64,000 bases of DNA from Denitratisoma oestradiolicum (GTDB taxonomy: Bacteria > Pseudomonadota > Gammaproteobacteria > Burkholderiales > Rhodocyclaceae): assembly GCF_902813185.1 (NCBI RefSeq), contig NZ_LR778301.1, positions 2,480,001 through 2,544,000 of the forward strand, in the 5' to 3' direction. The notes below the pieces were generated by a model. That model did not search any database, was not told the origin of the DNA, and saw only the letters and a program-made list of their open reading frames with translations. The first letter of the stretch is position 1; each line of letters begins with the position of its first letter. Positions 1 through 64,000 of this stretch are shown one piece after another. The translations under genes were made by a program, and so were the position numbers.

Positions 1-303
1 GAGCAGGCCCGCGCCCTGGGACGGGGTGATGTATTCATCCAGATAGAAGTGGAAAACCTGGAACAACTGGCCGAAGCCATCGATGCCGGCGCCACGATGA
101 TCCTGTTGGACAACATGAGCCTCCAGGAAATGCACCAGGCCGTGGGCCTCACCGCCGGTCGAGCCAAGCTGGAAGCCTCGGGCGGCGTCAATCTCGACAC
201 GGTGCGCGCCATCGCCGAGACCGGCGTGGACCGCATTTCCATCGGCAGCCTGACCAAGGACGTGCGGGCCATCGACCTGTCGCTGCGCCACGTGGAATCC
301 TAA
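1..303 (+). CDS. nadC: Nicotinate-nucleotide pyrophosphorylase, C-terminal part
   Basis: The frame is open from base 1, so the gene begins before the window; 100 residues are present and TAA lies at 301-303. NadC makes nicotinate mononucleotide from quinolinate and PRPP in cytoplasmic NAD synthesis. The visible end of the barrel carries [17 protein letters not shown] and [11 protein letters not shown], which match the family's last beta-alpha units and phosphate-binding loops. It is an ordinary housekeeping gene and marks the chromosomal flank of the island that follows. Confidence 0.93.
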
Positions 304-333
304 GAATCTCTGCTAGAATGCGCCCCTCTTTCC

Positions 334-424
334 GGAGAGGTGGATGAGCGGTTTAAGTCGCACGCCTGGAAAGCGTGTTTGGGGTAATACCCCAACGCGG
401 GTTCGAATCCCGCCCTCTCCGCCA
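334..424 (+). tRNA. tRNA-Ser (anticodon GGA), CCA encoded
   Basis: The acceptor stem GGAGAGG (334-340) pairs with CCTCTCC (414-420), followed by discriminator G and encoded CCA to 424. The anticodon stem CACGC/GCGTG encloses the loop CTGGAAA, with anticodon GGA at 368-370. A long variable arm and GGTTCGAATCC complete a class II serine tRNA. A TGCTAGAAT extended -10 box lies just upstream (310-318). tRNA-Ser genes are common integration sites, and island-type genes follow directly. Confidence 0.97.
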
Positions 425-433
425 AAAGCATAG

Positions 434-463
434 TAAAAAAGCGCCTCTACGGGCGCTTTTTTA
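434..463 (+). terminator. Rho-independent terminator of tRNA-Ser
   Basis: The stem GCGCC (441-445) / GGCGC (452-456) is preceded by an A run and followed by a T run. It is a standard intrinsic terminator directly after the tRNA. Confidence 0.9.
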
Positions 464-510
464 TTTTTTACACCATCCTTTCTACCATAAAGAATTCGGC
501 TTGAATTTGG

Positions 511-1386
511 TCAATTCGCTAGCCGTTCAAGTCTTTTCGTCAGATTCGAGTTGGGTTTCGCGGTTGCTGTAGCCTTATCAGCACCCTCTGTCCCGTAAAA
601 CTCCTCCATCACTGCATCTCCCTCATCGGCACTCTCCTCAAACGTCCCATTGGCAAACCCTAGCCGGGCTGCCTCATCCAGGGCCTGCTGATCAAACCCC
701 GCTTCCACCCGTGCTGCCTGGGTCTGCCGAGCCTGTGCCAAGGCTTCCTCCAGCGCCATCCCTGCTCTTACCGTGATATCCACATAGTAAATGGGTGCCC
801 GATGGCTTTGAGTCGTGGATTTCCCTCTCAGTCGGAGCTCCAGAGGCAGGCAGGCCAGTTTGTTGCCAGAAATGGCCTTGAAGTAGTGCAGCCTCGCCGC
901 CAGGGTGCGGATACTGTTGAACCCCGTCGTCCGAAACACAAAGCTCCCCAGGGGGTCATCATCCCCAATCACCACGTTAAGCCGCCCATAGGGCTTGCAT
1001 TGCTTGCCCTCGGCTACGGGACAGGCCTCTGGTGACGGACAGGGCAAGGGCTGAATCCCGCTATCAGTTACCCGCTTGCACTGTTCTCCATTGCCGACAC
1101 AGAGAGGGCGACCAGTTAGGCGGTCAAAGAAGCTGTACTCCGCTCGGAAGTTCAGATCCGGGTCGTTGAACAGCAGCCGGATCGGGATGGAGCGGATCTT
1201 TCCGCCCTGGTCCTTCCGCAACCCTTCATCCAGGGGATGGGCCACCCAACCCTCCCGGCCCTGTACTTGGCTGTTGATGGTGAATTGATCATCCTTCTCC
1301 GGCAAACGCTTACCGTTCTTCTCAACCACTTTGCCAATGGAAATCCGTCCAATGATGGGCGGAGTGATCGCCAAGCCTTTCAGCAT
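511..1386 (-). CDS. Gp3-like recombination directionality factor family protein
   Basis: A 291-residue protein of the family often annotated 'hydrolase or metal-binding protein' and related to phage Gp3-like recombination directionality factors, which bias an integrase towards excision. Start ATG at 1386 is chosen because AAGGAG stands just before it; an open extension to 1437 has no good site. The N-terminus (LKGLAITPPIIGRISIG), a Cys-rich middle (CVGNGEQC, CPSPEACP, QCKPYGRLN) and SFVFRTTGFNSIRTLAARL are typical, from memory of the family. It stands with YqaJ and DUF932 genes, a set common in integrative elements. Function here is inferred from family and context only. Confidence 0.7.
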   Translation of the reverse strand: MLKGLAITPPIIGRISIGKVVEKNGKRLPEKDDQFTINSQVQGREGWVAHPLDEGLRKDQGGKIRSIPIRLLFNDPDLNFRAEYSFFDRLTGRPLCVGNGEQCKRVTDSGIQPLPCPSPEACPVAEGKQCKPYGRLNVVIGDDDPLGSFVFRTTGFNSIRTLAARLHYFKAISGNKLACLPLELRLRGKSTTQSHRAPIYYVDITVRAGMALEEALAQARQTQAARVEAGFDQQALDEAARLGFANGTFEESADEGDAVMEEFYGTEGADKATATAKPNSNLTKRLERLAN

Positions 1387-1489
1387 GGTGTGTCTCCTTG
1401 ATATAGACGCGACTGCCCCTCCCAATCGGGATGCCATCCGGGGCAGTCAATGAATGCCCTGATGGATGGGCGTAGGTCAGGTGTTGGAA

Positions 1490-2506
1490 CTACAGAACGA
1501 TGAAGCGGCGACTGCCCGGCTTGGAGATGCGGTACTGGGTGGCCAGTGCCGGGTGATCCTGGAGTAGCCTAGGAAGGTCAATAGTCGTCCCGTCCTTGCT
1601 CTTTTTCCAGCTCACTTCGCCGGTTTCGAATACGGCACGACTGGCATCCCCCATGGCTTGCTGGAGGGTTTGCTTGAGTTGGGCCTCGACCTTCTCCTGC
1701 TCGGCCAGGGTGGCTCGGACATTGATCCAATCAGCAAAGGTGGCCGACAAGGTCCGATCCTGCGTGAAATCCAGAGTCGTGCCCAAGTCCTGGGGGTAAA
1801 GGCAGCGCAAGGCCAGTTCCGCCGATTCACTGCCATCGGCCGGCGGTGGGGTATCGGTTTCCACGAAGTGCCAGAACGCGGCTTCCAGTCGGATCAGGGA
1901 ATCGATCAGGCCTTGATCCCGGTCGATCCGATGAATTCTCAGTTCCTGACCGCAGATCAGGACGGCCACATCCGCAGCCGCCTTGCCGGTCACCGCCAAC
2001 TGATGCTGGACTTGAAGCTGGACGTACTCCGGCACTCCCTCCCGCCACAGCTTGGCCCCGTTCATCCCGGCGGTTTTGCACTCCAGGAGGGAAACCTCAT
2101 CGGAACCGACCACTTCCCGGTCAATATTGGCCAGCATCCAGGGCAGTTCCGGGTGACGCAGGACAGCATTGATACGTCGGACCTTGTTGCCGGTGCGCTT
2201 GCTGTAGTGACTGGCTACCACCGCTTCCAGCAAGGTGCCCCAGTACAGGGGGCTGCTGTCATCGTTCGGATCGACCTGGGGCAAGGCCTGATCCCGGCCG
2301 GTCTTGACCATCCACAGTTCCAGGGGGGAATAGTAGGGATTAAGGCCCACCGCAGCGGCAGCATCGGAACTACCGATGCCTTGCTTGCGTATCGCCAGCC
2401 ACTGAACTCGGTCGAGACGCTTGGTGGAAACCAGCTGGAGGGCTGGGCGTTGGGATTGAAGCCGAGCAGTCGATTTCGACTGCTGGGGCAAAGGCATCGT
2501 GCTCAT
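1490..2506 (-). CDS. YqaJ-like viral recombinase / exonuclease
   Basis: A 338-residue lambda-exonuclease-type nuclease (YqaJ family), which resects DNA ends for single-strand-annealing recombination in phages and mobile elements. Seen: the start motif WLAIRKQGIGSSDAAAAVG near residue 36, PLYWGTLLEAVV, and the PD-(D/E)XK core with the Asp of LANIDREVV followed by LLECKTA; a Gln/His-rich helix (EYVQLQVQHQLAV) follows. ATG at 2506 is supported by AGGAG. No Beta-type annealing partner is visible. A hairpin with a U tract lies between the likely promoter and the start (see the terminator at 2523). Confidence 0.88.
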   Translation of the reverse strand: MSTMPLPQQSKSTARLQSQRPALQLVSTKRLDRVQWLAIRKQGIGSSDAAAAVGLNPYYSPLELWMVKTGRDQALPQVDPNDDSSPLYWGTLLEAVVASHYSKRTGNKVRRINAVLRHPELPWMLANIDREVVGSDEVSLLECKTAGMNGAKLWREGVPEYVQLQVQHQLAVTGKAAADVAVLICGQELRIHRIDRDQGLIDSLIRLEAAFWHFVETDTPPPADGSESAELALRCLYPQDLGTTLDFTQDRTLSATFADWINVRATLAEQEKVEAQLKQTLQQAMGDASRAVFETGEVSWKKSKDGTTIDLPRLLQDHPALATQYRISKPGSRRFIVL

Positions 2507-2522
2507 ACAGGTCTCCTGACAT

Positions 2523-2555
2523 AAAAAAGCCCGGCGAACCGAAGTTCAGCCGGGC
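2523..2555 (-). terminator. Intrinsic terminator or attenuator before the yqaJ-like gene
   Basis: On the minus strand GCCCGGC/GCCGGGC (2549-2555 with 2529-2535) forms a strong hairpin followed by six U (2523-2528). It lies 20 bp upstream of the YqaJ start, so it either ends an incoming minus-strand transcript or acts as an attenuator. No minus-strand gene lies immediately upstream, as the neighbours at 2631-3283 are on the plus strand. Confidence 0.6.
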
Positions 2556-2585
2556 GATTGAAGTGGCGATGTTGCCAAACGGAAT

Positions 2586-2606
2586 CTATGGTTCTATACA
2601 CCATAG
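2586..2606. promoter_or_regulatory. Inverted repeat, probable operator 1 of the toxin-antitoxin pair
   Basis: CTATGGT (2586-2592) and ACCATAG (2600-2606) form a perfect 7-bp inverted repeat just upstream of the TumE-like gene. Autoregulation through such sites is usual for toxin-antitoxin operons; here it is inferred. Confidence 0.5.
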
Positions 2607-2630
2607 ATGGCTTATGGTGTAATAAGCCAT
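2607..2630. promoter_or_regulatory. Inverted repeat, probable operator 2 of the toxin-antitoxin pair
   Basis: ATGGCTTAT (2607-2615) and ATAAGCCAT (2622-2630) form a perfect 9-bp inverted repeat that ends exactly before the ATG at 2631. The ATG at 2607 belongs to this repeat, which argues that it is operator DNA and not the real start of the toxin gene. Confidence 0.55.
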
Positions 2631-2909
2631 ATGAAGGCAAAAGAAGTGTTTCGGGTGAAGCAGTCCCACGGCAAGGGCATTGTCGAGATCGTGATTTGGC
2701 AAGTCCCGACGCCCGTCCCTCCTTCTGAGCATCCCTACAAGTACCGGCTGGTCTATGTCGTCAATGGAAAGTGGGTCGTGGGCTATGACAACGAACGAGG
2801 CAAAGGGGATCACAAGCACCTGGGAGATACCGAGCTTCCCTATGGGTTTGTCAGCCCCCAGCAATTGATGGCGGACTTCATGGCCGATGTGAAAGGAGTG
2901 GAGCAATGA
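2631..2909 (+). CDS. TumE-family toxin (DUF6516)
   Basis: A 92-residue protein with features I associate with the TumE/DUF6516 family: VEIVIWQVPTPVPPSEH, a short hydrophobic stretch YRLVYVVNGKWVVGYDNE, and RGKGDHKHLG. TumE proteins are toxins of type II toxin-antitoxin pairs; their biochemical target is not evident from the sequence. ATG 2631 is preferred over the in-frame ATG at 2607, which lies within an inverted repeat. The next gene, a winged-helix protein, overlaps the end by 4 bp (ATGA), indicating translational coupling. Confidence 0.8.
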   Translation: MKAKEVFRVKQSHGKGIVEIVIWQVPTPVPPSEHPYKYRLVYVVNGKWVVGYDNERGKGDHKHLGDTELPYGFVSPQQLMADFMADVKGVEQ

Positions 2910-3283
2910 GCGAACGCATCTTGAATCTCAAAGTGGGTGAGCCCCTGGAATCCACCCTGGCACGAGCGGCTGAGACGATGAGTGCCTTGGAGCGAGGGGA
3001 AACTGCTACGCCCTATTTCGGTGTGGGGTTCTCCAGCGTCGGGCAACTCTTCTCGATCTTTACCCCTAAACGCTGGGACCTGCTGGCGGCCCTTCGAGCC
3101 GGTGGCCCTATGACCATTGCCGAATTGGCCCGTCGAATCCAGCGGGACTACAAGAACGTCCATGGCGATGTCGAGAAGCTCCTGGAATGGCAAGCCATCG
3201 AGAAAGATGAGCAAGGCCGGATCGTTGCGCCGTACTCGGAAATCGTCGTGGATGTCCGCTTGCCCGAGGGACGGGCAGCCTGA
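2906..3283 (+). CDS. HTH antitoxin / DNA-binding partner of the TumE-like toxin
   Basis: A 125-residue protein with a C-terminal winged helix-turn-helix: FTPKRWDLLAALRAGGPMTI, then ELARRIQRDYKNVHGDVEKL, as in HVO_A0114/MarR-like DNA-binding proteins. Such proteins often follow TumE toxins and act as antitoxin and repressor. The start overlaps the toxin stop by 4 bp. The two inverted repeats at 2586-2630 are its likely operators. The call as antitoxin rests on gene order and family; no direct evidence. Confidence 0.75.
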   Translation: MSERILNLKVGEPLESTLARAAETMSALERGETATPYFGVGFSSVGQLFSIFTPKRWDLLAALRAGGPMTIAELARRIQRDYKNVHGDVEKLLEWQAIEKDEQGRIVAPYSEIVVDVRLPEGRAA

Positions 3284-3288
3284 GGAGA

Positions 3289-3324
3289 GGACCTGCCCCA
3301 TCCCTAACCGGGTGGGGTAGGTCC
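3289..3324. terminator. Strong hairpin between convergent genes
   Basis: GGACCTGCCCC and GGGGTAGGTCC (with one G:T pair) form a long stem between the convergent antitoxin and DUF932 genes. There is no clear U tract, so it is a probable bidirectional terminator. Confidence 0.5.
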
Positions 3325-3332
3325 ATTCTCAC

Positions 3333-4289
3333 CTACGCCGCCAATTTCATCGCTTCCCGCAGGGCCTTGTCCTTGAGACTGGCCCCGACGCCGAACCAGG
3401 CAGAGTCCAGCCGGCTATCCTGACTTCGGGATCGGCGACGATGATCCACATACTCCGTGACAGCATTGACCAGGCCCCAGGCCGTGCCAGAGGCTGACGC
3501 CAAGTCGCTGCCGATCCCGTTGCCCTCGTAGAGGTTCTGCACCAGTTGCAATCCTTTCTGGTTGGGCTGCTCTCCCAGGGGTAAGGCAGGATCGCCCAGG
3601 ACATTGACCAGGAAGTTCATGGCTTCGAATTTGTGTACCTTCCGTTCAGACAGGGCCTTGATGGCATCCATGAACGTGTCCCAGGAGGACAGCCCCAGGC
3701 CAAGCTCCCGCTTCACAGCCACAGGGTCGAAAGTGGTCGAGTGAGGCACCTTGATGGCGCCAGAACACTCCCCTACGGCCATTTGCAGGGTGTTGTTGCA
3801 GACCACTCGAACCGAGGTGAATTGGGCGGTCGTGGCTAGAGTGCCGTCACAACTGGTAGCCAGGAGGAGATAGGCTTTGACCTTGTCTCCGCCCTTGAGG
3901 ACGGTCTCCTGGCCGGTGCGGGCCAGTGCCCAGAGTTTCTTACCGCCCTTGAGCACCCCAGCCGTTTCCAGTTCAAAACCACCCGCAGAGACCAAATCCC
4001 GGTAGAACTCCAGGACTTCAGCGGGTTGGACCACCTTGTAGCGGTTGGAGACGACGGAGAGCGGTGCATGGGTGTCACTGCGGAACAGAACGCGGGTTTC
4101 GGGGTTACTCTTGAGATGGAGACCATCTCCGCCAGAAACGGAGTAGAGCACCTCGGTGTCATGGATATGCCAGTCCATGCCGGCTTGCTTGAGCCAGACG
4201 TTCAGGGGTTGCTTGGGGGCCAGATGATTGCCCAGACCATGCCAGGGTGTGGCCTGGACGTAGGCCATGGATTCGACTTCGTGTGCCAT
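3333..4289 (-). CDS. DUF932 phage/plasmid-like protein
   Basis: A 318-residue member of the DUF932 (TIGR03299-type) family found on phages, plasmids and integrative elements; the biochemical role is unknown. Recognised by TPWHGLGNHLAP near the N-terminus, LKSNPETRVLFRSDT, LSVVSNRYKVVQPAEVLEFY, LLLATSCDGTLATTAQFTSV and RVVCNNTLQMA. ATG 4289 follows AAAGGAAA. It converges on the toxin-antitoxin pair and shares the island-like block with the YqaJ and Gp3-like proteins, a combination usual for mobile elements. Confidence 0.88.
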   Translation of the reverse strand: MAHEVESMAYVQATPWHGLGNHLAPKQPLNVWLKQAGMDWHIHDTEVLYSVSGGDGLHLKSNPETRVLFRSDTHAPLSVVSNRYKVVQPAEVLEFYRDLVSAGGFELETAGVLKGGKKLWALARTGQETVLKGGDKVKAYLLLATSCDGTLATTAQFTSVRVVCNNTLQMAVGECSGAIKVPHSTTFDPVAVKRELGLGLSSWDTFMDAIKALSERKVHKFEAMNFLVNVLGDPALPLGEQPNQKGLQLVQNLYEGNGIGSDLASASGTAWGLVNAVTEYVDHRRRSRSQDSRLDSAWFGVGASLKDKALREAMKLAA

Positions 4290-4416
4290 GGGAGATTTCC
4301 TTTCAGATGGGATAGACGTGACGAGGCCGCTGAGAACGTCCAGCAGAGGGTCAAGTCAGGGGGATTACAGGGAGGTTCGGCAGGAACCGTGGGGGAATCG
4401 CGGGAGGATCAGGGCG

Positions 4417-4779
4417 TCAGTGATCACTGAAGGTGAAACCGCAATGGAGGCACTGGTAGTTGTCCAGCACCTTGTTGTCGATCATTTCACCCAGCTTGGC
4501 GCCAGCGATACCACCCGTGGCTGCACCGATCAGGCCGCCCAGGATGGCCCCGGCGAGGCTGCCCAGGGCAATGCCGACCGGGCCAGCAACTATGCCGACG
4601 GTGCCGCCAACTTCTGCGCCGCTAACGGCTCCGGCGACACCGCTGACGGCACCCCCGGTACTGCCCACCAGACCGCCCACGTTACGGGCGATGTTGCGCG
4701 GGACGACCTGGGGTGAAGAGCAGTTGGGGCAATATTGAGGACGTGAGGGTTCTTCAGATGCCTCGATGATTTCGTACAT
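4417..4779 (-). CDS. Zinc-ribbon protein with central glycine-zipper segment
   Basis: A 120-residue protein of unknown function. It begins with a CPNC pair (YCPNCSSPQVVPRN) and ends with a CLHC pair (YQCLHCGFTFSDH), which together could bind one metal ion. Between them lies a long Gly/Ala-rich stretch with repeated small-residue spacing (about residues 30-100), typical of glycine zippers that pack in membranes. Start ATG 4779 is chosen over the longer frame because AAGGAG precedes it. It may be a small membrane-associated island protein; no function is proposed. Confidence 0.65.
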   Translation of the reverse strand: MYEIIEASEEPSRPQYCPNCSSPQVVPRNIARNVGGLVGSTGGAVSGVAGAVSGAEVGGTVGIVAGPVGIALGSLAGAILGGLIGAATGGIAGAKLGEMIDNKVLDNYQCLHCGFTFSDH

Positions 4780-4816
4780 GAATGGACTCCTTTTGGTGGA
4801 TGGGGAAGTGAACAGC

Positions 4817-4842
4817 AAAAGGCCTGCCGGTGAGGGCAGGCC
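4817..4842 (-). terminator. Intrinsic terminator, minus strand
   Basis: GGCCTGC/GCAGGCC (4821-4827 with 4836-4842) followed on the minus strand by UUUU (4817-4820). It probably ends transcription arriving from the LysR gene, about 140 bp downstream of that gene's stop. Confidence 0.6.
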
Positions 4843-4982
4843 AGTGAGGAAATGAGAAAACTAGGGGTGTTTCAGAGGTGAGCCAGGAATTGGGCTATCC
4901 ATGCCCGACTCAAGAGGGGGATATGTGACTGTCCTTCAACCCAATTGAGGTGCTTGAGATCCGGTCGCCAGGGCGGCATCCC

Positions 4983-5972
4983 TCAGCAACTTGAGTAAAT
5001 TTTTTTTGCAGATTGTCGTAACCCGTCGATTAACAGACTCACCGCCAAATTATCTAGCGCTTTAGGGCAGTGAAGCAGCGCGATTGGACGTTGCCACTGA
5101 TAGATGCTGGAATCAATACACCTCAGCATTTCATTTTCGAGCTCATTCTCAACAAGCTGAACTGGGAGAATTGTCAGATAGGGATTGGAAAACAGCATTG
5201 TTTTGCAAAATTCAAGCGATGAGGTAGTAATTTCAACCGATGGAACATCAAAACCATTCTCAATAAAAGCTGTGCGCCACTCATCTTGCACAGTACCCAA
5301 GTGATGTCCGAGTACCCATGAACTCACAGCAAGCTCTCTCAGTGAAATCCCCTGTCGTTTCGAGAAATCATGGTGAGATCCTGCAATGACGCAATATGTT
5401 TCCATGCCAAGAACGTGACGGACCAGCCCTTGATCTGGGGCCTCCCCATTATCGAGTCCGACAAAAATATCTAAATCACCTCGCAGCAAGGCTTCAATCG
5501 CTGTGTGATGTACTGCGGAAATGACGTCGACACTCAGGGAAACGGAATTCCGCTTCATCGACAGCAAAGTTTCCGATACGAGTTGAATCGAGGCTGTTGG
5601 CCCCGCCCCCAGTTTGATTTTGTAGTGATCTGAAGACAACTCCTGTGCTAACGCCAACTCGAGTTGGGAGACTTCTTCAACGATTGTCCGGGCATGTCGC
5701 AGCATCAGTCTGCCAAGGGGAGTTGGAATAACTTTCCGTGCGCCACGTTCGAGAATTCGAGCACCAACTGCGGACTCCAGGCTGCGAATCAACTGGCTGA
5801 CCGCTTGCTGTGAAATGCCGAGTCTTGCGGCCCCGCGCGAGAAGTTACCTGACTCAACCACGACAACAAAGCATCGTAGTTGGCGAAACTCGATGGCACC
5901 GGAATTTAGCTTGGTAACGGGGCTCACAATTTGGCGTTGTGGTTTGAAAGGTTGCCTTGTTGGTAAGAGCAC
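4983..5972 (-). CDS. LysR-family transcriptional regulator
   Basis: A 329-residue LysR regulator. The N-terminal winged helix is plain (FRQLRCFVVVVESGNFSRG, then RLGISQQAVSQLIRSLE and LLERGARKV-like wing residues), followed by a substrate-binding domain (LRGDLDIFVGLDN, NPYLTILP). It is divergent from the flavoprotein gene at 6021 with 48 bp between, the usual layout for a LysR target. The start is uncertain: the longest frame begins at GTG 5972, about 28 residues ahead of the normal LysR N-terminus; no good ribosome site is seen. It probably controls the flavoprotein operon; the ligand is unknown. Confidence 0.88.
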   Translation of the reverse strand: MLLPTRQPFKPQRQIVSPVTKLNSGAIEFRQLRCFVVVVESGNFSRGAARLGISQQAVSQLIRSLESAVGARILERGARKVIPTPLGRLMLRHARTIVEEVSQLELALAQELSSDHYKIKLGAGPTASIQLVSETLLSMKRNSVSLSVDVISAVHHTAIEALLRGDLDIFVGLDNGEAPDQGLVRHVLGMETYCVIAGSHHDFSKRQGISLRELAVSSWVLGHHLGTVQDEWRTAFIENGFDVPSVEITTSSLEFCKTMLFSNPYLTILPVQLVENELENEMLRCIDSSIYQWQRPIALLHCPKALDNLAVSLLIDGLRQSAKKIYSSC

Positions 5973-6020
5973 GCGACGTACAACGATACTCGGGGCTCAA
6001 CATAACTGAGGAGATACCTG

Positions 6021-7529
6021 ATGGCAAGTATTCAATCTATTCAAAAATGGGACGATTCCGCAGACCTCGTTATAGCGGGGTATGGTTTGGCGGGGGCCTG
6101 TGCAGCGATTGAAGCCAGGGACCGCGACCCTGGCATGGACATCCTCATCATTGAGAAAATGCCGGAACGCTACGCTGGCGGAAATAGTCGTGCTTCCGGG
6201 CAATCATTGCTCATTTCAAAGAATGCAAACGCATTGATTGAATACCAAAAAGCAATGAGCCGCCCCAACCCAATTCCTGACGATATGCTCGAACAATGGG
6301 CTGATCGCATGGTCAATTTGGAGCCATGGATTCAAGCCCGGGCACATGAGGCCGGCGCGGAATACTTGCATGGTACAGGTTTTACCGATAGGGCTGCGGT
6401 CTTGGAATTCCCTGAATTTGGCGCTGCTGAAGCGGTGGCGCATACCGCAACTATTCTGCCATTGCCGAGTGGGGTTTGGTTGGCCTTTAAAGCCAATGTT
6501 GATAAGCGGAATATACGTACCAGTTTCGAGACCAAGCTGATTGACCTGATCCAAGACCCTGATACTTTAGAGGTTTTCGGGGTGGTGGTCGAAAAGAATG
6601 GGCAACGCCTGAATATCAAAGCCAAACGGAGCACAGTAATGTGTACCGGCGGCTTTGAGAATAATCTTGACATGCAAAGGAACTACTTCGGACTGTCAAA
6701 GGCGTTCCCGCTGGGAACACCAGGAAATACAGGTGATGGCATCAAGATTCTCCAAAAGGCCGGTGCCGATATGTGGCACCTGCGAAATCAGGGGCAGTCT
6801 GGCGGGATCTGGCCTGGCTTTACATTCCCAGGCCATACCACTGTATTCCTAAGACAACTTTTCTTCCAAACCTTCAGTTGGATCGATATTGCGGGTGATG
6901 GACGTCGCTTCGTCAATGAAACTGCAGAGCTCCAGCTCACGCATTACAAGGAAAAAGTACGAGGCGAATGGATAGACACCCCTCACCATCGAGTCGGCAC
7001 AATGCATATGATTTTTGATGACATTACGCGTGCTAATAACAACCTTGTTACATCTGTAATGACTTGGAACACCGCCGTCGAGAACTATGAATGGAGCGAT
7101 GACAACACCAAGGAAATGGCCAAAGGCTGGATTGTCAGCGCAAATACCATCGAAGAACTTGCCACCAAGCTGGGGCGTGATCCCTCGGTAGTAATTGACA
7201 CCGTGAATCGATACAACGCATCATGTGAGCGTGGAATTGATGAAGAATTTGATCGCAATCCAGGTACATTACAGCCCATTCAGCATGGGCCTTTCCATGC
7301 CATTGAGATTGTTCCAGCAATTGTTTGCACCGGTGGCGGAGCACGACGCAATATTGACTCCGAGGTATTAGATCACGATGGAAAACCGATTCCCCGACTT
7401 TATGAAGCTGGCGAATTGGGATCCATGTTTTCCAATCTCTATCAGAATGGCTCTTATCTAACGGAGGCGATGATTTCAGGTAGAGCAGCTGGTGCAGGCG
7501 CTGTTAGCCTCGTACCATGGGATAAGTGA
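6021..7529 (+). CDS. FAD-dependent dehydrogenase of the fumarate reductase / ketosteroid dehydrogenase type
   Basis: A 502-residue soluble flavoprotein. The N-terminal FAD site DLVIAGYGLAGACAAIEARD is followed by an acidic ribose contact (ILIIEKM), then GGNSRASGQ; a second FAD contact VMCTGGFENN lies near residue 210, and the C-terminal contact YEAGELGSMFSNLYQNGSYL lies near 470. Family members reduce or desaturate C=C bonds (fumarate reductase, urocanate reductase, 3-ketosteroid delta-1-dehydrogenase). The substrate cannot be told. ATG 6021 follows GAGGAG. It starts a short plus-strand operon opposite the LysR gene and stands beside catabolic module 1, so a redox step in the same pathway is a reasonable inference. 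Confidence 0.85.
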   Translation: MASIQSIQKWDDSADLVIAGYGLAGACAAIEARDRDPGMDILIIEKMPERYAGGNSRASGQSLLISKNANALIEYQKAMSRPNPIPDDMLEQWADRMVNLEPWIQARAHEAGAEYLHGTGFTDRAAVLEFPEFGAAEAVAHTATILPLPSGVWLAFKANVDKRNIRTSFETKLIDLIQDPDTLEVFGVVVEKNGQRLNIKAKRSTVMCTGGFENNLDMQRNYFGLSKAFPLGTPGNTGDGIKILQKAGADMWHLRNQGQSGGIWPGFTFPGHTTVFLRQLFFQTFSWIDIAGDGRRFVNETAELQLTHYKEKVRGEWIDTPHHRVGTMHMIFDDITRANNNLVTSVMTWNTAVENYEWSDDNTKEMAKGWIVSANTIEELATKLGRDPSVVIDTVNRYNASCERGIDEEFDRNPGTLQPIQHGPFHAIEIVPAIVCTGGGARRNIDSEVLDHDGKPIPRLYEAGELGSMFSNLYQNGSYLTEAMISGRAAGAGAVSLVPWDK

Positions 7530-7533
7530 GGGC

Positions 7534-7743
7534 ATGATGAGAGTATCAACTCCAGCCATGAAACTCGATGTCAGGATTGACAAAGCCAAACGACAAGATG
7601 GCAACTTAGTAATGATTGGCGTCGCGGGAATGATGCCATGTGAAACACGGCTATCACCTGAGGAATTACGAAAGTTAATTTTTCTGGTTATGAACCCAAG
7701 GATTTTGCCAGTGCTGTTTTCTCGATCAAAACCTCAAAAGTAA
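7534..7743 (+). CDS. Small uncharacterised protein following the flavoprotein
   Basis: A 69-residue protein beginning 4 bp after the flavoprotein stop, with GTGAGGG ahead of the ATG. The body (LDVRIDKAKRQDGNLVMIGV, then AGMMPCETRLSPEELRKLI) is compact and ends with a basic tail. I do not know the family. The tight spacing says it is co-translated with the flavoprotein and may assist it. Confidence 0.6.
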   Translation: MMRVSTPAMKLDVRIDKAKRQDGNLVMIGVAGMMPCETRLSPEELRKLIFLVMNPRILPVLFSRSKPQK

Positions 7744-7751
7744 ATAACTGA

Positions 7752-7783
7752 ATCGCCGTGCATGGCATCTCTTGCACGGCGAT
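7752..7783. terminator. Perfect hairpin between convergent operons
   Basis: ATCGCCGTGCA (7752-7762) and TGCACGGCGAT (7773-7783) form a perfect 11-bp stem between the flavoprotein operon and the minus-strand hyd operon. There is no U tract; it is a likely bidirectional terminator. Confidence 0.55.
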
Positions 7784-7837
7784 CCAATCTCTAAAAGCTC
7801 CTGAATCAATTTCAGCAGACTATAAAGCATCTGCTGC

Positions 7838-8980
7838 CTACAGATTAGACTTCCCACTCCACCTGGATTTACCAGCCAAATATTTCCCAGAGTCTTTCAA
7901 ATCATCTGGCTGATAGCTTTCAAAAAGATTTGGGGGATAATTGCTCCGATATTTACTAAATACCGGCATATAGAGTTCTGAATGAACAATAGGTTGCCTG
8001 TGTCGTTGTCTAAAAGCGGCAATAGGGATTCGCCCTGTAATCATTGTTTCGAATTTTGAATCAGTTGTTGCGATTGGCTTACCATCAGGCCCATAGATGA
8101 CGGATCCACCCGCTCCAGATCCAGCATCATCAAAAAATCCAGGGTTTTCTGGTGAATATGCATTGTTTGCCAATGCAACATACACAGAGTTGTATAGGGC
8201 TGATGCCTGGATATCCAATGGTGTGAACCCGCCTGTCGCCGTACGCAGAACAATTTCGGCACCTTTGATAGCCATGGCACGAATCAATTCAGGCTCTAAC
8301 TGAGTAGAGGTTGTAGAAATGTTACCGTAGGGGGTACGTGTAACAGGGATAACTTCGTCGATCCCATACATTTCCACATAACGATCCAAAACGTCATAAA
8401 TCGACGTGGTGAACAACTCAAAGCCCTGAAAAACTCCCTTTATATTTCTGGCTTTCCAGTGCTTACCAACAATTTCGCCTTTAGGATTGATAATTGTCGT
8501 AATGCTAAGTACGTGCCCTGGCCAGTCTTTGTCCTTTGCATAAGTCCCAAAGACTATATAACAACCATATTCGCGTGCTTTTTTTGAGATTTCTTCCGTT
8601 TCCTCCCCAGGTAGTTCTAAGGCAAAACTAAGAATCTCCTTTCGACTCCATGTATTCCATCCAGTGATGGGGAATTCATGAAAGAACAAAATGTCCGGTC
8701 TCGGGCCGTAATAGAAAGCCTTATCGATCAGCTCTAAAAAATGTTTTAGATTCTCCTTGATCATGCCTCGGTTGGCCACGTTAAACGAACGAACCCTTGC
8801 CTGAACAACACCAAGAGTGACCTCTGACTTAGCCAGCGGTACGCTTTCATAACCGCCATCCGTGCGTACCGACAAAGAAGAGGGCTTCTGGCTTTCGGCG
8901 CCCAAGGCTGAGCCTTCAGTCGCCATTACACCTGCCGCGCCCAGCGTCATGCTCTTGATAAACTCACGACGTGATTTCAT
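7838..8980 (-). CDS. Tat-exported nitrilase-fold protein lacking the catalytic Cys (paralogue 1)
   Basis: A 380-residue protein with a twin-arginine signal (KSRREFIKSMTLGAAGV) and a carbon-nitrogen hydrolase fold. The Glu (LFFHEFPITGW) and Lys (GKHWKARNIKG) of the Glu-Lys-Cys triad are in place, but the nucleophile position after the third strand reads GNISTTSTQLEPELIRA, with Thr or Ser instead of Cys. It is therefore either inactive as an amidase or uses other chemistry. ATG 8980 follows GGGAGGAA. It is the last gene of the hyd operon. A second Tat nitrilase-fold protein at 54780 shows the same loss, so this seems a feature of the subgroup. Location: periplasm, folded before export. Confidence 0.8.
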   Translation of the reverse strand: MKSRREFIKSMTLGAAGVMATEGSALGAESQKPSSLSVRTDGGYESVPLAKSEVTLGVVQARVRSFNVANRGMIKENLKHFLELIDKAFYYGPRPDILFFHEFPITGWNTWSRKEILSFALELPGEETEEISKKAREYGCYIVFGTYAKDKDWPGHVLSITTIINPKGEIVGKHWKARNIKGVFQGFELFTTSIYDVLDRYVEMYGIDEVIPVTRTPYGNISTTSTQLEPELIRAMAIKGAEIVLRTATGGFTPLDIQASALYNSVYVALANNAYSPENPGFFDDAGSGAGGSVIYGPDGKPIATTDSKFETMITGRIPIAAFRQRHRQPIVHSELYMPVFSKYRSNYPPNLFESYQPDDLKDSGKYLAGKSRWSGKSNL

Positions 8981-9062
8981 TGTTCCTCCCTACTTGTTTG
9001 GACATGTTTAGCCGCCACCAGAAACAGTTTTCCTTGCACCGAAAGCCGGATCGATTCACGTC

Positions 9063-9671
9063 TCACACACAGAATGGATATTTCTGTAGTAATTCCAATA
9101 CCGCTTTGGTATCCATCACATCGCCTGTTTTCAGGTCGATATCCCGCAGGTTGTACTGATGAGCTTCCTGGTCACGGTCGCCGCAGGCATCGGCGGCAAC
9201 GACCACACGGAAATTGCATTGCAGGGCATCCACCGCACTGGCCCTGACGCAGCCGCTCGTAGAAAAGCCGCAGACGACCACTGAATCAACGTTCAGATCC
9301 TTCAAACGCTGGCGTAGATCGGTATCAAAAAAGATGCTGGGCACCGTCTTTCGCAGCACAATCTCGGTACTCAAGGGCGAGACTGCTGGATGGATTTCAC
9401 ACCATCGACTTCCGTCGGCCAGGAAATTCAGCGCCGGCAGTTTTTCCCTGAACACCGAGGCCTCAGTATCCCTGCGATAGGCATTTACCGAATAGGCCAC
9501 CGGCAACCCTCGTTGACGAAAGGCATCAAGCAATCGGGCGATATGGCTTAGTTCCAGGCTTGCGTCGATGCCGCATGGAGAGTCCGGCGAGGCAAAGCCA
9601 TAAGTAGCATCTATGATCAGCAAGGCCGGGTAGCTGCCCAGCCCAGTACGATTCTGTTGCAGTGTCGTCAT
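9063..9671 (-). CDS. Isochorismatase-family cysteine hydrolase (N-carbamoylsarcosine amidase-like), paralogue 1
   Basis: A 202-residue cytoplasmic hydrolase with a complete catalytic triad: Asp in LLIIDATYGF, Lys in VLRKTVPSIFFDTDL and Cys in CGFSTSGCVRASAVDA. The last motif is that of N-carbamoylsarcosine amidase and related amidases, which split a C-N bond releasing ammonia. ATG 9671 follows AGGAA. It lies 12 bp after the HMG-CoA-lyase-type gene. With hydantoinase-type genes upstream, an amide or carbamoyl intermediate is the likely substrate; this is inference. A paralogue lies at 52660. Confidence 0.87.
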   Translation of the reverse strand: MTTLQQNRTGLGSYPALLIIDATYGFASPDSPCGIDASLELSHIARLLDAFRQRGLPVAYSVNAYRRDTEASVFREKLPALNFLADGSRWCEIHPAVSPLSTEIVLRKTVPSIFFDTDLRQRLKDLNVDSVVVCGFSTSGCVRASAVDALQCNFRVVVAADACGDRDQEAHQYNLRDIDLKTGDVMDTKAVLELLQKYPFCV

Positions 9672-9683
9672 TGGGATTCCTAC

Positions 9684-10601
9684 TTAACGCATCGATGCCG
9701 GTTTGTACTTACCGCTGGTCAGCCAGCGGTAGCTGCGTCCACCCAGCGGCCGCTGCACCAGGGATTCAGCGAGGACAACAGTATCCAGAAGCTTCACCAA
9801 ATCGATACCACTGACCAGCCCCGACTGTTCTGCCAATAGAACCAAATCCTCTGTGGCCAGATTTCCCGCCGCACCAGGGGCAAAGGGACACCCTCCGAGG
9901 CCGCCGACACTGCTATCAAACTTCCGCAGACCGCACTCCAGCGCTGCCCAGGCGTTGGCCACGGCCATTCCCCGAGTGTCATGAAAATGGACCGACAAAG
10001 CGGTGCGACCATAATTAGCCAACAGAGGCGTCAGCAGTGCCCGAACTCCTGTCGGCCCCGCCGCGCCAATAGTATCGGCAATCACAATCTCGTCTGCACC
10101 GGCCGAGTGCAAGGCCTCCGCCAGGCGGATTACGGTGGCGCTATCCACCACACCCTCAAAGGGACACTCGAAGGCCACCGCAAGATAGGCCTTGGTCCTT
10201 TTTCCTAAGGCTTTGGCCAGCCCTATGGTTTCCTGGCAGACTGTCAGCGCCTGAGTCAAACTCATGTTGATGTTGCGCAAGTTCATGGTCTCCGTGGCTG
10301 ACAACACCACCGCAATTTCCCTGGCGCCGGCCTGATGGGCTCGCTCCAAGCCCTTCTGGTTTGGCACCAGCGCGGAATAGGCCACACCGTGAGTTTGATC
10401 CAACCGGGCAAACAGCTCGGCGGCATCAGCCAGCTGAGGCACTGCCTTTGGCGATACAAAACTTGTAGCCTCGATAGAACGAACGCCAGCTGCACAAAGG
10501 CTTTGAATCAGAGCCAGCTTTCCCTCCAGTGACACCAGAACCGGTTGGTTTTGCAGTCCATCCCGGGGGGCCACTTCGTTGATGTAAATCCTGTCTTCCA
10601 T
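9684..10601 (-). CDS. Hydroxymethylglutaryl-CoA lyase-type aldolase, paralogue 1
   Basis: A 305-residue member of the HMGL-like TIM-barrel family, which splits 3-hydroxy-3-methylglutaryl-CoA into acetoacetate and acetyl-CoA. Seen: INEVAPRDGLQNQP at the N-terminus (metal-binding Asp and base Arg), ALVPNQKGLERA, HFHDTRGMA (metal His pair) and the signature GGLGGCPFAPGAAGN with its loop Cys. The length fits the family. It stands between hyuB and the isochorismatase gene with gaps of 6 and 12 bp. A related CoA ester or free-acid substrate is possible. A paralogue lies at 49729. Confidence 0.9.
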   Translation of the reverse strand: MEDRIYINEVAPRDGLQNQPVLVSLEGKLALIQSLCAAGVRSIEATSFVSPKAVPQLADAAELFARLDQTHGVAYSALVPNQKGLERAHQAGAREIAVVLSATETMNLRNINMSLTQALTVCQETIGLAKALGKRTKAYLAVAFECPFEGVVDSATVIRLAEALHSAGADEIVIADTIGAAGPTGVRALLTPLLANYGRTALSVHFHDTRGMAVANAWAALECGLRKFDSSVGGLGGCPFAPGAAGNLATEDLVLLAEQSGLVSGIDLVKLLDTVVLAESLVQRPLGGRSYRWLTSGKYKPASMR

Positions 10602-10607
10602 GATTTC

Positions 10608-12480
10608 TTATCCGGCGATACTTTGCTTAAACCGAGGCTGAGTAGGCGGGTCGAAGGATGTGTCTTGTTTGCAACGGGCCATGATCTGCTCGAGGGTTCC
10701 GCCGCGATTGAAGAGCGGCAGAGGTTCATCCCGTTCGGCGGAGAGTTTCTTGCGCAGATAGGCGGTTTCTTCGCCATTGACCGAGAGATCCTCGTTCAGC
10801 ACCACTCCATAGCGCCGAGCGCCGGCCGGGCTCACCAGACCCCGTGCGGCATCCAGCGCCACCTGTTCCGCTGCCCGCTGCAACGGATCGCCCCATCCGC
10901 CGCCGCCCCAGGTGTTGAAGTGCAATACATCCCCGGCCTGCACCTTCACCCGATCGCACTTGGACGGTATCCACTGCCTGCTGCCATCGGTACGCTCCAG
11001 CTCCTTGGTGCTGCGACTTCCGGGCTCACCCCCATTGACACCCCACGGGTAGGTCAGCCAGCGGTCATCATGAATCGAGATTTCTCCAGGCTCCAGGAAA
11101 CGATAGGCAATATGGACCCCGTTCCCCCCCCGGTGCTTTCCCGCCCCTCCGGAATCCTCAATGGAGGCGTAGCGCTCGATCCGTAGCGGGAAGTAGGCCT
11201 CCAGGAACTCGTTCGGCACATTGGTGAATGACGGCCACAGGGAATGACCATCCGGTCCATCCCCACCGGGCGTCCGGGATGCCGCCAAAGCCGATTTGGA
11301 ACAGCTGGTACCACTCACCCTTGCTGTTGTAGCCCGAGTACATCAGGTGGGGACTATCCGAGAAGCCTGCCGCATTCAACGCCTCTGGCGCCCCCTGGCC
11401 CAGCAGCCCACCCATGATGTCGAAGATCCGTCCCAGCAGATGGGTACGGCACGACAGGGCCGCCGGACGCTTCGGCTTCAGGATCGAGCCATCGGGGATG
11501 CGTACCTCGATCAGTTCATAGAAACCATCGTTGAACAGAATCTGGGGATCGAACAAGTTGATGAACAGGGAGCCCAGGAACATCTTGAACATCTCTTCGT
11601 TCAACAGAAAGTTCACCGAACTGATCGACTGGGGATCCGTCCCCTCAAAGTCGAAGATGGCCTTCTCCCCTTCCCGCCACATGCTGCACTTGACCTTGTA
11701 GGGCCCCATGCCCAGTCCGTCATCGTCGATGTAGTCCTCAAAGGACTGGCGCTGTTCCGGTATCACCATCTTGATAATGGCGTTCATCGCCCGCTTGTTC
11801 CGGTCCAGCATTTCCGTCATTGCCGCAATGTATTCATCGACGCCGAATCGGTCAATAATTTCATGGACGCGGCGTTCAGCCAGTCTCAGTGCTGCCACCA
11901 GGGCATTGAAGTCCGCCCGGTTCCACTCCGGCATGCGGGAGTTCCGCACCAGCAGATCCAGAATTTCTCGATTCAATTCGCCTCGCTTGAAGATCTTCAC
12001 CGGTGGCACTTGAATGCCCTCTTCGAAGATCTGGGTCGCATCCGTAGGCAGACTCCCGGGCACTTTTCCACCAATGTCGGTCATGTGACCGAACATTGCC
12101 GCCCAACTCACCAGCCGACCGTTCTGGAAGATCGGCATCAACATCAGCCAGTCATTCAGATGACTCACCGCTCCGTTGCAGGAGTATGGGTCGTTGGTCA
12201 GGAACACGTCCCCTTCCTCGATGGTTCCTTCGTAACCGGAAACAAAGCCGTGAATGAAGGAGCCGAACTGGCCCACCACCATCCGGCCATCGCAGTGGGC
12301 AATCATCGGGAAGGCATCATGCTGTTCCCGAATCCCCGGCGACATGGCCGTTCGGAATAGGACGGCATCCATCTCCGCCCGGGCATTGCGCAGGGCGTTC
12401 TCGATGATGTCCAGGGTAATCGAGTCCAGCTCGACCTGCTTGAAGGGCGCCGGATTGGCCTGAATGATCTTGGCAACCAT
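10608..12480 (-). pseudogene. hyuB: Hydantoinase/oxoprolinase subunit B, copy 1, frameshifted
   Basis: This gene would encode about 624 residues of the HyuB / acetophenone- and acetone-carboxylase beta family, partner of HyuA in ATP-dependent ring opening or carboxylation. The 5' part (12480 to about 11285: ALRNARAEMDAVLFRTAMSP, VFLTNDPY, NEEMFKMFLGSLF) and the 3' part (about 11265 to 10608: GGAGKHRGGNGV, FNTWGGGGWGDPL) lie in different frames. Compared with the near-identical copy at 62656-64000, two single C residues are missing, one in a C run near 11267 and one near 11276. The 5' frame ends at 11158. A true mutation or a homopolymer sequencing error are both possible. ATG 12480 follows GAGGAG. 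Confidence 0.85.
10628..11970. repeat. Long near-identical repeat, copy 1 (hyuB segment)
   Basis: This segment matches 62656-64000 base for base as far as I compared it, apart from two missing C residues near 11267 and 11276. The match begins inside the last codons of hyuB, so the two copies encode different C-termini (FKQSIAG here, FTSRVVQEKGCV in copy 2). Copy 2 runs off the window, so the right-hand limit of the repeat is unknown. Confidence 0.92.
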
Positions 12481-12498
12481 GCCTCTACTCCTCGTTTG

Positions 12499-14568
12499 TT
12501 ATTGACCGCCGTTGGGACGGATCAGGATGTTGCCTACCCGGTCCACCGTACCTGTGTAGCCCGGCAGAATCAGGGTCGTCGTATCCATCTGGGCGACGAT
12601 CGCCGGACCGGCCACCGCATTGCCGCTCTTGAGTTTGTTCCGATCATAGATATGGCCCGAATGCCACGCCCCGTCGGCATAGATCCGCGTTTCCTCAATC
12701 CGCGCCGCACTGGCGTCCGCATTACCCGTCGCCAAGGCCTCGGCTTCCACCACGGGCTCCCGGCCTAGCACCACGGCACGCAGATTCACCAGCTCATGGG
12801 GCGCCTCCAGAGCAAAGGTGTACAGCTGGGTATGCAGCTCATCGAAACGGGCTTCCACTCCCGCCAGTCCGCTTCGGGCAAACTCCTCCGGGCTAGTGCT
12901 GAGCGTCAGACGCATCCCCTGGCCGTGGTAGCGCAGGTCGATCTGATATTCCACTTCCTGTTCCTTGCGGGGCACCCCTTCGGCATCCAGGGTTCCTGAC
13001 GCCGTTTCCTTCAACTCGGTCAGCAGCGCCAGCACTTCCGCATCGCTGGTTTCGCTGCAACGACGAATGAAGGTGCGCGAGGCTTCGTTTCTCAGCCGGG
13101 TGGTGGCATCGCCATAGGCACACAACACGCCGGGCGCGGGCGGAATGATCACTGGCCAAGCCCCGGTCAGCCGCCCCAGCGCATTGGCATGGAGCGGCCC
13201 GGCACCACCGAAGGCCACTAGCGCAAAGTCCCGCGGGTCGTAGCCCTGCTCGATGGATACCAGTCGCAGGGCGCCGAACATGTTCTCATTGACGATGTTG
13301 ATCACCCCCTCCGCCGCATCCTCGATGCTCTTGCCCAGGGCGTCGGCAATGGAACTCAGCGCTCGTTGGGCTGCCGTGCGGTCGATTTTCATGTCCCCTC
13401 CCAGCCGGGAGTTGGCGGGCAGGTAACCCAGAACGACATTGGCGTCAGTCACCGTAGGCTTGTCACCACCCTTCATATAGGCGGCCGGCCCCGGTACGGC
13501 GCCCGCACTTTGCGGTCCCACCCGCAAGGCTTTGGTCAGTTCCGGCACATAGGCAATGGAGCCACCGCCGGCTCCCACGGTACGCACATCGATGGACGGC
13601 GCTCTTACGGTCACATCGCTGACCCGAGTCTCCCGTCGTGTCTGGGCTACACCATTCTGGATCAGGGCCACGTCGGTAGAGGTTCCCCCCATGTCGAAGG
13701 TCAGCAGGTCTTTGAACCCCGACTGGCGAGCAGTCCACAACGCACCAGTGACGCCCCCCGCCGGGCCGCTCATCAGCAGATTTACAGGTGCGTCGATGGC
13801 AGCGTCCACCGAGGCCAAGCCGCCGTCCGAGCGCAGCACATGGAGTTTGACGCCTGGCATCTTACGATCCAGTTCCCGGTGCAGGTTCTGCATGTAGCGC
13901 GCTACTTCCGGACGCACGTAGGAGTTCACCACGGTGGTCTCGGTGCGTTCGTACTCGTACATCTCCGGCATTACGTCGCTGGAGATGGAAACGATGATTC
14001 CAGGCAATTCCTCATGAGCAATTTCCTTGATGCGTCGCTCATGGGCACCGTTGGCGTAGGCGTTGATCAGACATACGGTCAGGGCTTCGATTCCCTTGTT
14101 CCTGAGACTCTGCAGATCCTGCCGCAGCCGGTCCTCGTTCAGTGGCCGAACTATCTCGCCCCTGGCCCCCATGCGTTCATCGGCTTCGATGGTGTTCTCC
14201 AGGGGGGCCATCAGGGGACGCTTGTTGTAAGTCACCCAGCCACCCAGACCACCAGGCACGAAGGAGCGAGCCATCTGCAGTACTTGACGATAGCCTTCGG
14301 TGGTCACCAGCCCCACCTGCGCCCCAGAGCCCGTCAGCACGGTGTTGGTGGCTACCGTGGTACCGTGCATGACATGGTTGATCCCCGCCGGATCAATGTC
14401 GTTCTGTTCGCACAGCCGATTGATGCCGTTCAGGATCCCCTGGGATTGGTCCCCGGGCGTCGAGGGAACTTTGGCCGAGTAGGTCTTGCCTGTCCGCTCG
14501 TCGATGAGTAGTAGGTCGGTGAATGTGCCGCCCACATCCACACCCAGTCGATAATGCTTGTCTACCAT
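12499..14568 (-). CDS. hyuA: Hydantoinase/oxoprolinase subunit A
   Basis: A 689-residue ATP-binding subunit of the hydantoinase / 5-oxoprolinase / acetone carboxylase superfamily. The phosphate-1 motif GVDVGGTFTDLLLID starts at residue 7, followed by HGTTVATNTVL, RSDGGLAS, LLMSGPAGGV, FDMGGTSTDVALI and FGGAGPLHANALG. Family members phosphorylate a lactam, ketone or enol for hydrolysis or carboxylation, together with subunit B. ATG 14568 is taken, as GGAGAGG precedes it; the frame is open further to 14634. It lies between the CoA transferase (16 bp) and hyuB (18 bp), clearly one operon under the sigma-54 promoter at 15841. Confidence 0.9.
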   Translation of the reverse strand: MVDKHYRLGVDVGGTFTDLLLIDERTGKTYSAKVPSTPGDQSQGILNGINRLCEQNDIDPAGINHVMHGTTVATNTVLTGSGAQVGLVTTEGYRQVLQMARSFVPGGLGGWVTYNKRPLMAPLENTIEADERMGARGEIVRPLNEDRLRQDLQSLRNKGIEALTVCLINAYANGAHERRIKEIAHEELPGIIVSISSDVMPEMYEYERTETTVVNSYVRPEVARYMQNLHRELDRKMPGVKLHVLRSDGGLASVDAAIDAPVNLLMSGPAGGVTGALWTARQSGFKDLLTFDMGGTSTDVALIQNGVAQTRRETRVSDVTVRAPSIDVRTVGAGGGSIAYVPELTKALRVGPQSAGAVPGPAAYMKGGDKPTVTDANVVLGYLPANSRLGGDMKIDRTAAQRALSSIADALGKSIEDAAEGVINIVNENMFGALRLVSIEQGYDPRDFALVAFGGAGPLHANALGRLTGAWPVIIPPAPGVLCAYGDATTRLRNEASRTFIRRCSETSDAEVLALLTELKETASGTLDAEGVPRKEQEVEYQIDLRYHGQGMRLTLSTSPEEFARSGLAGVEARFDELHTQLYTFALEAPHELVNLRAVVLGREPVVEAEALATGNADASAARIEETRIYADGAWHSGHIYDRNKLKSGNAVAGPAIVAQMDTTTLILPGYTGTVDRVGNILIRPNGGQ

Positions 14569-14584
14569 GTCTCGCCTCTCCCCC

Positions 14585-15802
14585 TTATTGAATGACGCCG
14601 TCTCGCCGCAACGCTTCGAGGCGAGATGACTCATAACCTAGCAATTCCTTCAGCACTGCTGTCGTGTGCTCCCCCAACAGTGGCGGCGCGCTGAAGCTGC
14701 CATCCACCGATTCCGACAGCTTCACCGGATTCCCGGGTAACTGGATGGTTTCTCCGCTTTGCAGTTGCACATCCACCACCATGTTGCGTGCCAACACCTG
14801 GGGGTCGTTGAGCGCGTGGGCAAAATCATTGACCGGCGCACAGGGAATCCGTGCCTCTCTGAATTTCTCCAGCCAGTACTCCGTGGTGTTCTGCGCCAAC
14901 TCTTCTTGCACAATGGCGTCGATCTTGGCCTTCTCCGCATACCGCCCCGGCTGCTTGCGGTATTTCTCTTGCCTCAGCTCTTCCCGCGTAATCACGCCGG
15001 TAAACTTCTCGTAAAAGGCATCGCCAATACACGCGATGATCAGATAGCCATCCTGAGTCTTGTAGCTGTTGTAGGGCACGTGCACAAAATGTCCGTTGCC
15101 CATCGGTTCGGGCGTATCCCCAGACAACAGGTACATGGTCGCCATGTAGTTCAGCAAGGAAATCTGTACGTCCAGCATGGAGATATCCACGTGCTGACCG
15201 ATACCCGTCTGCCCCCGGGACACAAGGGCGGCCAAGATGCCGACAACCCCGAATACGCCACCACCCAGGTCTCCAATGGGAATCCCGGAGCGCAACGGTT
15301 CGCCCCCGGGATAGCCGGTGATGGACATACCACCACCCATGCCCTGCACCACCTGGTCAAAAGCCGGCCGGTGAATTCCAGGACCTGTCTCCCCAAAACC
15401 CGACACCGAGCAGGTGATGATTCGGGGATTGATCGCCGAGAGCGTGGCATGGTCAATCTTCAGCCGCTCGGTTACGCCTACGCTGAAGTTGTCCAGAACG
15501 ATGTCAGCATGCTTCACCAATTCGTAGAACACCTCCCGACCCGCTTCGCTCTTCAGATCAACACAGATGCTTTCCTTGCCGCGATTGAGTGTCAGGTAGT
15601 ACGCACCCATTCCCTGCCTCGAATAGGCCTCGCTTTCCGCCAGCAACTGGCGCGTACCTTCTCCACTCCCGGGTGGCTCAACCTTGATCGTCCTCGCACC
15701 CAGATCCGTCAATATCATCGCCCCATAGGGCCCTGACAGCATGTGCGTCAGATCCAGGATCACTACCCCGGACAACGCACCCTTCCCCTTCTTTTCTCCC
15801 AT
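14585..15802 (-). CDS. CaiB/BaiF family III CoA transferase, paralogue 1
   Basis: A 405-residue cytoplasmic CoA transferase, first gene of the hyd operon. Family hallmarks are LDLTHMLSGPYGAMILTDLG near the N-terminus, IKVEPP, LNRGKESICVDLK, DIVLDNFSVGV, ITCSVSGFGETGPG and a following Asp-containing helix (PAFDQVVQGMGG) that carries the catalytic Asp. It activates a carboxylic acid with CoA from an acyl-CoA donor. ATG 15802 is chosen as GGAG lies at the right distance; a GTG four codons upstream is an alternative. The leader from the predicted sigma-54 start is only about 28 nt. Its product may feed the HMG-CoA-lyase-type enzyme downstream; the substrate is unknown. Confidence 0.9.
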   Translation of the reverse strand: MGEKKGKGALSGVVILDLTHMLSGPYGAMILTDLGARTIKVEPPGSGEGTRQLLAESEAYSRQGMGAYYLTLNRGKESICVDLKSEAGREVFYELVKHADIVLDNFSVGVTERLKIDHATLSAINPRIITCSVSGFGETGPGIHRPAFDQVVQGMGGGMSITGYPGGEPLRSGIPIGDLGGGVFGVVGILAALVSRGQTGIGQHVDISMLDVQISLLNYMATMYLLSGDTPEPMGNGHFVHVPYNSYKTQDGYLIIACIGDAFYEKFTGVITREELRQEKYRKQPGRYAEKAKIDAIVQEELAQNTTEYWLEKFREARIPCAPVNDFAHALNDPQVLARNMVVDVQLQSGETIQLPGNPVKLSESVDGSFSAPPLLGEHTTAVLKELLGYESSRLEALRRDGVIQ

Positions 15803-15840
15803 CAACTTCTCCACACCATAACTTCAGTTACATCAGACAT

Positions 15841-15856
15841 AGCAAGAGATAGGCCA
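15841..15856 (-). promoter_or_regulatory. Sigma-54 promoter of the hyd/CoA-transferase operon
   Basis: On the minus strand TGGCCTATCTCTTGCT gives GG at -24 and GC at -12 with exactly 10 bases between. It lies 39 bp upstream of the CoA transferase start. Five further genes in the window carry the same element. Confidence 0.8.
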
Positions 15857-15956
15857 GCTACACTAACGCCACAAGAGACTGATTAATATACATTTTTTAT
15901 TTAATACTATTTTGACATATATCTTTTTGTTCAAATGGCACACCGTAATGTGCAGT

Positions 15957-15974
15957 TGAAACACTCATGAAACA
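15957..15974. promoter_or_regulatory. Paired TGAAACA upstream activator site (hyd/tonB)
   Basis: TGAAACA at 15957-15963 and again at 15968-15974, 11 bp (one helical turn) start to start. It lies about 100-120 bp above the minus-strand sigma-54 promoter and about 225 bp above the plus-strand one at 16197, so it may serve both. The same heptamer pair recurs ahead of four other sigma-54 promoters. Confidence 0.65.
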
Positions 15975-16088
15975 TCCCGAATGTGCGCAATCTTCAAAAC
16001 AGTTTTACGTGCACAGAACCCTTAAAGACATCTATCCCGTCTGTCATCAATTCTTCGTAAAGGAAGTTTCAGCGTATGTGGCAAACCC

Positions 16089-16107
16089 ACCACGGCTGAG
16101 CCGTGGT
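16089..16107. repeat. Palindromic hairpin in the 15.8-16.3 kb intergenic region
   Basis: ACCACGGC-TGA-GCCGTGGT is a perfect 8-bp stem with a 3-base loop. It resembles REP or IS200-type end hairpins, but no transposase is present. The remaining bases of this 470-bp gap hold the two sigma-54 promoters and the shared activator site; I see no gene in it. Confidence 0.5.
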
Positions 16108-16196
16108 CATATCGCCACCCACTAGCAAAGGACAATAGTCGCAATATTCCAAATACACATCACCTTGAGCGTAACTGAACGCCTTAAATGGATCTC

Positions 16197-16212
16197 TGGC
16201 CTGCTTATTGCT
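16197..16212 (+). promoter_or_regulatory. Sigma-54 promoter of the tonB-exbBD operon
   Basis: TGGCCTGCTTATTGCT has GG at -24 and GC at -12 with 10 bases between, 59 bp ahead of the tonB ATG. It faces away from the hyd promoter at 15841. Confidence 0.75.
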
Positions 16213-16270
16213 GTTAGGTAAATTGAATTCAGCCTATGTTTCGCAATATCGATGAGCACGAGGAGAAGGG

Positions 16271-16888
16271 ATGTATTTTCAGCCCCAGAAAAACGCATCG
16301 AGGAGGATGACGAGCATCGGCTTGGTTGTTCTGCTTCATATCGGCATTGGGTATGCATTGCTCACGGGCCTGCATCGGGCCGTGGTTGACGTGATTCGCG
16401 ACCCGTTTGACGTCAACATTATCGAGGACGCGAAGAAGCCGCCCCCCGACAAACCGCCCCCCCCGCCGCCGAAGAATCTTCCGCCCCCGCCCCCGCCGCC
16501 GCAGGTTCCCATGCCTGAAGTCGCCTTGCCCGCGGCAACGGTGTCCTCGGGGCCGACCATCACGGTCGCGACCAAGCAGGAGGCGCCCCCGCCCCCGGTC
16601 GCCAGCGTGCGTGTCCCGCCAGTCGTCAGCGCCAGTTCCTGTACCAAACCGGAATACCCTGCCGCATCCAAGCGACTGGAGGAAGAAGGTACGGTTGTAT
16701 TGAACTTCCTGATCGACGTCGACGGTCGCGTGGTTCAAGGCAAGGTGGAGGGAACCAGTGGTTTTGAGCGCCTCGACAAAGCAGCGCTCGATGCTCTAGG
16801 TCGTTGTCAGTTCAAGCCTGGCTCTGTCGATGGCAGACCCGAGCAGGCCTGGGCAAAAATGAAATACACCTTCAAGCTCCAGAACTAA
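16271..16888 (+). CDS. tonB: Energy transducer TonB
   Basis: A 205-residue inner-membrane protein that carries proton-motive energy from ExbB-ExbD to outer-membrane receptors. It has one N-terminal membrane segment (TSIGLVVLLHIGIGYALLTG, about residues 16-35), a long Pro-rich periplasmic spacer (residues 57-80 and around 105) and a C-terminal TonB domain (YPAASKRLEEEGTVVLNFLI ... MKYTFKL). A GGAG-type site precedes ATG 16271. exbB, exbD and a second exbD follow, the layout seen in xanthomonads. Sigma-54 control suggests a TonB system dedicated to the catabolic substrate, with the receptors at 25930 and 44536 as partners. Confidence 0.93.
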   Translation: MYFQPQKNASRRMTSIGLVVLLHIGIGYALLTGLHRAVVDVIRDPFDVNIIEDAKKPPPDKPPPPPPKNLPPPPPPPQVPMPEVALPAATVSSGPTITVATKQEAPPPPVASVRVPPVVSASSCTKPEYPAASKRLEEEGTVVLNFLIDVDGRVVQGKVEGTSGFERLDKAALDALGRCQFKPGSVDGRPEQAWAKMKYTFKLQN

Positions 16889-16948
16889 CGGGGCACTTTC
16901 TAGATATACATTTTGTAGTTTGTTTATTCAGTCGGAGGAGACTTGCCC

Positions 16949-17791
16949 ATGACTAACCGGTTCACTGCATTCATCGCGGCCGTGCTGATCGCCAGCGCTA
17001 CTGCCACCCCCCTGTTGATGTCCCAAGCGGCCCACGCCGAAGAGACGCCCGCTGCCGCCGCCCCCGCCGCTGCTGCCGAACCGGCCGCACCCGCCGCCGT
17101 GACGGAAAAGGCCACCGTGGATAACCCCTATGGCCTGGAAGCCCTCTGGATGCAGGGTGACTTCGTGGCCAAGACCGTGCTGATCACCCTGGTCATCATG
17201 TCCATGGGGACCTGGTACATTGGCATCGCCAAGTACATTGAGCAGGCCAAGCTGCTGAAGCAGGGCAAGGCCGCCAACGAAGCCTTCTGGCGGGCCGGTT
17301 CGGTCCAGTCGGGTCTCAGTGAAATGGCCGATGACTCCGCGTTCCGCTTCATTGCGGAAAACGGCGTCAAGGCGGCGACGCACCACGAAGGCACCATGGT
17401 CGAACAGATCGACCTCAACGAATGGGTGACGATGTCGATCCAGCGCGCCGTGGAAGGCGTGGCCAACCGCATGCAGGGTGGCCTGGCCTTCCTCGCCACC
17501 GTGGGTTCCACGGCCCCCTTCGTTGGCTTGTTCGGTACCGTGTGGGGCATCTATCATGCCCTGACCGCCATCGGCATCGCCGGCCAGGCCTCCATCGACA
17601 AGGTGGCCGGCCCCGTGGGTGAAGCGCTGATCATGACCGCCATCGGTCTGGCCGTGGCCGTGCCCGCCGTGCTGGGCTACAACTGGCTGGTCCGTCGCAA
17701 CAAGATCGCCATGGACTTGGTCAAGACCTTCGGTGCCGACCTGCACATGGTGCTGATCAGCGGCGGCAACAAGTCCAAGAAGGGTGCCTGA
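16949..17791 (+). CDS. exbB: ExbB proton channel subunit (MotA/TolQ/ExbB family)
   Basis: A 280-residue protein with a cleavable-type N-terminal signal (RFTAFIAAVLIASATATPLL ... AHAEE) and an Ala/Pro-rich stretch, then three membrane helices around residues 60-85, 170-195 and 215-240. The conserved channel part reads GLAFLATVGSTAPFVGLFGT and ALIMTAIGLAVAVPAVLGYN. ATG 16949 is used because GGAGGAG stands 8 bases before it; a TTG two codons earlier is less likely. It forms the pentameric core of the TonB motor. It is followed without gap by exbD. Confidence 0.95.
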   Translation: MTNRFTAFIAAVLIASATATPLLMSQAAHAEETPAAAAPAAAAEPAAPAAVTEKATVDNPYGLEALWMQGDFVAKTVLITLVIMSMGTWYIGIAKYIEQAKLLKQGKAANEAFWRAGSVQSGLSEMADDSAFRFIAENGVKAATHHEGTMVEQIDLNEWVTMSIQRAVEGVANRMQGGLAFLATVGSTAPFVGLFGTVWGIYHALTAIGIAGQASIDKVAGPVGEALIMTAIGLAVAVPAVLGYNWLVRRNKIAMDLVKTFGADLHMVLISGGNKSKKGA

Positions 17792-17793
17792 TA

Positions 17794-18225
17794 ATGGCCA
17801 TGAACGTCGGTCCCGCGGAGGGGAGTGACGAAGACGAGGTGGTGTCGGCTATCAACACCACCCCGTTGGTGGATGTGATGCTGGTGCTGCTGATCATCTT
17901 CCTGATCACCATCCCGGTTGTGACCCAGTCCATCCAGGTGCAGCTGCCGAACGAACGCAACATCGCAACGCAGACCAAACCGGAAAACGTGGTGATCGCC
18001 GTCGACAGCAATGCCAACATCTACTGGAACACCACCCGGGTCAGCAATGACGAGTTGCTCTCCCGGCTCAAGGAAGTCTCGGTGATGGTGCCTCAGCCCG
18101 AGGTCCATATCCGCGGCGACCAGTTTGGTGACTACGAAGGGGTGGGCAAGGTGGTGGTGGCCTGTCAGCGAGCCGGCATCGTGAAGATTGGCTTCATTAC
18201 CGAGCCGGTCAATCAAGGCGGCTGA
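17794..18225 (+). CDS. exbD: ExbD biopolymer transport protein, first copy
   Basis: A 143-residue protein with one N-terminal membrane helix (VMLVLLIIFLITIPVVTQS) preceded by INTTPLVD, whose Asp is the conserved proton-carrying residue. The periplasmic domain (VVIAVDSNANIYWNTTRVSN, VHIRGDQFGDYEGVGKVVVA) is that of ExbD/TolR. It starts 3 bases after the exbB stop. A second ExbD follows; the two may form a heterodimer, as in systems with exbD1-exbD2. Confidence 0.94.
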   Translation: MAMNVGPAEGSDEDEVVSAINTTPLVDVMLVLLIIFLITIPVVTQSIQVQLPNERNIATQTKPENVVIAVDSNANIYWNTTRVSNDELLSRLKEVSVMVPQPEVHIRGDQFGDYEGVGKVVVACQRAGIVKIGFITEPVNQGG

Positions 18226-18251
18226 TTTTCCCCGAAAGGAACTCGCAGACT

Positions 18252-18677
18252 ATGGGAATGAACGTCGGTTCCAGCAGTTCGAAGGATTTGGACGTGGTGG
18301 TGGACATCAACACCACGCCCCTCATCGACGTGATGCTGGTGCTCCTCATCATGCTGATCATCACCATCCCGATTCAGACACATGCGGTGAAGATCAACAT
18401 GCCGGTCAATAGCCCGCCAAAATCGGACAAGCCGCCTGTTGTTGTGAAGTTGAACATCGATGCAGAAGGCGTGATCCACTGGAATGACGAAGTGATTCCC
18501 GACAAAGCATTGCTGCAAACACGCTTCCAGCAAATCCTTGCCGAGCCGGAAGTCCCTGAAGTCCATCTACGCCCCGACCGTGGCGCAAAGTACAAGGTCG
18601 TGGCCATGGTGCTTGCCAGTGCACAGCGTTTAGGCGTGACCAAAATCGGCATCGTCGGTGGCGAGCAATTCATGTAG
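18252..18677 (+). CDS. exbD: ExbD biopolymer transport protein, second copy
   Basis: A 141-residue ExbD with the same plan as the gene before it: INTTPLIDVMLVLLIMLIIT with the proton-path Asp, then a periplasmic domain (VVVKLNIDAEGVIHWND, VHLRPDRGAKYKVVAMVLAS). It differs from copy 1 through most of its periplasmic part, so the pair is an old duplication. GAAAGGAAC stands ahead of ATG 18252. It belongs to the tonB operon. Confidence 0.94.
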   Translation: MGMNVGSSSSKDLDVVVDINTTPLIDVMLVLLIMLIITIPIQTHAVKINMPVNSPPKSDKPPVVVKLNIDAEGVIHWNDEVIPDKALLQTRFQQILAEPEVPEVHLRPDRGAKYKVVAMVLASAQRLGVTKIGIVGGEQFM

Positions 18678-18717
18678 TTCCGCCTCAGTGACACGTCAAT
18701 AATAACCAGGAGGAAAT

Positions 18718-19317
18718 GTGAAAAATAAATTTGTCCAGTCCATAGTTTTGCTCAGCGGACTTTGGTGCAGCCTTGTCGCCATCACAGCCACCGCCGCCCC
18801 GGTGGAGACGGATCAACGGATTCCCGTGGATGTCCGTCGCACTACCCTACTGGTGCGAGATATAGACAAGTCACTGCCTCTATATAGGGATGCTTTGGGA
18901 ATGAAGGTCGTCTATGACCAGCAAATCGGTGACTCCCTTGGCAGCAACATTCCTCCAACCATTCGATTGGTGCTGTTGCGAGCCAATGACAACTATGTAG
19001 GTCTGTTAGGTCTGATGCAGCGCCTTGACGATCACACCAGTCCCCCACCCGAATTAAGAAAACCCCGGGCCGGTAATCCCATCGTGGTTATCAACGCTAG
19101 TGACCTTGAAGAGCGTTTTGAAAGAGTCCGCTCTACACCTGGCGTGACTGTTGAAACACCACCAACTCGTATCGAATATCCCTCTCCCGGAGGCACTTCA
19201 ATCCCGGTGTTGTTCAGCGCAATCTACGATCCCGACGGCTTCTTTATTGAAGTTAACAAGTTGCTTGGGGCACCGGCTGGAACCCAGGCCTCGGGCAACG
19301 AAAACAACAAGCCGTAA
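18718..19317 (+). CDS. Exported VOC-family (glyoxalase/dioxygenase fold) protein
   Basis: A 199-residue protein with an N-terminal signal peptide (FVQSIVLLSGLWCSLVAITA then TAAP) and a vicinal-oxygen-chelate fold (RRTTLLVRDIDKSLPLYRDA, PDGFFIEVNKL with the usual C-terminal metal-ligand Glu). The start is GTG 18718, as AGGAGG lies 5 bases ahead and an ATG two bases earlier is out of frame. Export of a VOC protein is unusual; a periplasmic binding or ring-modifying role is possible. It follows exbD by 40 bp within the TonB operon and precedes an MFS carrier, so a link to uptake of the substrate is inferred. Confidence 0.78.
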   Translation: MKNKFVQSIVLLSGLWCSLVAITATAAPVETDQRIPVDVRRTTLLVRDIDKSLPLYRDALGMKVVYDQQIGDSLGSNIPPTIRLVLLRANDNYVGLLGLMQRLDDHTSPPPELRKPRAGNPIVVINASDLEERFERVRSTPGVTVETPPTRIEYPSPGGTSIPVLFSAIYDPDGFFIEVNKLLGAPAGTQASGNENNKP

Positions 19318-19324
19318 CGACTCA

Positions 19325-20620
19325 ATGCGTCCCGCTGTCCGTCTTGACGAAAGTGACAAAATGAACCGATCCCTGTACGCTCAACGCTTGACCCTGAACG
19401 CAATCTATCCTTGGCTAGTTGCATTCTTAGCCATGTCGATTCTGTTGGTCACCAACGGTCTGACCACTACCGGTATCACCGCCTTCGACGAATCCCTGCT
19501 TAGAGAATTCGGCTGGAGCCGGGGCCAACTCAAACTGCGTGATCTAATCACATTGGGTACAGCCGGACTATTAGCACCATTCGCGGGTGCCCTAATTGAC
19601 CGCTTTGGTGTCCGACGACTGATACTGGCCGGGAGTTTGCTATTTGCTGGCCTCTATTACGGGTACGGGCTTATCGAAAGCAATATTCACATGTATTTCA
19701 TTCATGCCGGTTTTGGCCTGGTACTGGTCTGCGCCGGCCTAAACGTCTCCGTAATTCTGGTATCCCAGTGGTTCGTAAAGTACCGGGGGCGCGCAATCGG
19801 CATTGCCCTTGTTGGGAGCAGTCTCGGGGGCGTCATATTCCCACCGATCGTGCTGGCCCTCATCGACAGCGGTGGCTGGCGCGGTGGCTTCCAAATGCTG
19901 GCCGCCGCAGCACTATTACTGTTCGCCGCGGCTTACATAATCGTCCGACGTCCTGAAGAACGTGGATTAAAACCCCTAGGTGCAGAAGACACCCAATCGG
20001 CTACGTCAAAAACCACCAATAACGCAAATGACGTGCGCTATCGTGATGCACTTCGGACGCGAAGTTTCTGGGCACTCGCATTCGTTGCAATGACCACTTT
20101 CTACTCCATCCTTGCAATGGCCTCGCATCTTTTTCTGCACCTCCGTGACATCGGATTTGATCCAAAAACCGCGGGTAGTGGCCTCTCTATATTGTTCGGA
20201 CTCGGGCTAACTAGCAAGTTTTTCTTCGGTTTCATCTCTGACCTAATCAATCCCAAAAAAGTTTTTATCGCGAATGTCACGGTAATGCTTATCGGCATAC
20301 TGACACTCGCCACATTCAACAGGGATCTAATTTGGATCGGTATCGTAGTCACTGGCTTTGGCTGGGGAGGACTCTATACAATGATTCAACTCCAGGCGGT
20401 CAATAATTTTGGCGTTACTGATGCAGGAAAAATCTTAGGGACCATCACAATGCTGGACTCCATCGGCGGTGGTCTCGGAATTTGGCTTACAGGAATTTTA
20501 TTTGATCGCTATGGTAGTTATCACATTCCATTCTATGTATTGAGCCTACTCCTTTCCCTTGCTCTCATGGCGTCATTCTTCGTACGAAAGGAAGTTGGAC
20601 GCATTTCCCATAGGCGTTGA
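19325..20620 (+). CDS. MFS transporter
   Basis: A 431-residue inner-membrane carrier with 12 predicted helices. It has the oxalate/formate or monocarboxylate-type start (WLVAFLAMSILLVTNGLTTT), the MFS loop motif DRFGVRRLILAG after helix 2 and a central loop around residue 210. ATG 19325 lies 8 bp after the VOC gene; ATG 19361 is also possible, giving 419 residues. Last gene of the sigma-54 tonB operon, probably moving the substrate or an intermediate across the inner membrane. Its stop lies 57 bp before IS66 sequence begins; the C-terminus looks normal. Confidence 0.87.
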   Translation: MRPAVRLDESDKMNRSLYAQRLTLNAIYPWLVAFLAMSILLVTNGLTTTGITAFDESLLREFGWSRGQLKLRDLITLGTAGLLAPFAGALIDRFGVRRLILAGSLLFAGLYYGYGLIESNIHMYFIHAGFGLVLVCAGLNVSVILVSQWFVKYRGRAIGIALVGSSLGGVIFPPIVLALIDSGGWRGGFQMLAAAALLLFAAAYIIVRRPEERGLKPLGAEDTQSATSKTTNNANDVRYRDALRTRSFWALAFVAMTTFYSILAMASHLFLHLRDIGFDPKTAGSGLSILFGLGLTSKFFFGFISDLINPKKVFIANVTVMLIGILTLATFNRDLIWIGIVVTGFGWGGLYTMIQLQAVNNFGVTDAGKILGTITMLDSIGGGLGIWLTGILFDRYGSYHIPFYVLSLLLSLALMASFFVRKEVGRISHRR

Positions 20621-20820
20621 ATCGGTCCTGTTATTCGTCGATGCGCTTTGTTTTTTTCAGAACTATGCGGAGTGGATCTGGTGGAGATCGATATCGAGAT
20701 CAGCGAGCAGCTCGACATCATTCCGCAGCAGGTGCGCGTCATCCAGCATCAGCGGGTGAAATACGCCTGCCCATGTTGCGACGAGGGGATCAAGGTCACC
20801 CCGGCGCCAGCACGGATCAT

Positions 20821-20824
20821 CCCC
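20821..20824. repeat. 4-bp target duplication (left) of the IS407-group element
   Basis: CCCC at 20821-20824 is repeated at 22014-22017. The intact IS66 copy has a single CCCC at the matching place, which confirms the duplication. Four bases is the usual length for the IS407 group. Confidence 0.85.
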
Positions 20825-20862
20825 GGTAATCTCCCCATTTCTAGGGGCGAGCGGAAGTAGAG

Positions 20863-21696
20863 TCACGCGGCCATGGCCAACCGCTGTTTTGGAGTGAAGC
20901 CGCCCAAGGCCATGTGTGGGCGGTGGTGATTGTAGTGGTCCATCCACTGGGTGGCGAACAGCCTGACCTCATCCAGGTCTTCCCAGTAGTACTGCGACAG
21001 CCATTCGTAGCGCACGGTGCGATTGAAGCGCTCGACATAGGCGTTCTGTTGCGGCTTGCCGGGTTGGATGTAATCCAATCGGATCGCGTGTCTATCTGCC
21101 CAGGCCTGGATCAGCCCGCTGATGTTCTCCGGGCCGTTATCGCACCGAATGACAGCAGGGCGTCCGCGCCATTCGATGATCTGTTCCAGCGCCCGGATAA
21201 TCCGGGCTGATGGCAGCGAGAAGTCGATCTCCATGCCCAGGGCTTCCCGGTTGAAGTCGTCAATGACATTGAACAACCGGAAGTTCCGGCCATCCGCCAG
21301 CTGATCATGCATGAAATCCATCGACCAGACAGCGTTGATGGCCGCAGGCACCACGAGCGGTTCCGGCCTCTCCCTTTGCAGACGTTTTTTGGGTTTGATC
21401 CGCAGGTTCAGTTCCAACTCCCGGTAAATCCGATAGACCCGTTTGTGATTCCAGCGGTAGCCCTTGACGTTGCGTAGGTACAGATAGCACAGACCAAAGC
21501 CCCAGTTGCGCTGATTGCTTGTCAGCCGCACCAGCCAGTCCGCGATCTCCTCGTTCTCGGCGCAATGCTTGGCCTCGTACCGATAGCACGTCTCGCTAAT
21601 GCTGAAGATCTCGCAGGCCAGGCGAATCGATGTCTGCCTATCCTGGACCGCTTGTTTGGCCATCTCGCGCCGGCGGGATGGCCTCACCACTTTTTT
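20863..21696 (-). CDS. IS3/IS407-group transposase OrfB (catalytic part)
   Basis: This is the DDE integrase-fold part of the transposase. Seen: the HTH_21 region ([16 protein letters not shown]), NRNWGF-like [13 protein letters not shown], first Asp in [12 protein letters not shown], second Asp in [12 protein letters not shown] and the Glu in [16 protein letters not shown], then [17 protein letters not shown] at the end. It is made as an OrfAB fusion by -1 slippage on A-AAA-AAG (minus strand, 21690-21696). An internal ATG at 21663 could give OrfB alone. All catalytic residues are intact. Confidence 0.92.
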
Positions 21697-21950
21697 GCCA
21701 TCGCCTCCTTGAGGATCTCGGCCTTGAGGCGCTCCTCGGCGTACATCTTCTTGAGCCGCGCGTTCTCCAGTTCCAGCTCCTTCATGCGCGCAATCATCGA
21801 CGTATCCATCCCGCCGTACTTCGCCCGCCACTTGTAGAACGTCGCCGAACTGATTCCCAGGTCACGACAGATCTCCGGCACCGCCAGCCCTGATTCCGCC
21901 CGCTTGAGCGCCTCCATGATCTGGCTATCCGTAAATTTCGACTTCTTCAT
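21684..21950 (-). CDS. IS3/IS407-group transposase OrfA
   Basis: An 88-residue helix-turn-helix protein ([17 protein letters not shown], then [19 protein letters not shown]) with a C-terminal leucine-zipper region ([20 protein letters not shown]). It binds the element ends. ATG 21950 follows a run of GGGGAAG. Near its end the slippery run AAAAAAG shifts ribosomes into orfB. Confidence 0.92.
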
Positions 21951-23110
21951 GCAAAACTTCCCCTTTCGAGAAAATTCTACTTCCACCTGCCCTTAATTTA
22001 CGGGGGGATTACCCCCCAAGGGGCTGCTAACGGAGTCGGCACTGGCCTGGGTGGTCACCTCGAAATACATGGATGCCTTGCCGCTCTACCGGCAGGCGGC
22101 ACTCCTGAGCCGCTTCGGCGGCGACCTGTCGCGCAACACCTTGGCGGGGAGCATCGTCAAGGTCGGACAGGCGATACAGCCGATTATCAACCTGCTGCGT
22201 GACCATCTGTTTGATGCCGATCTGGTGCATGGCGACGAGACGGTGGTGCAGGTACTCAAGGAACCGGGGCGGGCGGCACAGACCCAGAGCTATCTGTGGG
22301 CGCAGGCCAGTGGCACAGGGCCGCCAATCCGGCTGTTCGGTTATGCCCCCGGAAGAGGAGGGACCCATGGAGCCAAGCTCTATGCGGGGATTAAATCTGG
22401 CGCTGCACTGATGACTGACGGGTACGAGGTCTATGGCGGCATTGCCCAGGCCAATGGCTTGACCCACCTGGGTTGCTGGGCCCATTGCCGGCGTTACTTC
22501 GTTGAGGCAGAGGCCGTCATTCCGAAGGCAGCCAGAAGTCCAGAGCAGTTGGCAACCCGGTTCATCACCGCGATCGGCGAACTTTATGCCATCGAGGCCC
22601 TGGCGCGTGACCTCGCGCCGAAGCAGCGGCTTGCGCTGCGGCAGGCGCATAGCAAACCGATCCTGGCGAAGATCGAGCAGCTATTGCTCGAACATCTCCA
22701 CAGCGTGATACCCGGCAGTCTGCTGGGCAAGGCCCTGCATTACCTGTCAGCCCAATGGCCGAAGCTGATCCGCTATGTCGACAACAGTGCCTGGCCGATC
22801 GACAACAACCTCTGCGAGAACGCTATCCGCCCCTTCGTGGTCGGTCGGCGTAACTGGCTGTTCAGCGACACCGGCGGCGGCGCCAACGCCAGCGCCAATC
22901 TCTACTCCCTGATCGAAACCTGCAAGGCCAACCGCATCGATCCCTACGCCTATCTGGCCAGTCTCTTCCGCAAACTGCCCACCGCACAATCTGCCGACGA
23001 CTTCGAGGCCTTGCTACCTTGGCGCCTCGCGAACCCAACCCCCTGATTTAGACAGCTTCACCTAACCACCATTTCGTCACCGTCAAGGACGGTGTCAATT
23101 GAGCGCTTAC

Positions 23111-23118
23111 CTCTTAGC
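23111..23118. repeat. IS66 target-duplication half next to copy A (inverted relative to copy B flank)
   Basis: CTCTTAGC follows the right end of IS66 copy A. Its reverse complement GCTAAGAG follows the left (tnpA-side) end of copy B at 31056-31063. IS66 elements make 8-bp duplications, so these two are the halves of one duplication, now in opposite orientation. Confidence 0.8.
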
Positions 23119-23244
23119 CAAGTGTAATGCAGCACATCGGGAAACATTCATGCCATCAGAAGCTGTGCCTCCCAGAAGTCTGTAGTCTAAAAGGGGGGCG
23201 AAGCAACAAGCTAATGATTAAAGTGGCAAGAAAGCCGAGGCGAT

Positions 23245-23886
23245 TCATATCAGCGATTTAACGGCATCGACAAAAGCAGTTGAGTCCTGCGCACCGAGAA
23301 TGGCGAGCTTTCTTTCCAGGACAAATGTGGGCACAGATCGCACGCCCCAGGCCCCCGACTCATGAGCTTTCGTCCTCACTAGATCAATATCAAGCTTTGA
23401 AGCGAGGTAAAGACTGGCGGCCTCTCTGTCATATCCGCAGAGACCAGCGATATCGGCTAAAACATTAATGTCGCTGATATTTTCCCCGTGATGAAAGTGA
23501 CCTAAATAAATTCTTTCCACCAGCTGCGAAGCATCCACCTGCTGTTGTGCCCAGTGCACCAGCCGATGTGCATGCAGTGTCTTGGTGATGAACTGGATTT
23601 TTTCAAACTGGAATTGAATATCGAATTCAGCGCCGGCCTCCCTGACTACTGAAAACACCGATTTCAAACGTTCCATACCGCCGAATTTATTGCTTAAAAA
23701 GGGGAGATATGGGATTGTGTCCTCCGGCACATCGGGGTTAAGGAAATAAGGTCTCCATTGCTTGATCACCTCGACTCCCGACAATTCTTGACGAAGGGTC
23801 GCAATCGCATCGTTGAAGCGATGCAGTCCGATATAGCACCAGGGGCAAGTGAAATCAGAGACAATTTCCACTGTCAGGGTTGGCAT
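23245..23886 (-). CDS. DsbA-family oxidoreductase, FrnE-like
   Basis: A 213-residue thioredoxin-fold protein with the CPWC active site (VSDFTCPWCYIGLHRF) and the C-terminal cis-Pro region (GVRSVPTFVLERK). It has no signal peptide, so it is a cytoplasmic FrnE-type protein, related to HCCA isomerase. Such proteins reduce, isomerise or form disulfides, and in some clusters act in polyketide or aromatic pathways. It lies 78 bp after the acyl-CoA dehydrogenase on the same strand. This segment appears to have been inverted between two IS66 copies. Confidence 0.85.
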   Translation of the reverse strand: MPTLTVEIVSDFTCPWCYIGLHRFNDAIATLRQELSGVEVIKQWRPYFLNPDVPEDTIPYLPFLSNKFGGMERLKSVFSVVREAGAEFDIQFQFEKIQFITKTLHAHRLVHWAQQQVDASQLVERIYLGHFHHGENISDINVLADIAGLCGYDREAASLYLASKLDIDLVRTKAHESGAWGVRSVPTFVLERKLAILGAQDSTAFVDAVKSLI

Positions 23887-23964
23887 GGAAGCAAATTATC
23901 CTTATCGAAACGTGCCGTTAGAGCTATAAATGCGCCGGGGGCTGAGTGCTATTGTTTGGGATCG

Positions 23965-25755
23965 TCAAAACTCATCCGTCGACACGAAAAGTACGCTTGC
24001 TCCGCCATGGATGATAATCTCGGCCAGCGCTGGGGCTAGTGGCAGAAAATGCTGAGAATAAAAATGGGAGGTTTCTATTTTTGTCCGATAAAAACCGTCT
24101 GTGCTGCCCGCCTGAATCTGTTTTCCGGAGGCTAGTGCCGCTTTGGCCATGATCCATCCGCCACTCACGATGCCTAGGAGTTTCAGAAAGATAACTCCAC
24201 TCGCTGCGACAGATTGAACATTCGATTTGTAATGGCCAACGATATGGTCGATGGCACACTCCAGGCTCGAAATCCCTCTTGCCAACTGCCTGACGCATTC
24301 TTCCCATTGAGAGTCTTTAAGGGCCGTCATTTCATCGAGAGTCGTGCGCATCTGCAGGAGCAGATGTCTGGCTGCTTTTCCTTCATCCAGTACGACCTTT
24401 CGCCCAATCAAATCATTGGCCTGGATGCCGGTAGTCCCCTCGTAAATGGTTGTAATTCTGGCATCCCGGAAATACTGAGACGCGCCGGTTTCCTCGATGT
24501 AGCCCATTCCACCATGGATTTGCAGACCGAGTGAGGCGATCTCATTGCCTGTTTCCGTTAGCCAACCTTTGATCACCGGGGTCATCAGGTCTACAAAGGA
24601 CTGCTGTTGCTGGCGCACAGAGATATCCGGATGATGCGAAGCATGATCCTGTGCCGCTGCGACCGTATAAGCCAAGCCGCGCATGGCTTCGATCTGCGCC
24701 TTCATGGTCATCAGCATTCGCCTTACGTCGGGGTGATGAATGATGGCGACTGGATTAACTGAGCCCTCAATGGCACGGCTTTGGACACGATCTTTGGCGT
24801 AACTTTTGGCTTTCTGGAATGCAGCCTCGGCTACCGCCAGACCCTCCAACCCTACCGCGAATCGGGCGGCATTCATCATGGCGAACATGTACTTCAGCCC
24901 TTCGTTCTCCTTTCCAACCAAGGTGCCTACAGCACCCTCATTGTTGCCGTAGGCCATGACACAGGTTGGACTGGCATGGATACCGAGCTTACGCTCCAAA
25001 GAGACACAGTGGACGTCATTACGTGATCCAATCGAACCATCCTCACGAACGAGATATTTAGGGACCACAAAGAGCGAAATGCCCCTGACTCCCGTCGGTG
25101 CGCCCGGGGTTCGCGCCAAAACTAAATGCACGATATTTTCGGTCATATCATGATCTCCCCAGGTGATGAATATCTTCTCACCAAAAAGCCGATAGGTCCC
25201 GTCATGATGAGGTACTGCGCGCGTGCGAATGGCGGCCAGATCAGATCCCGCCTGGGGCTCGGTCAGGTTCATGGTGCCCGTCCAGTGACCACTGACCATG
25301 TTGGGCAGATAGGTGGTCTTTTGGGCTTCTGTTCCGTAGAGCGATAGGGCTTCAATCGCGCCCATGGTGAGCATCGGGCAGAGAGAAAAGGCATGATTAG
25401 CAGATTTCCACATTTCGTTTACAGCAGCGGATAGCAAACGCGGAAGGCCGTGACCACCGTACTGAACTGGACAAGACAATGCGTTCCAACCGTTTTCACT
25501 GAAACGAAGATAGGCATCGCGAAACCCAGTGGCTGTGTGAACCTGACCCTCCGAGAGATTTACACCCTCTTTGTCTCCGCTGCGCGATAGTGGCGCCAGT
25601 ACTTCGGCAGCAAAACGTCCAGCTTCCTCAAGCACTGCAGTAATGACTTCCGAAGCATTTTCTTCGCTTTCAGGAAAGTATGAATCACGGACAAGGCCTG
25701 CCAGTTCATACAATGCGAAAGAGATATCTCTCAAGGGGGGGCTGTAAATATGCAT
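23965..25755 (-). CDS. Acyl-CoA dehydrogenase, long DmdC-like type
   Basis: A 596-residue flavoprotein, about 200 residues longer than typical acyl-CoA dehydrogenases, as in the FadE5/DmdC subgroup with an added C-terminal domain. Seen: GTMNLTEPQAGSDLAAI and KIFITWGDHD (FAD contacts), RKLGIHASPTCVM, GGMGYIEETGASQYFRD and TTIYEGTTGIQANDLIGRK, whose Glu is the expected catalytic base. It introduces a 2,3-double bond in an acyl-CoA. Its length and sequence also resemble 3-methylmercaptopropionyl-CoA dehydrogenase; the real substrate is unknown. It lies 174 bp after the TonB receptor and could be read from that gene's sigma-54 promoter. Confidence 0.88.
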   Translation of the reverse strand: MHIYSPPLRDISFALYELAGLVRDSYFPESEENASEVITAVLEEAGRFAAEVLAPLSRSGDKEGVNLSEGQVHTATGFRDAYLRFSENGWNALSCPVQYGGHGLPRLLSAAVNEMWKSANHAFSLCPMLTMGAIEALSLYGTEAQKTTYLPNMVSGHWTGTMNLTEPQAGSDLAAIRTRAVPHHDGTYRLFGEKIFITWGDHDMTENIVHLVLARTPGAPTGVRGISLFVVPKYLVREDGSIGSRNDVHCVSLERKLGIHASPTCVMAYGNNEGAVGTLVGKENEGLKYMFAMMNAARFAVGLEGLAVAEAAFQKAKSYAKDRVQSRAIEGSVNPVAIIHHPDVRRMLMTMKAQIEAMRGLAYTVAAAQDHASHHPDISVRQQQQSFVDLMTPVIKGWLTETGNEIASLGLQIHGGMGYIEETGASQYFRDARITTIYEGTTGIQANDLIGRKVVLDEGKAARHLLLQMRTTLDEMTALKDSQWEECVRQLARGISSLECAIDHIVGHYKSNVQSVAASGVIFLKLLGIVSGGWIMAKAALASGKQIQAGSTDGFYRTKIETSHFYSQHFLPLAPALAEIIIHGGASVLFVSTDEF

Positions 25756-25929
25756 GAGGAAAAGAGCTTAAAATGACGGGACGTGAGCAGGGCCCAGCCA
25801 GTTCTGGGTAATGGTCACAAACCGCAGCCTAATGTTAATTTAGGCGACTATGAAATGCGTGAGGCATGAATTTAGTTCCATGCCCCACGAACGACATGCC
25901 GGGTTGTTTTCCCGCAGCCAGATTTCTAC

Positions 25930-28341
25930 TTAGAAGTCGTAGGACAAGGTTACCCCCGCCTGGCGTTCGCGAGAAAGAAAGTCAACTGCGGTACGTCGAA
26001 ATGTCACAGAGTCGAAGTAGCGGAATCCATTCAGCGGTGTAACGTTATTGGTGGCGTTCTTGATGAACAGGGTTGCCTTCCAGTCCTTCCCCTTCAAGCC
26101 GGCGCTTAGATTGACACGGGTATAGGGATCCGCCCAAATCATATTCTGGATTTCAGCATAACGGCGGGACTGATAGGTCACATCGCTCCGAGCGAAAAAT
26201 TTCAGTCCACCCCATTGTTCGACGGGGAATTCGACATTTGCCGAAAAGGTGGCCGAGTGCTTCGGGGTCCTGGGCAATGTAAAGCCCGCTACCGAGATAT
26301 CACCGCCAAATACCGTGCCATTTGTTGTTTCGGTGCCAGAAATAGCCTTTGCATCGGTATAAGCGTAGTTGCCACTTAAACGAAGCCAACTATTGACCCG
26401 CGCAGAAACGTCGAATTCAAGGCCACGCGTCCTCGCCTTGCCAACATTATTTACGATGGTGGTCGTCGTCGAGAGTCCCGTCATAGGATTGGTGTACGGA
26501 GCTGTATTAGACAATTGCAAGCCATCAACGGTGTTCTGAAATAGCGCGGCGTTGAAGGTCATGCGATTATCGAGAAGTGTCGACTTGTAGCCCAGTTCAA
26601 CTGCAGTGACGGTTTCTCCGTCGTAGGCGAACTCTGAACTCGACAGCCCTGGAGTCGCGTTGAAGCCGCCACTTTTTGAACCCCGTGCCCATTGGCCATA
26701 CATCATACTCTCTGGGGAAAGCTTGAAATCTAGGGTAATACGTGGCTCGAATTTCTTGAAGGTTCTTTCGCCCTTCAGGGCGCAGGATTGACCAGCAACG
26801 CACGTTCCAGCTGTGACCACTGCCGTACCAAGAGTCGGCCCACCCACCTTGATCGTTTCCTTACTGTAGCGACCCTCGGCAGAAATTCGGAGATCATTGG
26901 TTAGCGCGTACTGTATCCGGCCAAAGGGAGCAAAGTTATCGATGGAAGTGGATGGCTTGGGACGAAGCGGGTCAGCGACCTTCTGGTTCGACGAATTTAG
27001 CGCAATAACGCCGCTCGTCTTTCCCCGCGCCTCTTCTTCATACAAGAAGGCTCCAGCCAGCCAAGTTAGTTGCTGATCTTGGGGAGAAACGATACGGAAC
27101 TCTTGGGAAAAATAATCCATGCGATCACGATCATAAGTCGTCCATGGCGTACCGAAGATGAATGACTTACCATCGTACGATTGATCTGCGCCTAAGTTAG
27201 TCGCTGAGCTTGTCCGGGCGGTTTGCGATGTTAGGGTATGTCCGCTATCGAGGGTATAGTTCAGGGTCAGGGATGATCTCTTGATGACCCGGTCGAGACC
27301 GGCGATGTTTCCATAGTTGATACCCGAAGACGGGTCCGTATAGTTGGCGAGATCCATCTCGTTGCGACGTAACAGATTCCCACTATAGGATGCTGCGCCA
27401 CAAGGCCAGCCGTTGGCCTTTGTGGTAGCAGTGCCGACAATATTGACGAGATGGCCATTGCATTCGCTGCCATTCGGCACATTGGAAGAGCCGTTTTGGC
27501 TGGTGACTACACCACCAGCTTGTATCGGAACCGGTCTCATGACAGCGGGAAACTGCCCATCGCGGATCGCTGCATTGTCCATGGTCGCGAGAATGTTGAA
27601 TTTTGGCGTCGGTGTTATAGATACCTGAATTCCCGTGCTATCTGTTCGCTCTTGACCGATCTTGTTGTCCGTCTGAACATTGGTATATTGACCGCCATAG
27701 TGAGAATGCTTGGCCTTGATGCGGGCAGAGAGAACATCCTGACGGATGGGGAGAGTCAATGCGGTGAATAGCGATTGCTCGTCGTGATCGGCAACCGTCA
27801 AGGATACCCGTCCTTCAAAATCATTACCGGGTTTCACCGTAACGTAATTGATTGCCCCCGCATAGGTCGCCCGTCCGTAGAGCGCGGATTGTGGCCCTTT
27901 AATGACTTCTACGCGCTGCGCATCGTCCAGGGTCAGTGCAAGAGCGCCGTCTTTAATGAATACGCCATCGACGAAGACAGAAACTGGTTGCGGGGCATCT
28001 GTGCGGAGTGCCGAGATTCCTCGAATAACGGGGCGCTCTGCATTTCGTCCAAGATCAGGTGAGTAGGACAGGCCGGGGGTAAATTGAGACAATTCACTGA
28101 TAGACGTAATGCCCTTGGCTTCCATTTCTCGTGCGGACAGTGCACTGATCGAGAGCGGAACCTCCTGCAGTTTTTCTGCAGTACGTCGTGACGTGACGAC
28201 AATAGTTTCGATGCCGCCAGATTTGTCTTCTTGAACGGAGTTTTTCGCTCCGGCACTGTTGATGACATCGGGCGTTTGAGCAAATGCTTGGCTCATAGCA
28301 AGTGCCAGTGTACTCAACAAATAACGCTTTCCTCTTGCCAT
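25930..28341 (-). CDS. TonB-dependent outer-membrane receptor 1
   Basis: An 803-residue receptor with a signal peptide (RYLLSTLALAMSQAFAQ), TonB box (ETIVVTSRR at about residue 45), a plug domain (VPLSISALSAREMEAKGITS, RVEVIKGPQSALYGRATYAG) and a C-terminal beta barrel ending in ERQAGVTLSYDF with the terminal Phe. It imports a ligand through the outer membrane with TonB energy. The plug is of the type common in sphingomonads and other degraders of sterols and aromatics, not of siderophore receptors; this is impression only. GGGAGGAAG precedes ATG 28341. A sigma-54 promoter at 28408 and activator site at 28507 stand upstream. Confidence 0.93.
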   Translation of the reverse strand: MARGKRYLLSTLALAMSQAFAQTPDVINSAGAKNSVQEDKSGGIETIVVTSRRTAEKLQEVPLSISALSAREMEAKGITSISELSQFTPGLSYSPDLGRNAERPVIRGISALRTDAPQPVSVFVDGVFIKDGALALTLDDAQRVEVIKGPQSALYGRATYAGAINYVTVKPGNDFEGRVSLTVADHDEQSLFTALTLPIRQDVLSARIKAKHSHYGGQYTNVQTDNKIGQERTDSTGIQVSITPTPKFNILATMDNAAIRDGQFPAVMRPVPIQAGGVVTSQNGSSNVPNGSECNGHLVNIVGTATTKANGWPCGAASYSGNLLRRNEMDLANYTDPSSGINYGNIAGLDRVIKRSSLTLNYTLDSGHTLTSQTARTSSATNLGADQSYDGKSFIFGTPWTTYDRDRMDYFSQEFRIVSPQDQQLTWLAGAFLYEEEARGKTSGVIALNSSNQKVADPLRPKPSTSIDNFAPFGRIQYALTNDLRISAEGRYSKETIKVGGPTLGTAVVTAGTCVAGQSCALKGERTFKKFEPRITLDFKLSPESMMYGQWARGSKSGGFNATPGLSSSEFAYDGETVTAVELGYKSTLLDNRMTFNAALFQNTVDGLQLSNTAPYTNPMTGLSTTTTIVNNVGKARTRGLEFDVSARVNSWLRLSGNYAYTDAKAISGTETTNGTVFGGDISVAGFTLPRTPKHSATFSANVEFPVEQWGGLKFFARSDVTYQSRRYAEIQNMIWADPYTRVNLSAGLKGKDWKATLFIKNATNNVTPLNGFRYFDSVTFRRTAVDFLSRERQAGVTLSYDF

Positions 28342-28407
28342 TTCTTCCTCCCTTACGGTTATGAATCTATGAGTTACGTTATTTCCAATACATTGCGGTT
28401 GATATTC

Positions 28408-28423
28408 AGCAATATCTGTACCA
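28408..28423 (-). promoter_or_regulatory. Sigma-54 promoter of TonB receptor 1
   Basis: On the minus strand TGGTACAGATATTGCT: GG at -24, GC at -12, 10 bases between; 66 bp ahead of the receptor ATG. Confidence 0.75.
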
Positions 28424-28506
28424 ATGCATGGAATGAATCTATGTGTTTGTTTTGTTGTTGTTTTATTTTGATGGCTCGCATCCGAGCAGGAAGCAATTCA
28501 TCAGTT

Positions 28507-28526
28507 TGAAACAATGATTTGTTTCG
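28507..28526. promoter_or_regulatory. Inverted TGAAACA activator site upstream of TonB receptor 1
   Basis: GAAACAA-TGAT-TTGTTTC (28508-28525) is a perfect palindrome containing TGAAACA (28507-28513) and the inverted CGAAACA, about 85-105 bp above the -24 box. A further CGTTTCA lies at 28558-28564, just before the IS66 end. Confidence 0.6.
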
Positions 28527-28632
28527 CGAATTTCTCGCTTCATGGGAATGCAACGTTCGTTTCAGTGTAAGCGTTCAATCGGTACACCATTCTTGACGGT
28601 GACGAAATGGCGGGTAGGTGAAGCTGTCTGAA

Positions 28633-30204
28633 TCAGGGAGTTGGGTTCGCGAGGCGCCAAGGTAGCAAGGCCTCGAAGTCGTCGGCAGATTGTGCGGTGG
28701 GCAGTTTGCGGAAGAGACTGGCCAGATAGGCGTAGGGATCGATGCGGTTGGCCTTGCAGGTTTCGATCAGGGAGTAGAGATTGGCGCTGGCGTTGGCGCC
28801 GCCGCCGGTGTCGCTGAACAGCCAGTTACGCCGACCGACCACGAAGGGGCGGATAGCGTTCTCGCAGAGGTTGTTGTCGATCGGCCAGGCACTGTTGTCG
28901 ACATAGCGGATCAGCTTCGGCCATTGGGCTGACAGGTAATGCAGGGCCTTGCCCAGCAGACTGCCGGGTATCACGCTGTGGAGATGTTCGAGCAATAGCT
29001 GCTCGATCTTCGCCAGGATCGGTTTGCTATGCGCCTGCCGCAGCGCAAGCCGCTGCTTCGGCGCGAGGTCACGCGCCAGGGCCTCGATGGCATAAAGTTC
29101 GCCGATCGCGGTGATGAACCGGGTTGCCAACTGCTCTGGACTTCTGGCTGCCTTCGGAATGACGGCCTCTGCCTCAACGAAGTAACGCCGGCAATGGGCC
29201 CAGCAACCCAGGTGGGTCAAGCCATTGGCCTGGGCAATGCCGCCATAGACCTCGTACCCGTCAGTCATCAGTGCAGCGCCAGATTTAATCCCCGCATAGA
29301 GCTTGGCTCCATGGGTCCCTCCTCTTCCGGGGGCATAACCGAACAGCCGGATTGGCGGCCCTGTGCCACTGGCCTGCGCCCACAGATAGCTCTGGGTCTG
29401 TGCCGCCCGCCCCGGTTCCTTGAGTACCTGCACCACCGTCTCGTCGCCATGTACCAGATCCGCATCCAGCAGATGGTCACGCAGCAGGTTGATGATGGGC
29501 TGTATCGCCTGTCCGACCTTGACGATGCTCCCCGCCAAGGTGTTGCGCGAAAGGTCGCCGCCGAAGCGGCCCAGGAGTGCCGCCTGCCGGTAGAGCGGCA
29601 AGGCATCCATGTATTTCGAGGTGACCACCCAAGCCAGTGCCGACTCGGTCAGCAGCCCCTTGGGGATGATCCGTGCTGGCGCCGGGGTGACCTTGATCCC
29701 CTCGTCGCAACACGGGCAGGCGTATTTCACCCGCTGATGCTGGATGACGCGCACCTGCTGTGGAATGATGTCGAGCTGCTCGCTGATCTCGATGCCGATC
29801 TCCACCAGGGCGGAACCGTCATGGGCGCAGACCCGTTCCGACTCAGGCAGTTCATGGCGCACGACTTCCCGGGGCAGGGCCGGATCGAGAGGCTTGCGGC
29901 CGCGCTTCTTCCGTAAGTGGCTAGCAACGTCGATCTCTGGCGTGGCTTCTTCAGCCACCGGTGTGCCCGCTGGTGCCAGGGCTTCGGCTTCGTTGAGAAA
30001 CAGGTCGCGCTGGTCGGTGCTGCGGGCCTCAGACTTGGCGGCGAACAATTGTCGCAGATGGGCCGCCAGTTTCTCCTTGAGCAGGTCCCGTTCTACCGTC
30101 ACAACCTTGAGCTGGCCCTTCAGGGTTTCGCGCTCGGCATGAGCCTCGTCGCGTGCCGCGATGAGTGCGTCGAATTCCCCCTTGCTGAGCGTCACCGTAT
30201 TCAT
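28633..30204 (-). CDS. tnpC: IS66 transposase TnpC, intact
   Basis: A 523-residue DDE transposase. It has an N-terminal coiled coil (RDEAHAERETLKGQLKV), a basic linker (HLRKKRGRKPLD), a zinc-binding segment (YACPCCDEGIKVTPAPA) and the catalytic core (DLVHGDETVVQVLKEPGR, MTDGYEVYGGIAQ, then VDNSAWPIDNNLCENAIRPF with the catalytic Glu). ATG 30204 (NTVTLSKGEFDAL) is the usual IS66 TnpC start; the frame stays open to 30240. It is full length with all catalytic residues, unlike copy A. Confidence 0.93.
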   Translation of the reverse strand: MNTVTLSKGEFDALIAARDEAHAERETLKGQLKVVTVERDLLKEKLAAHLRQLFAAKSEARSTDQRDLFLNEAEALAPAGTPVAEEATPEIDVASHLRKKRGRKPLDPALPREVVRHELPESERVCAHDGSALVEIGIEISEQLDIIPQQVRVIQHQRVKYACPCCDEGIKVTPAPARIIPKGLLTESALAWVVTSKYMDALPLYRQAALLGRFGGDLSRNTLAGSIVKVGQAIQPIINLLRDHLLDADLVHGDETVVQVLKEPGRAAQTQSYLWAQASGTGPPIRLFGYAPGRGGTHGAKLYAGIKSGAALMTDGYEVYGGIAQANGLTHLGCWAHCRRYFVEAEAVIPKAARSPEQLATRFITAIGELYAIEALARDLAPKQRLALRQAHSKPILAKIEQLLLEHLHSVIPGSLLGKALHYLSAQWPKLIRYVDNSAWPIDNNLCENAIRPFVVGRRNWLFSDTGGGANASANLYSLIETCKANRIDPYAYLASLFRKLPTAQSADDFEALLPWRLANPTP

Positions 30205-30236
30205 CGCGAAATTAGACCAGAGGGCGCAGGGCCGGT

Positions 30237-30588
30237 TCACCCTGCTTGCAAATATTTCCGCTCCGGGTGGGGGCGCATCGCCGCCAGGTCGATGCCGGCC
30301 AATAGCCAGTGGAGTTGCTCAACGGTCAGCTCAACCACGGCGGCCTCCTTCGGCCACTTGAAACGATCCGCTTCCAGCCGTTTGATCATGAGCCAGAAGC
30401 CGTTACGATCCCACAGCAGGATCTTGATCCGATCCCGCCGGCGGTTGCTGAAGACGAACATGGCGGGGGCGAAGGGATCGAGTTCCAGTGCCTGCTCGAC
30501 CAGAAGCGCCAGCCCGTTGATGGCCTTGCGCCCATCGACCGCTCCGCAGGTGAAGATAGACCTTCAGCCCTGGGGCGAACCGGAACAT
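30237..30588 (-). pseudogene. tnpB: IS66 TnpB with one-base frameshift
   Basis: The IS66 second ORF is visible in two frames: MFRFAPGLKVYLH from 30588 and, one base out of phase, CGAVDGRKAINGLALLVEQA followed by FVFSNRRRDRIKILLWDRNG to 30237. One extra base near 30550 separates them. Together they make the normal 117 or so residues. Either the element has lost TnpB, or this is a sequencing error. Confidence 0.7.
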
Positions 30589-30974
30589 GGCAACCTGGAC
30601 AGCCAGGTGAGCAATTGCGGCAGTTCGTGCTCGGTAAGCCCGCTCAGGTCGAGTCGGACGCCATTGGGCAGTGTAGCCCAAAGTCCTCCTCCGCCCTGGG
30701 GCGCCGCTACCTTCGCCCCGACAACGGGTATGAAGGCGGACGGCTGGGCCAGTATCGCCCCAGCGGACTCATGCTTCTTCCGGTAGCGGCCAATCCAGGT
30801 TCGCAACAGATTGGCATTGACTCCATGCTGCATCGCAAGCCGTGCCACTGATATCCCGGGCTGAAGACAGACTTCGACCAGATCCCGTTTCGCCTCCGGA
30901 TCGTAACAGTTTCGACCGTCTTGTTTGCGCCCCACAACCAGGGGCCTCGATAACTCTGTGGTGTTCTCTGTCAT
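30564..30974 (-). CDS. tnpA: IS66 TnpA (helix-turn-helix ORF1)
   Basis: A 136-residue protein with the IS3/IS911-type helix-turn-helix seen in IS66 ORF1 (YDPEAKRDLVEVCLQPGISV, then RLAMQHGVNANLLRTWIGRY) and a C-terminal part LPNGVRLDLSGLTEHELPQL. It overlaps the start of tnpB by 25 bp. Required with TnpB and TnpC for IS66 movement. Confidence 0.88.
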   Translation of the reverse strand: MTENTTELSRPLVVGRKQDGRNCYDPEAKRDLVEVCLQPGISVARLAMQHGVNANLLRTWIGRYRKKHESAGAILAQPSAFIPVVGAKVAAPQGGGGLWATLPNGVRLDLSGLTEHELPQLLTWLSRLPCSGSPQG

Positions 30975-31051
30975 AGGTGTCCACGTTCATCTACGTGGAC
31001 ACCATCATCCTCATTCACTACCCTCAGCGCCAGACGTGGTTTATTGAGCGC

Positions 31052-31507
31052 TTACGCTAAGAGTACTGATTGCGTCAGGCTTAGCACGATCTGTCCCTCT
31101 TGGTTCGTCAGCTTGCTGTGAAATTCTGCAACCCCTCGATCAGGCCTGGAGCGCGACGGACGGCATGACAAGCAATGCCCCTCAAGATGTAGCTGATCTC
31201 CCGGACGAACGGGATGAGGAAAGTTCATTTGCTGAATCGAAAGCGCGGCGAGCACAGCAAGCTGTTCCTGTCGTTGATGACACAGCTGCAAGTAAACTGC
31301 GTAGGTATGAGCGCCAGATGCGATTAAGCCCCCGTAGGGTGAATGCTTCGCCTTTATTGGGGCTACGTGCAAAGGCAGAGGATCCCACTGACGGGCAAAA
31401 TCAATGATGGATGCCTCGCTAATCTTGATTGGGCCCACGCGATAGAGGTAGCCGGGTTGGATGTCATCCAGCCAAACCAGTTTCCGGCTGCTTATGGCCT
31501 CCCGCAT
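31052..31507 (-). CDS. MaoC-like hot-dog dehydratase, 3' end replaced by IS66
   Basis: A 151-residue single hot-dog protein of the MaoC/(R)-enoyl-CoA hydratase type: VWLDDIQPGYLYRVGPIKI, IIDFARQWDPLPLHVAP with the usual Asp-x5-His catalytic pair, and GLIASGAHTYAVYLQLC. It hydrates an enoyl-CoA. The stop TAA comes from the IS66 end. The original gene can be reconstructed by joining the flank at 23111: reading continues LLAKCNAAHRETF... for about 21 more residues. These lie beyond the hot-dog core, so the protein may still work. It starts 65 bp after the SDR remnant in the DUF1838 operon. Confidence 0.82.
   Translation of the reverse strand: MREAISSRKLVWLDDIQPGYLYRVGPIKISEASIIDFARQWDPLPLHVAPIKAKHSPYGGLIASGAHTYAVYLQLCHQRQEQLAVLAALSIQQMNFPHPVRPGDQLHLEGHCLSCRPSRSRPDRGVAEFHSKLTNQEGQIVLSLTQSVLLA
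31056..31063. repeat. IS66 target-duplication half next to copy B
   Basis: GCTAAGAG directly outside the tnpA-side end of IS66 copy B. It is the reverse complement of CTCTTAGC at 23111-23118 outside copy A. Confidence 0.8.
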
Positions 31508-31571
31508 GTTTCACCACTCATTATTCCAAGCAACGTTCGTTTCAAGGCTGGCTTGCTACTGGAGTATTAGG

Positions 31572-32335
31572 TTATGGCGTCAGAGCACCGCCATTGATAT
31601 GTAACGTCTGGCCGGTGATATACCGTGACGCTTCAGAAAGGAGAAACAATATAGGCTCGCCACTTCGGCCGCAAGACCCAGGCGCCCAAGAGGAACCTGC
31701 TGTTTGTAGATGTCTGGATTGAGTCGCGGCTCTATATGCGGCCGCCCGGTCCCCCCAGTCATGAAACGAGTATCTATGCCACCGGGGGCCACACAATTAA
31801 CCCGAATTCGCGGTGCATTTTCCTTGGCCAAGGTCTTGGTCAAGGAAACAATGGCGGCTTTGGCTGCACTGTAGGGGCCGTAACCAGGATTGCTGACATC
31901 GGCGAGACCCGATGACATATTGACAATCGCGGGCATATGCTCGGACTCATTGAGGTAAGGCATTGCTACCCGACATCCATTGAGCGTGGAACTAAAACTG
32001 GCTGAAAAAATCGCGTCCCATTCGGATAAGTGAAAATCATTGACAGAGGCTTTCTCCCCCATGTAGCCCGCCAAATTAACAAGTCCATCAAGCCCCCTTC
32101 AGCGCTGGACTAGGTAGTTCATTGCAGAGCTTAACTGAGCCTGATTAGTGGCATCCACCTCATGAAATACAACATCGCGTGGCAATGGGCATTCTAAGTT
32201 GGCCTGCGGCAGATCGAACACAGCGACTTTCAGCCCGTCACTCAAAGCCAGATCTACCAATGCCCGCCCGATTCCACCGCATCCCCCCAGCACCAACATA
32301 CGATAGTTCTCTCGCGGAGAAAGTCTCAATGCCAT
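31572..32335 (-). pseudogene. Short-chain dehydrogenase/reductase, broken
   Basis: An SDR of about 250 residues in three pieces. The first (32335 to 32099) has the Rossmann start MLVLGGCGGIGRALVDLAL and stops at an in-frame TGA (32099-32101). The same frame continues GLDGLVNLAGYMGEKA, NMSSGLADVSNPGYGPYSAA with the Ser and Tyr-x3-Lys active site (YSAAK), up to about 31650. A one-base shift near 31650 then leads into the last part (LFLLSEASRYITGQTLHINGG) ending at 31572. One nonsense change plus one frameshift indicate a dead gene. It is the fourth unit of the DUF1838 operon. Confidence 0.85.
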
Positions 32336-32362
32336 GGAGAAGGCCCCCCCAAGGAAGCTGAT

Positions 32363-33796
32363 TTAAAGCACATCAATCACCTCACCTACAACGCGATCTG
32401 CAGATTCCAAGGCACCTTCCATGCCCGCGAAAACAATAGAAGTATGCTCGCCTGCGAAAAACAGTCTGCTCATCGCCCTGGATTGATTTGCTGCAAAAGG
32501 TATACATTGCCCTGGCGCAAAATGCGAGTAGGCACCTCGATTAAACGGATCGCGCCCCCAACTGCGCGTTAGTTCATATCGCAGGGCACCTTTGGTGGAG
32601 GGACGGATCCTCGCCAGATCATCAATCACACTGCGAACCTGCTGCGCAGGTGGCATTTTGTCAAATTGTTGCGCCTGTGCTCCATCAATCCACACCGTTA
32701 TATTTCGCGGAACCCGATGCTCATCCCGATTAACGAAGACCCGTTCAATGAGACTATCTGTCCACATACTGATGGGCAGACCATCCTCTTCCCAGAAGGG
32801 CCTCTGGATATGAAAATGGAGTTGAGTAATTGCCGTATAGGGCATGGTGTCAATGGCCGTCTGTAGAATCCCTTCTGGCTTTGGATCAATGCGAATTGAG
32901 CGCAACACAGAATAGGGCAGCGTCGAAATGACGACCTTTCCCTTGAGCGTCCTACCATCGTTGCAGTGAACTACTCCACCGTGATCATCACAGCGGATCG
33001 CCTTGACCCGCGTATTCAACATAATCGTCCCTTGGACAGCTTTGGCCATCGCGTCCGGTAAGCGCGAATTTCCACCCGATGCTCGCAACAGTTCTAGCTT
33101 TCCCGTGCCAGGATCTCGGCCACCGTGCTTGCGGCGATAGTGTTCGCGTATCGCCCAAAGTGCCGAGGTTGTCGCCAAATCATTGGTATTGGGAGAAATG
33201 TTCATCAAACGCAGGGCTTCCTCATCGGCGCCTCGGCTGATGAGAAAGTCCTTCAAACTAGTTTGGTCCAGGGACTGATGTCGTGAGTCAGTCCAGTCAG
33301 TTCGTGAGGTTAGGACGTTATCCCCGTCAATGAAGCTGGAAATCAGAGCCATCGGCAAGGTTTTTTTTCTCGCCTCCGGTAACTTGTTGGCCTTTGATGT
33401 GGCCCACTCCGAGCCCTTAATCAGGCTGCCACCAATGGACATCACACTGCTCATATCTGATGTATCCAGAGGCTCCAATGGCACGTTGAGCTGTTTTGCC
33501 CAGCCTTTGAATCGGGCATAATCACCTGCAACAATCTGCCCACCTGCATCCGTCACGGCACCCATTTGTCCAAGGGTCCAGACACGCCCCCCAACACGAT
33601 CACGGGCCTCTACCATGCCGACTCGGAATCCCAACATTTCAAGTTGCAAAGCACATGAAAGGCCCGATAGGCCGGCGCCAATGATGACAGCATCAAACTC
33701 CTGGTGCCGCGTTTTAGCCCAAGACGGCAGAGCAAGAGAAAGTCCACCGGCTGCGATGCCCTGAATGATGCGGCGCCGAACTGGATCAGCGCTCAT
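32363..33796 (-). CDS. Tat-exported flavin monoamine oxidase family protein
   Basis: A 477-residue flavoprotein with a twin-arginine-like signal (DPVRRRIIQGIAAGGLSLAL) and the FAD-binding start DAVIIGAGLSGLSCALQLEM, then MVEARDRVGGRVWTLGQ; near the C-terminus RLFFAGEHTSIVFAGMEGAL. The family includes amine oxidases and nicotine oxidoreductase-type dehydrogenases. A c-type cytochrome gene follows upstream with 2 bp between, as with periplasmic amine dehydrogenases that pass electrons to cytochrome c. I infer a periplasmic oxidation of the imported substrate, possibly at an amine. ATG 33796. Complete. Confidence 0.85.
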   Translation of the reverse strand: MSADPVRRRIIQGIAAGGLSLALPSWAKTRHQEFDAVIIGAGLSGLSCALQLEMLGFRVGMVEARDRVGGRVWTLGQMGAVTDAGGQIVAGDYARFKGWAKQLNVPLEPLDTSDMSSVMSIGGSLIKGSEWATSKANKLPEARKKTLPMALISSFIDGDNVLTSRTDWTDSRHQSLDQTSLKDFLISRGADEEALRLMNISPNTNDLATTSALWAIREHYRRKHGGRDPGTGKLELLRASGGNSRLPDAMAKAVQGTIMLNTRVKAIRCDDHGGVVHCNDGRTLKGKVVISTLPYSVLRSIRIDPKPEGILQTAIDTMPYTAITQLHFHIQRPFWEEDGLPISMWTDSLIERVFVNRDEHRVPRNITVWIDGAQAQQFDKMPPAQQVRSVIDDLARIRPSTKGALRYELTRSWGRDPFNRGAYSHFAPGQCIPFAANQSRAMSRLFFAGEHTSIVFAGMEGALESADRVVGEVIDVL

Positions 33797-33798
33797 GG

Positions 33799-34317
33799 TT
33801 AGCGCCCTCCTTCGTTGGTAGCTGCCGTAACTTGCTTTTCCATATTCCGTCGCATCTTGTACATATCCACTTGCCTCATGCCTTTGCCACGACTGGCAGC
33901 AAAGTCCTCCGCCGAATAGGCTAAAAATTCGTTAGGCACAACCGTCTCATTCAAGGATCGGATCAGATAATTGGCGATACCCGCTAGTTCAATATCCTCG
34001 ATTTGCGAGAACGATGGCATCAGTCCACTAAAGCGTTCCCCCCCTACCTCAATCAAACCCACCAGACCATAGAGCATTACGCGAGGAATGTATTCCCGCC
34101 CGCCAGGAAGCAGAGTCCTCGCCCCCAAACTGCTCGACTTGTGAATCGTCAAGGGGGGGGCCAATCCAGTCAAACCAACGCCACCAACCTGATGACAGGA
34201 TGCGCAATGCTTAAGAAAACTTTGTTCTCCCGGAGAATCGGCAGCCAGGGCGCCAAGCGGCAGAAGCCCCAGCATGACCGCCATTCCCGCAATCAAGCAA
34301 CAATTTAGGAAATACAT
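33799..34317 (-). CDS. Exported c-type cytochrome
   Basis: A 172-residue protein with a signal peptide (FLNCCLIAGMAVMLGLLPLG) and one haem site CASCH (FLKHCASCHQVGGVGLTGLA); the sixth ligand is probably Met in SGLMPSFSQIEDIELAGIAN. ATG 34317 is preferred because the signal begins there and GGAG precedes it; the longer frame to 34362 adds a polar tail. It lies between the DUF1838 gene and the flavin amine oxidase and is probably the latter's electron acceptor in the periplasm. Confidence 0.88.
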   Translation of the reverse strand: MYFLNCCLIAGMAVMLGLLPLGALAADSPGEQSFLKHCASCHQVGGVGLTGLAPPLTIHKSSSLGARTLLPGGREYIPRVMLYGLVGLIEVGGERFSGLMPSFSQIEDIELAGIANYLIRSLNETVVPNEFLAYSAEDFAASRGKGMRQVDMYKMRRNMEKQVTAATNEGGR

Positions 34318-34370
34318 ATCAAATTCAGCTCCGTCACTGGGCGACGCCGGATGCGGCGTCACCCATCAAA

Positions 34371-35252
34371 TCACTTGGGGTTCGGGCCTGGCAACTGACC
34401 TGTCTGTTTGAGCTTTTTGTAATAGCTCCAGCTGGTTTCATTGGGGGTTACGAACTCTTTAGGGGCCTGGGTATAGGCGGAAAAATTCTTCAGAGTGAAT
34501 TCGCGCACTTCTGCGGGAAGTTCGTCAAAGCTTTTTAATTTTTTTCCATTGCCGCTGTAAATCAAGTAACCGGGCCGTTGCCCCATCTTCATCCAAGGCA
34601 GCCAAGGGCCCGTGCGGAACCATGCATAATGGACCGGGGTCGTGGTTGTCTTGTCACTGACCACATCTTTTGGATTTGCAAAATAGAGGAAATGCTCCGA
34701 CGCCAGATAGGTCGTTCCGGTGGACTCCATCTCAAACTCCGCTCCCTGCAGGGCATTCGGATACCTCAAGGGAATATCCCATTGCAGCGTGGCAACCTCC
34801 CCCTTGATCACGAAGTTTTCGAAGGGCCCCTTTTCGTTGGGCTTGGGCGAAGGAAAGCTGGCATTGACCGGATCATTGGCCACCTGTACTACGTCCACTT
34901 CCTCACCAATATAGGGATTCAGCCACTTGCCGATGATCTTGCCGGTTTTAACATCCTGGTAATAGGAAACTTCCCTGGACATTGACTTCCAACTTCCGTC
35001 CTTCTGTTTTTCCAAACGCAGTACGTTGTAGCCTTGCATTCTCAGGATCAATTTGGGCGCTTCCCCGGGAACCACCGCAAAAATGTTGGTAGTCCAGTCC
35101 TTAAACACATCCTTACCACTAATATCGCCCGTGATCTTCAGCATCGCAAGCTGCGCATCCTCCGCTTTTTTCAAATCGAGGGCATGGGCCGAAGTACCGA
35201 TCATTGCCAAGGCAACCCCAAGGCCCAGGCTATAGGTTCTTAGTGAGTTCAT
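34371..35252 (-). CDS. Exported DUF1838 protein
   Basis: A 293-residue protein with a signal peptide (RTYSLGLGVALAMIGTSAHA). The DUF1838 hallmarks are KDWTTNIFAVVPGEAPKLIL, MSREVSYYQDVKTGKIIGKW, NPYIGEEVDVVQVANDPVNA and HYAWFRTGPWLPWMKMGQRP. The biochemical role of DUF1838 is unknown. ATG 35252 follows GGAG; a TTG at 35267 is unlikely. First gene of an operon under the sigma-54 promoter at 35390, with cytochrome c, flavin amine oxidase, SDR and MaoC genes after it. It may bind or modify the substrate in the periplasm. Confidence 0.85.
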   Translation of the reverse strand: MNSLRTYSLGLGVALAMIGTSAHALDLKKAEDAQLAMLKITGDISGKDVFKDWTTNIFAVVPGEAPKLILRMQGYNVLRLEKQKDGSWKSMSREVSYYQDVKTGKIIGKWLNPYIGEEVDVVQVANDPVNASFPSPKPNEKGPFENFVIKGEVATLQWDIPLRYPNALQGAEFEMESTGTTYLASEHFLYFANPKDVVSDKTTTTPVHYAWFRTGPWLPWMKMGQRPGYLIYSGNGKKLKSFDELPAEVREFTLKNFSAYTQAPKEFVTPNETSWSYYKKLKQTGQLPGPNPK

Positions 35253-35389
35253 TCCTAATGTCTCCAAACGATGTTATTTGCGTAGTTCCAATACCTTCGA
35301 GCCAACACCACAACAATGATCTTCACGCGATCCCGAAGTCTTTGGCCCCTCGCTTCGGATGTCATCAAGCAGTGCCACAGTGGCTACTA

Positions 35390-35405
35390 AGCAAGAACAC
35401 GGCCA
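35390..35405 (-). promoter_or_regulatory. Sigma-54 promoter of the DUF1838 operon
   Basis: On the minus strand TGGCCGTGTTCTTGCT: GG at -24 and GC at -12 with 10 bases between, 138 bp ahead of the DUF1838 ATG. Confidence 0.78.
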
Positions 35406-35480
35406 GTTAATTGCCGCCCCGAATAAGTCCATGAATTTCCAGATCTGTCACTTCTTACGAAAACTAGCGATTCGCGCCGA

Positions 35481-35509
35481 TGTTTCAATTCGCATGACGC
35501 AGTGTTTCA
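35481..35509. promoter_or_regulatory. Paired TGTTTCA activator site of the DUF1838 operon
   Basis: TGTTTCA at 35481-35487 and 35503-35509, 22 bp start to start (two helical turns), 76-105 bp above the -24 box. This is the complement of the TGAAACA pair seen at the other sigma-54 promoters. Confidence 0.6.
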
Positions 35510-35754
35510 AATATCCAGAGAGCTTGAACCAGCTCTGAAATAAAGGAGATACACAGCATGCACGCATTGACGCGATCCGCCCTATCTTCGAAACATGTCA
35601 CGTATTTGCGTCTTGCCGTGGCATTCAGAATCAGCGGCTACAAGCGCCGAGTATTCCATTTTCGCCGCCCAGGCATGTGAGCATGATAGCCCCGTGACAA
35701 AATTGCCTCACGCCATATTCAGGGGCTTGCCAATTCCCTCCAGTCACCGAGCAA

Positions 35755-36200
35755 TTACGCCTGCAACCTTCCGACCATGGGCGTGAAGGCGGGGTCGTTC
35801 CAGGTAATCTTGCACCCACAGGAAAGACTTCGCAGTGCCTGGGTGATATCCACGGACAGCACCTGTGTTGCCAAAGCAGCAAAGTTATCGCCTGCCTGAA
35901 TCAGTGCCGTGGCCTCCTGTTGCACCTTGCGGGGCGCCGGAGCGGGTGCTATCCGTGCCGACTCGACAGACAAGGGTTGCCACCAGCAGAACAGATGAGA
36001 CATCCGGGCCCAGTACCAGGCTTCCATGAATTGCCCCCGGTTCGATTCGGACGAAGATCCGGCAGGCTGTCCAGGAAATAATTTCGCTCGGTCTTGCTCA
36101 GAGGCAAGGGGTTCTCCAGTTGCAGGCCAATACATTTATTGCCTAGAAGCCACGCAACTTCGATGCCGATGGCTGAGCTTAGGCCAGGTTGCACTATGCC
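35755..36200 (-). pseudogene. Unidentified decayed reading frame
   Basis: The 1 kb between the DUF1838 gene and the transporter at 36273 has no intact gene apart from its promoter (35390-35509). On the minus strand a coding-like stretch changes frame near 36060: IGLQLENPLPLSKTERNYFL in one frame, then FMEAWYWARMSHLFCWWQPL and ALIQAGDNFAALATQVLSVD in another, ending at 35755. I do not recognise it. It may be the remains of a single gene of about 140 residues; the rest of the gap shows nothing. Confidence 0.3.
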
Positions 36201-36272
36201 CCGCAGTTCGACTTGTTAGTTCACTGAGGCGTGCAAAAGCAGATTGAAAGACTCACTGAAACACGAACATGA

Positions 36273-37826
36273 TCAATGGGCCGACACATCGATATTTTTT
36301 GTGCCCCGGCCAGCACCACCCGGGCTTAGCCAGACTAGGCTGATCAATCCGATAAACAGCATGACGGACAGCCAGTTGTAATCATTTGCTGCCAAGGTCT
36401 GGGCCTGAACCATCAGCAGCCTGTCAATCAGCGACAGGGATAGGGCGGGGGCCTCGGCACCAACCGGAGAGACTGAGAGAAATTCCCCTACGCCTGATGA
36501 GTCGGGCGTGATATGCGTGATCAAGTCACCTCGATGCAGCATGGTGTGCCGGTCCCAGTAGGTCACGGCGAAGGATGTACCTGTGGCAATTGCCATCAGC
36601 CGCGCAAATGATGCCATCCCTGTGGCACTGGCGATCTGCCACTGGCTCAGTCCGCTGAAAATCATCATGCTGCTGGCTAGCGTGAAGCAGGTGGAGCCAA
36701 TGCCATTGAAAACCTGTGCAAGCAGTACGTGTTCGGGCGCAATGCCCGATGTAAAGCCAGCCCGAAGGCTGGCCGACAGCGCCAGCATCGCCAGCCCACA
36801 ACTCCCCAGGACCCGCACTCCACCGCGCTGCAATAGTCGATGAGCAAAAGGCTGCATTAGCACAGCCGCAATGCCCCCCGGCGCGACCACGAGACCGGCC
36901 CAAGTGGCGGTGTAACCAGCGGACTGCTGCAGCCACAGAGGCAACAACAGCATGTTGCCAAGGTACACGAAGGCCCAGAGACTATTGACGACCACACCCC
37001 GCATGAAACTTCGATTGGCGAAGAGTCGAACGTCAACGATGGGATGTTTCTCATACCACTCCCAGATCAGGAAGTACCCCAGCGCCACCAGCGATGTGAC
37101 TCCCAGCAATTGAATCTCACTCGATTCGAACCAGTTCTGCTCGCGTCCCTTGTCCAGCATGATCTGCAATGCCCCTACCCAGATGCACAACAGCACCAAT
37201 CCGATAATGTCCACAGGCAGACGGATTCTGGGTGACTCTCGGTCCCGGAATAGTTGCCAGGACAAGGCAGCAACCCCCAGTCCAATCGGGACATTGATAT
37301 AGAAAATCCAGGGCCAGGAGAAATGTTCCGTAAGCCAACCACCAATGACTGGTCCGACGATGGGAGCGCACATCATTGCCACCATCGAAATCGACATGGC
37401 CTGGGCAGTCCGATTGGGTGGATAGGCTTGAAGCAGCAAAGCGAAAGAAACAGGCATCATGGGCGCAACGACCGCCCCCTGCAGGCAGCGGGCGATAATC
37501 AACAGCGGCAGACTGTTGGCCAGGCCACAAAGCAGGGAAGTCAGGGCAAACAGCAGCAGTGTGGCAATGAACAAACGAACCTGCCCAACCCTGGCGCTGA
37601 GCCATCCGGACAGTGGCGTTACGACGGCACAGGTAACCGCAAAGGATGTGATCACCCAGGTTGCTTGGGGTGGAGATACCCCCAAATCCCCAGCAATGGA
37701 CGGCAGTGCCAGATACGCCACTGACATTTCCAGGGTATTGACGAAGCCCACAATGGCAATTACCAAACTGACCCAGATACGGCGTATGCCCTCTATCGGC
37801 GGCAGATGATGTCCTTCTAGCGCCAT
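36273..37826 (-). CDS. DHA2-family MFS transporter (EmrB/QacA type)
   Basis: A 517-residue inner-membrane proton antiporter with 14 predicted helices. Seen: IVGFVNTLEMSVAYLALPSI in helix 1, WVITSFAVTCAVVTPLSGWL with GWLSARVGQVRLF as the loop motif, the helix 5 motif CAPIVGPVIGGWLTEHFSW and FYINVPIG. The family exports drugs and toxic organics. It lies 215 bp after the VOC gene; a weak sigma-54-like sequence at 37864-37879 (TCGC instead of TTGC at -12) may serve it. A role in export of a toxic intermediate or uptake of the substrate cannot be decided. Confidence 0.88.
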   Translation of the reverse strand: MALEGHHLPPIEGIRRIWVSLVIAIVGFVNTLEMSVAYLALPSIAGDLGVSPPQATWVITSFAVTCAVVTPLSGWLSARVGQVRLFIATLLLFALTSLLCGLANSLPLLIIARCLQGAVVAPMMPVSFALLLQAYPPNRTAQAMSISMVAMMCAPIVGPVIGGWLTEHFSWPWIFYINVPIGLGVAALSWQLFRDRESPRIRLPVDIIGLVLLCIWVGALQIMLDKGREQNWFESSEIQLLGVTSLVALGYFLIWEWYEKHPIVDVRLFANRSFMRGVVVNSLWAFVYLGNMLLLPLWLQQSAGYTATWAGLVVAPGGIAAVLMQPFAHRLLQRGGVRVLGSCGLAMLALSASLRAGFTSGIAPEHVLLAQVFNGIGSTCFTLASSMMIFSGLSQWQIASATGMASFARLMAIATGTSFAVTYWDRHTMLHRGDLITHITPDSSGVGEFLSVSPVGAEAPALSLSLIDRLLMVQAQTLAANDYNWLSVMLFIGLISLVWLSPGGAGRGTKNIDVSAH

Positions 37827-38041
37827 GTGTGCTGCCTAAGGGTAACGATTGCAAGAGGCCGATTGCGACGCTGGAACCAACGTTTATGCGCTGTCCGAAT
37901 GGTCCACAAAGTCATTCCCACTGGAGGTGGACAGAGCATCACGAGCCTCTAATTGGACAGAAAGACCTCTTAAGGAATATTTCAGCTGACACAAATATCG
38001 TCTTCTGGAAACTCATCATCGATTACGTACCTGCATGCCGG

Positions 38042-38950
38042 CTACCAAACGATCTCCAGCAATTCCCCGTCGGGACCTCTCGGTACTTCCACGGTCCGAC
38101 CGCAATAGGGCATTTCGGTGCGTACCCTCGGTAGTGAGAGCCATAAAGCAGCCTCAGGTGGTCGGGATACCAGCACCGAAACCAGCGCGATGCTAGGGTT
38201 TAGGCTCGCGGGGGCGCGGGGCTTTGCACGGCCTTGCCGTGGATACTGATCGACCTCAAGCAGCACGTTTCGGCCGGATCGACAGGTGCTAAAGCGGTGA
38301 AACGTCTCTGACGGTAGCACGAATGCCTCGCTGATAATTTGATAGGCGCAGTTCCAGTTGCCGCCAGTCTCCAGATCCAGTAACCGGTTGTAGTACCGGA
38401 TGCTTTCTATTTGGTTGTGATTCGCAAGTACAGCGATAAAGACCCGGTCCACCTTACAGCGGGCCACTGGCAGATCACTCACGGTACTGGGCCGAAGAAT
38501 TTGGATGAAACGCAGCCATTCCCCGGCAAAGCCCTTCGCCTGCAGGGCGTAGAGGTCGTTGCTGATTTCAAGGCATTCCGGTGGACTAAGGATCTTCAGG
38601 CCATGGTCGGCTACCAGTTCATGCAAAGTATCCGCGTCGGCCACTGAGAACTCCAGGGCATTCCAGCCAAAGTGCCGGCCCGGCTCATAATCAGCGGGGT
38701 GCGTTGCTTGCACCAAGCGCAGAAACACCGGAGCATTGCGGGGTGGCCGGAGTAGGCAGCAGGCGGCGCCACGCATGGCCGGCGCATCCCACGCCAGGGC
38801 CTCAAGCTCTCCGACCAGGCCTTCCGAGACCAGCACCTGGCCCAAAATATTCCCATAAAAGGCCATGGCCTGTTGTAGATCAGGCACACAGAGGGTCGCT
38901 CCCAATAGTTCTGTGCCTGGATTCTCTGCCAGCCTGGCCTCCACTCGCAT
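38042..38950 (-). CDS. Two-domain VOC-family protein
   Basis: A 302-residue cytoplasmic protein with two vicinal-oxygen-chelate modules: GATLCVPDLQQAMAFYGNIL through GLKILSPPECLEI, then VFIAVLANHNQIESIRYYNR to PRGPDGELLEIVW. Metal ligands typical of extradiol dioxygenases or glyoxalases are only partly conserved, so chemistry is open (isomerase, lyase or binding). It begins 2 bp after the end of the second leuD and belongs to the LeuCD operon. Confidence 0.75.
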   Translation of the reverse strand: MRVEARLAENPGTELLGATLCVPDLQQAMAFYGNILGQVLVSEGLVGELEALAWDAPAMRGAACCLLRPPRNAPVFLRLVQATHPADYEPGRHFGWNALEFSVADADTLHELVADHGLKILSPPECLEISNDLYALQAKGFAGEWLRFIQILRPSTVSDLPVARCKVDRVFIAVLANHNQIESIRYYNRLLDLETGGNWNCAYQIISEAFVLPSETFHRFSTCRSGRNVLLEVDQYPRQGRAKPRAPASLNPSIALVSVLVSRPPEAALWLSLPRVRTEMPYCGRTVEVPRGPDGELLEIVW

Positions 38951-38951
38951 G

Positions 38952-39608
38952 CTAGTCGGCAGCTACCGGCAGCCAGGGACGACGCTGAGCACGAGAGGCC
39001 TCATAGGCCTTGATCTGATCAACATGGCTCAACAGGGTAACGCCGATTTCGTCCAGGCCATTGAGCAGGCAATATTTTCGATAGGCATCTATCTCAAAAG
39101 GAATGGCCCACCCCGACGAGGTCAAAATGACCTGCCGCTCCAAATCGATGCGGAAACTACATCCCGGTTGTGCCTGAACCTGTGCAAAGAGCTGGTCCAC
39201 ACGAGCTTCCGGTAGTTTGATCGGCAACAATCCATTCTTGAAACAGTTGGAGTAGAAAATATCGGCGAAACTTGGCGCAATAACGCAGCGAATCCCGAAA
39301 TCCCGCAGTGCCCAGGGGGCATGCTCGCGGCTGGAGCCGCAGCCAAAATTGTCGCGCGCGAGCAGAATGGCTGCGCCGGAAAAGGCCGGCTGATTCAGCA
39401 CAAAGTCAGGGTTTTTTGTCCGCCCTTCGTTGCCTTTGCGCGGATCGTAGACATCCAGATAACGCCATTCATCGAAAAGATTTTCGCCGAATCCTGTGCG
39501 TCGGATCGATTTTAAAAACTGTTTCGGGATGATCGCGTCGGTGTCGACGTTAGGTCGATCCAAGGGCGCTACAACAGCGTCCAGCGTAGTAAATTTTTCC
39601 ATTGTCAC
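38952..39608 (-). CDS. leuD: 3-Isopropylmalate dehydratase small subunit (LeuD-like), pair 2
   Basis: A 218-residue LeuD with canonical features: [55 protein letters not shown] and [20 protein letters not shown]. The sequence looks like a normal proteobacterial isopropylmalate isomerase subunit. It overlaps leuC of pair 2 by 4 bp. No leuA or leuB is in the window, and it lies in a sigma-54-controlled catabolic operon, so the natural substrate could be a branched malate from the pathway and not isopropylmalate. Confidence 0.9.
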
Positions 39609-41005
39609 TCCCGGATATCCACAAAATGTCCGGCGATCGCTGCCGCAGCCGCCATGGCCGGGCTCACCAGATGGGTTCTACCGCCAGCTCCCTGGCGACC
39701 CTCGAAATTCCTGTTGGAAGTAGAGGCGCAACGCTCGCCGGGGCGGAGCTGATCCGCATTCATGCCCAGACACATGGAGCAACCGGGCTCGCGCCACTGA
39801 AAGCCTGCCGCAATGAACAGTTGGTCCAGCCCTTCTTTCTCGGCCTGGGCCTTGACCAACCCGGATCCAGGAACCACCAAGGCTTCCACTACCGATGAAG
39901 CAACCTTCCGTCCCTTAATCTGCGCAGCGGCAGAACGGAGATCCTCAATCCTGGAATTGGTACACGAGCCGATGAATACACGGTCGACGGTAATCTCGCT
40001 GACGGGCACGCCCGCTCGGAGCCCCATATAGTCGAGCGCCCGCTGGTAGGCTGCCCGCTGCACCTGATCCACCTGCTGTGCCGGATCCGGCACCCGCTCG
40101 GCAATCGATAACACCATTTCCGGCGAGGTTCCCCACGTGACCTGAGGCGCTATGGTGGAAACATCAATACGGATATCCCGGTCAAAAGTCGCGCCCTCAT
40201 CACTGCGCAACTGCAACCAGTCGTAGCAGGCAGCCTCCCACAGTTCTCCTTGCGGGGCGTATGGCCGGCCTTTGACGTAATTCAAAGTGATTTCATCTAC
40301 CGCCACCATGCCGGAACGGGCCCCGGCCTCGATAGCCATGTTGCACAGGGTCATCCGCCCCTCAATGGACATCTTACGTACCACGGGGCCATTAAACTCG
40401 ATCACATGGCCGGTGCCACCTGCCGTGCCGATCTGGCCGATCAGATGGAGGGCTAGATCTTTGGCGCTGACGCCCGGAGATAGCGTGCCGTCGAAAGAGA
40501 CCCGCATGGTCTTGGCTTTTTGCAGCCAAAGGGTCTGGGTGGCCATAGCATGTTCAACCTCGGAAGTACCAATGCCAAAGGCAAGGCAGCCCAAGGCCCC
40601 GTGGGTGCTGGTATGGGAGTCACCGCAGACGATGGTCATTCCGGGCAAAGACCCCCCTTGCTCCGGTGATAACACATGAAGGATGCCCTGACGGACATCA
40701 TCGAGACGAAACTCGGTCACCCCGAATTCGGCACAGTTGGCATCCAGGGTGGCCAGTTGAGCGCGAGATTCCGGATCTGAAATGATATGGCGATCCAGCG
40801 TTGGGACATTGTGATCGGGCGAGGCTAGATTGGCCGCGATGCGCCAGACCTTGCGCCCGGCCAGGCGCAGGCCCTCGAAGGCTTGGGGTGAGGTAACCTC
40901 ATGGATCAGTTGGCGGTCGATATAGATTAGCGTTGATCCATCATCTGCTTGATGGATCAGATGGTCATTCCACAATTTGTCGTACAAGGTTTTTTTCTTC
41001 ATCAT
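39605..41005 (-). CDS. leuC: 3-Isopropylmalate dehydratase large subunit (LeuC-like), pair 2
   Basis: A 466-residue aconitase-superfamily subunit. The three [4Fe-4S] cysteines are present: [14 protein letters not shown] and [14 protein letters not shown]. Other marks are [40 protein letters not shown] and [20 protein letters not shown]. Length and motifs are fully canonical LeuC. Together with the next gene it forms a complete hydro-lyase that moves a hydroxyl on a malate-type acid. It starts 6 bp after leuD of pair 1. Confidence 0.92.
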
Positions 41006-41011
41006 CTTTTC

Positions 41012-41638
41012 TCAGCGAGACAGATAGGCCCAGGGCCGTATCTGACGGTCATTCAACTGAAATGCCTCAATTTGCTCAATGTTTTCCAGGGTGAGGGCAA
41101 TAGGGTCAAGTCCCTTCAGGAGCATTTCGCGGGCCAGTGGCTCCAGGGCAAATTGATGACAATGCCCTTGAGCCGTGGTGACGGTCATCTGCAACAGACT
41201 CACTTCCAGCAGTTGCTTCTGGGGATCATTAATTGTCTCCAGGGCAATTGCCTCCACCGTGCGCTTGTCCAGCACTACCGGTAACAGTCCATTCCGTACG
41301 CAGTTGGAGAAAAATATGGAACCGAAACTGGGTGCGATTACCACCCGTATGCCATATTCCGCCAAAGCCCATACCGCATGCTCCCGGGAGGAGCCGCAGC
41401 CAAAGTTCTCACCAGTCAGCAGAATCGAGGTATTCCGCTGCTGGGGACGGTTCAACACAAAATCCGGATTTTCTTCTCGGCTATTCGGGTCCAAGTAGCG
41501 CCAGCCGGCAAACAATCCACGCCCCAGACCTGATTTGGCGACGGCCTTGATTTCCCTGGAAGGAATAATCACGTCGGTATCAATGTTGTCGCGAATGAGC
41601 GCAGATACGACGCCATGATGAACTTCAAACTTCGTCAT
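41012..41638 (-). CDS. LeuD-like small subunit of an aconitase-superfamily hydro-lyase, pair 1
   Basis: A 208-residue LeuD-type subunit: [56 protein letters not shown] and IAPSFGSIFFSNCVRNGLLP. In the loop that decides substrate in this family it differs from pair 2 (SREIKAVAKSGLG against [13 protein letters not shown]), which suggests another substrate. ATG 41638 is chosen over 41668; it overlaps the leuC-like stop by 14 bp. Possible relatives include citramalate or dimethylmaleate hydratases, by inference. Confidence 0.86.
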   Translation of the reverse strand: MTKFEVHHGVVSALIRDNIDTDVIIPSREIKAVAKSGLGRGLFAGWRYLDPNSREENPDFVLNRPQQRNTSILLTGENFGCGSSREHAVWALAEYGIRVVIAPSFGSIFFSNCVRNGLLPVVLDKRTVEAIALETINDPQKQLLEVSLLQMTVTTAQGHCHQFALEPLAREMLLKGLDPIALTLENIEQIEAFQLNDRQIRPWAYLSR

Positions 41639-43055
41639 CTTTTCCCTCCAGAAACCGCCGGGGATCACAGATGTGTCCGGTCAATGCCGAGGCGGCAGCC
41701 GTCAATGGACTGGCCAGATGGGTACGCGTACCTGGTCCCTGGCGCCCCTCGAAATTCCGGTTGGTGGTACTGATCACTCGCGCCTTTTCTCCCATATGTT
41801 CTCCTCCGGCGTAGAAGCACATGGAGCAGCCTGGCTCACGCCACTCAAAACCCGCTGCCCGGAAGATTTTGTCGAGTCCTTCCGCCTCGGCTGCGCGCTT
41901 CACCCGAGCCGAGCCTGGAACGCAGATGGCACGCAGGCCTGGTGCCACTTTCCGCCCTTGCAGAATCCTTGCGGCCGCCCGCAGATCCGACAGACGACTG
42001 TTGGTACATGAGCCGATGAACACAGCATCGATGGGAATGACTTCCATTGGTACCCCTGCCGCCACCCCCATGTAAGCAAGCGCCTTCTGTGCCGAAGCCC
42101 CGGAGGTACCCGCAGCCATCGTCTCCGGATCGGGCACCCGATCCATCACTGCAACCGCGTGCTGTGGGCTGGTTCCCCACGTGACCATCGGTGATATCTG
42201 ATCGCAATCAAGAGACAGTTCCAGGTCGTAATGGCAGCCGGGGTCGCTTTTCAAGAATCGCCAAGATTCCACAGCCGCGTCCCAGGCAGCGCCCCGGGGC
42301 GCGTAAGGCCGGCCAGCGAGATAGTCGAAGACCTTTTGATCGGGGGCTATCAAGGCGCTGAATGCAGAGAACTCCACGGCCATGTTGCAAAGGGTCATCC
42401 GTTCTTCTACGGACATAGCCTCGACCACCTTGCCGCAAAACTCCACCACCCCGCCCTGAGCGCCCACCGCAGTGTGGCGAGCGATCAACGCCAGCATCAG
42501 GTCTTTGGCCGTTACGCCTGCCTGAAGCTTTCCATTGAAGGTGACACGCAAGGACTTGGGGCGGGCAACCCGCAACGTCTGGGTGGCTAAGGCATGTTCG
42601 CCGTCGGAGGAACCGATACCCCAGGCCAGAGCCCCTAAGGCACCCTGGGTGCAAGTATGGCTATCCGGACAAACAAGGGTCAGGCCAGGTAAAACGGTGC
42701 CCAGTTCCGGGGATATCACATGGACGATGCCATGATCCGGATCGCCCACGTCAAAAAGCTTTAGGCCGCTGGCGGCAGATTCCTCCCGTGTCACCTTGAT
42801 AAAGTCTTCGCCACCTGGAACCTTGGTGCATGATGTCCGCTCCGGTCGGGTATCCACGATATGGTCCAGGGTCACGAAGGCCAACTCGGGGTGTAGCACC
42901 GGATAACCGGCATCGCGTAACGCCTTCAGGGCCACCCCCCCCATACGCTCATGGAGAAAGACCCGATCGATGTGCAGCAGGGACACATCCTCTGAAATGC
43001 TCGCCACTTCATGGGATGCCCAGAGCTTTTCGAACAGACTTCTCGGGTGGCTCAT
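41625..43055 (-). CDS. LeuC-like large subunit of an aconitase-superfamily hydro-lyase, pair 1
   Basis: A 476-residue subunit with all three cluster cysteines ([28 protein letters not shown]) and CPDSHTCTQGALGALAWGIG. It departs from normal LeuC at several places, such as CFYAGGEHM after the second Cys pair where CLAMNPD-like residues are usual, and HTCT for HTST. It is probably specialised for a pathway intermediate. It overlaps the CoA transferase stop by 4 bp, so CoA transfer and hydration are translated together. Confidence 0.87.
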   Translation of the reverse strand: MSHPRSLFEKLWASHEVASISEDVSLLHIDRVFLHERMGGVALKALRDAGYPVLHPELAFVTLDHIVDTRPERTSCTKVPGGEDFIKVTREESAASGLKLFDVGDPDHGIVHVISPELGTVLPGLTLVCPDSHTCTQGALGALAWGIGSSDGEHALATQTLRVARPKSLRVTFNGKLQAGVTAKDLMLALIARHTAVGAQGGVVEFCGKVVEAMSVEERMTLCNMAVEFSAFSALIAPDQKVFDYLAGRPYAPRGAAWDAAVESWRFLKSDPGCHYDLELSLDCDQISPMVTWGTSPQHAVAVMDRVPDPETMAAGTSGASAQKALAYMGVAAGVPMEVIPIDAVFIGSCTNSRLSDLRAAARILQGRKVAPGLRAICVPGSARVKRAAEAEGLDKIFRAAGFEWREPGCSMCFYAGGEHMGEKARVISTTNRNFEGRQGPGTRTHLASPLTAAASALTGHICDPRRFLEGKDDEV

Positions 43056-44248
43056 AAGGCGGCCTTCAATCCGATAACACCGGCATCTGCCAGTTCGCAG
43101 ATTTCTTCTGCAGTAAGTCCCAAGGAGGACAACACCTCAGATGTACTTTCACCAATAGCTGGCAAGTCCCGATAGCAGCCGGCTCGCTGTCCATCCATCT
43201 CCAAAGGCAGTGCCGGCAGGCGGGTTGTGCTCCCTCCCGGCAAGGTCAACTCAACCAATCCCCCCTCTGCACTTAGATGCGGGTCATCGAAGAGCTGAAC
43301 GGGGCGCGCTACTGGTGCAAAGGGCAGCCCTGTGTGCTCCAACTTATCCATTAGTACTTGCTTGCTATAGGTCTTGAACAGGGGAATCAAAACCGACAGA
43401 ATGCGTTCACGCTGCAATACCCGGTCGGAATTGCTGTCCAGACTACGGTCAGCGGAAAATTCTGTCAGCCGGAACGCTTCGCAAAACTTCTTCCATTGGG
43501 TATCGCTCACCACACCAATGAAGACGCGCTCCCCATCCTTGGCCTCAAAAATGTCATAGACCGCCCAGGCCGAAAGACGTACGGACATTGGCGGTGCTTC
43601 CTTGCCGGTAACTGCATACTGGGCCATGTGCTGCCCCACAAGGAAAGCGGTGGTCTCATAGAGAGATGCCTTCACCTCCTTGCCCAGACCAGTCCTGTGC
43701 CGCTCTTCCAGGGCAGCCAGAATGCCGATAACGCCGAACATGGCCCCAGTGACATCAATCACCGAGGCCCCCGCTCGCATTGGACGATCCGGCAGACCGG
43801 TCATATGGGCCAGCCCGCCCATCATCTGGGCGACCTCGTCCAGCGCAGTGCGATGTTCGTAGGGACCGGAGAGAAAACCTTTGGCCGAGCAATAAATCAG
43901 GCCGGGATTGGTGCGCGAGAGTTCATCGTAGCCAAATCCCTGAGCCGCCATCCCTCCGGGCTTGAAGTTCTCGATTAAAACATCCGCCCTATTAATCAGA
44001 CGACGCACCAGGGCGCCTCCCGCTTCACTCTGGGTATCCACTGCCAGGCTCTGTTTGTTGCGGTTATACATCGGGAAGTACCCTGCCCCCGAGCCCAGTA
44101 AGCGCCGAGTGTTGTCTCCTTTCACCGGCTCGATCTTGATAACCTCGGCGCCCAGATCCGCAAGGATCATTCCCATTGCCGGCCCCATGACCATATGGGT
44201 AAATTCAATGACCCGCAAACCACTCAACGGGCGAACAGTCGGTTGCAT
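43052..44248 (-). CDS. CaiB/BaiF family III CoA transferase, paralogue 2
   Basis: A 398-residue CoA transferase: LRVIEFTHMVMGPAMGMILA, DLGAEVIKIEPVKGDNTRRL, YNRNKQSLAVDTQSE, DVLIENFKPGGMAAQGFGYD, CSAKGFLSGPY and ALDEVAQMMGGLAHMTG with the expected catalytic Asp. It is a paralogue, not a recent copy, of the gene at 14585. ATG 44248 follows AAGGAA. First gene of the LeuCD operon under the sigma-54 promoter at 44286. It activates an acid with CoA in the cytoplasm; the substrate is unknown. Confidence 0.9.
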   Translation of the reverse strand: MQPTVRPLSGLRVIEFTHMVMGPAMGMILADLGAEVIKIEPVKGDNTRRLLGSGAGYFPMYNRNKQSLAVDTQSEAGGALVRRLINRADVLIENFKPGGMAAQGFGYDELSRTNPGLIYCSAKGFLSGPYEHRTALDEVAQMMGGLAHMTGLPDRPMRAGASVIDVTGAMFGVIGILAALEERHRTGLGKEVKASLYETTAFLVGQHMAQYAVTGKEAPPMSVRLSAWAVYDIFEAKDGERVFIGVVSDTQWKKFCEAFRLTEFSADRSLDSNSDRVLQRERILSVLIPLFKTYSKQVLMDKLEHTGLPFAPVARPVQLFDDPHLSAEGGLVELTLPGGSTTRLPALPLEMDGQRAGCYRDLPAIGESTSEVLSSLGLTAEEICELADAGVIGLKAAL

Positions 44249-44285
44249 TGCATTTCCTTACGCGAAACGATGGTGCTTGCTTGTT

Positions 44286-44301
44286 AGCAATTGCTTTGCC
44301 A
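44286..44301 (-). promoter_or_regulatory. Sigma-54 promoter of the CoA transferase 2 / LeuCD operon
   Basis: On the minus strand TGGCAAAGCAATTGCT: GG at -24, GC at -12, 10 bases between, 38 bp ahead of the ATG at 44248, the same distance as at the hyd operon. Confidence 0.8.
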
Positions 44302-44385
44302 ACTCCGAGGGAGTTTTGCAACCTATTGAAAGAAAGGCTGAAGTGATCTTCTTCGTGTCTCGGCGCTTTGGAAAGCAAAGCAAGC

Positions 44386-44413
44386 TGAAACATGAAGGAA
44401 CGCCTATGAAACA
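44386..44413. promoter_or_regulatory. Paired TGAAACA activator site of the LeuCD operon
   Basis: TGAAACA at 44386-44392 and 44407-44413, 21 bp start to start (about two turns), 85-113 bp above the -24 box. The rest of the 287-bp gap to the TonB receptor gene holds no gene I can support. Confidence 0.6.
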
Positions 44414-44535
44414 GAGGGGAAGCCCGGCAGGGCTCAATGGGCAGGAGGCAAAGGCCCGCTATCCGTGCTCAGTGAGAGGCATCGTTTCTTTTTTTGTAAG
44501 CGGTCATTTGACGACATCTTTCCCCGATGCCCGCC

Positions 44536-46602
44536 CTAAAATCGATGAGCAAGCGTTACTCTGAACGTCCGTGGTTCAGTCGGATGAACGTGGCGGTCAA
44601 AAACCGAACTAGTTTCATTCGCCAGTTGTGAGTCATACCAATACTCGATGTCGTTCGCCTTACGGTCGAACACGTTATAGACATCAAGCGCAATGTTGGT
44701 TCGCTTGTCGATGCGATAACCAAGGCGCAAATTGGTCAGCACAGAAGCCTGTGACCCAACCGAATTGTTTTCAATCAACGGACGAGGTCCACAGTATCGC
44801 ATCCGCAACGCACCGAACCATGGCCCCATATGGTCGATCGTAACGCCAACATTGGCAGTCGTGGTCGCAGCGCCCGGAATGTAATCTCCCTCAGGTGCCG
44901 TATCTTTGAACCGAGCATGAGACCAACTCAAGTCTGCATCGAAAGCCAGCCAATTGGTCGGTCTATAGAAGTTGGTCCACTCTACCCCATAGCGGCGCGA
45001 GGGGCGCGATGGCTCAGTCGTGCCCGCATCACCTACGAACAACAGCTCTGAAGCGGCATCCAGTTGCCACAACGAGATGGTGGATTGCCACCCTCGGACA
45101 ACCTCAGTGCGAACACCGACTTCGTAGCCTTTGGTGCGAACCAGCGGATTGACTTTATCGAGCGATGTACTTGGATTGCTCGGGTCCGAGGAAATCGTAG
45201 TACCGCGTGCATCGTTAGAGTGGAAGCCATGTCCGTAGTTGAGGTACAACTCCGTCTTCTGCCAGGGACCAAATATCAGCGACAGCTTCGGCGTGACCAT
45301 CTGGTCGTTAGCTTTCCCGGAGTTGGCAGCGATATTGGAATCTACCGAAAAATCGTAGGCGTCTGCACGCAACCCCTGCACAGAACGGAACCACGAGGTC
45401 CAGCGAGTTTCATTCTGAGCCCAGAACCCTATGCTGCGCTGGGTCACGCTGTCTTCACGAACCGTGTTGTAGGTGGTATGAGCCGATGTGTTGTACAGAC
45501 CGACAGGATAAATTTTGTCGATTCGGCTCTGAAGACCAAAGGAGTTCGTGACATCCAGCCCCCCCCATTTATCATAGAGCGCATGAGAGATGAAGAAACC
45601 AACGGCATCTCGACGTTCAGACTGTTTGAACTGGTCGCCGGTATTGCAGTTGCCATTTGCAGCGTAATCGCTCAGGCAATACTGGAAGTTCGACCAGAGG
45701 TCGAGGCCGGAACGTAGCCACCAGATGTTGGCGTTGGTCTGACTGTTCTCGCCCCGCTTAGCCCACTCTCCCGACAGGCTGTAACGGATGGTTTTGCCCC
45801 CGGTTGTTGGGTCCAGTGTCCCGAAGCGATTGACTTGACCGCTGTCGATGGCTCTTTGGGCAATCTGGTCGGTGGAGGTCCAGTCTCCCTTGTAAGCCAT
45901 CCCAGTAATCGAAAACCCGTCAAAACGCGTCCCTTGGCTGTAACGCAGGATGCCGTTCAACCTTCGGTAGTTCTCGTGAACCTCCCAAGGACCGTCGTTG
46001 TGGAACAATTCAAGGCCATACAGGAGACTGCCACCGCCCAGTTCTGGCGAGCCAGCAAGCAGACTGCGAGCATAGCCATGCTGGCCGACAGTTATCTGGG
46101 CCAAGGTTCCATCAATCTTCCGGAAGTAGTCGATATGTGCCGCGCCGGCAGAGGAGAAGTCTCCTTCTTCTGCGTAGTAGGGGCCTTTGCGGTAGCTCAC
46201 CCGGTCAATCAGCTCGGGGATGAGGAAATTCAGGTCAGTGTAGCCTTGCCCGTGAGCATGTGTGGGCATGTTCACCGGTATACCACCTACATAGGTCGCA
46301 AAGTCAGTGCCGTGGTCCAGATTGAAACCACGCAAGAGATACTGATTAGCTTTGCCATCACCTGTATGCTGGGTGACGATGAGCCCGGGAACCATCTCCA
46401 GAGATTCACCCGGGCGCAGAATCGGCACCGCCGAAATTCGCTGACTGGACACGATGCCCTCGTTTGCTGCCGACGTAATTCCTTCAAGATTCTCCGCTTT
46501 GGCGCGGACCTCGACCGTTGATAACTCGACTGAGTCAAACGCCCCTGATACATCACTGAACAGAACAACGGATGAACAAAGTAAAAATTTTCTTACTTTC
46601 AT
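44536..46602 (-). CDS. TonB-dependent outer-membrane receptor 2
   Basis: A 688-residue receptor with a signal peptide (KFLLCSSVVLFSDVSGAF), TonB-box-like VELSTVEVRAK, plug (PILRPGESLEMVPGLIVTQH, LLRGFNLDHGTDFATYVGGI) and barrel ending RTFRVTLAHRF with terminal Phe. The plug loop MPTHAHGQGYTDLNFLIPEL is His-containing and marks a group distinct from receptor 1. ATG 46602 is chosen at the signal peptide start. No sigma-54 site is seen ahead of it. With the nickel/cobalt permease at 48899 nearby, metal-complex uptake is one possibility; organic substrate uptake is another. Confidence 0.9.
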   Translation of the reverse strand: MKVRKFLLCSSVVLFSDVSGAFDSVELSTVEVRAKAENLEGITSAANEGIVSSQRISAVPILRPGESLEMVPGLIVTQHTGDGKANQYLLRGFNLDHGTDFATYVGGIPVNMPTHAHGQGYTDLNFLIPELIDRVSYRKGPYYAEEGDFSSAGAAHIDYFRKIDGTLAQITVGQHGYARSLLAGSPELGGGSLLYGLELFHNDGPWEVHENYRRLNGILRYSQGTRFDGFSITGMAYKGDWTSTDQIAQRAIDSGQVNRFGTLDPTTGGKTIRYSLSGEWAKRGENSQTNANIWWLRSGLDLWSNFQYCLSDYAANGNCNTGDQFKQSERRDAVGFFISHALYDKWGGLDVTNSFGLQSRIDKIYPVGLYNTSAHTTYNTVREDSVTQRSIGFWAQNETRWTSWFRSVQGLRADAYDFSVDSNIAANSGKANDQMVTPKLSLIFGPWQKTELYLNYGHGFHSNDARGTTISSDPSNPSTSLDKVNPLVRTKGYEVGVRTEVVRGWQSTISLWQLDAASELLFVGDAGTTEPSRPSRRYGVEWTNFYRPTNWLAFDADLSWSHARFKDTAPEGDYIPGAATTTANVGVTIDHMGPWFGALRMRYCGPRPLIENNSVGSQASVLTNLRLGYRIDKRTNIALDVYNVFDRKANDIEYWYDSQLANETSSVFDRHVHPTEPRTFRVTLAHRF

Positions 46603-46679
46603 GACAAAAAATACTGATCGCCCGGCCACCTATCGGTTGAATTTCAGCTACCAACGCACATTATTCTGCTCTGAAAGGC

Positions 46680-47510
46680 TTAACGAGGCATTGAGGCTGA
46701 TATAAAGTTCTGGATGGCGGATGCCAATTCTGTAGGTTTTTCGAAGGCACACATGGCACCGGCATCTTTGATGATCACCGTCTGGCAGTCGGCAATTCGG
46801 GTGAGTGCGGAATTCATGCGTGGGATGTTGAAAAACAGATCATTTTCAGGGCCGAAAACCAGCGTTGGGCACTGAATCTGGGGCATCCGATCGGCTTTTC
46901 GAAGCCAGCGCAGCACGGCGTAATGCGCGTCAAAGGGCCTTAGCCTGGCCTCCTGACCGATAACGAAAGGGAGGAAACGAGTGGCAGGGGATGCGGTCGG
47001 GGCCAGCAGTTTGTATCGCCCCCAGGCTTCGACCAGAAACTTGCCTTGGTCATCCATGGGGAGATCCCGAGACATAGGTGTGTTCTTGATTTTTTCCAGG
47101 AAGGCATCGATTTCCTCTCGAGTGACCAGCATTTCACAGGAAAGGATCAGGTGGCTAACCCGTTCTGGATGATTGACTGCAATCGAAAGGGCGAGGGCTG
47201 CACCAGAGTGGTTGCCCCCAAGGATGGCGCGTTTGATACCGAGCGCATCCATAAACTGCAGAGTAGTTCGGGTGAAGTCCTCCATTTCAAACTCGCGGGG
47301 CGGGTCGTCGGAATTGCCGTGCCCCATCATGTCGGGGGCGATGACCTGGTAATTCCTGGCCAATTGGGGAATGACCTTCTCCCATTCAAGAGAGCACAAA
47401 GGTGCCTGATGAAGCAACAGCAGGGGGGGGCCATCTCCGGCCGTACGGTAATGCATTTGTCCTTCCGGAAGGTCGATATAAGCTTTTTTCACGGATATTG
47501 CTCCTGACAA
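46680..47510 (-). CDS. Alpha/beta hydrolase with the catalytic His replaced
   Basis: A 276-residue alpha/beta hydrolase of the MhpC/BphD-like type: PPLLLLHQAPLCSLEWEKVI, APDMMGHGNSDDPP and the nucleophile elbow ILGGNHSGAALALS with Ser in G-x-S-x-G form. A candidate acid lies in LVFGPENDLFF. At the place of the catalytic His, where GxGH is expected before the last helix, the protein reads IIKDAGAMCAFEKP, so Ala stands for His. Unless another His serves, it should be a weak or altered hydrolase. It follows the alcohol dehydrogenase by 52 bp. Confidence 0.82.
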   Translation of the reverse strand: MSGAISVKKAYIDLPEGQMHYRTAGDGPPLLLLHQAPLCSLEWEKVIPQLARNYQVIAPDMMGHGNSDDPPREFEMEDFTRTTLQFMDALGIKRAILGGNHSGAALALSIAVNHPERVSHLILSCEMLVTREEIDAFLEKIKNTPMSRDLPMDDQGKFLVEAWGRYKLLAPTASPATRFLPFVIGQEARLRPFDAHYAVLRWLRKADRMPQIQCPTLVFGPENDLFFNIPRMNSALTRIADCQTVIIKDAGAMCAFEKPTELASAIQNFISASMPR

Positions 47511-47562
47511 TGAATCTGGGACATCGAAGATGTTTGGCGCAGTTACTGTTCGGTTGATGCGG

Positions 47563-48582
47563 TCAAAACATTCGGATCATGATCTTGCCGATATGGTCGC
47601 CGGCGTGCAGGTAGGCGTAGGCCGCTGCTGCCTCATCAAAGGAGAAGACGCGGCTGATGACTGACGACATCCGATTGGCAGCGGCCGCCCGGACAAAGTC
47701 GACCAGGGTGCGACGATTACCGACAGTAATCCCCTTCAGGATCAGGTTTTTGACGACGATGCTGTTCAGGTTGGGAAGGGCGGGGTCGCTATTGCCGGCA
47801 AGAGCACCAATCAAAGCAATGCGAGCATTGGGGGCGGCTGCCGCGATGGACTGGCTCAAGGTGGCGATGCCTCCATTTTCGATGACGATATCGGCTCCGA
47901 TACCATTGTTGGCATTCATGAGCACATGAGCCCAGTCCGGATGGGTTTTGTAGTTGATGGTAAGGTCGGCGCCCATGGCTCGCACCATGGCGAGTTTCTC
48001 GTCGCTGGACGAGGTGACGGCGACGCGGGCACCATGAAGTTTGGCGATATTCAGGGCCATAAGGGAAACTCCGCCGGTACCCAAGGCGAGGACCAAATCC
48101 CCTGCCTTGATGTGGCCAAACTCCACTACGGCATTCCAGGCGGTCAGGCCAGCCGCCGCCATGGGAGCAGCTTGCTCGTCCGAGAGTTCATCCGGCACGG
48201 GAACCAAGGCATTGGCAGGTACCAGAATCTGTTCCGCCAGCCAGCCATCAAGGCTGATGCCGAGATCGCGGTTGAGGTAATTGGGCGACCACGGGCCGTC
48301 TAACCAGCTTACGAAATGGTCACATATCATGCGACTGCCAACCTGAATGTTTACCACGTCGGCTCCCACTGCCAGGACCTCTCCGATACCGTCGGATACC
48401 GGAATCCGGTTGCTGGGGCGTTTGGCGCCGTAGGCCCCAGACAGGGCCAGGAGATCCCTGTGATTCAGGCATACTGAACGAACCTTTAGAACCACCTCGT
48501 CAGGACCGGGTATCAGGTCTGGTCGCTCAGCCATTTGTAGTGACGGTAACCCCGACTGGCTGCCCATTTCATAGGCTCTCAT
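47563..48582 (-). CDS. Zinc-type alcohol dehydrogenase / quinone reductase superfamily (MDR)
   Basis: A 339-residue medium-chain dehydrogenase. GroES-like N-terminal half (VRSVCLNHRDLLALSGAYGA, IPVSDGIGEVLAVGADV) and NAD(P)-binding half (AGDLVLALGTGGVSLMALNI). The residues at catalytic zinc positions (CLNHRD, DGIGE) are not those of a zinc enzyme, so it is more like NADPH-dependent quinone or enone reductases. It is read with the alpha/beta hydrolase after it. A reductive or oxidative step on an alcohol or enone in the pathway is inferred. Confidence 0.84.
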   Translation of the reverse strand: MRAYEMGSQSGLPSLQMAERPDLIPGPDEVVLKVRSVCLNHRDLLALSGAYGAKRPSNRIPVSDGIGEVLAVGADVVNIQVGSRMICDHFVSWLDGPWSPNYLNRDLGISLDGWLAEQILVPANALVPVPDELSDEQAAPMAAAGLTAWNAVVEFGHIKAGDLVLALGTGGVSLMALNIAKLHGARVAVTSSSDEKLAMVRAMGADLTINYKTHPDWAHVLMNANNGIGADIVIENGGIATLSQSIAAAAPNARIALIGALAGNSDPALPNLNSIVVKNLILKGITVGNRRTLVDFVRAAAANRMSSVISRVFSFDEAAAAYAYLHAGDHIGKIMIRMF

Positions 48583-48609
48583 TTTTTTCTCCGAACAAGT
48601 AACTATCCT

Positions 48610-48681
48610 CCGGCAAAGCCGGGGGCTTTAGTTTGTTAGCCCCTCAAAGGGGCCACCACTACATGCCCCGCCTGAAGGCGG
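48610..48681. repeat. Three tandem short-loop hairpins
   Basis: CCGGC-AAA-GCCGG (48610-48622), GCCCCT-CAA-AGGGGC (48639-48653) and CCGCC-TGAA-GGCGG (48668-48681) stand in a row in the 316-bp gap between the MDR gene and the permease gene. They resemble the end structure of IS200-type or REP elements, but no transposase is present. Possibly a mobile remnant. Confidence 0.45.
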
Positions 48682-48684
48682 CCG

Positions 48685-48820
48685 TCACATGCCCAACTTC
48701 AGCTGGTCGTAATGCTCATCTTCCTTCTCTTGGTGACGGATGGCCACAACTGGCACCCCACCGTGATTAGCAGCAAAAAACCGTCAGTCCCAGAACATTT
48801 TCTGCCACAGACCCGTGGAG
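48685..48820 (-). pseudogene. Degenerate fragment, possibly the end of a RelE/ParE-type toxin
   Basis: On the minus strand a fragment reads LWQKMFWD, an in-frame TGA, RFFAANHGGVPVVAIRHQEK and a stop at 48685. The C-terminal VxxIRHQ pattern is reminiscent of ParE-like toxins. There is no intact start. The call is tentative. Confidence 0.25.
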
Positions 48821-48898
48821 CGCAGAAAATAAGCGATCAACATATTTAGCCTCGGCCGTAGGCGCTCATCTACGCTTCCTATTCCAGCTCATTGCCAC

Positions 48899-49714
48899 CT
48901 AACGCTCAGGGTGGCGAGGGAAATGTTGGATTTTTGGCACGAGAAACACAGTAAAGGAGACCAGTCCGGTCAAGCAAAGGCCCAATATCATTTCTCGGCC
49001 TTCGCTCCAGTGACTCACCGGCGGGAAGATATAGCGAGCAGCACCGAAGCAGGCAATGCCTAGACTGATCAGACCGATCACCATGCCGACAATTCGGGAA
49101 GAGAGCAGTGCTTGGCGATCGGCCCTGCGTAGCAAGCGATAGATAAACAGACCATTAAGTCCATCGGTGGCCAACATGCCAAGAGTGAACAGCAGCCCCA
49201 AAATGATGGCATGCTGGGCACCACCGAAATGAGCACCGGTAACGGCAAAGAGCGCCGCTTGGCTGATGGTGTCAAAGGATAGGGCAAACAGTGCCCCCAC
49301 CAAGGCGATCAGCCCGGGACGATCCGTATTGCTCAGCCTGCCCAACCAGCGGCCTTTCAGCCCCACCGGCGCATAGACGGTATGTAGTGGAGTGGAAAGC
49401 ACAGCATGGAGATTGATCCATCCAAGGGCTGCAAGAAACCCGATGGAAATCCAGACGCCGGTCAATTCCAGCCACTCAGGCACAACCCAGGACTGGGCGA
49501 ACAGGCTGACGGAGATGGCGATCATGATTACCACGCTGCCATGACCAAGCGAAAATAGCATGCCGCAACGTTTTGCCAGACTGGGTTTATCGCTGGCATT
49601 GAAACGTGTCAGTCCATCGATGGTCGCCAGATGATCGGGATCAAGACCGTGCTTCATACCCAGCACAAAGGCAAGCAAGCAGAGTGCAGGGAAACCTTGC
49701 GGAAAATCTTCCAT
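48899..49714 (-). CDS. Nickel/cobalt permease of the NiCoT (HoxN/NixA) family
   Basis: A 271-residue inner-membrane protein with about 7-8 helices. The NiCoT signature in helix 2 is exact: KHGLDPDHLATIDGLTRFN (H-x-x-D-x-D-H). Other family motifs are FSLGHGSVVIMIAISV, LSFDTISQAALFAV and LGMLATDGLNGLFIY. It imports Ni2+ or Co2+ with high affinity. ATG 49714 is chosen for GGAG ahead and loss of a non-conserved 42-residue extension. It follows HMG-CoA-lyase paralogue 2, overlapping it. A metal permease in a catabolic operon suggests a nickel- or cobalt-dependent enzyme in the pathway. Confidence 0.9.
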   Translation of the reverse strand: MEDFPQGFPALCLLAFVLGMKHGLDPDHLATIDGLTRFNASDKPSLAKRCGMLFSLGHGSVVIMIAISVSLFAQSWVVPEWLELTGVWISIGFLAALGWINLHAVLSTPLHTVYAPVGLKGRWLGRLSNTDRPGLIALVGALFALSFDTISQAALFAVTGAHFGGAQHAIILGLLFTLGMLATDGLNGLFIYRLLRRADRQALLSSRIVGMVIGLISLGIACFGAARYIFPPVSHWSEGREMILGLCLTGLVSFTVFLVPKIQHFPRHPER

Positions 49715-49728
49715 GATGAATTCTCCGA

Positions 49729-50706
49729 TTACTGTGCGGTGGCGGGATTGCCTGCGCCAGGCGTAAGCGTTGGTGAGGAAAACCCTCTGGGCAGCCCGGC
49801 ATGGGCCACAAAACCATGCATATCTTTTGCAGGCAGCCACTGATCTACCTTACGGCGTACTGCCAAGAGCTGATTCAGATCGATTCCGGTACGCAGCCCC
49901 ATCGCCTCCAGGAGATAGACCAAGTCCTCGGTAACAATGTTGCCGCTCGCCCCGGGCGCGAAGGGACACCCCCCCATGCCCCCCAGGGAAGCGTCAATCG
50001 TGGTTAGTCCCACATCCAAAGCAGCCATGACGTTAGCGAGTCCCTGACCTCGGGTGTTGTGCAGGTGGATGCCGGTCAGTCGCTCTTCACCGATTTCACG
50101 CCAGATGGCCTGGGTCAACGCTTTCACTTGGCGCGGGTTACCGTAACCGGTGGTATCGGAAAGCCCGACCTCGTCACATCCCGCCTCGATCAGCGCCACG
50201 GCCAATTCGACCACTTTGCGCTCAGAAATCTGGCCTTCTAGGGTGCAGCCAAAGGCTGTGGACAATCCGCCCTCGAACTTTGGACGATCTGTCGCAGGCA
50301 ATTCGCGAATCGCGGCTGCGATGCCACGTGCCTCATCAAGCATTTGAAGATGGGTGCGGTTAACATTTTTCAGACTATGGGTCTCGCTGACCGACAAAGG
50401 CAACGTCAGTTTGTGAGCCCCCGCTGCCAATGCCCCCAGAGCACCTCGCAAATTGGGGACCAGCACAGCCACGGTAAGCCCCGGAATTTGGCGGGCAAAG
50501 GCCACCACCTCCGCAGTATCCGCAAGTTGCGGCAGAAGTTTGGGAGATACAAAGGAGCCGACCTCTATTTCGCGCACCCCGGCCGCAGCCTCGGCCTGAA
50601 TCCACTGGCACTTGCGATCAGCATCCAGGATGGTCGAAATACTCTGCAAACCATCCCTTGGCCCTACTTCGCTGATCAGGATATCGACTGAACTGCTACC
50701 GTCCAT
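49729..50706 (-). CDS. Hydroxymethylglutaryl-CoA lyase-type aldolase, paralogue 2
   Basis: A 325-residue HMGL-like enzyme: ISEVGPRDGLQSI, IEVGSFVSPKLLPQLADTAE, AVLVPNLRGALGALAAGAHK, LSDTTGYGNPRQV, HLHNTRGQGLANV and the signature GGMGGCPFAPGASGNIVTED with the loop Cys. It splits a 3-hydroxy-3-methyl acid or its CoA ester. It is clearly a paralogue of 9684-10601, not a recent copy. A terminator-like hairpin lies just upstream (50726-50750), so it may begin its own unit with the nickel permease. Confidence 0.9.
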   Translation of the reverse strand: MDGSSSVDILISEVGPRDGLQSISTILDADRKCQWIQAEAAAGVREIEVGSFVSPKLLPQLADTAEVVAFARQIPGLTVAVLVPNLRGALGALAAGAHKLTLPLSVSETHSLKNVNRTHLQMLDEARGIAAAIRELPATDRPKFEGGLSTAFGCTLEGQISERKVVELAVALIEAGCDEVGLSDTTGYGNPRQVKALTQAIWREIGEERLTGIHLHNTRGQGLANVMAALDVGLTTIDASLGGMGGCPFAPGASGNIVTEDLVYLLEAMGLRTGIDLNQLLAVRRKVDQWLPAKDMHGFVAHAGLPRGFSSPTLTPGAGNPATAQ

Positions 50707-50725
50707 AAGTAACCACTTTCGGAAT

Positions 50726-50750
50726 AAAAAGACGCCATTCGCAAATGGCG
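50726..50750 (-). terminator. Intrinsic terminator, minus strand
   Basis: CGCCATT (50733-50739) pairs with AATGGCG (50744-50750); on the minus strand a U-rich run follows (50726-50730). It lies after the deacetylase-like gene and before HMG-CoA-lyase paralogue 2, and probably ends the operon that begins at 57720. Confidence 0.6.
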
Positions 50751-50787
50751 CAAAAGGAGAGCGCTGGACTCAACTCCTTGTGTTGAT

Positions 50788-51741
50788 TCAAGTCGTTCCC
50801 CTGGGAGATGCGATGTCATTCTCCTGGGCAACGAAATCCGCCAGAATCTCTCCGGCCGAAGCACTCCAGACATGGGTCTGACTGCTGACATATTCGAGTA
50901 CCCGCTCCAACTGACTTATTCGATGCGGCTGACCCAGCACCCAGGGATGCAGGGTCAGCGCCAAAATGCGTCCTCCCTGATGCGCTGATTCCTGGCTCAG
51001 GTAATCACATGCATCCATTACCTGCTGGGCCCAGCTTTCGGCCGAGTGCAGGTTGTCCATGATGAGGAAGCGATCCTCGATCTCGGTGCTAAGAGGCATC
51101 GACCAAAGACTGCCGCCTCGGGTATTGAAGCGGTAGGGCAGTTCATCATTGACCCAATCGCAGAAATATTCGATGCCCGCTTCGGCCAGAAGATCCGGTG
51201 TATTCTGGCTTTGAAGCTTGCCTGGACTCAACCATCCACGGATGGGTTTCCCCACACTCTGGCCGAGAACATCCAAGGACCGGGCGATCAGTTGCCGTTC
51301 GTCCTCCTCCATCAAACCACCAGCATGCGCCGTATCCATGCTCCAGGAGTGTCCGATAATCTCGCCGGCGCCATCAGCCAGTTCGGCCACCAAACCGGGA
51401 TAATGCTGCGCCAGCCGGGCATTGATGGCGTAGGTAGGTACTACGCCATATTGTTCGAAAGCCTTCAAGAAACGGTAAATCCCTACACGATGACCATAGT
51501 CCCGAAGGGTGTAGTGCCGAAGATCCGGATAAGGCATCGTCATGTTGCCGGGAATGGCGACTGGCTTGCCCGTGGGATTCAAGGGAAAAAATTGAGCATT
51601 CACCTGTACCCAGAGCGCCAGACGTTTGTCGCCCGGCCACCGGATAGGCGACCGGTTTGTAAGCATGTCCCAGGTATAGCGATCATGGTCCATGCCATAG
51701 CGGCGCATTGGGTAGTTCAACAGCTGTGCGTCAGCGGTCAT
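50788..51741 (-). CDS. NodB/PuuE-type polysaccharide-deacetylase-fold protein, copy 2
   Basis: A 317-residue member of the carbohydrate esterase 4 fold, of the PuuE/allantoinase-like group that acts on C-N bonds of small molecules. Seen: IRWPGDKRLALWVQVNAQFF, YGHRVGIYRFLKAFEQYGVV, EIIGHSWSMDTAHAGG with one ligand His, WLSPGKLQS and ILALTLHPWVLGQPHR with another. The Asp-Asp pair of true deacetylases is not obvious. ATG 51741 follows GGAG and overlaps the preceding deacetylase-like gene by 11 bp. Two such proteins side by side may form a heteromer or act on two steps. Confidence 0.83.
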   Translation of the reverse strand: MTADAQLLNYPMRRYGMDHDRYTWDMLTNRSPIRWPGDKRLALWVQVNAQFFPLNPTGKPVAIPGNMTMPYPDLRHYTLRDYGHRVGIYRFLKAFEQYGVVPTYAINARLAQHYPGLVAELADGAGEIIGHSWSMDTAHAGGLMEEDERQLIARSLDVLGQSVGKPIRGWLSPGKLQSQNTPDLLAEAGIEYFCDWVNDELPYRFNTRGGSLWSMPLSTEIEDRFLIMDNLHSAESWAQQVMDACDYLSQESAHQGGRILALTLHPWVLGQPHRISQLERVLEYVSSQTHVWSASAGEILADFVAQENDIASPRGTT

Positions 51742-52663
51742 GAGTGATCTCCGTCGAAGCGGCGGCAGCACTGTTGCTGCATGGATCCATCCAGTACTGA
51801 TCGGCGTAGTAGCGTGCGATCTCCCGGCCGGTTGTTACCCAAACATCGGAGTGACCCGTTATGTACTCCAGAGCTTCCTCAAAAGCCCGCATCCGATGGG
51901 GACAGCTGACCTGATAGTTGTGGGTAGGAATACACATCACGGTTCCCGACTCGGCGCCTTCCTGATAGAGGCGATCGAAGCAGTCCTTCAGCATCTGGCC
52001 GTAGTGCCGTGGTTCCACCTTGTTGACTACATAGGCAATGGTGTCGTTCATCTCCAGTGAATAGGGCACCGAGACGAACTGGCGCCCACTGCGCACTCGC
52101 AGGGGCGTCGGTTGGTCGTCGTGAAACAGGTCGCAGGTATACAACCCGCCCAGCTCGGCAAAAAGGTCCAGTGTGACTTCACTGTGAGATAAGGCGGGCG
52201 CCAAATAACCCAGAGGCTTTGTCCCGACGGCTTGCTCTATGGTCTCCATGGAATCCAGAATCATCGCCCGTTCTTCCTCTTCGCTCATGCCGTAGGTGTA
52301 TCGGGTGTTGTAAATGCCATGGGAAAAGAATTCCCAATCCCTTTCCCGGCACAGTTCGATGATCTCGGGGTGATGCTGGCAGAGCGCTGCGGACAAGGAA
52401 ATGGAGCCACGAATTCCGTACTTATCCAGCAAACGCATTTGTCGCATGTGGCCGACACGATTGCCATAATCACGAATGGAATACCCCGGAACCGCCGGAT
52501 AGGGATGAGGCCAGGGCTGGCGCTTGGGGTTCGCTGGAGGATTGAGTTCGTAGAACTCAATATTGGGCGCGACCCAGAAGGCCAGTCTCGCGCCATTGGG
52601 CCAGACGATCTTCGGCCGGCCACGATAGGCTTGGTAATCGTAGTAACTCAGGGTTTCCTTCAT
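51731..52663 (-). CDS. NodB/PuuE-type polysaccharide-deacetylase-fold protein, copy 1
   Basis: A 310-residue protein of the same PuuE/allantoinase-like group: IVWPNGARLAFWVAPNIEFY, YGNRVGHMRQMRLLDKYGIR, WEFFSHGIYNTRYTYGMSEE, YLAPALSHSEVTLDLFAELG and VMCIPTHNYQVSCPHRMRAF, with His residues at the metal positions. It shares the plan of the gene that follows but only moderate identity. It overlaps the isochorismatase stop by 4 bp (ATGA). Close coupling of amidase-type and deacetylase-fold genes points to stepwise hydrolysis of an amide or ureide-like intermediate (inference). Confidence 0.84.
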   Translation of the reverse strand: MKETLSYYDYQAYRGRPKIVWPNGARLAFWVAPNIEFYELNPPANPKRQPWPHPYPAVPGYSIRDYGNRVGHMRQMRLLDKYGIRGSISLSAALCQHHPEIIELCRERDWEFFSHGIYNTRYTYGMSEEEERAMILDSMETIEQAVGTKPLGYLAPALSHSEVTLDLFAELGGLYTCDLFHDDQPTPLRVRSGRQFVSVPYSLEMNDTIAYVVNKVEPRHYGQMLKDCFDRLYQEGAESGTVMCIPTHNYQVSCPHRMRAFEEALEYITGHSDVWVTTGREIARYYADQYWMDPCSNSAAAASTEITHDR

Positions 52664-53346
52664 GCGAGATTCCCCCGGTCCGCCCCCTGCTGAGTCAGCC
52701 AGGCAGAGACATCTGACACGCTCACCACATCGGCATACTTCAGCATCAGGTCGGTAAGGTTGGCGTAGTGATAGCTTTCGTGCTTATCCGCTACACACTC
52801 TTCCGGCACGATGGTTCGGTAGCCACGGGAAAGGGAATCCACAGCCGTGGCCCGAATGCAGCCTGAGGTGGAACCTCCAGTCAGGATTACCGTATCAACC
52901 TGATGCCAGACCAACAAGGATTGCAGCTGGGTCTCAAAAAAAGCCGAAGGCATTTTCTTGCAGTAGATTACATCCTGCTGACGGTTGATCCGTAGGCGGT
53001 CGTCGAACTCCGACCGACGGGATTTGAATTTGATGTTTTGCAGGGAGTCCGGTGTATTGGTACGGGTACCCCAGACGCCGGCGTCCTCGCCAGAGTCCAT
53101 GTAGGCCACATAGGTCCAGATTACCGGCCAGTTCAATTGGCGGAATTGAGCGGCCAAGCTATTGACGTAGTCCAACTGATGGGGATCGGTCTCGTAGGCG
53201 GTTTTGAATTCATCAATCTTGGTATACGCCTTTTGCAGATCGATATTAACCAGAGCCGCACGGCGACCGAAGCCGAATCGGGCCCGATTGGGATTAGCTT
53301 TTACTTCGAGCCAGAGTTCTCGTGCTGTCTTATTAGACATTTCCAT
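52660..53346 (-). CDS. Isochorismatase-family cysteine hydrolase, paralogue 2
   Basis: A 228-residue hydrolase with an intact triad: Asp in AALVNIDLQKAY, Lys in IYCKKMPSAFFETQL and Cys in GGSTSGCIRATAVDSLSRGY, the N-carbamoylsarcosine-amidase-like motif. The start is ATG 53346 (GGGGGAG ahead), overlapping the aldehyde dehydrogenase stop by 14 bp; the frame is open further upstream without a site. It is a paralogue of 9063-9671 with a longer insert after the first strand. It probably releases ammonia from an amide or carbamoyl group. Confidence 0.86.
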   Translation of the reverse strand: MEMSNKTARELWLEVKANPNRARFGFGRRAALVNIDLQKAYTKIDEFKTAYETDPHQLDYVNSLAAQFRQLNWPVIWTYVAYMDSGEDAGVWGTRTNTPDSLQNIKFKSRRSEFDDRLRINRQQDVIYCKKMPSAFFETQLQSLLVWHQVDTVILTGGSTSGCIRATAVDSLSRGYRTIVPEECVADKHESYHYANLTDLMLKYADVVSVSDVSAWLTQQGADRGNLA

Positions 53347-54787
53347 TCTCATTCTCCCCCACAAGAAAACACCAGACACTGCTCGATGCCTGATTGACAA
53401 GAATCGCCTGATTTCGATAGAAGCGGGAAAGGCTCGCTGTTCCCATGCGCGAACCACCCAGTCCAGAGGACTTGAACGACTGCTTGATGGCCTCCTGAGC
53501 CAGACCAGTCAGCATGGCATCGTTAATGGAGATTCCCCCTGCATCAAGTCGCTCCGCAATCCGGTGCGCCCGATCCAGATCTGCGGAAAATACGCAGCCT
53601 GAAAGACCGTAGATGGAATCGTTCGCCAACTCAATTGCCTGCTCTTCCGTATCAAATGGAATTACAGGTAGCATAGGACCGAAGGTTTCTTCACTGACAA
53701 CTTTCATGTCAGGAGTGGTATTCACCAAGATCGTTGGCTCACACCAGTAGCCGCCACCCATCTGAATAACATTGCCACCGGTAAGTATCCGTGCGCCCTT
53801 GGCTTTGGCATCGGCCAGATGCTCTTTCAGGATGGAAACCTGAGCTTCAGAAATTACTGGCCCGATCTGTCCTTGGCGAATGTTCGGATAATTCAATTTC
53901 AACGCGGATACCTCGCGTACCAGCCGTTCCACGAACTCATCGAAAACATGCTGATCCACATAGGCCCGCTCTAAGGACATGCAGCTTTGACCTGCATTGA
54001 CCATGCTGGTCCAGGCCAAAGATTTGGCAGCCCGATCGAGGTCGGCGTCGGCACAGACGATCGCAGCGTCCTTGCCCCCCAACTCCAGATGGCAAGGAAT
54101 AAAGCACTCGGCGGCCAGGGCCCCCACCCGCTTGCCGGTGCGAACACTGCCGGTAAAGCAAACCATATCCGCCTGGCGGACCACGGCCTCGCCGGTGGCC
54201 CCACGTCCCGTGGCGAAACCGATCACCGAGGCCAGCTCGGGCACCTCGGCAATGGCCCGTTGAATCACTGGAACAAATCGCGGCGTCACCTCAGAGGGCT
54301 TGATCATTACTGCACAGCCAACCAGTAGCGCAGGATAGGCATCGATCATCGACAACAACAATGGAAAATTCCAGGGGCTGATGATGCCGGCCAGCGGATA
54401 AGGGCGTAGATTCTGCTCAACCATGATGCCTGGTGTTGCCGATGACAGAGGCGCTCTGGGCGCCAACAGCGATGGCGCATCCCGCAACCAGCGCTGGATG
54501 GTACCGATTGTGCTGTCCACCTCCAGAACCGACTCAGCCCAGCGACCAGTATCGGTCGCCACGGCTTGCACCAGTTCGTCTTTCCCTGCAGCAATCTGCT
54601 CAGCCAGCCTTTTCAGGGCGGCCATCCGCTGCTCCAGGGAACGTGCGGCCCATAATTTCTGGCCGGCTCTCAGTTGCTTTGCTAAGACTGCCACATCCTC
54701 CGATGAGAACTCCGGCATTAGGTAATCTGTTTCACCCGTACGAGGATTGCGTACAGGAAAGCTAGACATGTTGCTCCGATCATTCAT
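53333..54787 (-). CDS. NAD(P)-dependent aldehyde dehydrogenase
   Basis: A 484-residue aldehyde dehydrogenase, complete: IISPWNFPLLLSMIDAYPAL, VMIKPSEVTPRF, FTGSVRTGKRV, the general base Glu in LELGGKDAAIV, catalytic Cys in VNAGQSCMSLERAYVD and EETFGPMLPVIPFDTEEQA. It oxidises an aldehyde to the acid, which one of the CoA transferases or the ligase could then activate. ATG 54787 overlaps the nitrilase-fold gene's stop by 8 bp and has GGAG at 9 bases. Confidence 0.92.
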   Translation of the reverse strand: MNDRSNMSSFPVRNPRTGETDYLMPEFSSEDVAVLAKQLRAGQKLWAARSLEQRMAALKRLAEQIAAGKDELVQAVATDTGRWAESVLEVDSTIGTIQRWLRDAPSLLAPRAPLSSATPGIMVEQNLRPYPLAGIISPWNFPLLLSMIDAYPALLVGCAVMIKPSEVTPRFVPVIQRAIAEVPELASVIGFATGRGATGEAVVRQADMVCFTGSVRTGKRVGALAAECFIPCHLELGGKDAAIVCADADLDRAAKSLAWTSMVNAGQSCMSLERAYVDQHVFDEFVERLVREVSALKLNYPNIRQGQIGPVISEAQVSILKEHLADAKAKGARILTGGNVIQMGGGYWCEPTILVNTTPDMKVVSEETFGPMLPVIPFDTEEQAIELANDSIYGLSGCVFSADLDRAHRIAERLDAGGISINDAMLTGLAQEAIKQSFKSSGLGGSRMGTASLSRFYRNQAILVNQASSSVWCFLVGENENGNV

Positions 54788-55943
54788 CTGCAATCACTCC
54801 GGTATCAGTCAGGCGTTGGATCACACGCTGTTGGGTATTGAGGAAATGGCTGCGCTCAGGTACGAAGGGCTGTCCACCGGCATCCAGCATGGTGTTGGGG
54901 GGATAGACCGAACCGGCATAGGTGGAGGCAAACAATTCCAGTCGCTGGCGGGAAAAAATGTTGAACATGCCCGGCGTGGCACGTTTATGCCTTAGGCCGG
55001 CGATATCAATCTCAGCATGGGCAGCCATGGATTCCCCGCTGCCTGCTTCAGCGCGGACCTCACCCTGGTAGTCCACAATTTTTGACATGCCATCCGCCGA
55101 GGCCGAAGGAATGTCAGCATCAAGAATGCCGCCGCTGTTGGCTGATATTACGTAGGCGACGTTCTCATAGGCCCTTGCCCGCTTGGCAACATCCTTCGGC
55201 GTCAGTCGCGGACTGGCGATTTCGCTGGAGCAATGCAGCAGTACCTCAGCCCCCCGCAGGGCCAGGGCCCGAGAAACCTCAGGGAAAAGAATCTCCTCTG
55301 AAGCCACACTGGCCAGCCGCCCCAACGGCGTATCCACCACAGGAAACAGGCTGTCCTCGCCATAGATTTCCTTAAATCGATGCAAGACATCGTGGGGCGT
55401 CGCGCCATACATGGAAATCAGCCGCCGATAACGGAGAATCAGTGTTCCACTGTCATTCAATATGAAGCAGACTTGGAAGCACAGGCCTGGGAAGTTTGGA
55501 TCGCTCTCATAGGCATTGCCGCAGAGATAAATCTTGGCATCCTGGCAGATTCTGCCCAACTGCCCATATTCCGCGCCATCCTGCTCGATGGCTGCTTTAG
55601 CTGTCCAGGCAGCGATTGTCTCCTTCTGGGGGTAGCTGGTCAGGAAATACTCAGGCAGCACGACCAAACGCAGCTGACTCCCCACAAAGACCTTGCTTGA
55701 CATGATCTGCCCCCGGATGCGGGCAATGTTTTCACTTATCCTCTGCTGCGCCTCTTCCCGATTGGCACATCGATTGACCGCCTGACAGGCCGTCTGGAGC
55801 GCCAGTGCCTGATAACGTTCTAGTGATTTACTTTTCATATCAGCACCCAATGCCACCTGGCCCGCAGCCGAAAAAGGAAGCGCCAGGGATCCACCCGCCA
55901 GGCCCTTGAGCAAGGTACGGCGGACAGATTGTTTTTCGTTCAT
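54780..55943 (-). CDS. Tat-exported nitrilase-fold protein lacking catalytic Cys and Lys (paralogue 2)
   Basis: A 387-residue protein with a Tat-type signal (QSVRRTLLKGLAGGSLALPF) and nitrilase fold. Glu is kept (VVLPEYFLTSYP), the Lys position reads LRYRRLISMYG (Arg), and the nucleophile position reads LASVASEEILFPEVSRALAL with Ser for Cys. It therefore lacks two of the three catalytic residues. Like the protein at 7838, which lacks the Cys, it is exported and stands in an operon with an isochorismatase. The two may bind a substrate in the periplasm or have new chemistry. It overlaps DUF1330 by 4 bp. Confidence 0.82.
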   Translation of the reverse strand: MNEKQSVRRTLLKGLAGGSLALPFSAAGQVALGADMKSKSLERYQALALQTACQAVNRCANREEAQQRISENIARIRGQIMSSKVFVGSQLRLVVLPEYFLTSYPQKETIAAWTAKAAIEQDGAEYGQLGRICQDAKIYLCGNAYESDPNFPGLCFQVCFILNDSGTLILRYRRLISMYGATPHDVLHRFKEIYGEDSLFPVVDTPLGRLASVASEEILFPEVSRALALRGAEVLLHCSSEIASPRLTPKDVAKRARAYENVAYVISANSGGILDADIPSASADGMSKIVDYQGEVRAEAGSGESMAAHAEIDIAGLRHKRATPGMFNIFSRQRLELFASTYAGSVYPPNTMLDAGGQPFVPERSHFLNTQQRVIQRLTDTGVIADE

Positions 55944-56251
55944 AGGCCAACACTCGGCACCGCTGAGAGTCCATCCACCAAAGCAACCTCAAACTCTCCG
56001 GTGTTTTCGCGCAAGAGCTTGGCAGCCTGATATTCTGACGAATCCCAGAAGCGCCTGGCAGCATCCTTGTCGGGCCAGCGGGAAATCACCACTTTGCGGG
56101 AGTCAGCCTGTCCTTCCAGCACATCCAGACTGCTGCCTAGCACGAGATATTCCCCTCCGAATTGATGCACCAGCGCCGCCGCCAGCCGGGCATAGGCCGA
56201 GAACCGACCGGGATCTGTTACCCGGGCCCGAACTACGATGTAAGCGGCCAT
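55940..56251 (-). CDS. DUF1330 protein (dimeric alpha-beta barrel)
   Basis: A 103-residue protein with the DUF1330 pattern: AAYIVVRARVTDPGRFSAYA, GGEYLVLGSSLDVLEG, KVVISRWPDKDAARRFWDSS and EYQAAKLLRENTGEFEVALV. The fold is that of small ferredoxin-like dimers; a catalytic role is not known for most members. It lies 10 bp after the gene at 56262 and overlaps the nitrilase-fold gene. Confidence 0.85.
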   Translation of the reverse strand: MAAYIVVRARVTDPGRFSAYARLAAALVHQFGGEYLVLGSSLDVLEGQADSRKVVISRWPDKDAARRFWDSSEYQAAKLLRENTGEFEVALVDGLSAVPSVGL

Positions 56252-56261
56252 TGCGATCCTC

Positions 56262-56978
56262 TTAGTCCCGAATCACATTGGCCAGTTCGTACTGGGTCTG
56301 CATGTAGCCACCGACGGCACCCTTGAGAAATAGATATTCGCCATCGTCGGTACACCATACGTCATAGGGCGGATGCTCTTCCGGCAATTGGCCGGCCGTA
56401 TCCACGTAGCGAAAATGCAGGGCATCGAAGGTTCCGGCAGCTACAGTGATGCGCTCCTTACCGACATACTCGATGCCAAATCCGAGCGTAAACAGCATTG
56501 GGCCTGTTGCACCCCTATGGTCTGGGGAGGTCAGCATCAAATTTGGAAAAAACTGCCGTCCCGGTCCCTGTGATAGGTCATAAATCTTGAGACACATCGC
56601 ATCACCACAGATTGGATGCGCACCCAGCCAGCGCACGCGACCATCAAGCTTGATACGCTGAGTAATACGCCCATCACGTCGATTCACTGTCTCACAGCAG
56701 GCCTCGCCCTCGTTGAGAAACATAAGGCCTGTACCCTCATAGCGATCGCCAACGGTCAGACGCACGGAACAATCGATTGGATACCAATCGGCGTCGAGAC
56801 TCATCATCACGTCCCGGATCACATTGGGAGCATCATCGATCTCGCAATGGGCATGCATTACCCGCACGCCGTCCGCCTGATGGGTGACATTGAAATACTC
56901 CCGGCCGCGCACCATACCTTCCCGGCCTGGTTTATTACTGGTGTAGCAAATCTCACCTCGAATAGTTTTGTGTCCCAT
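56262..56978 (-). CDS. Uncharacterised 238-residue protein of the degradation operon
   Basis: No signal peptide or membrane segment. The content of strands is high (REYFNVTHQADGVRVMHAHC, YPIDCSVRLTVGDRYEGTGL, FNLDALHF-like FDALHFRYVDTAGQLPEEHP), and the last part FGIEYVGKERITVAAGTFDA recalls DUF3108-type beta barrels. I cannot place it firmly. It has seven Cys, some possibly for metal binding. It lies between the membrane protein at 57064 and DUF1330 in the operon under the sigma-54 promoter at 57807. Possibly a binding protein for the substrate. Confidence 0.6.
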   Translation of the reverse strand: MGHKTIRGEICYTSNKPGREGMVRGREYFNVTHQADGVRVMHAHCEIDDAPNVIRDVMMSLDADWYPIDCSVRLTVGDRYEGTGLMFLNEGEACCETVNRRDGRITQRIKLDGRVRWLGAHPICGDAMCLKIYDLSQGPGRQFFPNLMLTSPDHRGATGPMLFTLGFGIEYVGKERITVAAGTFDALHFRYVDTAGQLPEEHPPYDVWCTDDGEYLFLKGAVGGYMQTQYELANVIRD

Positions 56979-57063
56979 GTTTCCTCCTGTTTTATGTTTT
57001 CAACTCAACACGTCTTCCGGACGTATCGAGCATCCTGTCCTGAATACAAAGCAAGCACATTTC

Positions 57064-57720
57064 TCACCCCAGCAGATGCAGACCGAACGCTGCCGCCAGC
57101 AACAACAGTGCCCATATGATCAAAACCCAGTGGCGACAGATCTTCATGGCCGCAGCGATGGCCACCACATCTGCCGTCTCGGCCGTTCCGCCCATGGTTC
57201 GCTGAATTGCCGCCAACACCGGCGTCATGCTGCGGCGGACCATCAACCCACAGAACACCGTCGAAGCAAAGATCATCATCTTGCAGCCCAACCATGTGAG
57301 CCCCGACTCCATGAGGACTACCGCTATTCCACTTATGGCCGCAGTCACCATAAATCCAACCCTCAGCCAGAAATCGATACGACGTACCAACCTGGCCCAT
57401 CCCCCTTGGTGAACAAGATGCGCCCCAACCGCCACCCCCATCCATGCCAACCCCAGTAGCCAGACTGCCACCGCGCTTTCCCCCGACACAGTCAGCCACC
57501 CCTCGCCAGCAGCGAGGGACAGTCCTACGGGTAACATGAGCGGCATGCAAATGCGCGGTACTAGGTCCAAGCCCATCATGATTCGGAATGCAGTCGCCCT
57601 GCCCGCCAATGGCACATTGCTACGGGTAGCGTGAAAACTGGCGTAAAAGGTTCCCAGGTCTCCGCCAAGCCAATACACGAACAACATCAGATGGATGAAC
57701 AGCATTCCGCTGAAAACCAT
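57064..57720 (-). CDS. CopD-like multihelix membrane protein, paralogue 1
   Basis: A 218-residue inner-membrane protein with about six helices. It begins VFSGMLFIHLMLFVYWLGGD, where the first-helix His and the YWLGGD turn recall CopD and related b-haem-type membrane proteins; further His residues lie in CRHWVLIIWALLLL. A related protein lies at 58085. ATG 57720 is chosen for AAGGAG ahead; the longer frame to 57786 would run back towards the promoter. It is the first gene of the operon with DUF1330, nitrilase-fold, aldehyde dehydrogenase, isochorismatase and deacetylase-fold genes. Electron transfer or copper handling is possible. Confidence 0.72.
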   Translation of the reverse strand: MVFSGMLFIHLMLFVYWLGGDLGTFYASFHATRSNVPLAGRATAFRIMMGLDLVPRICMPLMLPVGLSLAAGEGWLTVSGESAVAVWLLGLAWMGVAVGAHLVHQGGWARLVRRIDFWLRVGFMVTAAISGIAVVLMESGLTWLGCKMMIFASTVFCGLMVRRSMTPVLAAIQRTMGGTAETADVVAIAAAMKICRHWVLIIWALLLLAAAFGLHLLG

Positions 57721-57806
57721 TTTGATCTCTAGCTCCTTATCGTTCTGCAGACCCGCACCGGAAAGCAATCGATAACCAGGCCACACTCGCCTCTAGCACA
57801 GACCTA

Positions 57807-57822
57807 AGCAAACTAAGGGCCA
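57807..57822 (-). promoter_or_regulatory. Sigma-54 promoter of the 57.7-50.8 kb operon
   Basis: On the minus strand TGGCCCTTAGTTTGCT: GG at -24, GC at -12, 10 bases between, 87 bp ahead of the ATG at 57720. Confidence 0.8.
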
Positions 57823-57926
57823 GCAATCTTGCAATCCCAAATGGTCGTTCTATGTATCGGTTTTTGCGACTGTTTATTACATGAAGCGGTTGCTAGATTG
57901 ATTTCGCCAAAAGTGATCGGAGCAAT

Positions 57927-57944
57927 TGAAACATAGCTGAAACG
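57927..57944. promoter_or_regulatory. Paired TGAAAC(A/G) activator site of the 57.7 kb operon
   Basis: TGAAACA at 57927-57933 and TGAAACG at 57938-57944, 11 bp start to start, 105-123 bp above the -24 box. Spacing and distance match the site at 15957. Confidence 0.65.
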
Positions 57945-58036
57945 TTTTCGTAACAGTGTTTTTCACCCATGTGAAGGGCGAAGTTTTCCGCGCAACTGAT
58001 CAAACGCTCTCCATGAAAGCCGAGGTGATCAGCAAT

Positions 58037-58062
58037 AAAAAAGCCAGGCACGAGACCTGGCT
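58037..58062 (-). terminator. Intrinsic terminator, minus strand
   Basis: AGCCAGG (58042-58048) pairs with CCTGGCT (58056-58062), followed on the minus strand by a U run to about 58037. It ends the unit that comes from the right (62.6-58.1 kb), separating it from the sigma-54 operon starting at 57.8 kb. Confidence 0.78.
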
Positions 58063-58084
58063 ATAAAGGTCGACAGCAAGAAAA

Positions 58085-58765
58085 TCAGAAAGGTTTGCTG
58101 GCACCAAGATATGCAATGGAACCAATGCATATCCAGTAAAAGTACGCTAAGCGGCGCCCGGTTCGGATTGATCGATCCAGAATGTTTTCGGTCTCGGCAT
58201 CAGGCGACTGGGCCAGGCGACGAAACATCACGGTCCATTCACGCATGATGAAGCGCAACTTTAGTCCAATGACCAAGGTGATTGCATAGATGAAGACCTT
58301 GCTGGAGTACCACAACTGCCCAGGGCCTGCGTTGAAGGGACCATGCCCAAGGAACGAACTGATTGCCGCTAGGAACAGCGCCGGGATGACCAGGAAACGT
58401 ATTGCCTCATCTATTTTTGTCAGACGAATGCCGGTATCGGTTTCACGGTAAAGAAAGGCAGACCAGCACAGTCCGAGCCATGAAAGACAGAACACCCAAG
58501 AGAAAGTCAGCCAAGCACCACCATAGGGTTGTGTACCCCAGATGTTGCCCATGTGTATCCCCAGGGGTAACAGCATGATGATGCCAGTTCTAGCAAGGAT
58601 ATCGATGCGATAGGCCGTTTCCATATGGCGACGGCGTTCCCCCATTGAAAGAGCTCGGTTGATTACGTTATAGGAAGTCTGAAAAACCCCCCACTCCCCG
58701 CCAAGCCAGTACACCATGCAGACGATATGTAACCATCGCAAGGTAGCCAGTTCATTAAATTCCAT
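58085..58765 (-). CDS. CopD-like multihelix membrane protein, paralogue 2
   Basis: A 226-residue inner-membrane protein with about six helices, starting LRWLHIVCMVYWLGGEWGVF, close to the start of the protein at 57064. The shared His and YWLGG(D/E) suggest a b-haem or copper-linked membrane domain. Other parts are WLTFSWVFCLSWLGLCWSAF and YFYWICIGSIAYLGA. It is the last gene of the ligase/amidohydrolase/cupin operon, followed by the terminator at 58037. Its twin starts the next operon, which argues that both serve the same pathway. Confidence 0.72.
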   Translation of the reverse strand: MEFNELATLRWLHIVCMVYWLGGEWGVFQTSYNVINRALSMGERRRHMETAYRIDILARTGIIMLLPLGIHMGNIWGTQPYGGAWLTFSWVFCLSWLGLCWSAFLYRETDTGIRLTKIDEAIRFLVIPALFLAAISSFLGHGPFNAGPGQLWYSSKVFIYAITLVIGLKLRFIMREWTVMFRRLAQSPDAETENILDRSIRTGRRLAYFYWICIGSIAYLGASKPF

Positions 58766-58800
58766 AGTTCGTCCCCTTTATTTGTCCGCGGATTTCACGA

Positions 58801-59814
58801 TCAGCCATGACTATGGCCATGATCGTGATCATGTGAGTGACCATGCTCGTGGTCATGATCATGAGCATGGTCGTGATCGTGGGAATGATCGTGATGTTGG
58901 TCTTGCCGCTCATTCCGCGAACCACCAATTCTCAGCATGCTGTCTTCAAAGTCCTCGGGACCATGGGGATGGTTATGACCATACTGGATGATCCATTTGT
59001 ACAGCTCCGGGTCCCGCTGAGCTATCCGTGCTGCCGAGCGAAGTTGGTTTTCCTCTGGGGTACTCCAGGGGTTGTAGTGAAAATGGTTGAACAACTTGGA
59101 GTCTGTTCGTCCCAAAGCAATACAGCCATACTGGCTAGCAAATGCACCGTGGTTGATGTAGGCCGGACGCCAGAAGTACCCACCAGTGGGCACATCGCCA
59201 AACTGCATCATCCAGGACGTCCCCCACAGGTGGTAAGACTCTTCGGCGCAATCATGGTAGGAAATATTGTCCTGCCAGAAATCCGGCGTCATGCAGTAAA
59301 GGAAGGTCAGCGCATGAGAGCGATCATTGTAGTTAAGCAACTTGATCAGGCAGCCCGATGCAACGCTAGGCTTAGTCACATTACCCAACGCCCAGGGAAT
59401 ATCGTTGTAGGAGTCGGTCTCATGAAACCGATCCACCCGGCACAAGGGGTGATGGCGATCGCTTTCCACCAAGCTGGGCTCGCCGGTGTTGTACATCATC
59501 AGGAGCAGACAGCCCTGCTGGGTACTAATCGACGGCATGGCATATCCTGCGGGCGCAAAGAAATAATGGCCCTTGCCAACCTTCTTATCTCCCCAGTTCA
59601 TTTCTCCTTCGATCACCAGCAATTCAAGCTCTGACCAGGAGAAGCCTGGCGGCTGCTTGTAACCACCGTCCAGCTGCACGGTCATAGTGCAGGCACCGGT
59701 ATCGGTATCCAGTGACAACATTTTGTAGCGAAAGCCCTGGCGAAATCCCGGTAGGGCCATGTTCTTGAATGAAATATCTCGATCGCAGAACGGTTCAATA
59801 TGGGGGCGTGCCAT
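58801..59814 (-). CDS. Cupin-domain protein with a His-rich C-terminal tail
   Basis: A 337-residue protein with two cupin-like halves: FSWSELELLVIEGEMNWGDK with GHYFFAPAGYAMP, then CAEESYHLWGTSWMMQFGDV with FWRPAYINHGAFASQYGC. Usual HxH metal ligands are missing in the first half; His residues in the second half could bind metal. The last 30 or so residues are almost wholly His, Asp and Gly (DHDHAHDHDHEHGHSHDHDH), like the metal stores of nickel chaperones. GGAG precedes ATG 59814. A nickel/cobalt permease is encoded at 48899. A metal-dependent dioxygenase or a metal-delivery role is inferred. Confidence 0.7.
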   Translation of the reverse strand: MARPHIEPFCDRDISFKNMALPGFRQGFRYKMLSLDTDTGACTMTVQLDGGYKQPPGFSWSELELLVIEGEMNWGDKKVGKGHYFFAPAGYAMPSISTQQGCLLLMMYNTGEPSLVESDRHHPLCRVDRFHETDSYNDIPWALGNVTKPSVASGCLIKLLNYNDRSHALTFLYCMTPDFWQDNISYHDCAEESYHLWGTSWMMQFGDVPTGGYFWRPAYINHGAFASQYGCIALGRTDSKLFNHFHYNPWSTPEENQLRSAARIAQRDPELYKWIIQYGHNHPHGPEDFEDSMLRIGGSRNERQDQHHDHSHDHDHAHDHDHEHGHSHDHDHGHSHG

Positions 59815-59850
59815 TTCTTAGTCTCCTAAGTTCATCAATCTCTGTAGTTA

Positions 59851-60117
59851 TCAATACACAACCTTATGCGGACGCGTCGGCTTAACCGGAATGTCCTCGG
59901 GCGCGATCTTTACCCGTATGTCGCCATCGGTATTGAAGCCGCGGGTCTGAATACGCTCGAGGAACTCTGCGTACCAAAGATCCCTCTGGGGTGCCAGATC
60001 GTCCATGGCCTTGACGATCTTGTTGTAAAGGGAAGCCTGCTCGGCAATCTCTTCTCTTAGCCAGCGTTCCTCTTCTTCACTGCGCTGATGAGGAATAAAC
60101 AGGTTCTGAAATGACAT
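59851..60117 (-). CDS. Small uncharacterised protein of the ligase operon
   Basis: An 88-residue soluble protein with a long charged helix (HQRSEEEERWLREEIAEQAS) and a basic-proline tail (PEDIPVKPTRPHKVVY). It has no Cys and no signal. ATG 60117 has GGAGAG ahead. It lies 30 bp after the amidohydrolase and 36 bp before the cupin gene. I know no family; a small subunit of one of its neighbours is conceivable. Confidence 0.65.
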   Translation of the reverse strand: MSFQNLFIPHQRSEEEERWLREEIAEQASLYNKIVKAMDDLAPQRDLWYAEFLERIQTRGFNTDGDIRVKIAPEDIPVKPTRPHKVVY

Positions 60118-60147
60118 AACACTCTCTCCTTGATTGACGGGTTTAAC

Positions 60148-60999
60148 TTAAATCCAATCCTGCAGGCCATAGACCCGCACCGCGTTTTCCAGTAGAAGCT
60201 TGCGCTTGGGGGTATCCCGCAGTTCCAGTTGTTCCAGTTCCGTCATCGCGCGCTCGAACCCGATAATCGGCCAGTCGGTACCGAATAGCACCTTGTCCTG
60301 CCCTCTGGTATTGATAAACTGGACAAGCGACTGATCCCAGTATTTAGGTGCATGAGCATCGACGCCGATAAAGACGTTCCGATGTTTCCACGCCATGGAA
60401 ATCATTTCCTCGGTCCAGGGATGACCGATATGAATCCCAATGATTTTCAGCTCGGGAAAGTCGATGGCCACCCGATCCAGCGTGATCGGTCGCCCCACGG
60501 TTTCCAGGAACCATTGCGCCGAATGGCCAACCTGGATCTGGACCGGAACCCCAAGTTCGGCACACTTGGCGTAGAAGGGGTAGTAGATTCGGTCATCGGG
60601 AGCCTTGCCAAACCAATGGGGGTAGATGTGTGCGCCGACAAAACCGTATTCCCTGACACCTTTCTCCAGCTTTCCGATCCACTCCATGATGCGGGATGGA
60701 TTGATGCCGACAATTCCCTTAAATCGGTCGGGATGAGCTTGGCACACCCGCTGGATGATATCGATGTGCTTTTCGAAGAATATCCGCGAACCAACTTCAC
60801 CTCCCGTGGTGGCCAGGAGAAGTCCCTTCTGGATATTGGCGGCATCCATGCGGCGGATCTGTTCTTCCACTGAAATACCCTTGTGGGTGGTGTCCTTACC
60901 CAGGGTGATCAGATCCCAAAATTGATCCAGCTCCGCCGGATAGTTTTGCGTCACTTCCTCGTTCCAAAGATTGACGACGATATCGATGGCATGGGTCAT
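60148..60999 (-). CDS. Amidohydrolase 2 family (ACMSD-like) metal-dependent hydrolase or decarboxylase
   Basis: A 283-residue TIM-barrel protein of the amidohydrolase-2 group, which includes aminocarboxymuconate-semialdehyde decarboxylase, gamma-resorcylate decarboxylase and lactonases. Seen: IDIVVNLWNEEV at the N-terminus (where many relatives have DxHxH, here changed), VGAHIYPHWFGKAPDD, VQIQVGHSAQWF, IIGIHIGHPWTEEM and KVLFGTDWPIIGFE with the conserved metal Asp. The N-terminal metal His pair is not seen, which is unusual and could mean altered metal use. ATG overlaps the ligase stop by 4 bp. Confidence 0.83.
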   Translation of the reverse strand: MTHAIDIVVNLWNEEVTQNYPAELDQFWDLITLGKDTTHKGISVEEQIRRMDAANIQKGLLLATTGGEVGSRIFFEKHIDIIQRVCQAHPDRFKGIVGINPSRIMEWIGKLEKGVREYGFVGAHIYPHWFGKAPDDRIYYPFYAKCAELGVPVQIQVGHSAQWFLETVGRPITLDRVAIDFPELKIIGIHIGHPWTEEMISMAWKHRNVFIGVDAHAPKYWDQSLVQFINTRGQDKVLFGTDWPIIGFERAMTELEQLELRDTPKRKLLLENAVRVYGLQDWI

Positions 61000-62618
61000 C
61001 CAATTTTCCTTTCACTGTGTTTCCAATAGGTCTCACGTAACTGGCGATAGAGCAGCTTGCCCGTGGGATTGCGCGGGAGCGCGGGAAAGAAGTCCACTGA
61101 CTTGGGCTTCTTGTAGCCGGCAATACGTCCTTCGCAGAAGGCGATCAGTTCCTCGGCACTGACTTGAGCTCCCTCACGCAATACCACGCAGGCTTTGATT
61201 GCTTCTCCCCACTGTTCGGAAGGCACGCCGATCACACCCACCTCATACACGGCTGGGTGCTGCTGCATTACACGCTCCACTTCCGATGGATAGACGTTGA
61301 AGGCGCCGGTAACGATCAGATCCTTTTTTCTATCCACCAGATAGAAATAGCCGTCCTCATCGCGCCGGGCGATATCGCCGGTCAGGATCCAACCGTTGTG
61401 AATGGCCTCGGTCGTAGCACCGGGGTTATTCCAGAAGCCACTGATACCAGCTTCCGAACGCACCGCGATTTCGCCCAGAACACCGGGCCCCACGTCCTTG
61501 CCATGCTCATCCCAGATCGCAACTTCCACATTGGTCTGCGGTCGTCCGCAAGACAGCAACAGATGTTCACAAGTCGGGTTGTTCAAGGCAGCATCGTGCT
61601 CTTCCGGCTCCAATACGGTGCCCTTAAGTCCAGTCTCTGTCGATGCAAAAGTCTGTCGAAAGCCAACTCCAGGCAGTTTTTCCCTGGCTTGCCGAAGAAC
61701 GGTAAGAGGAATTGGCGCGCCGCCATAAAGAATGGTTTTCAGGCTGGAGAGATCGAATTCGGACAGGTCATCCCTGCTGACTAGGCGCTGTATGGTAGTG
61801 GGGACCAGATTGGTGAAACTGATTCGATGCTGCTCTATCGTCTTCAAGGCCAGGGTCGGCTCGAAATTTACAATCACGCTGTAGGCTCCCACATAGAGGT
61901 GGGAATACATCCCCGCCACGCCCGCTGCAGAATAGAGCGGAGAAGGCAGCATCACCCGATTGGTACTGCGGGCGCCAATGGCATGGACGTGATACATGGT
62001 GCCAATCAACATGCTGCCGTGGGTATACACGGCGCCCTTGGGGAAGCCCGTCGTGCCGCTGGTGTATAGCAGCATCAGGGGATCGTCGTAACTCAGTGGC
62101 GTATCGAGATTCGGCTCGTGCAGGGAGCTATCGCGCAGCATGGCCTCATAGGATAAGGGAGCCCCCTCACCCAACGTCACTGACACTGGATCGATGACCA
62201 CCATCAGACGTACGCTATCCACCTGCTCGGCAGCGGCCTGAGCAACCGGCAGTTCTGATTGGGACGTGACGAGTCCCACCGCATTCGCATCATTCAGGAT
62301 ATAGGCCACTTCGCCTGCAGTCAGGCGATTATTGACCGTAACCATTACCGCACCGATCTTTGCCAAGGCAAAGGCGGCCTCTACCCATTGATGGCAGTTG
62401 CGCGAATACAGGGCGACCCGGTCCCCTTTCTGGATGCCTTGACGAAGCAGCGCATTGGCAAATCGACAGGCGCGCTCATTCACCTGAGACCAGGTCAGCA
62501 CCGTATCCTCGAACGCCAACCCAGGGCTGTGGCCGATATTCCGAGCATTGCGGGACAGGATGTCCCCTGCTCCTTTCAGGCCGCCAAAGATGCCGTTGGG
62601 TGATAGGTTTCTGACCAT
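60996..62618 (-). CDS. Acyl-CoA synthetase (AMP-forming)
   Basis: A 540-residue adenylate-forming ligase: LLYTSGTTGFPKGAVYTHGS (P loop), GGAPIPLTVLRQAREKL, RQTFASTETGLKGTV, GWILTGDIARRDEDGYFYLV, DRKKDLIVTGAFNVYPSEVE and FFPALPRNPTGKLLYRQLRE with the catalytic Lys. It activates an organic acid as acyl-CoA with ATP. ATG 62618 is chosen by comparison of length and because hyuB copy 2 stops 3 bp before it; the frame is open to 62702. It stands where module 1 has its HMG-CoA-lyase gene, directly after hyuB. Confidence 0.92.
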   Translation of the reverse strand: MVRNLSPNGIFGGLKGAGDILSRNARNIGHSPGLAFEDTVLTWSQVNERACRFANALLRQGIQKGDRVALYSRNCHQWVEAAFALAKIGAVMVTVNNRLTAGEVAYILNDANAVGLVTSQSELPVAQAAAEQVDSVRLMVVIDPVSVTLGEGAPLSYEAMLRDSSLHEPNLDTPLSYDDPLMLLYTSGTTGFPKGAVYTHGSMLIGTMYHVHAIGARSTNRVMLPSPLYSAAGVAGMYSHLYVGAYSVIVNFEPTLALKTIEQHRISFTNLVPTTIQRLVSRDDLSEFDLSSLKTILYGGAPIPLTVLRQAREKLPGVGFRQTFASTETGLKGTVLEPEEHDAALNNPTCEHLLLSCGRPQTNVEVAIWDEHGKDVGPGVLGEIAVRSEAGISGFWNNPGATTEAIHNGWILTGDIARRDEDGYFYLVDRKKDLIVTGAFNVYPSEVERVMQQHPAVYEVGVIGVPSEQWGEAIKACVVLREGAQVSAEELIAFCEGRIAGYKKPKSVDFFPALPRNPTGKLLYRQLRETYWKHSERKIG

Positions 62619-62620
62619 GC

Positions 62621-64000
62621 TCAGACGCAGCCCTTTTCCTGAACAACACGGCTGGTAAACCGAGGCTGAGTAGGCGGGTCGAAGGATGTGTCTTGTTTGC
62701 AACGGGCCATGATCTGCTCGAGGGTTCCGCCGCGATTGAAGAGCGGCAGAGGTTCATCCCGTTCGGCGGAGAGTTTCTTGCGCAGATAGGCGGTTTCTTC
62801 GCCATTGACCGAGAGATCCTCGTTCAGCACCACTCCATAGCGCCGAGCGCCGGCCGGGCTCACCAGACCCCGTGCGGCATCCAGCGCCACCTGTTCCGCT
62901 GCCCGCTGCAACGGATCGCCCCATCCGCCGCCGCCCCAGGTGTTGAAGTGCAATACATCCCCGGCCTGCACCTTCACCCGATCGCACTTGGACGGTATCC
63001 ACTGCCTGCTGCCATCGGTACGCTCCAGCTCCTTGGTGCTGCGACTTCCGGGCTCACCCCCATTGACACCCCACGGGTAGGTCAGCCAGCGGTCATCATG
63101 AATCGAGATTTCTCCAGGCTCCAGGAAACGATAGGCAATATGGACCCCGTTCCCCCCCCGGTGCTTTCCCGCCCCTCCGGAATCCTCAATGGAGGCGTAG
63201 CGCTCGATCCGTAGCGGGAAGTAGGCCTCCAGGAACTCGTTCGGCACATTGGTGAATGACGGCCACAGGGAATGACCATCCGGTCCATCCCCCACCGGGC
63301 GTCCCGGGATGCCGCCAAAGCCGATTTGGAACAGCTGGTACCACTCACCCTTGCTGTTGTAGCCCGAGTACATCAGGTGGGGACTATCCGAGAAGCCTGC
63401 CGCATTCAACGCCTCTGGCGCCCCCTGGCCCAGCAGCCCACCCATGATGTCGAAGATCCGTCCCAGCAGATGGGTACGGCACGACAGGGCCGCCGGACGC
63501 TTCGGCTTCAGGATCGAGCCATCGGGGATGCGTACCTCGATCAGTTCATAGAAACCATCGTTGAACAGAATCTGGGGATCGAACAAGTTGATGAACAGGG
63601 AGCCCAGGAACATCTTGAACATCTCTTCGTTCAACAGAAAGTTCACCGAACTGATCGACTGGGGATCCGTCCCCTCAAAGTCGAAGATGGCCTTCTCCCC
63701 TTCCCGCCACATGCTGCACTTGACCTTGTAGGGCCCCATGCCCAGTCCGTCATCGTCGATGTAGTCCTCAAAGGACTGGCGCTGTTCCGGTATCACCATC
63801 TTGATAATGGCGTTCATCGCCCGCTTGTTCCGGTCCAGCATTTCCGTCATTGCCGCAATGTATTCATCGACGCCGAATCGGTCAATAATTTCATGGACGC
63901 GGCGTTCAGCCAGTCTCAGTGCTGCCACCAGGGCATTGAAGTCCGCCCGGTTCCACTCCGGCATGCGGGAGTTCCGCACCAGCAGATCCAGAATTTCTCG
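62621..64000 (-). CDS. hyuB: Hydantoinase/oxoprolinase subunit B, copy 2, 5' end outside the window
   Basis: The frame is open to the window edge, giving 459 C-terminal residues. In contrast to copy 1 (10608-12480) the frame is intact: FQIGFGGIPGRPVGDGPDGH passes the place where copy 1 lacks two C. Other marks are NEEMFKMFLGSLFINLFDPQ, GGAGKHRGGNGVHIAYRFLE and FNTWGGGGWGDPLQRAAEQV. The C-terminus FTSRVVQEKGCV differs from copy 1. The acyl-CoA ligase gene begins 3 bp after its stop. A hyuA partner is expected beyond the window. It works with subunit A in ATP-dependent ring opening or carboxylation. Confidence 0.9.
   Translation of the reverse strand, partial: REILDLLVRNSRMPEWNRADFNALVAALRLAERRVHEIIDRFGVDEYIAAMTEMLDRNKRAMNAIIKMVIPEQRQSFEDYIDDDGLGMGPYKVKCSMWREGEKAIFDFEGTDPQSISSVNFLLNEEMFKMFLGSLFINLFDPQILFNDGFYELIEVRIPDGSILKPKRPAALSCRTHLLGRIFDIMGGLLGQGAPEALNAAGFSDSPHLMYSGYNSKGEWYQLFQIGFGGIPGRPVGDGPDGHSLWPSFTNVPNEFLEAYFPLRIERYASIEDSGGAGKHRGGNGVHIAYRFLEPGEISIHDDRWLTYPWGVNGGEPGSRSTKELERTDGSRQWIPSKCDRVKVQAGDVLHFNTWGGGGWGDPLQRAAEQVALDAARGLVSPAGARRYGVVLNEDLSVNGEETAYLRKKLSAERDEPLPLFNRGGTLEQIMARCKQDTSFDPPTQPRFTSRVVQEKGCV
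62656..64000. repeat. Long near-identical repeat, copy 2 (hyuB segment)
   Basis: Matches 10628-11970 with the same orientation, offset 52028 bases at first and 52030 after two extra C. It runs to the window edge and may continue. Identity is so high that the duplication or gene conversion must be recent. Confidence 0.92.

Follow-up and report, generated by a model that had tools for sequence, protein, structure and literature searches.

The genes for uptake and catabolism in the examined stretch of the Denitratisoma oestradiolicum chromosome (hereafter the window, 64,000 nucleotides of contig NZ_LR778301.1) very probably belong to a one-activator sigma-54 regulon, which appears from its sequence to travel with its own PrpR-type activator on a probable integrative element. 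A preliminary description had assigned six -24/-12 promoters of the window to one regulon, and all six are present where it had placed them (P1-P6, Table 1). Each begins with TGG and ends with TTGCT, as does a further predicted promoter beyond the window (P1' at 67871; all are TGG-N8-TTGCT), and GG and GC are 10 bases apart in all six. The distance to the start genes, described as 40-140 bp, was 37-137 bases to the likeliest start codons when taken by eye to inferred starts. A second site beyond the window, at 70701, is a candidate promoter (P7). The half-sites, the 67871 promoter, the 70701 candidate, the activator and the element had been overlooked in the preliminary description.

Table 1 Features of the proposed regulon and element. 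Coordinates are relative to the window unless a contig is named; operon extents are predicted from direction and spacing.
Feature	Position	Strand	Notes
Left attachment repeat	411..425	.	15-base repeat; 3' end of tRNA-Ser(GGA) 334-424
P1 operon	7838..15802	-	CoA transferase III, hydantoinase A, hydantoinase B (frame-broken in this copy), HMG-CoA lyase family, isochorismatase family, CN-hydrolase
Duplication, first copy	10628-15866
P1, sigma-54 site	15841..15856	-	TGGCCTATCTCTTGCT; ahead of CoA-transferase 1 operon, likely start ~38 bases on
UAS pair, divergent P1/P2	15957..15973	.	GTTTCA-N5-GTTTCA (minus strand), shared
P2, sigma-54 site	16197..16212	+	Ahead of tonB
P2 operon	16271..20620	+	TonB, ExbB, ExbD, ExbD, glyoxalase family, MFS
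P3 operon	23245..28341	-	TonB-dependent receptor, acyl-CoA dehydrogenase, DsbA family
P3, sigma-54 site	28408..28423	-	Ahead of TonB-dependent receptor 1
P3 UAS	28508..28525	.	Inverted GAAACA-N6-TGTTTC; 1 of 3 such places in genome
P4 operon	31052..35252	-	DUF1838, cytochrome c, flavin amine oxidase (signal-like N terminus, by eye), SDR (domain match covers later part only), MaoC
P4, sigma-54 site	35390..35405	-	Ahead of DUF1838
P4 UAS pair	35482..35509	.	TGAAAC-N16-TGAAAC (minus strand)
P5 operon	36273..44248	-	CoA transferase III, LeuC, LeuD, LeuC, LeuD, unassigned 302-aa protein, MFS
P5, sigma-54 site	44286..44301	-	Ahead of CoA transferase 2
P5 UAS pair	44386..44412	.
P6 operon	44536..57720	-	Membrane protein, 238-aa protein, DUF1330, CN-hydrolase, aldehyde dehydrogenase, isochorismatase, two polysaccharide-deacetylase-like, HMG-CoA lyase family, NicO, alcohol dehydrogenase, hydrolase, TonB receptor 2; far end uncertain
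P6, sigma-54 site	57807..57822	-	Ahead of membrane-protein operon
P6 UAS pair	57927..57943	.
Duplication, second copy	62656-67897	-	62656..64000 in window; runs on beyond window in L012
P1' promoter	67871-67886		Exact copy of 15841; beyond window
P1' own UAS	67991-68008		Beyond window
Candidate P7	70701-70716		Beyond window
UAS of candidate P7	70819-70834		Beyond window
PrpR-type activator	70881-72869	+	Beyond window
Right attachment repeat	76887-76901		Copy of 15-base repeat; beyond window
Phage integrase	L012:11491-12720		Right flank

The suspected clustering of the motif in this region was confirmed at two scales. The window contains 12 matches to TGG-N8-TTGCT, where 100 dinucleotide shuffles gave a mean of 2.78 and a maximum of 7; the genome total is 227 (108 for the reversed-pattern control), and the genome density predicts 3.4 occurrences in the window (Poisson P = 2e-4 for 12). 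Half of the 12 occupy leader positions, and these are exactly the six named sites and no others. The remaining matches were rejected as promoters: those at 5794 (LysR), 19626 (MFS), 26794 (TonB receptor), 33731 (amine oxidase) and 37269 (MFS) are intragenic, while the match at 58031 belongs to a hairpin terminator, of which it makes up the 3' arm and T-run. The stricter TGGC-N7-TTGCT occurs 81 times in the genome and nine times in the 76.5-kb element, where 1.4 are expected (P = 2e-5; P values computed within the genome are in part post hoc, since the half-site had been noticed before it was counted and the element limits were set afterwards). The nine comprise three false sites (5794, 19626 and 58031), five named sites and 67871; P3 reads TGGT and so falls outside this set. 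Four of the six window sites have TGGCC rather than TGGCA, and candidate P7 has GTGC where the others have TTGC. TGGCAC-N5-TTGCW with up to two mismatches was not enriched (48 vs 40), so only the tight form of the motif is informative; searching the left flank for GG-N10-GC with no filter gave no useful information. The host carries rpoN, the gene for sigma-54 itself (PF04552 match, 222.5 bits).

The published PrpR enhancer is given as CGTTTCATGAAACG, with the half-site GTTTCA/TGAAAC (PMC4987338). Words of this half-site lie upstream of every promoter, P1-P6 included, and at six of the eight they form close pairs 82-122 bases ahead. Direct GTTTCA pairs number 28 in the genome and six in the element, where 0.5 would be expected. 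All six element pairs are followed at 76-104 bases by a -24/-12 site, which scores 9/9 in five cases and 8/9 at P7, whereas none of the 22 pairs outside the element has a downstream site of score 9 and two have one of score 8 (both retained in the count). Counted from the promoter side, a pair precedes five of the nine TGGC-N7-TTGCT sites in the element vs 0/72 elsewhere in the genome. The half-site was first spotted by eye in the leaders and counted afterwards, and the element limits were also drawn afterwards; the independent check on the half-site is the published enhancer together with the E. coli prpR-prpB leader, where five half-sites lie 81-133 bases before TGGCACACCCCTTGCT. Judged by sequence, the promoters thus have the upstream enhancer that is characteristic of sigma-54 promoters. 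The direct pairs of P4, P5 and P6 are perfect and stand similarly far upstream; the P3 enhancer is inverted, and one arm is without the outer T of the TGAAAC word. P2 is the weakest, with one close half-site at -131 and otherwise the pair shared with P1, which lies 106/117 bases before the TGG of P1 and 229/240 before that of P2.

Several other candidates were rejected. The dispersed word GTTTCAATTCGCTGTTTCA, with nine exact copies and three near variants among the matches listed, has no full-score sigma-54 site, and all four copies inspected lie within a longer repeated stretch. GTTTCACGTGAAAC at C1:3993082 was discounted for its resemblance to a ParB site. Downstream of the inverted pairs at C1:87358 and C1:1157264 there is no good sigma-54 site.

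The preliminary description had found no sigma-54 activator in the window and had suggested looking just outside it; none of the 59 window proteins scanned has the activator domain, and an activator gene was found 6.9 kb past the right edge. Its product combines PrpR_N, PAS, Sigma54_activat and HTH_8 (Fis-type helix-turn-helix) domains. No other protein of the genome has PrpR_N, and only seven strong PF00158 activators, this one included, are encoded there. The activator passes the TIGR02329 PrpR model (544 bits, cut-off 499) and falls below the cut-off of a second, NF011953 (512 vs 703 bits), which is likewise not passed by the PrpR of genome G049. The recognition helix, SRTTFWRRLK, is identical to that of E. 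coli PrpR and differs from those of the other six strong activators, which lie at least ~470 kb away on the contig. GAFTGSRRGG is also common to the activator and PrpR, and a Walker A motif and AAA+ domain are present.

The island resembles the PrpR-prpBCDE system of E. coli and Salmonella in activator architecture, TIGR02329 membership, recognition helix, GAFTGS, and the half-site with its distance to the -24/-12 site. PrpR-prpBCDE, in contrast, is one divergent propionate operon, whereas the island has seven or eight promoters over 55 kb and includes TonB-based uptake genes. Linked prpB and prpC, the mark of the prp (methylcitrate) system, are lacking: no isocitrate-lyase/PEP-mutase or citrate-synthase domain of the prpB/prpC type was found in the 59 window and 10 right-flank proteins scanned. 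Genome G049 does have a PrpR relative (42%) adjoining prpB and prpC, with four half-sites before TGGCACGCGCCTTGCA. Elsewhere the neighbour of a PrpR relative is an acyl-CoA ligase (G025), relatives in G034 and Stutzerimonas have a sigma-54-like site with a single half-site, and the G019 locus has no half-site pair. CoA-transferase relatives at E 1e-140 occur in three of 368 other genomes of the class (57-58% identity), all with neither promoter nor half-sites in their leaders.

Closer counterparts occur on Burkholderiales plasmids. In all four records examined (Comamonas, Variovorax, a Comamonadaceae strain and Cupriavidus) an activator of 47-49% identity is divergent from an operon of CoA transferase (66-68% to CoAT_1) and HMG-CoA lyase (60-65%), and the divergent leader holds half-sites and a -24/-12-like site, which in two of the four reads CTGC or GTGC. 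Betaproteobacterial relatives thus appear to keep a small version of the circuit. Unlike the island, these loci have a small operon, and the three annotated ones encode tripartite-tricarboxylate binding proteins and an isocitrate lyase/PEP mutase family protein; within 15 kb on each side, the hydantoinase, LeuCD and TonB-system proteins of the island were unmatched (E 1e-8). A TonB-dependent siderophore receptor is annotated close to the Variovorax locus. An activator-only search of genome contigs gave, among the best 80 of 259 relatives, best-segment identities of 31-48%; records from Clostridial and other Bacillota were prominent, as were those from deltaproteobacteria and spirochaetes. DUF1838 relatives were found on 13 plasmid records, all less than 60% identical. 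Among the matches listed in open-licence PMC, no title concerned a PrpR regulon with TonB receptors or with CoA transferase/HMG-CoA lyase.

These small circuits bear on the best surviving alternative, an improbable one, in which the PrpR-type activator drives only a core subset (P1, P1', P7 and perhaps P5) and the remaining promoters are served by a different activator encoded in the genome, their half-sites being present by descent or chance. The conserved Burkholderiales circuit contains CoA transferase and HMG-CoA lyase only, P2 is without its own close pair, P3 is arranged differently, and there are six other strong activators to choose from. Those six, however, are distant and have different recognition helices, P4-P6 have the perfect direct pairs described above, and no pair elsewhere in the genome leads to a full-score site. 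It is less likely still that the activator represses at these sites, or responds to a different signal, and that the operons are therefore not co-induced as described. Xanthomonas citri PrpR is reported to repress, at a different site (GTTGCAA-N2-TTGCAAC; PMC12153269), but the present protein has an AAA+ domain with both a Walker A motif and a GAFTGS loop, and its sites stand at enhancer-like distances. Least likely of all is that the -24/-12 matches reflect chance or composition and the operons use ordinary sigma-70 promoters controlled by the LysR-type regulator encoded at 4983-5972: such a gene is present and six of the 12 window matches are not promoters, but against it speak the clustered and exactly spaced sites, their coupling to PrpR half-sites and an activator close by, and the LysR gene is divergent from a FAD_binding_2 gene at 6021, the divergent neighbour being the usual target of a LysR regulator. 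The earlier proposal that the six promoters form one regulon is supported by their clustering and by the half-site pairs.

The promoters, operons and activator all lie on what is probably a 76.5-kb integrative element in tRNA-Ser, with an integrase and a direct 15-base repeat taken from the tRNA 3' end. The DUF1838 gene occurs in one of 297 genomes of the family, namely this one, and the activator in neither of two same-genus genomes (E 1e-120). The element contains a 5.2-kb duplication (99.9% identical), through which P1 and P1' have the same promoter; the duplication ends ~10 bases before TGG, and a GTTTCA pair nonetheless lies at nearly equal distance in both copies. The TOL plasmid is a precedent in which catabolic operons and a sigma-54 activator, XylR, travel together and rely on the host rpoN; XylR differs in its sensor domain and serves fewer promoters than the activator of the island, and that module is not known to include a TonB system.

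In the proposed mechanism, the PrpR-type protein would bind GTTTCA half-sites ahead of seven, probably eight, -24/-12 promoters, mostly in pairs at a distance of ~80-120 bases. A pathway intermediate bound by the activator would be the trigger, upon which ATP hydrolysis would allow host RNA polymerase with sigma-54 to open the promoters. The PrpR signal is given as 2-methylcitrate (PMC4987338); as a weak guess, the ligand here might be a branched hydroxy-di- or tricarboxylate akin to it, and the food compound, equally speculatively, a bulky nitrogen-containing ring compound. The outcome would be joint induction of TonB-dependent receptor genes and a dedicated TonB-ExbB-ExbD-ExbD set, of a predicted periplasmic oxidation (amine oxidase, cytochrome c and DUF1838), and of CoA-dependent breakdown by CoA transferases, hydantoinase A/B, isochorismatase and CN-hydrolase families, two LeuCD pairs and two HMG-CoA-lyase-like enzymes.

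We consider it rather likely, on balance, that PrpR-type sensors are not confined to propionate and that one distinct branch of them controls a mobile nutrient module. In this module a single internal metabolite, acting via GTTTCA enhancers, would govern outer-membrane receptors, a private TonB-ExbBD motor, periplasmic oxidation and cytoplasmic ring/amide cleavage, so that the island would enter a new host as a complete trait with its own regulation, dependent on host sigma-54 only. The annotation 'propionate catabolism operon regulatory protein' may mislead on such proteins, and the GTTTCA half-site offers a route to their true targets, as the PrpR recognition code can be traced by sequence outside prp operons. 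The proposed regulon is complete and testable for genes of obscure substrate, including the uncharacterised family DUF1838, and, if the element is real, it would show a catabolic trait that brings along both a TonB motor and an activator of its own.

The preliminary description had placed six sigma-54 promoters (P1 to P6) in the leaders of one region, and our analysis confirmed that all six TGG-N8-TTGCT sites are located in leaders in the correct direction. Clustering of the motif here, which it had proposed to check by a genome scan, was likewise observed. The window contains 12 matches, against a mean of 2.78 and a maximum of 7 in dinucleotide shuffles, while the 227 matches of the whole genome predict 3.4 per 64 kb (P = 2e-4). 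Among the remaining matches, those at 5794, 19626, 26794, 33731 and 37269 were rejected as promoters because they are intragenic, and that at 58031 because it belongs to a hairpin terminator, as its 3' arm and T-run. Of the 81 genomic matches to the stricter TGGC-N7-TTGCT, nine, against 1.4 expected, fall in the probable integrative element that carries the promoters; three of these nine (5794, 19626 and 58031) are false. A mismatch-tolerant promoter consensus demonstrated no enrichment.

Predicted sigma-54 promoters with the start of each half-site relative to the promoter TGG, and associated features (window-relative coordinates; those above 64000 lie right of the window)
Feature	Position (strand)	Operon head	Half-sites or remark
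P1	15841 (-)	CoA transferase 1 (CoAT_1)	-117/-106, also -215
P2	16197 (+)	tonB	-131, plus P1-shared pair at -240/-229
P3	28408 (-)	TonB receptor 1	-89 with inverted partner; another at -141
P4	35390 (-)	DUF1838	-104/-82
P5	44286 (-)	CoA transferase 2	-111/-90
P6	57807 (-)	membrane protein	-121/-110
P1' (copy of P1)	67871		-122/-110
P7 (candidate)	70701		-118/-108
Activator	70881-72869 (+); 6881-8869 of right-flank stretch L012		sigma-54 activator domain match
tRNA-Ser(GGA)	334-424

Reading of the leaders revealed recurrent GTTTCA/TGAAAC words (half-sites). On the promoter side, all 81 TGGC-N7-TTGCT places were screened for two or more half-sites within 40-180 bases upstream. Such pairs precede five of ten places in the 116-kb stretch read (five of nine in the element) and none of the 73 rows outside it (71 distinct places, as two neighbouring loci overlap), four of which have a single half-site. 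The search word was picked after looking, so the half-site P values, including that of a Fisher test of 5/9 vs 0/72 (P = 5e-6), are only descriptive. On the pair side, six of the 28 direct GTTTCA-N4..18-GTTTCA pairs of the genome lie in the element, and each is followed 76-104 bases on by a site scoring 8 or 9 of 9 (9 in five cases, 8 at P7). The span searched after every pair was 40-140 bases; of the 22 outside pairs, checked in both directions, none had a site scoring 9 and two had a site scoring 8. The genome contains the inverted form GAAACA-N0..20-TGTTTC three times, once ahead of P3 and twice with no good promoter downstream. The half-sites are independently supported, at the level of sequence, by the published PrpR enhancer, given as CGTTTCATGAAACG in Table 1 of PMC4987338, and by the E. 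coli prpR-prpB leader, where direct reading located five half-sites 81-133 bases ahead of its TGGCACACCCCTTGCT.

Several other repeats were recorded. The 15-base word TGAAACGAACGTTGC, which contains a half-site, occurs twice, beside an IS66 end (28549-28564) and before a MaoC gene (31529-31544). GTTTCAATTCGCTGTTTCA has nine identical and three slightly different copies in the host chromosome (for example at 687917, 1534754 and 3304542 of G000:C1, a contig of this genome), with a longer conserved stretch around it in the four copies looked at. An inverted repeat, CCACGGCTGAGCCGTGG, lies between the divergent P1 and P2 (16090-16106).

The genome has one match to the sigma-54 gene. The sigma-54 activator domain is matched ten times, in seven cases strongly. 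One of the seven begins 6.9 kb past the right edge, bearing out the earlier pointer to an activator gene just outside the window. This protein has PrpR_N, PAS, Sigma54_activat and HTH_8 domains, a Walker A motif and a PrpR-like GAFTGSRRGG loop; the genome encodes no other PrpR_N protein. It passes the NCBIfam PrpR model TIGR02329 (544 bits vs a cut-off of 499) and misses another, NF011953 (512 vs 703 bits), as does a PrpR relative adjoining prpB and prpC. Its C-terminal end, AAEILGISRTTFWRRLK, shares the ten residues SRTTFWRRLK with that of E. coli PrpR, AANYLGISRTTFWRRLK. This recognition-helix segment is different in the remaining six strong activators. Motif clustering, half-site coupling and the adjoining activator thus uphold the original reading of one sigma-54 regulon, which is predicted to be of the PrpR type.

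The activator and every promoter described lie within ~76.5 kb between two copies of the 15-base 3' end of tRNA-Ser (411-425 and 76887-76901), the second adjoining a phage-type integrase. The left end carries a recombination-directionality-like gene (RDF-like Gp3 family) and YqaJ and DUF932 genes. This stretch is probably an integrative element in tRNA-Ser(GGA), with its end regions at 334-425 and 75491-76901. It may also include a 19-base repeat, CACCATCCTTTCTACCATA, located at 471 and 76738. The DUF1838 gene was found (E 1e-30) in one of 297 family genomes, its own, and the activator (E 1e-120) in neither of two same-genus genomes. A 5.24-kb block is duplicated at 99.9% (10628-15866 and 62656-67897) and ends ~10 bases before the TGG of P1; the half-site pairs of P1 and P1' lie at nearly equal distances despite otherwise different upstream DNA. 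Hydantoinase B occupies two frames in the first copy (10608-12480) vs a single 635-codon open frame in the second (62621-64528), a difference that may reflect decay or a sequencing error. The P3 enhancer is closely preceded by an IS66-family element (~28567-31000). Another IS66 copy (~20678-23110) is broken, its parts separated by an rve-type transposase gene.

The operons of the island encode TonB-ExbB-ExbD-ExbD and a pair of TonB receptors, of which the second lies at the far end of the P6 operon, where the operon limit is uncertain. They further encode a DUF1838 protein, cytochrome c, amine oxidase, CoA transferases, two LeuCD pairs, two HMG-CoA-lyase family proteins, hydantoinase A/B, isochorismatase and CN-hydrolase families, and acyl-CoA and aldehyde dehydrogenases. 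At 31580-32074, only the later part of a short-chain dehydrogenase domain was matched, which may point to an incomplete gene or to another start position. Comparison with proteins of solved structure placed hydantoinase A nearest N-methylhydantoinase, the lyase with HMG-CoA lyases and the amine oxidase with monoamine and putrescine oxidases. The second-best match of the isochorismatase was N-carbamoylsarcosine amidohydrolase, while CoAT_1 matched YfdE best, then formyl-CoA transferase, with succinate-hydroxymethylglutarate CoA-transferase fourth and fifth. The two lyases both reach the threshold of the HMG-CoA lyase subfamily model; no equivalog cut-off for CoA transferase or hydantoinase was reached. 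From this gene content and these matches we tentatively suggest, as a rather unlikely reading, a bulky nitrogen-containing substrate that would be taken up by a TonB receptor, oxidized outside the inner membrane, opened by amide/imide hydrolysis and cleaved as a CoA ester. The Salmonella PrpR signal is listed as 2-methylcitrate (PMC4987338). A natural though weak guess is that the signal here would be a branched hydroxy acid resembling it, produced in the LeuCD or CoA-transferase steps.

Related circuits were sought in plasmids and relatives' genomes. In the four best plasmid matches to the activator, all from Burkholderiales, a 47-49% activator and a CoA transferase (66-68% to CoAT_1) are divergently oriented, and the transferase gene precedes one for an HMG-CoA lyase (60-65% to HMGL_1, an HMG-CoA-lyase family protein of the island); gene order in the unannotated Cupriavidus record was taken from sequence alignment. 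Each of the four leaders contains a -24/-12-like site, with TTGC in two and CTGC or GTGC in the others, and 71-113 bases ahead of it between two and four half-sites. A fifth record, from Stutzerimonas (43% activator), has a different operon and one half-site 104 bases before a TGGCCCGACAGTTGCT site. Four of 60 genome relatives have an activator match at E 1e-120: PrpR adjoins prpB and prpC in G049, with four half-sites; in G025 a half-site pair (-158/-148) and an ATGC-containing site stand ahead of an acyl-CoA ligase; G034 combines a single half-site with a CTGC-containing site; and no pair was seen in G019. The leaders of three CoA-transferase relatives (57-58%) had neither a sigma-54 site nor half-sites. 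A small version of the circuit is thus shared with Burkholderiales, and we infer that the island would have extended it. Relative to the known PrpR type, the novelty of this regulon would lie in its breadth, in the genes that it targets and in being packaged on a single probable element.
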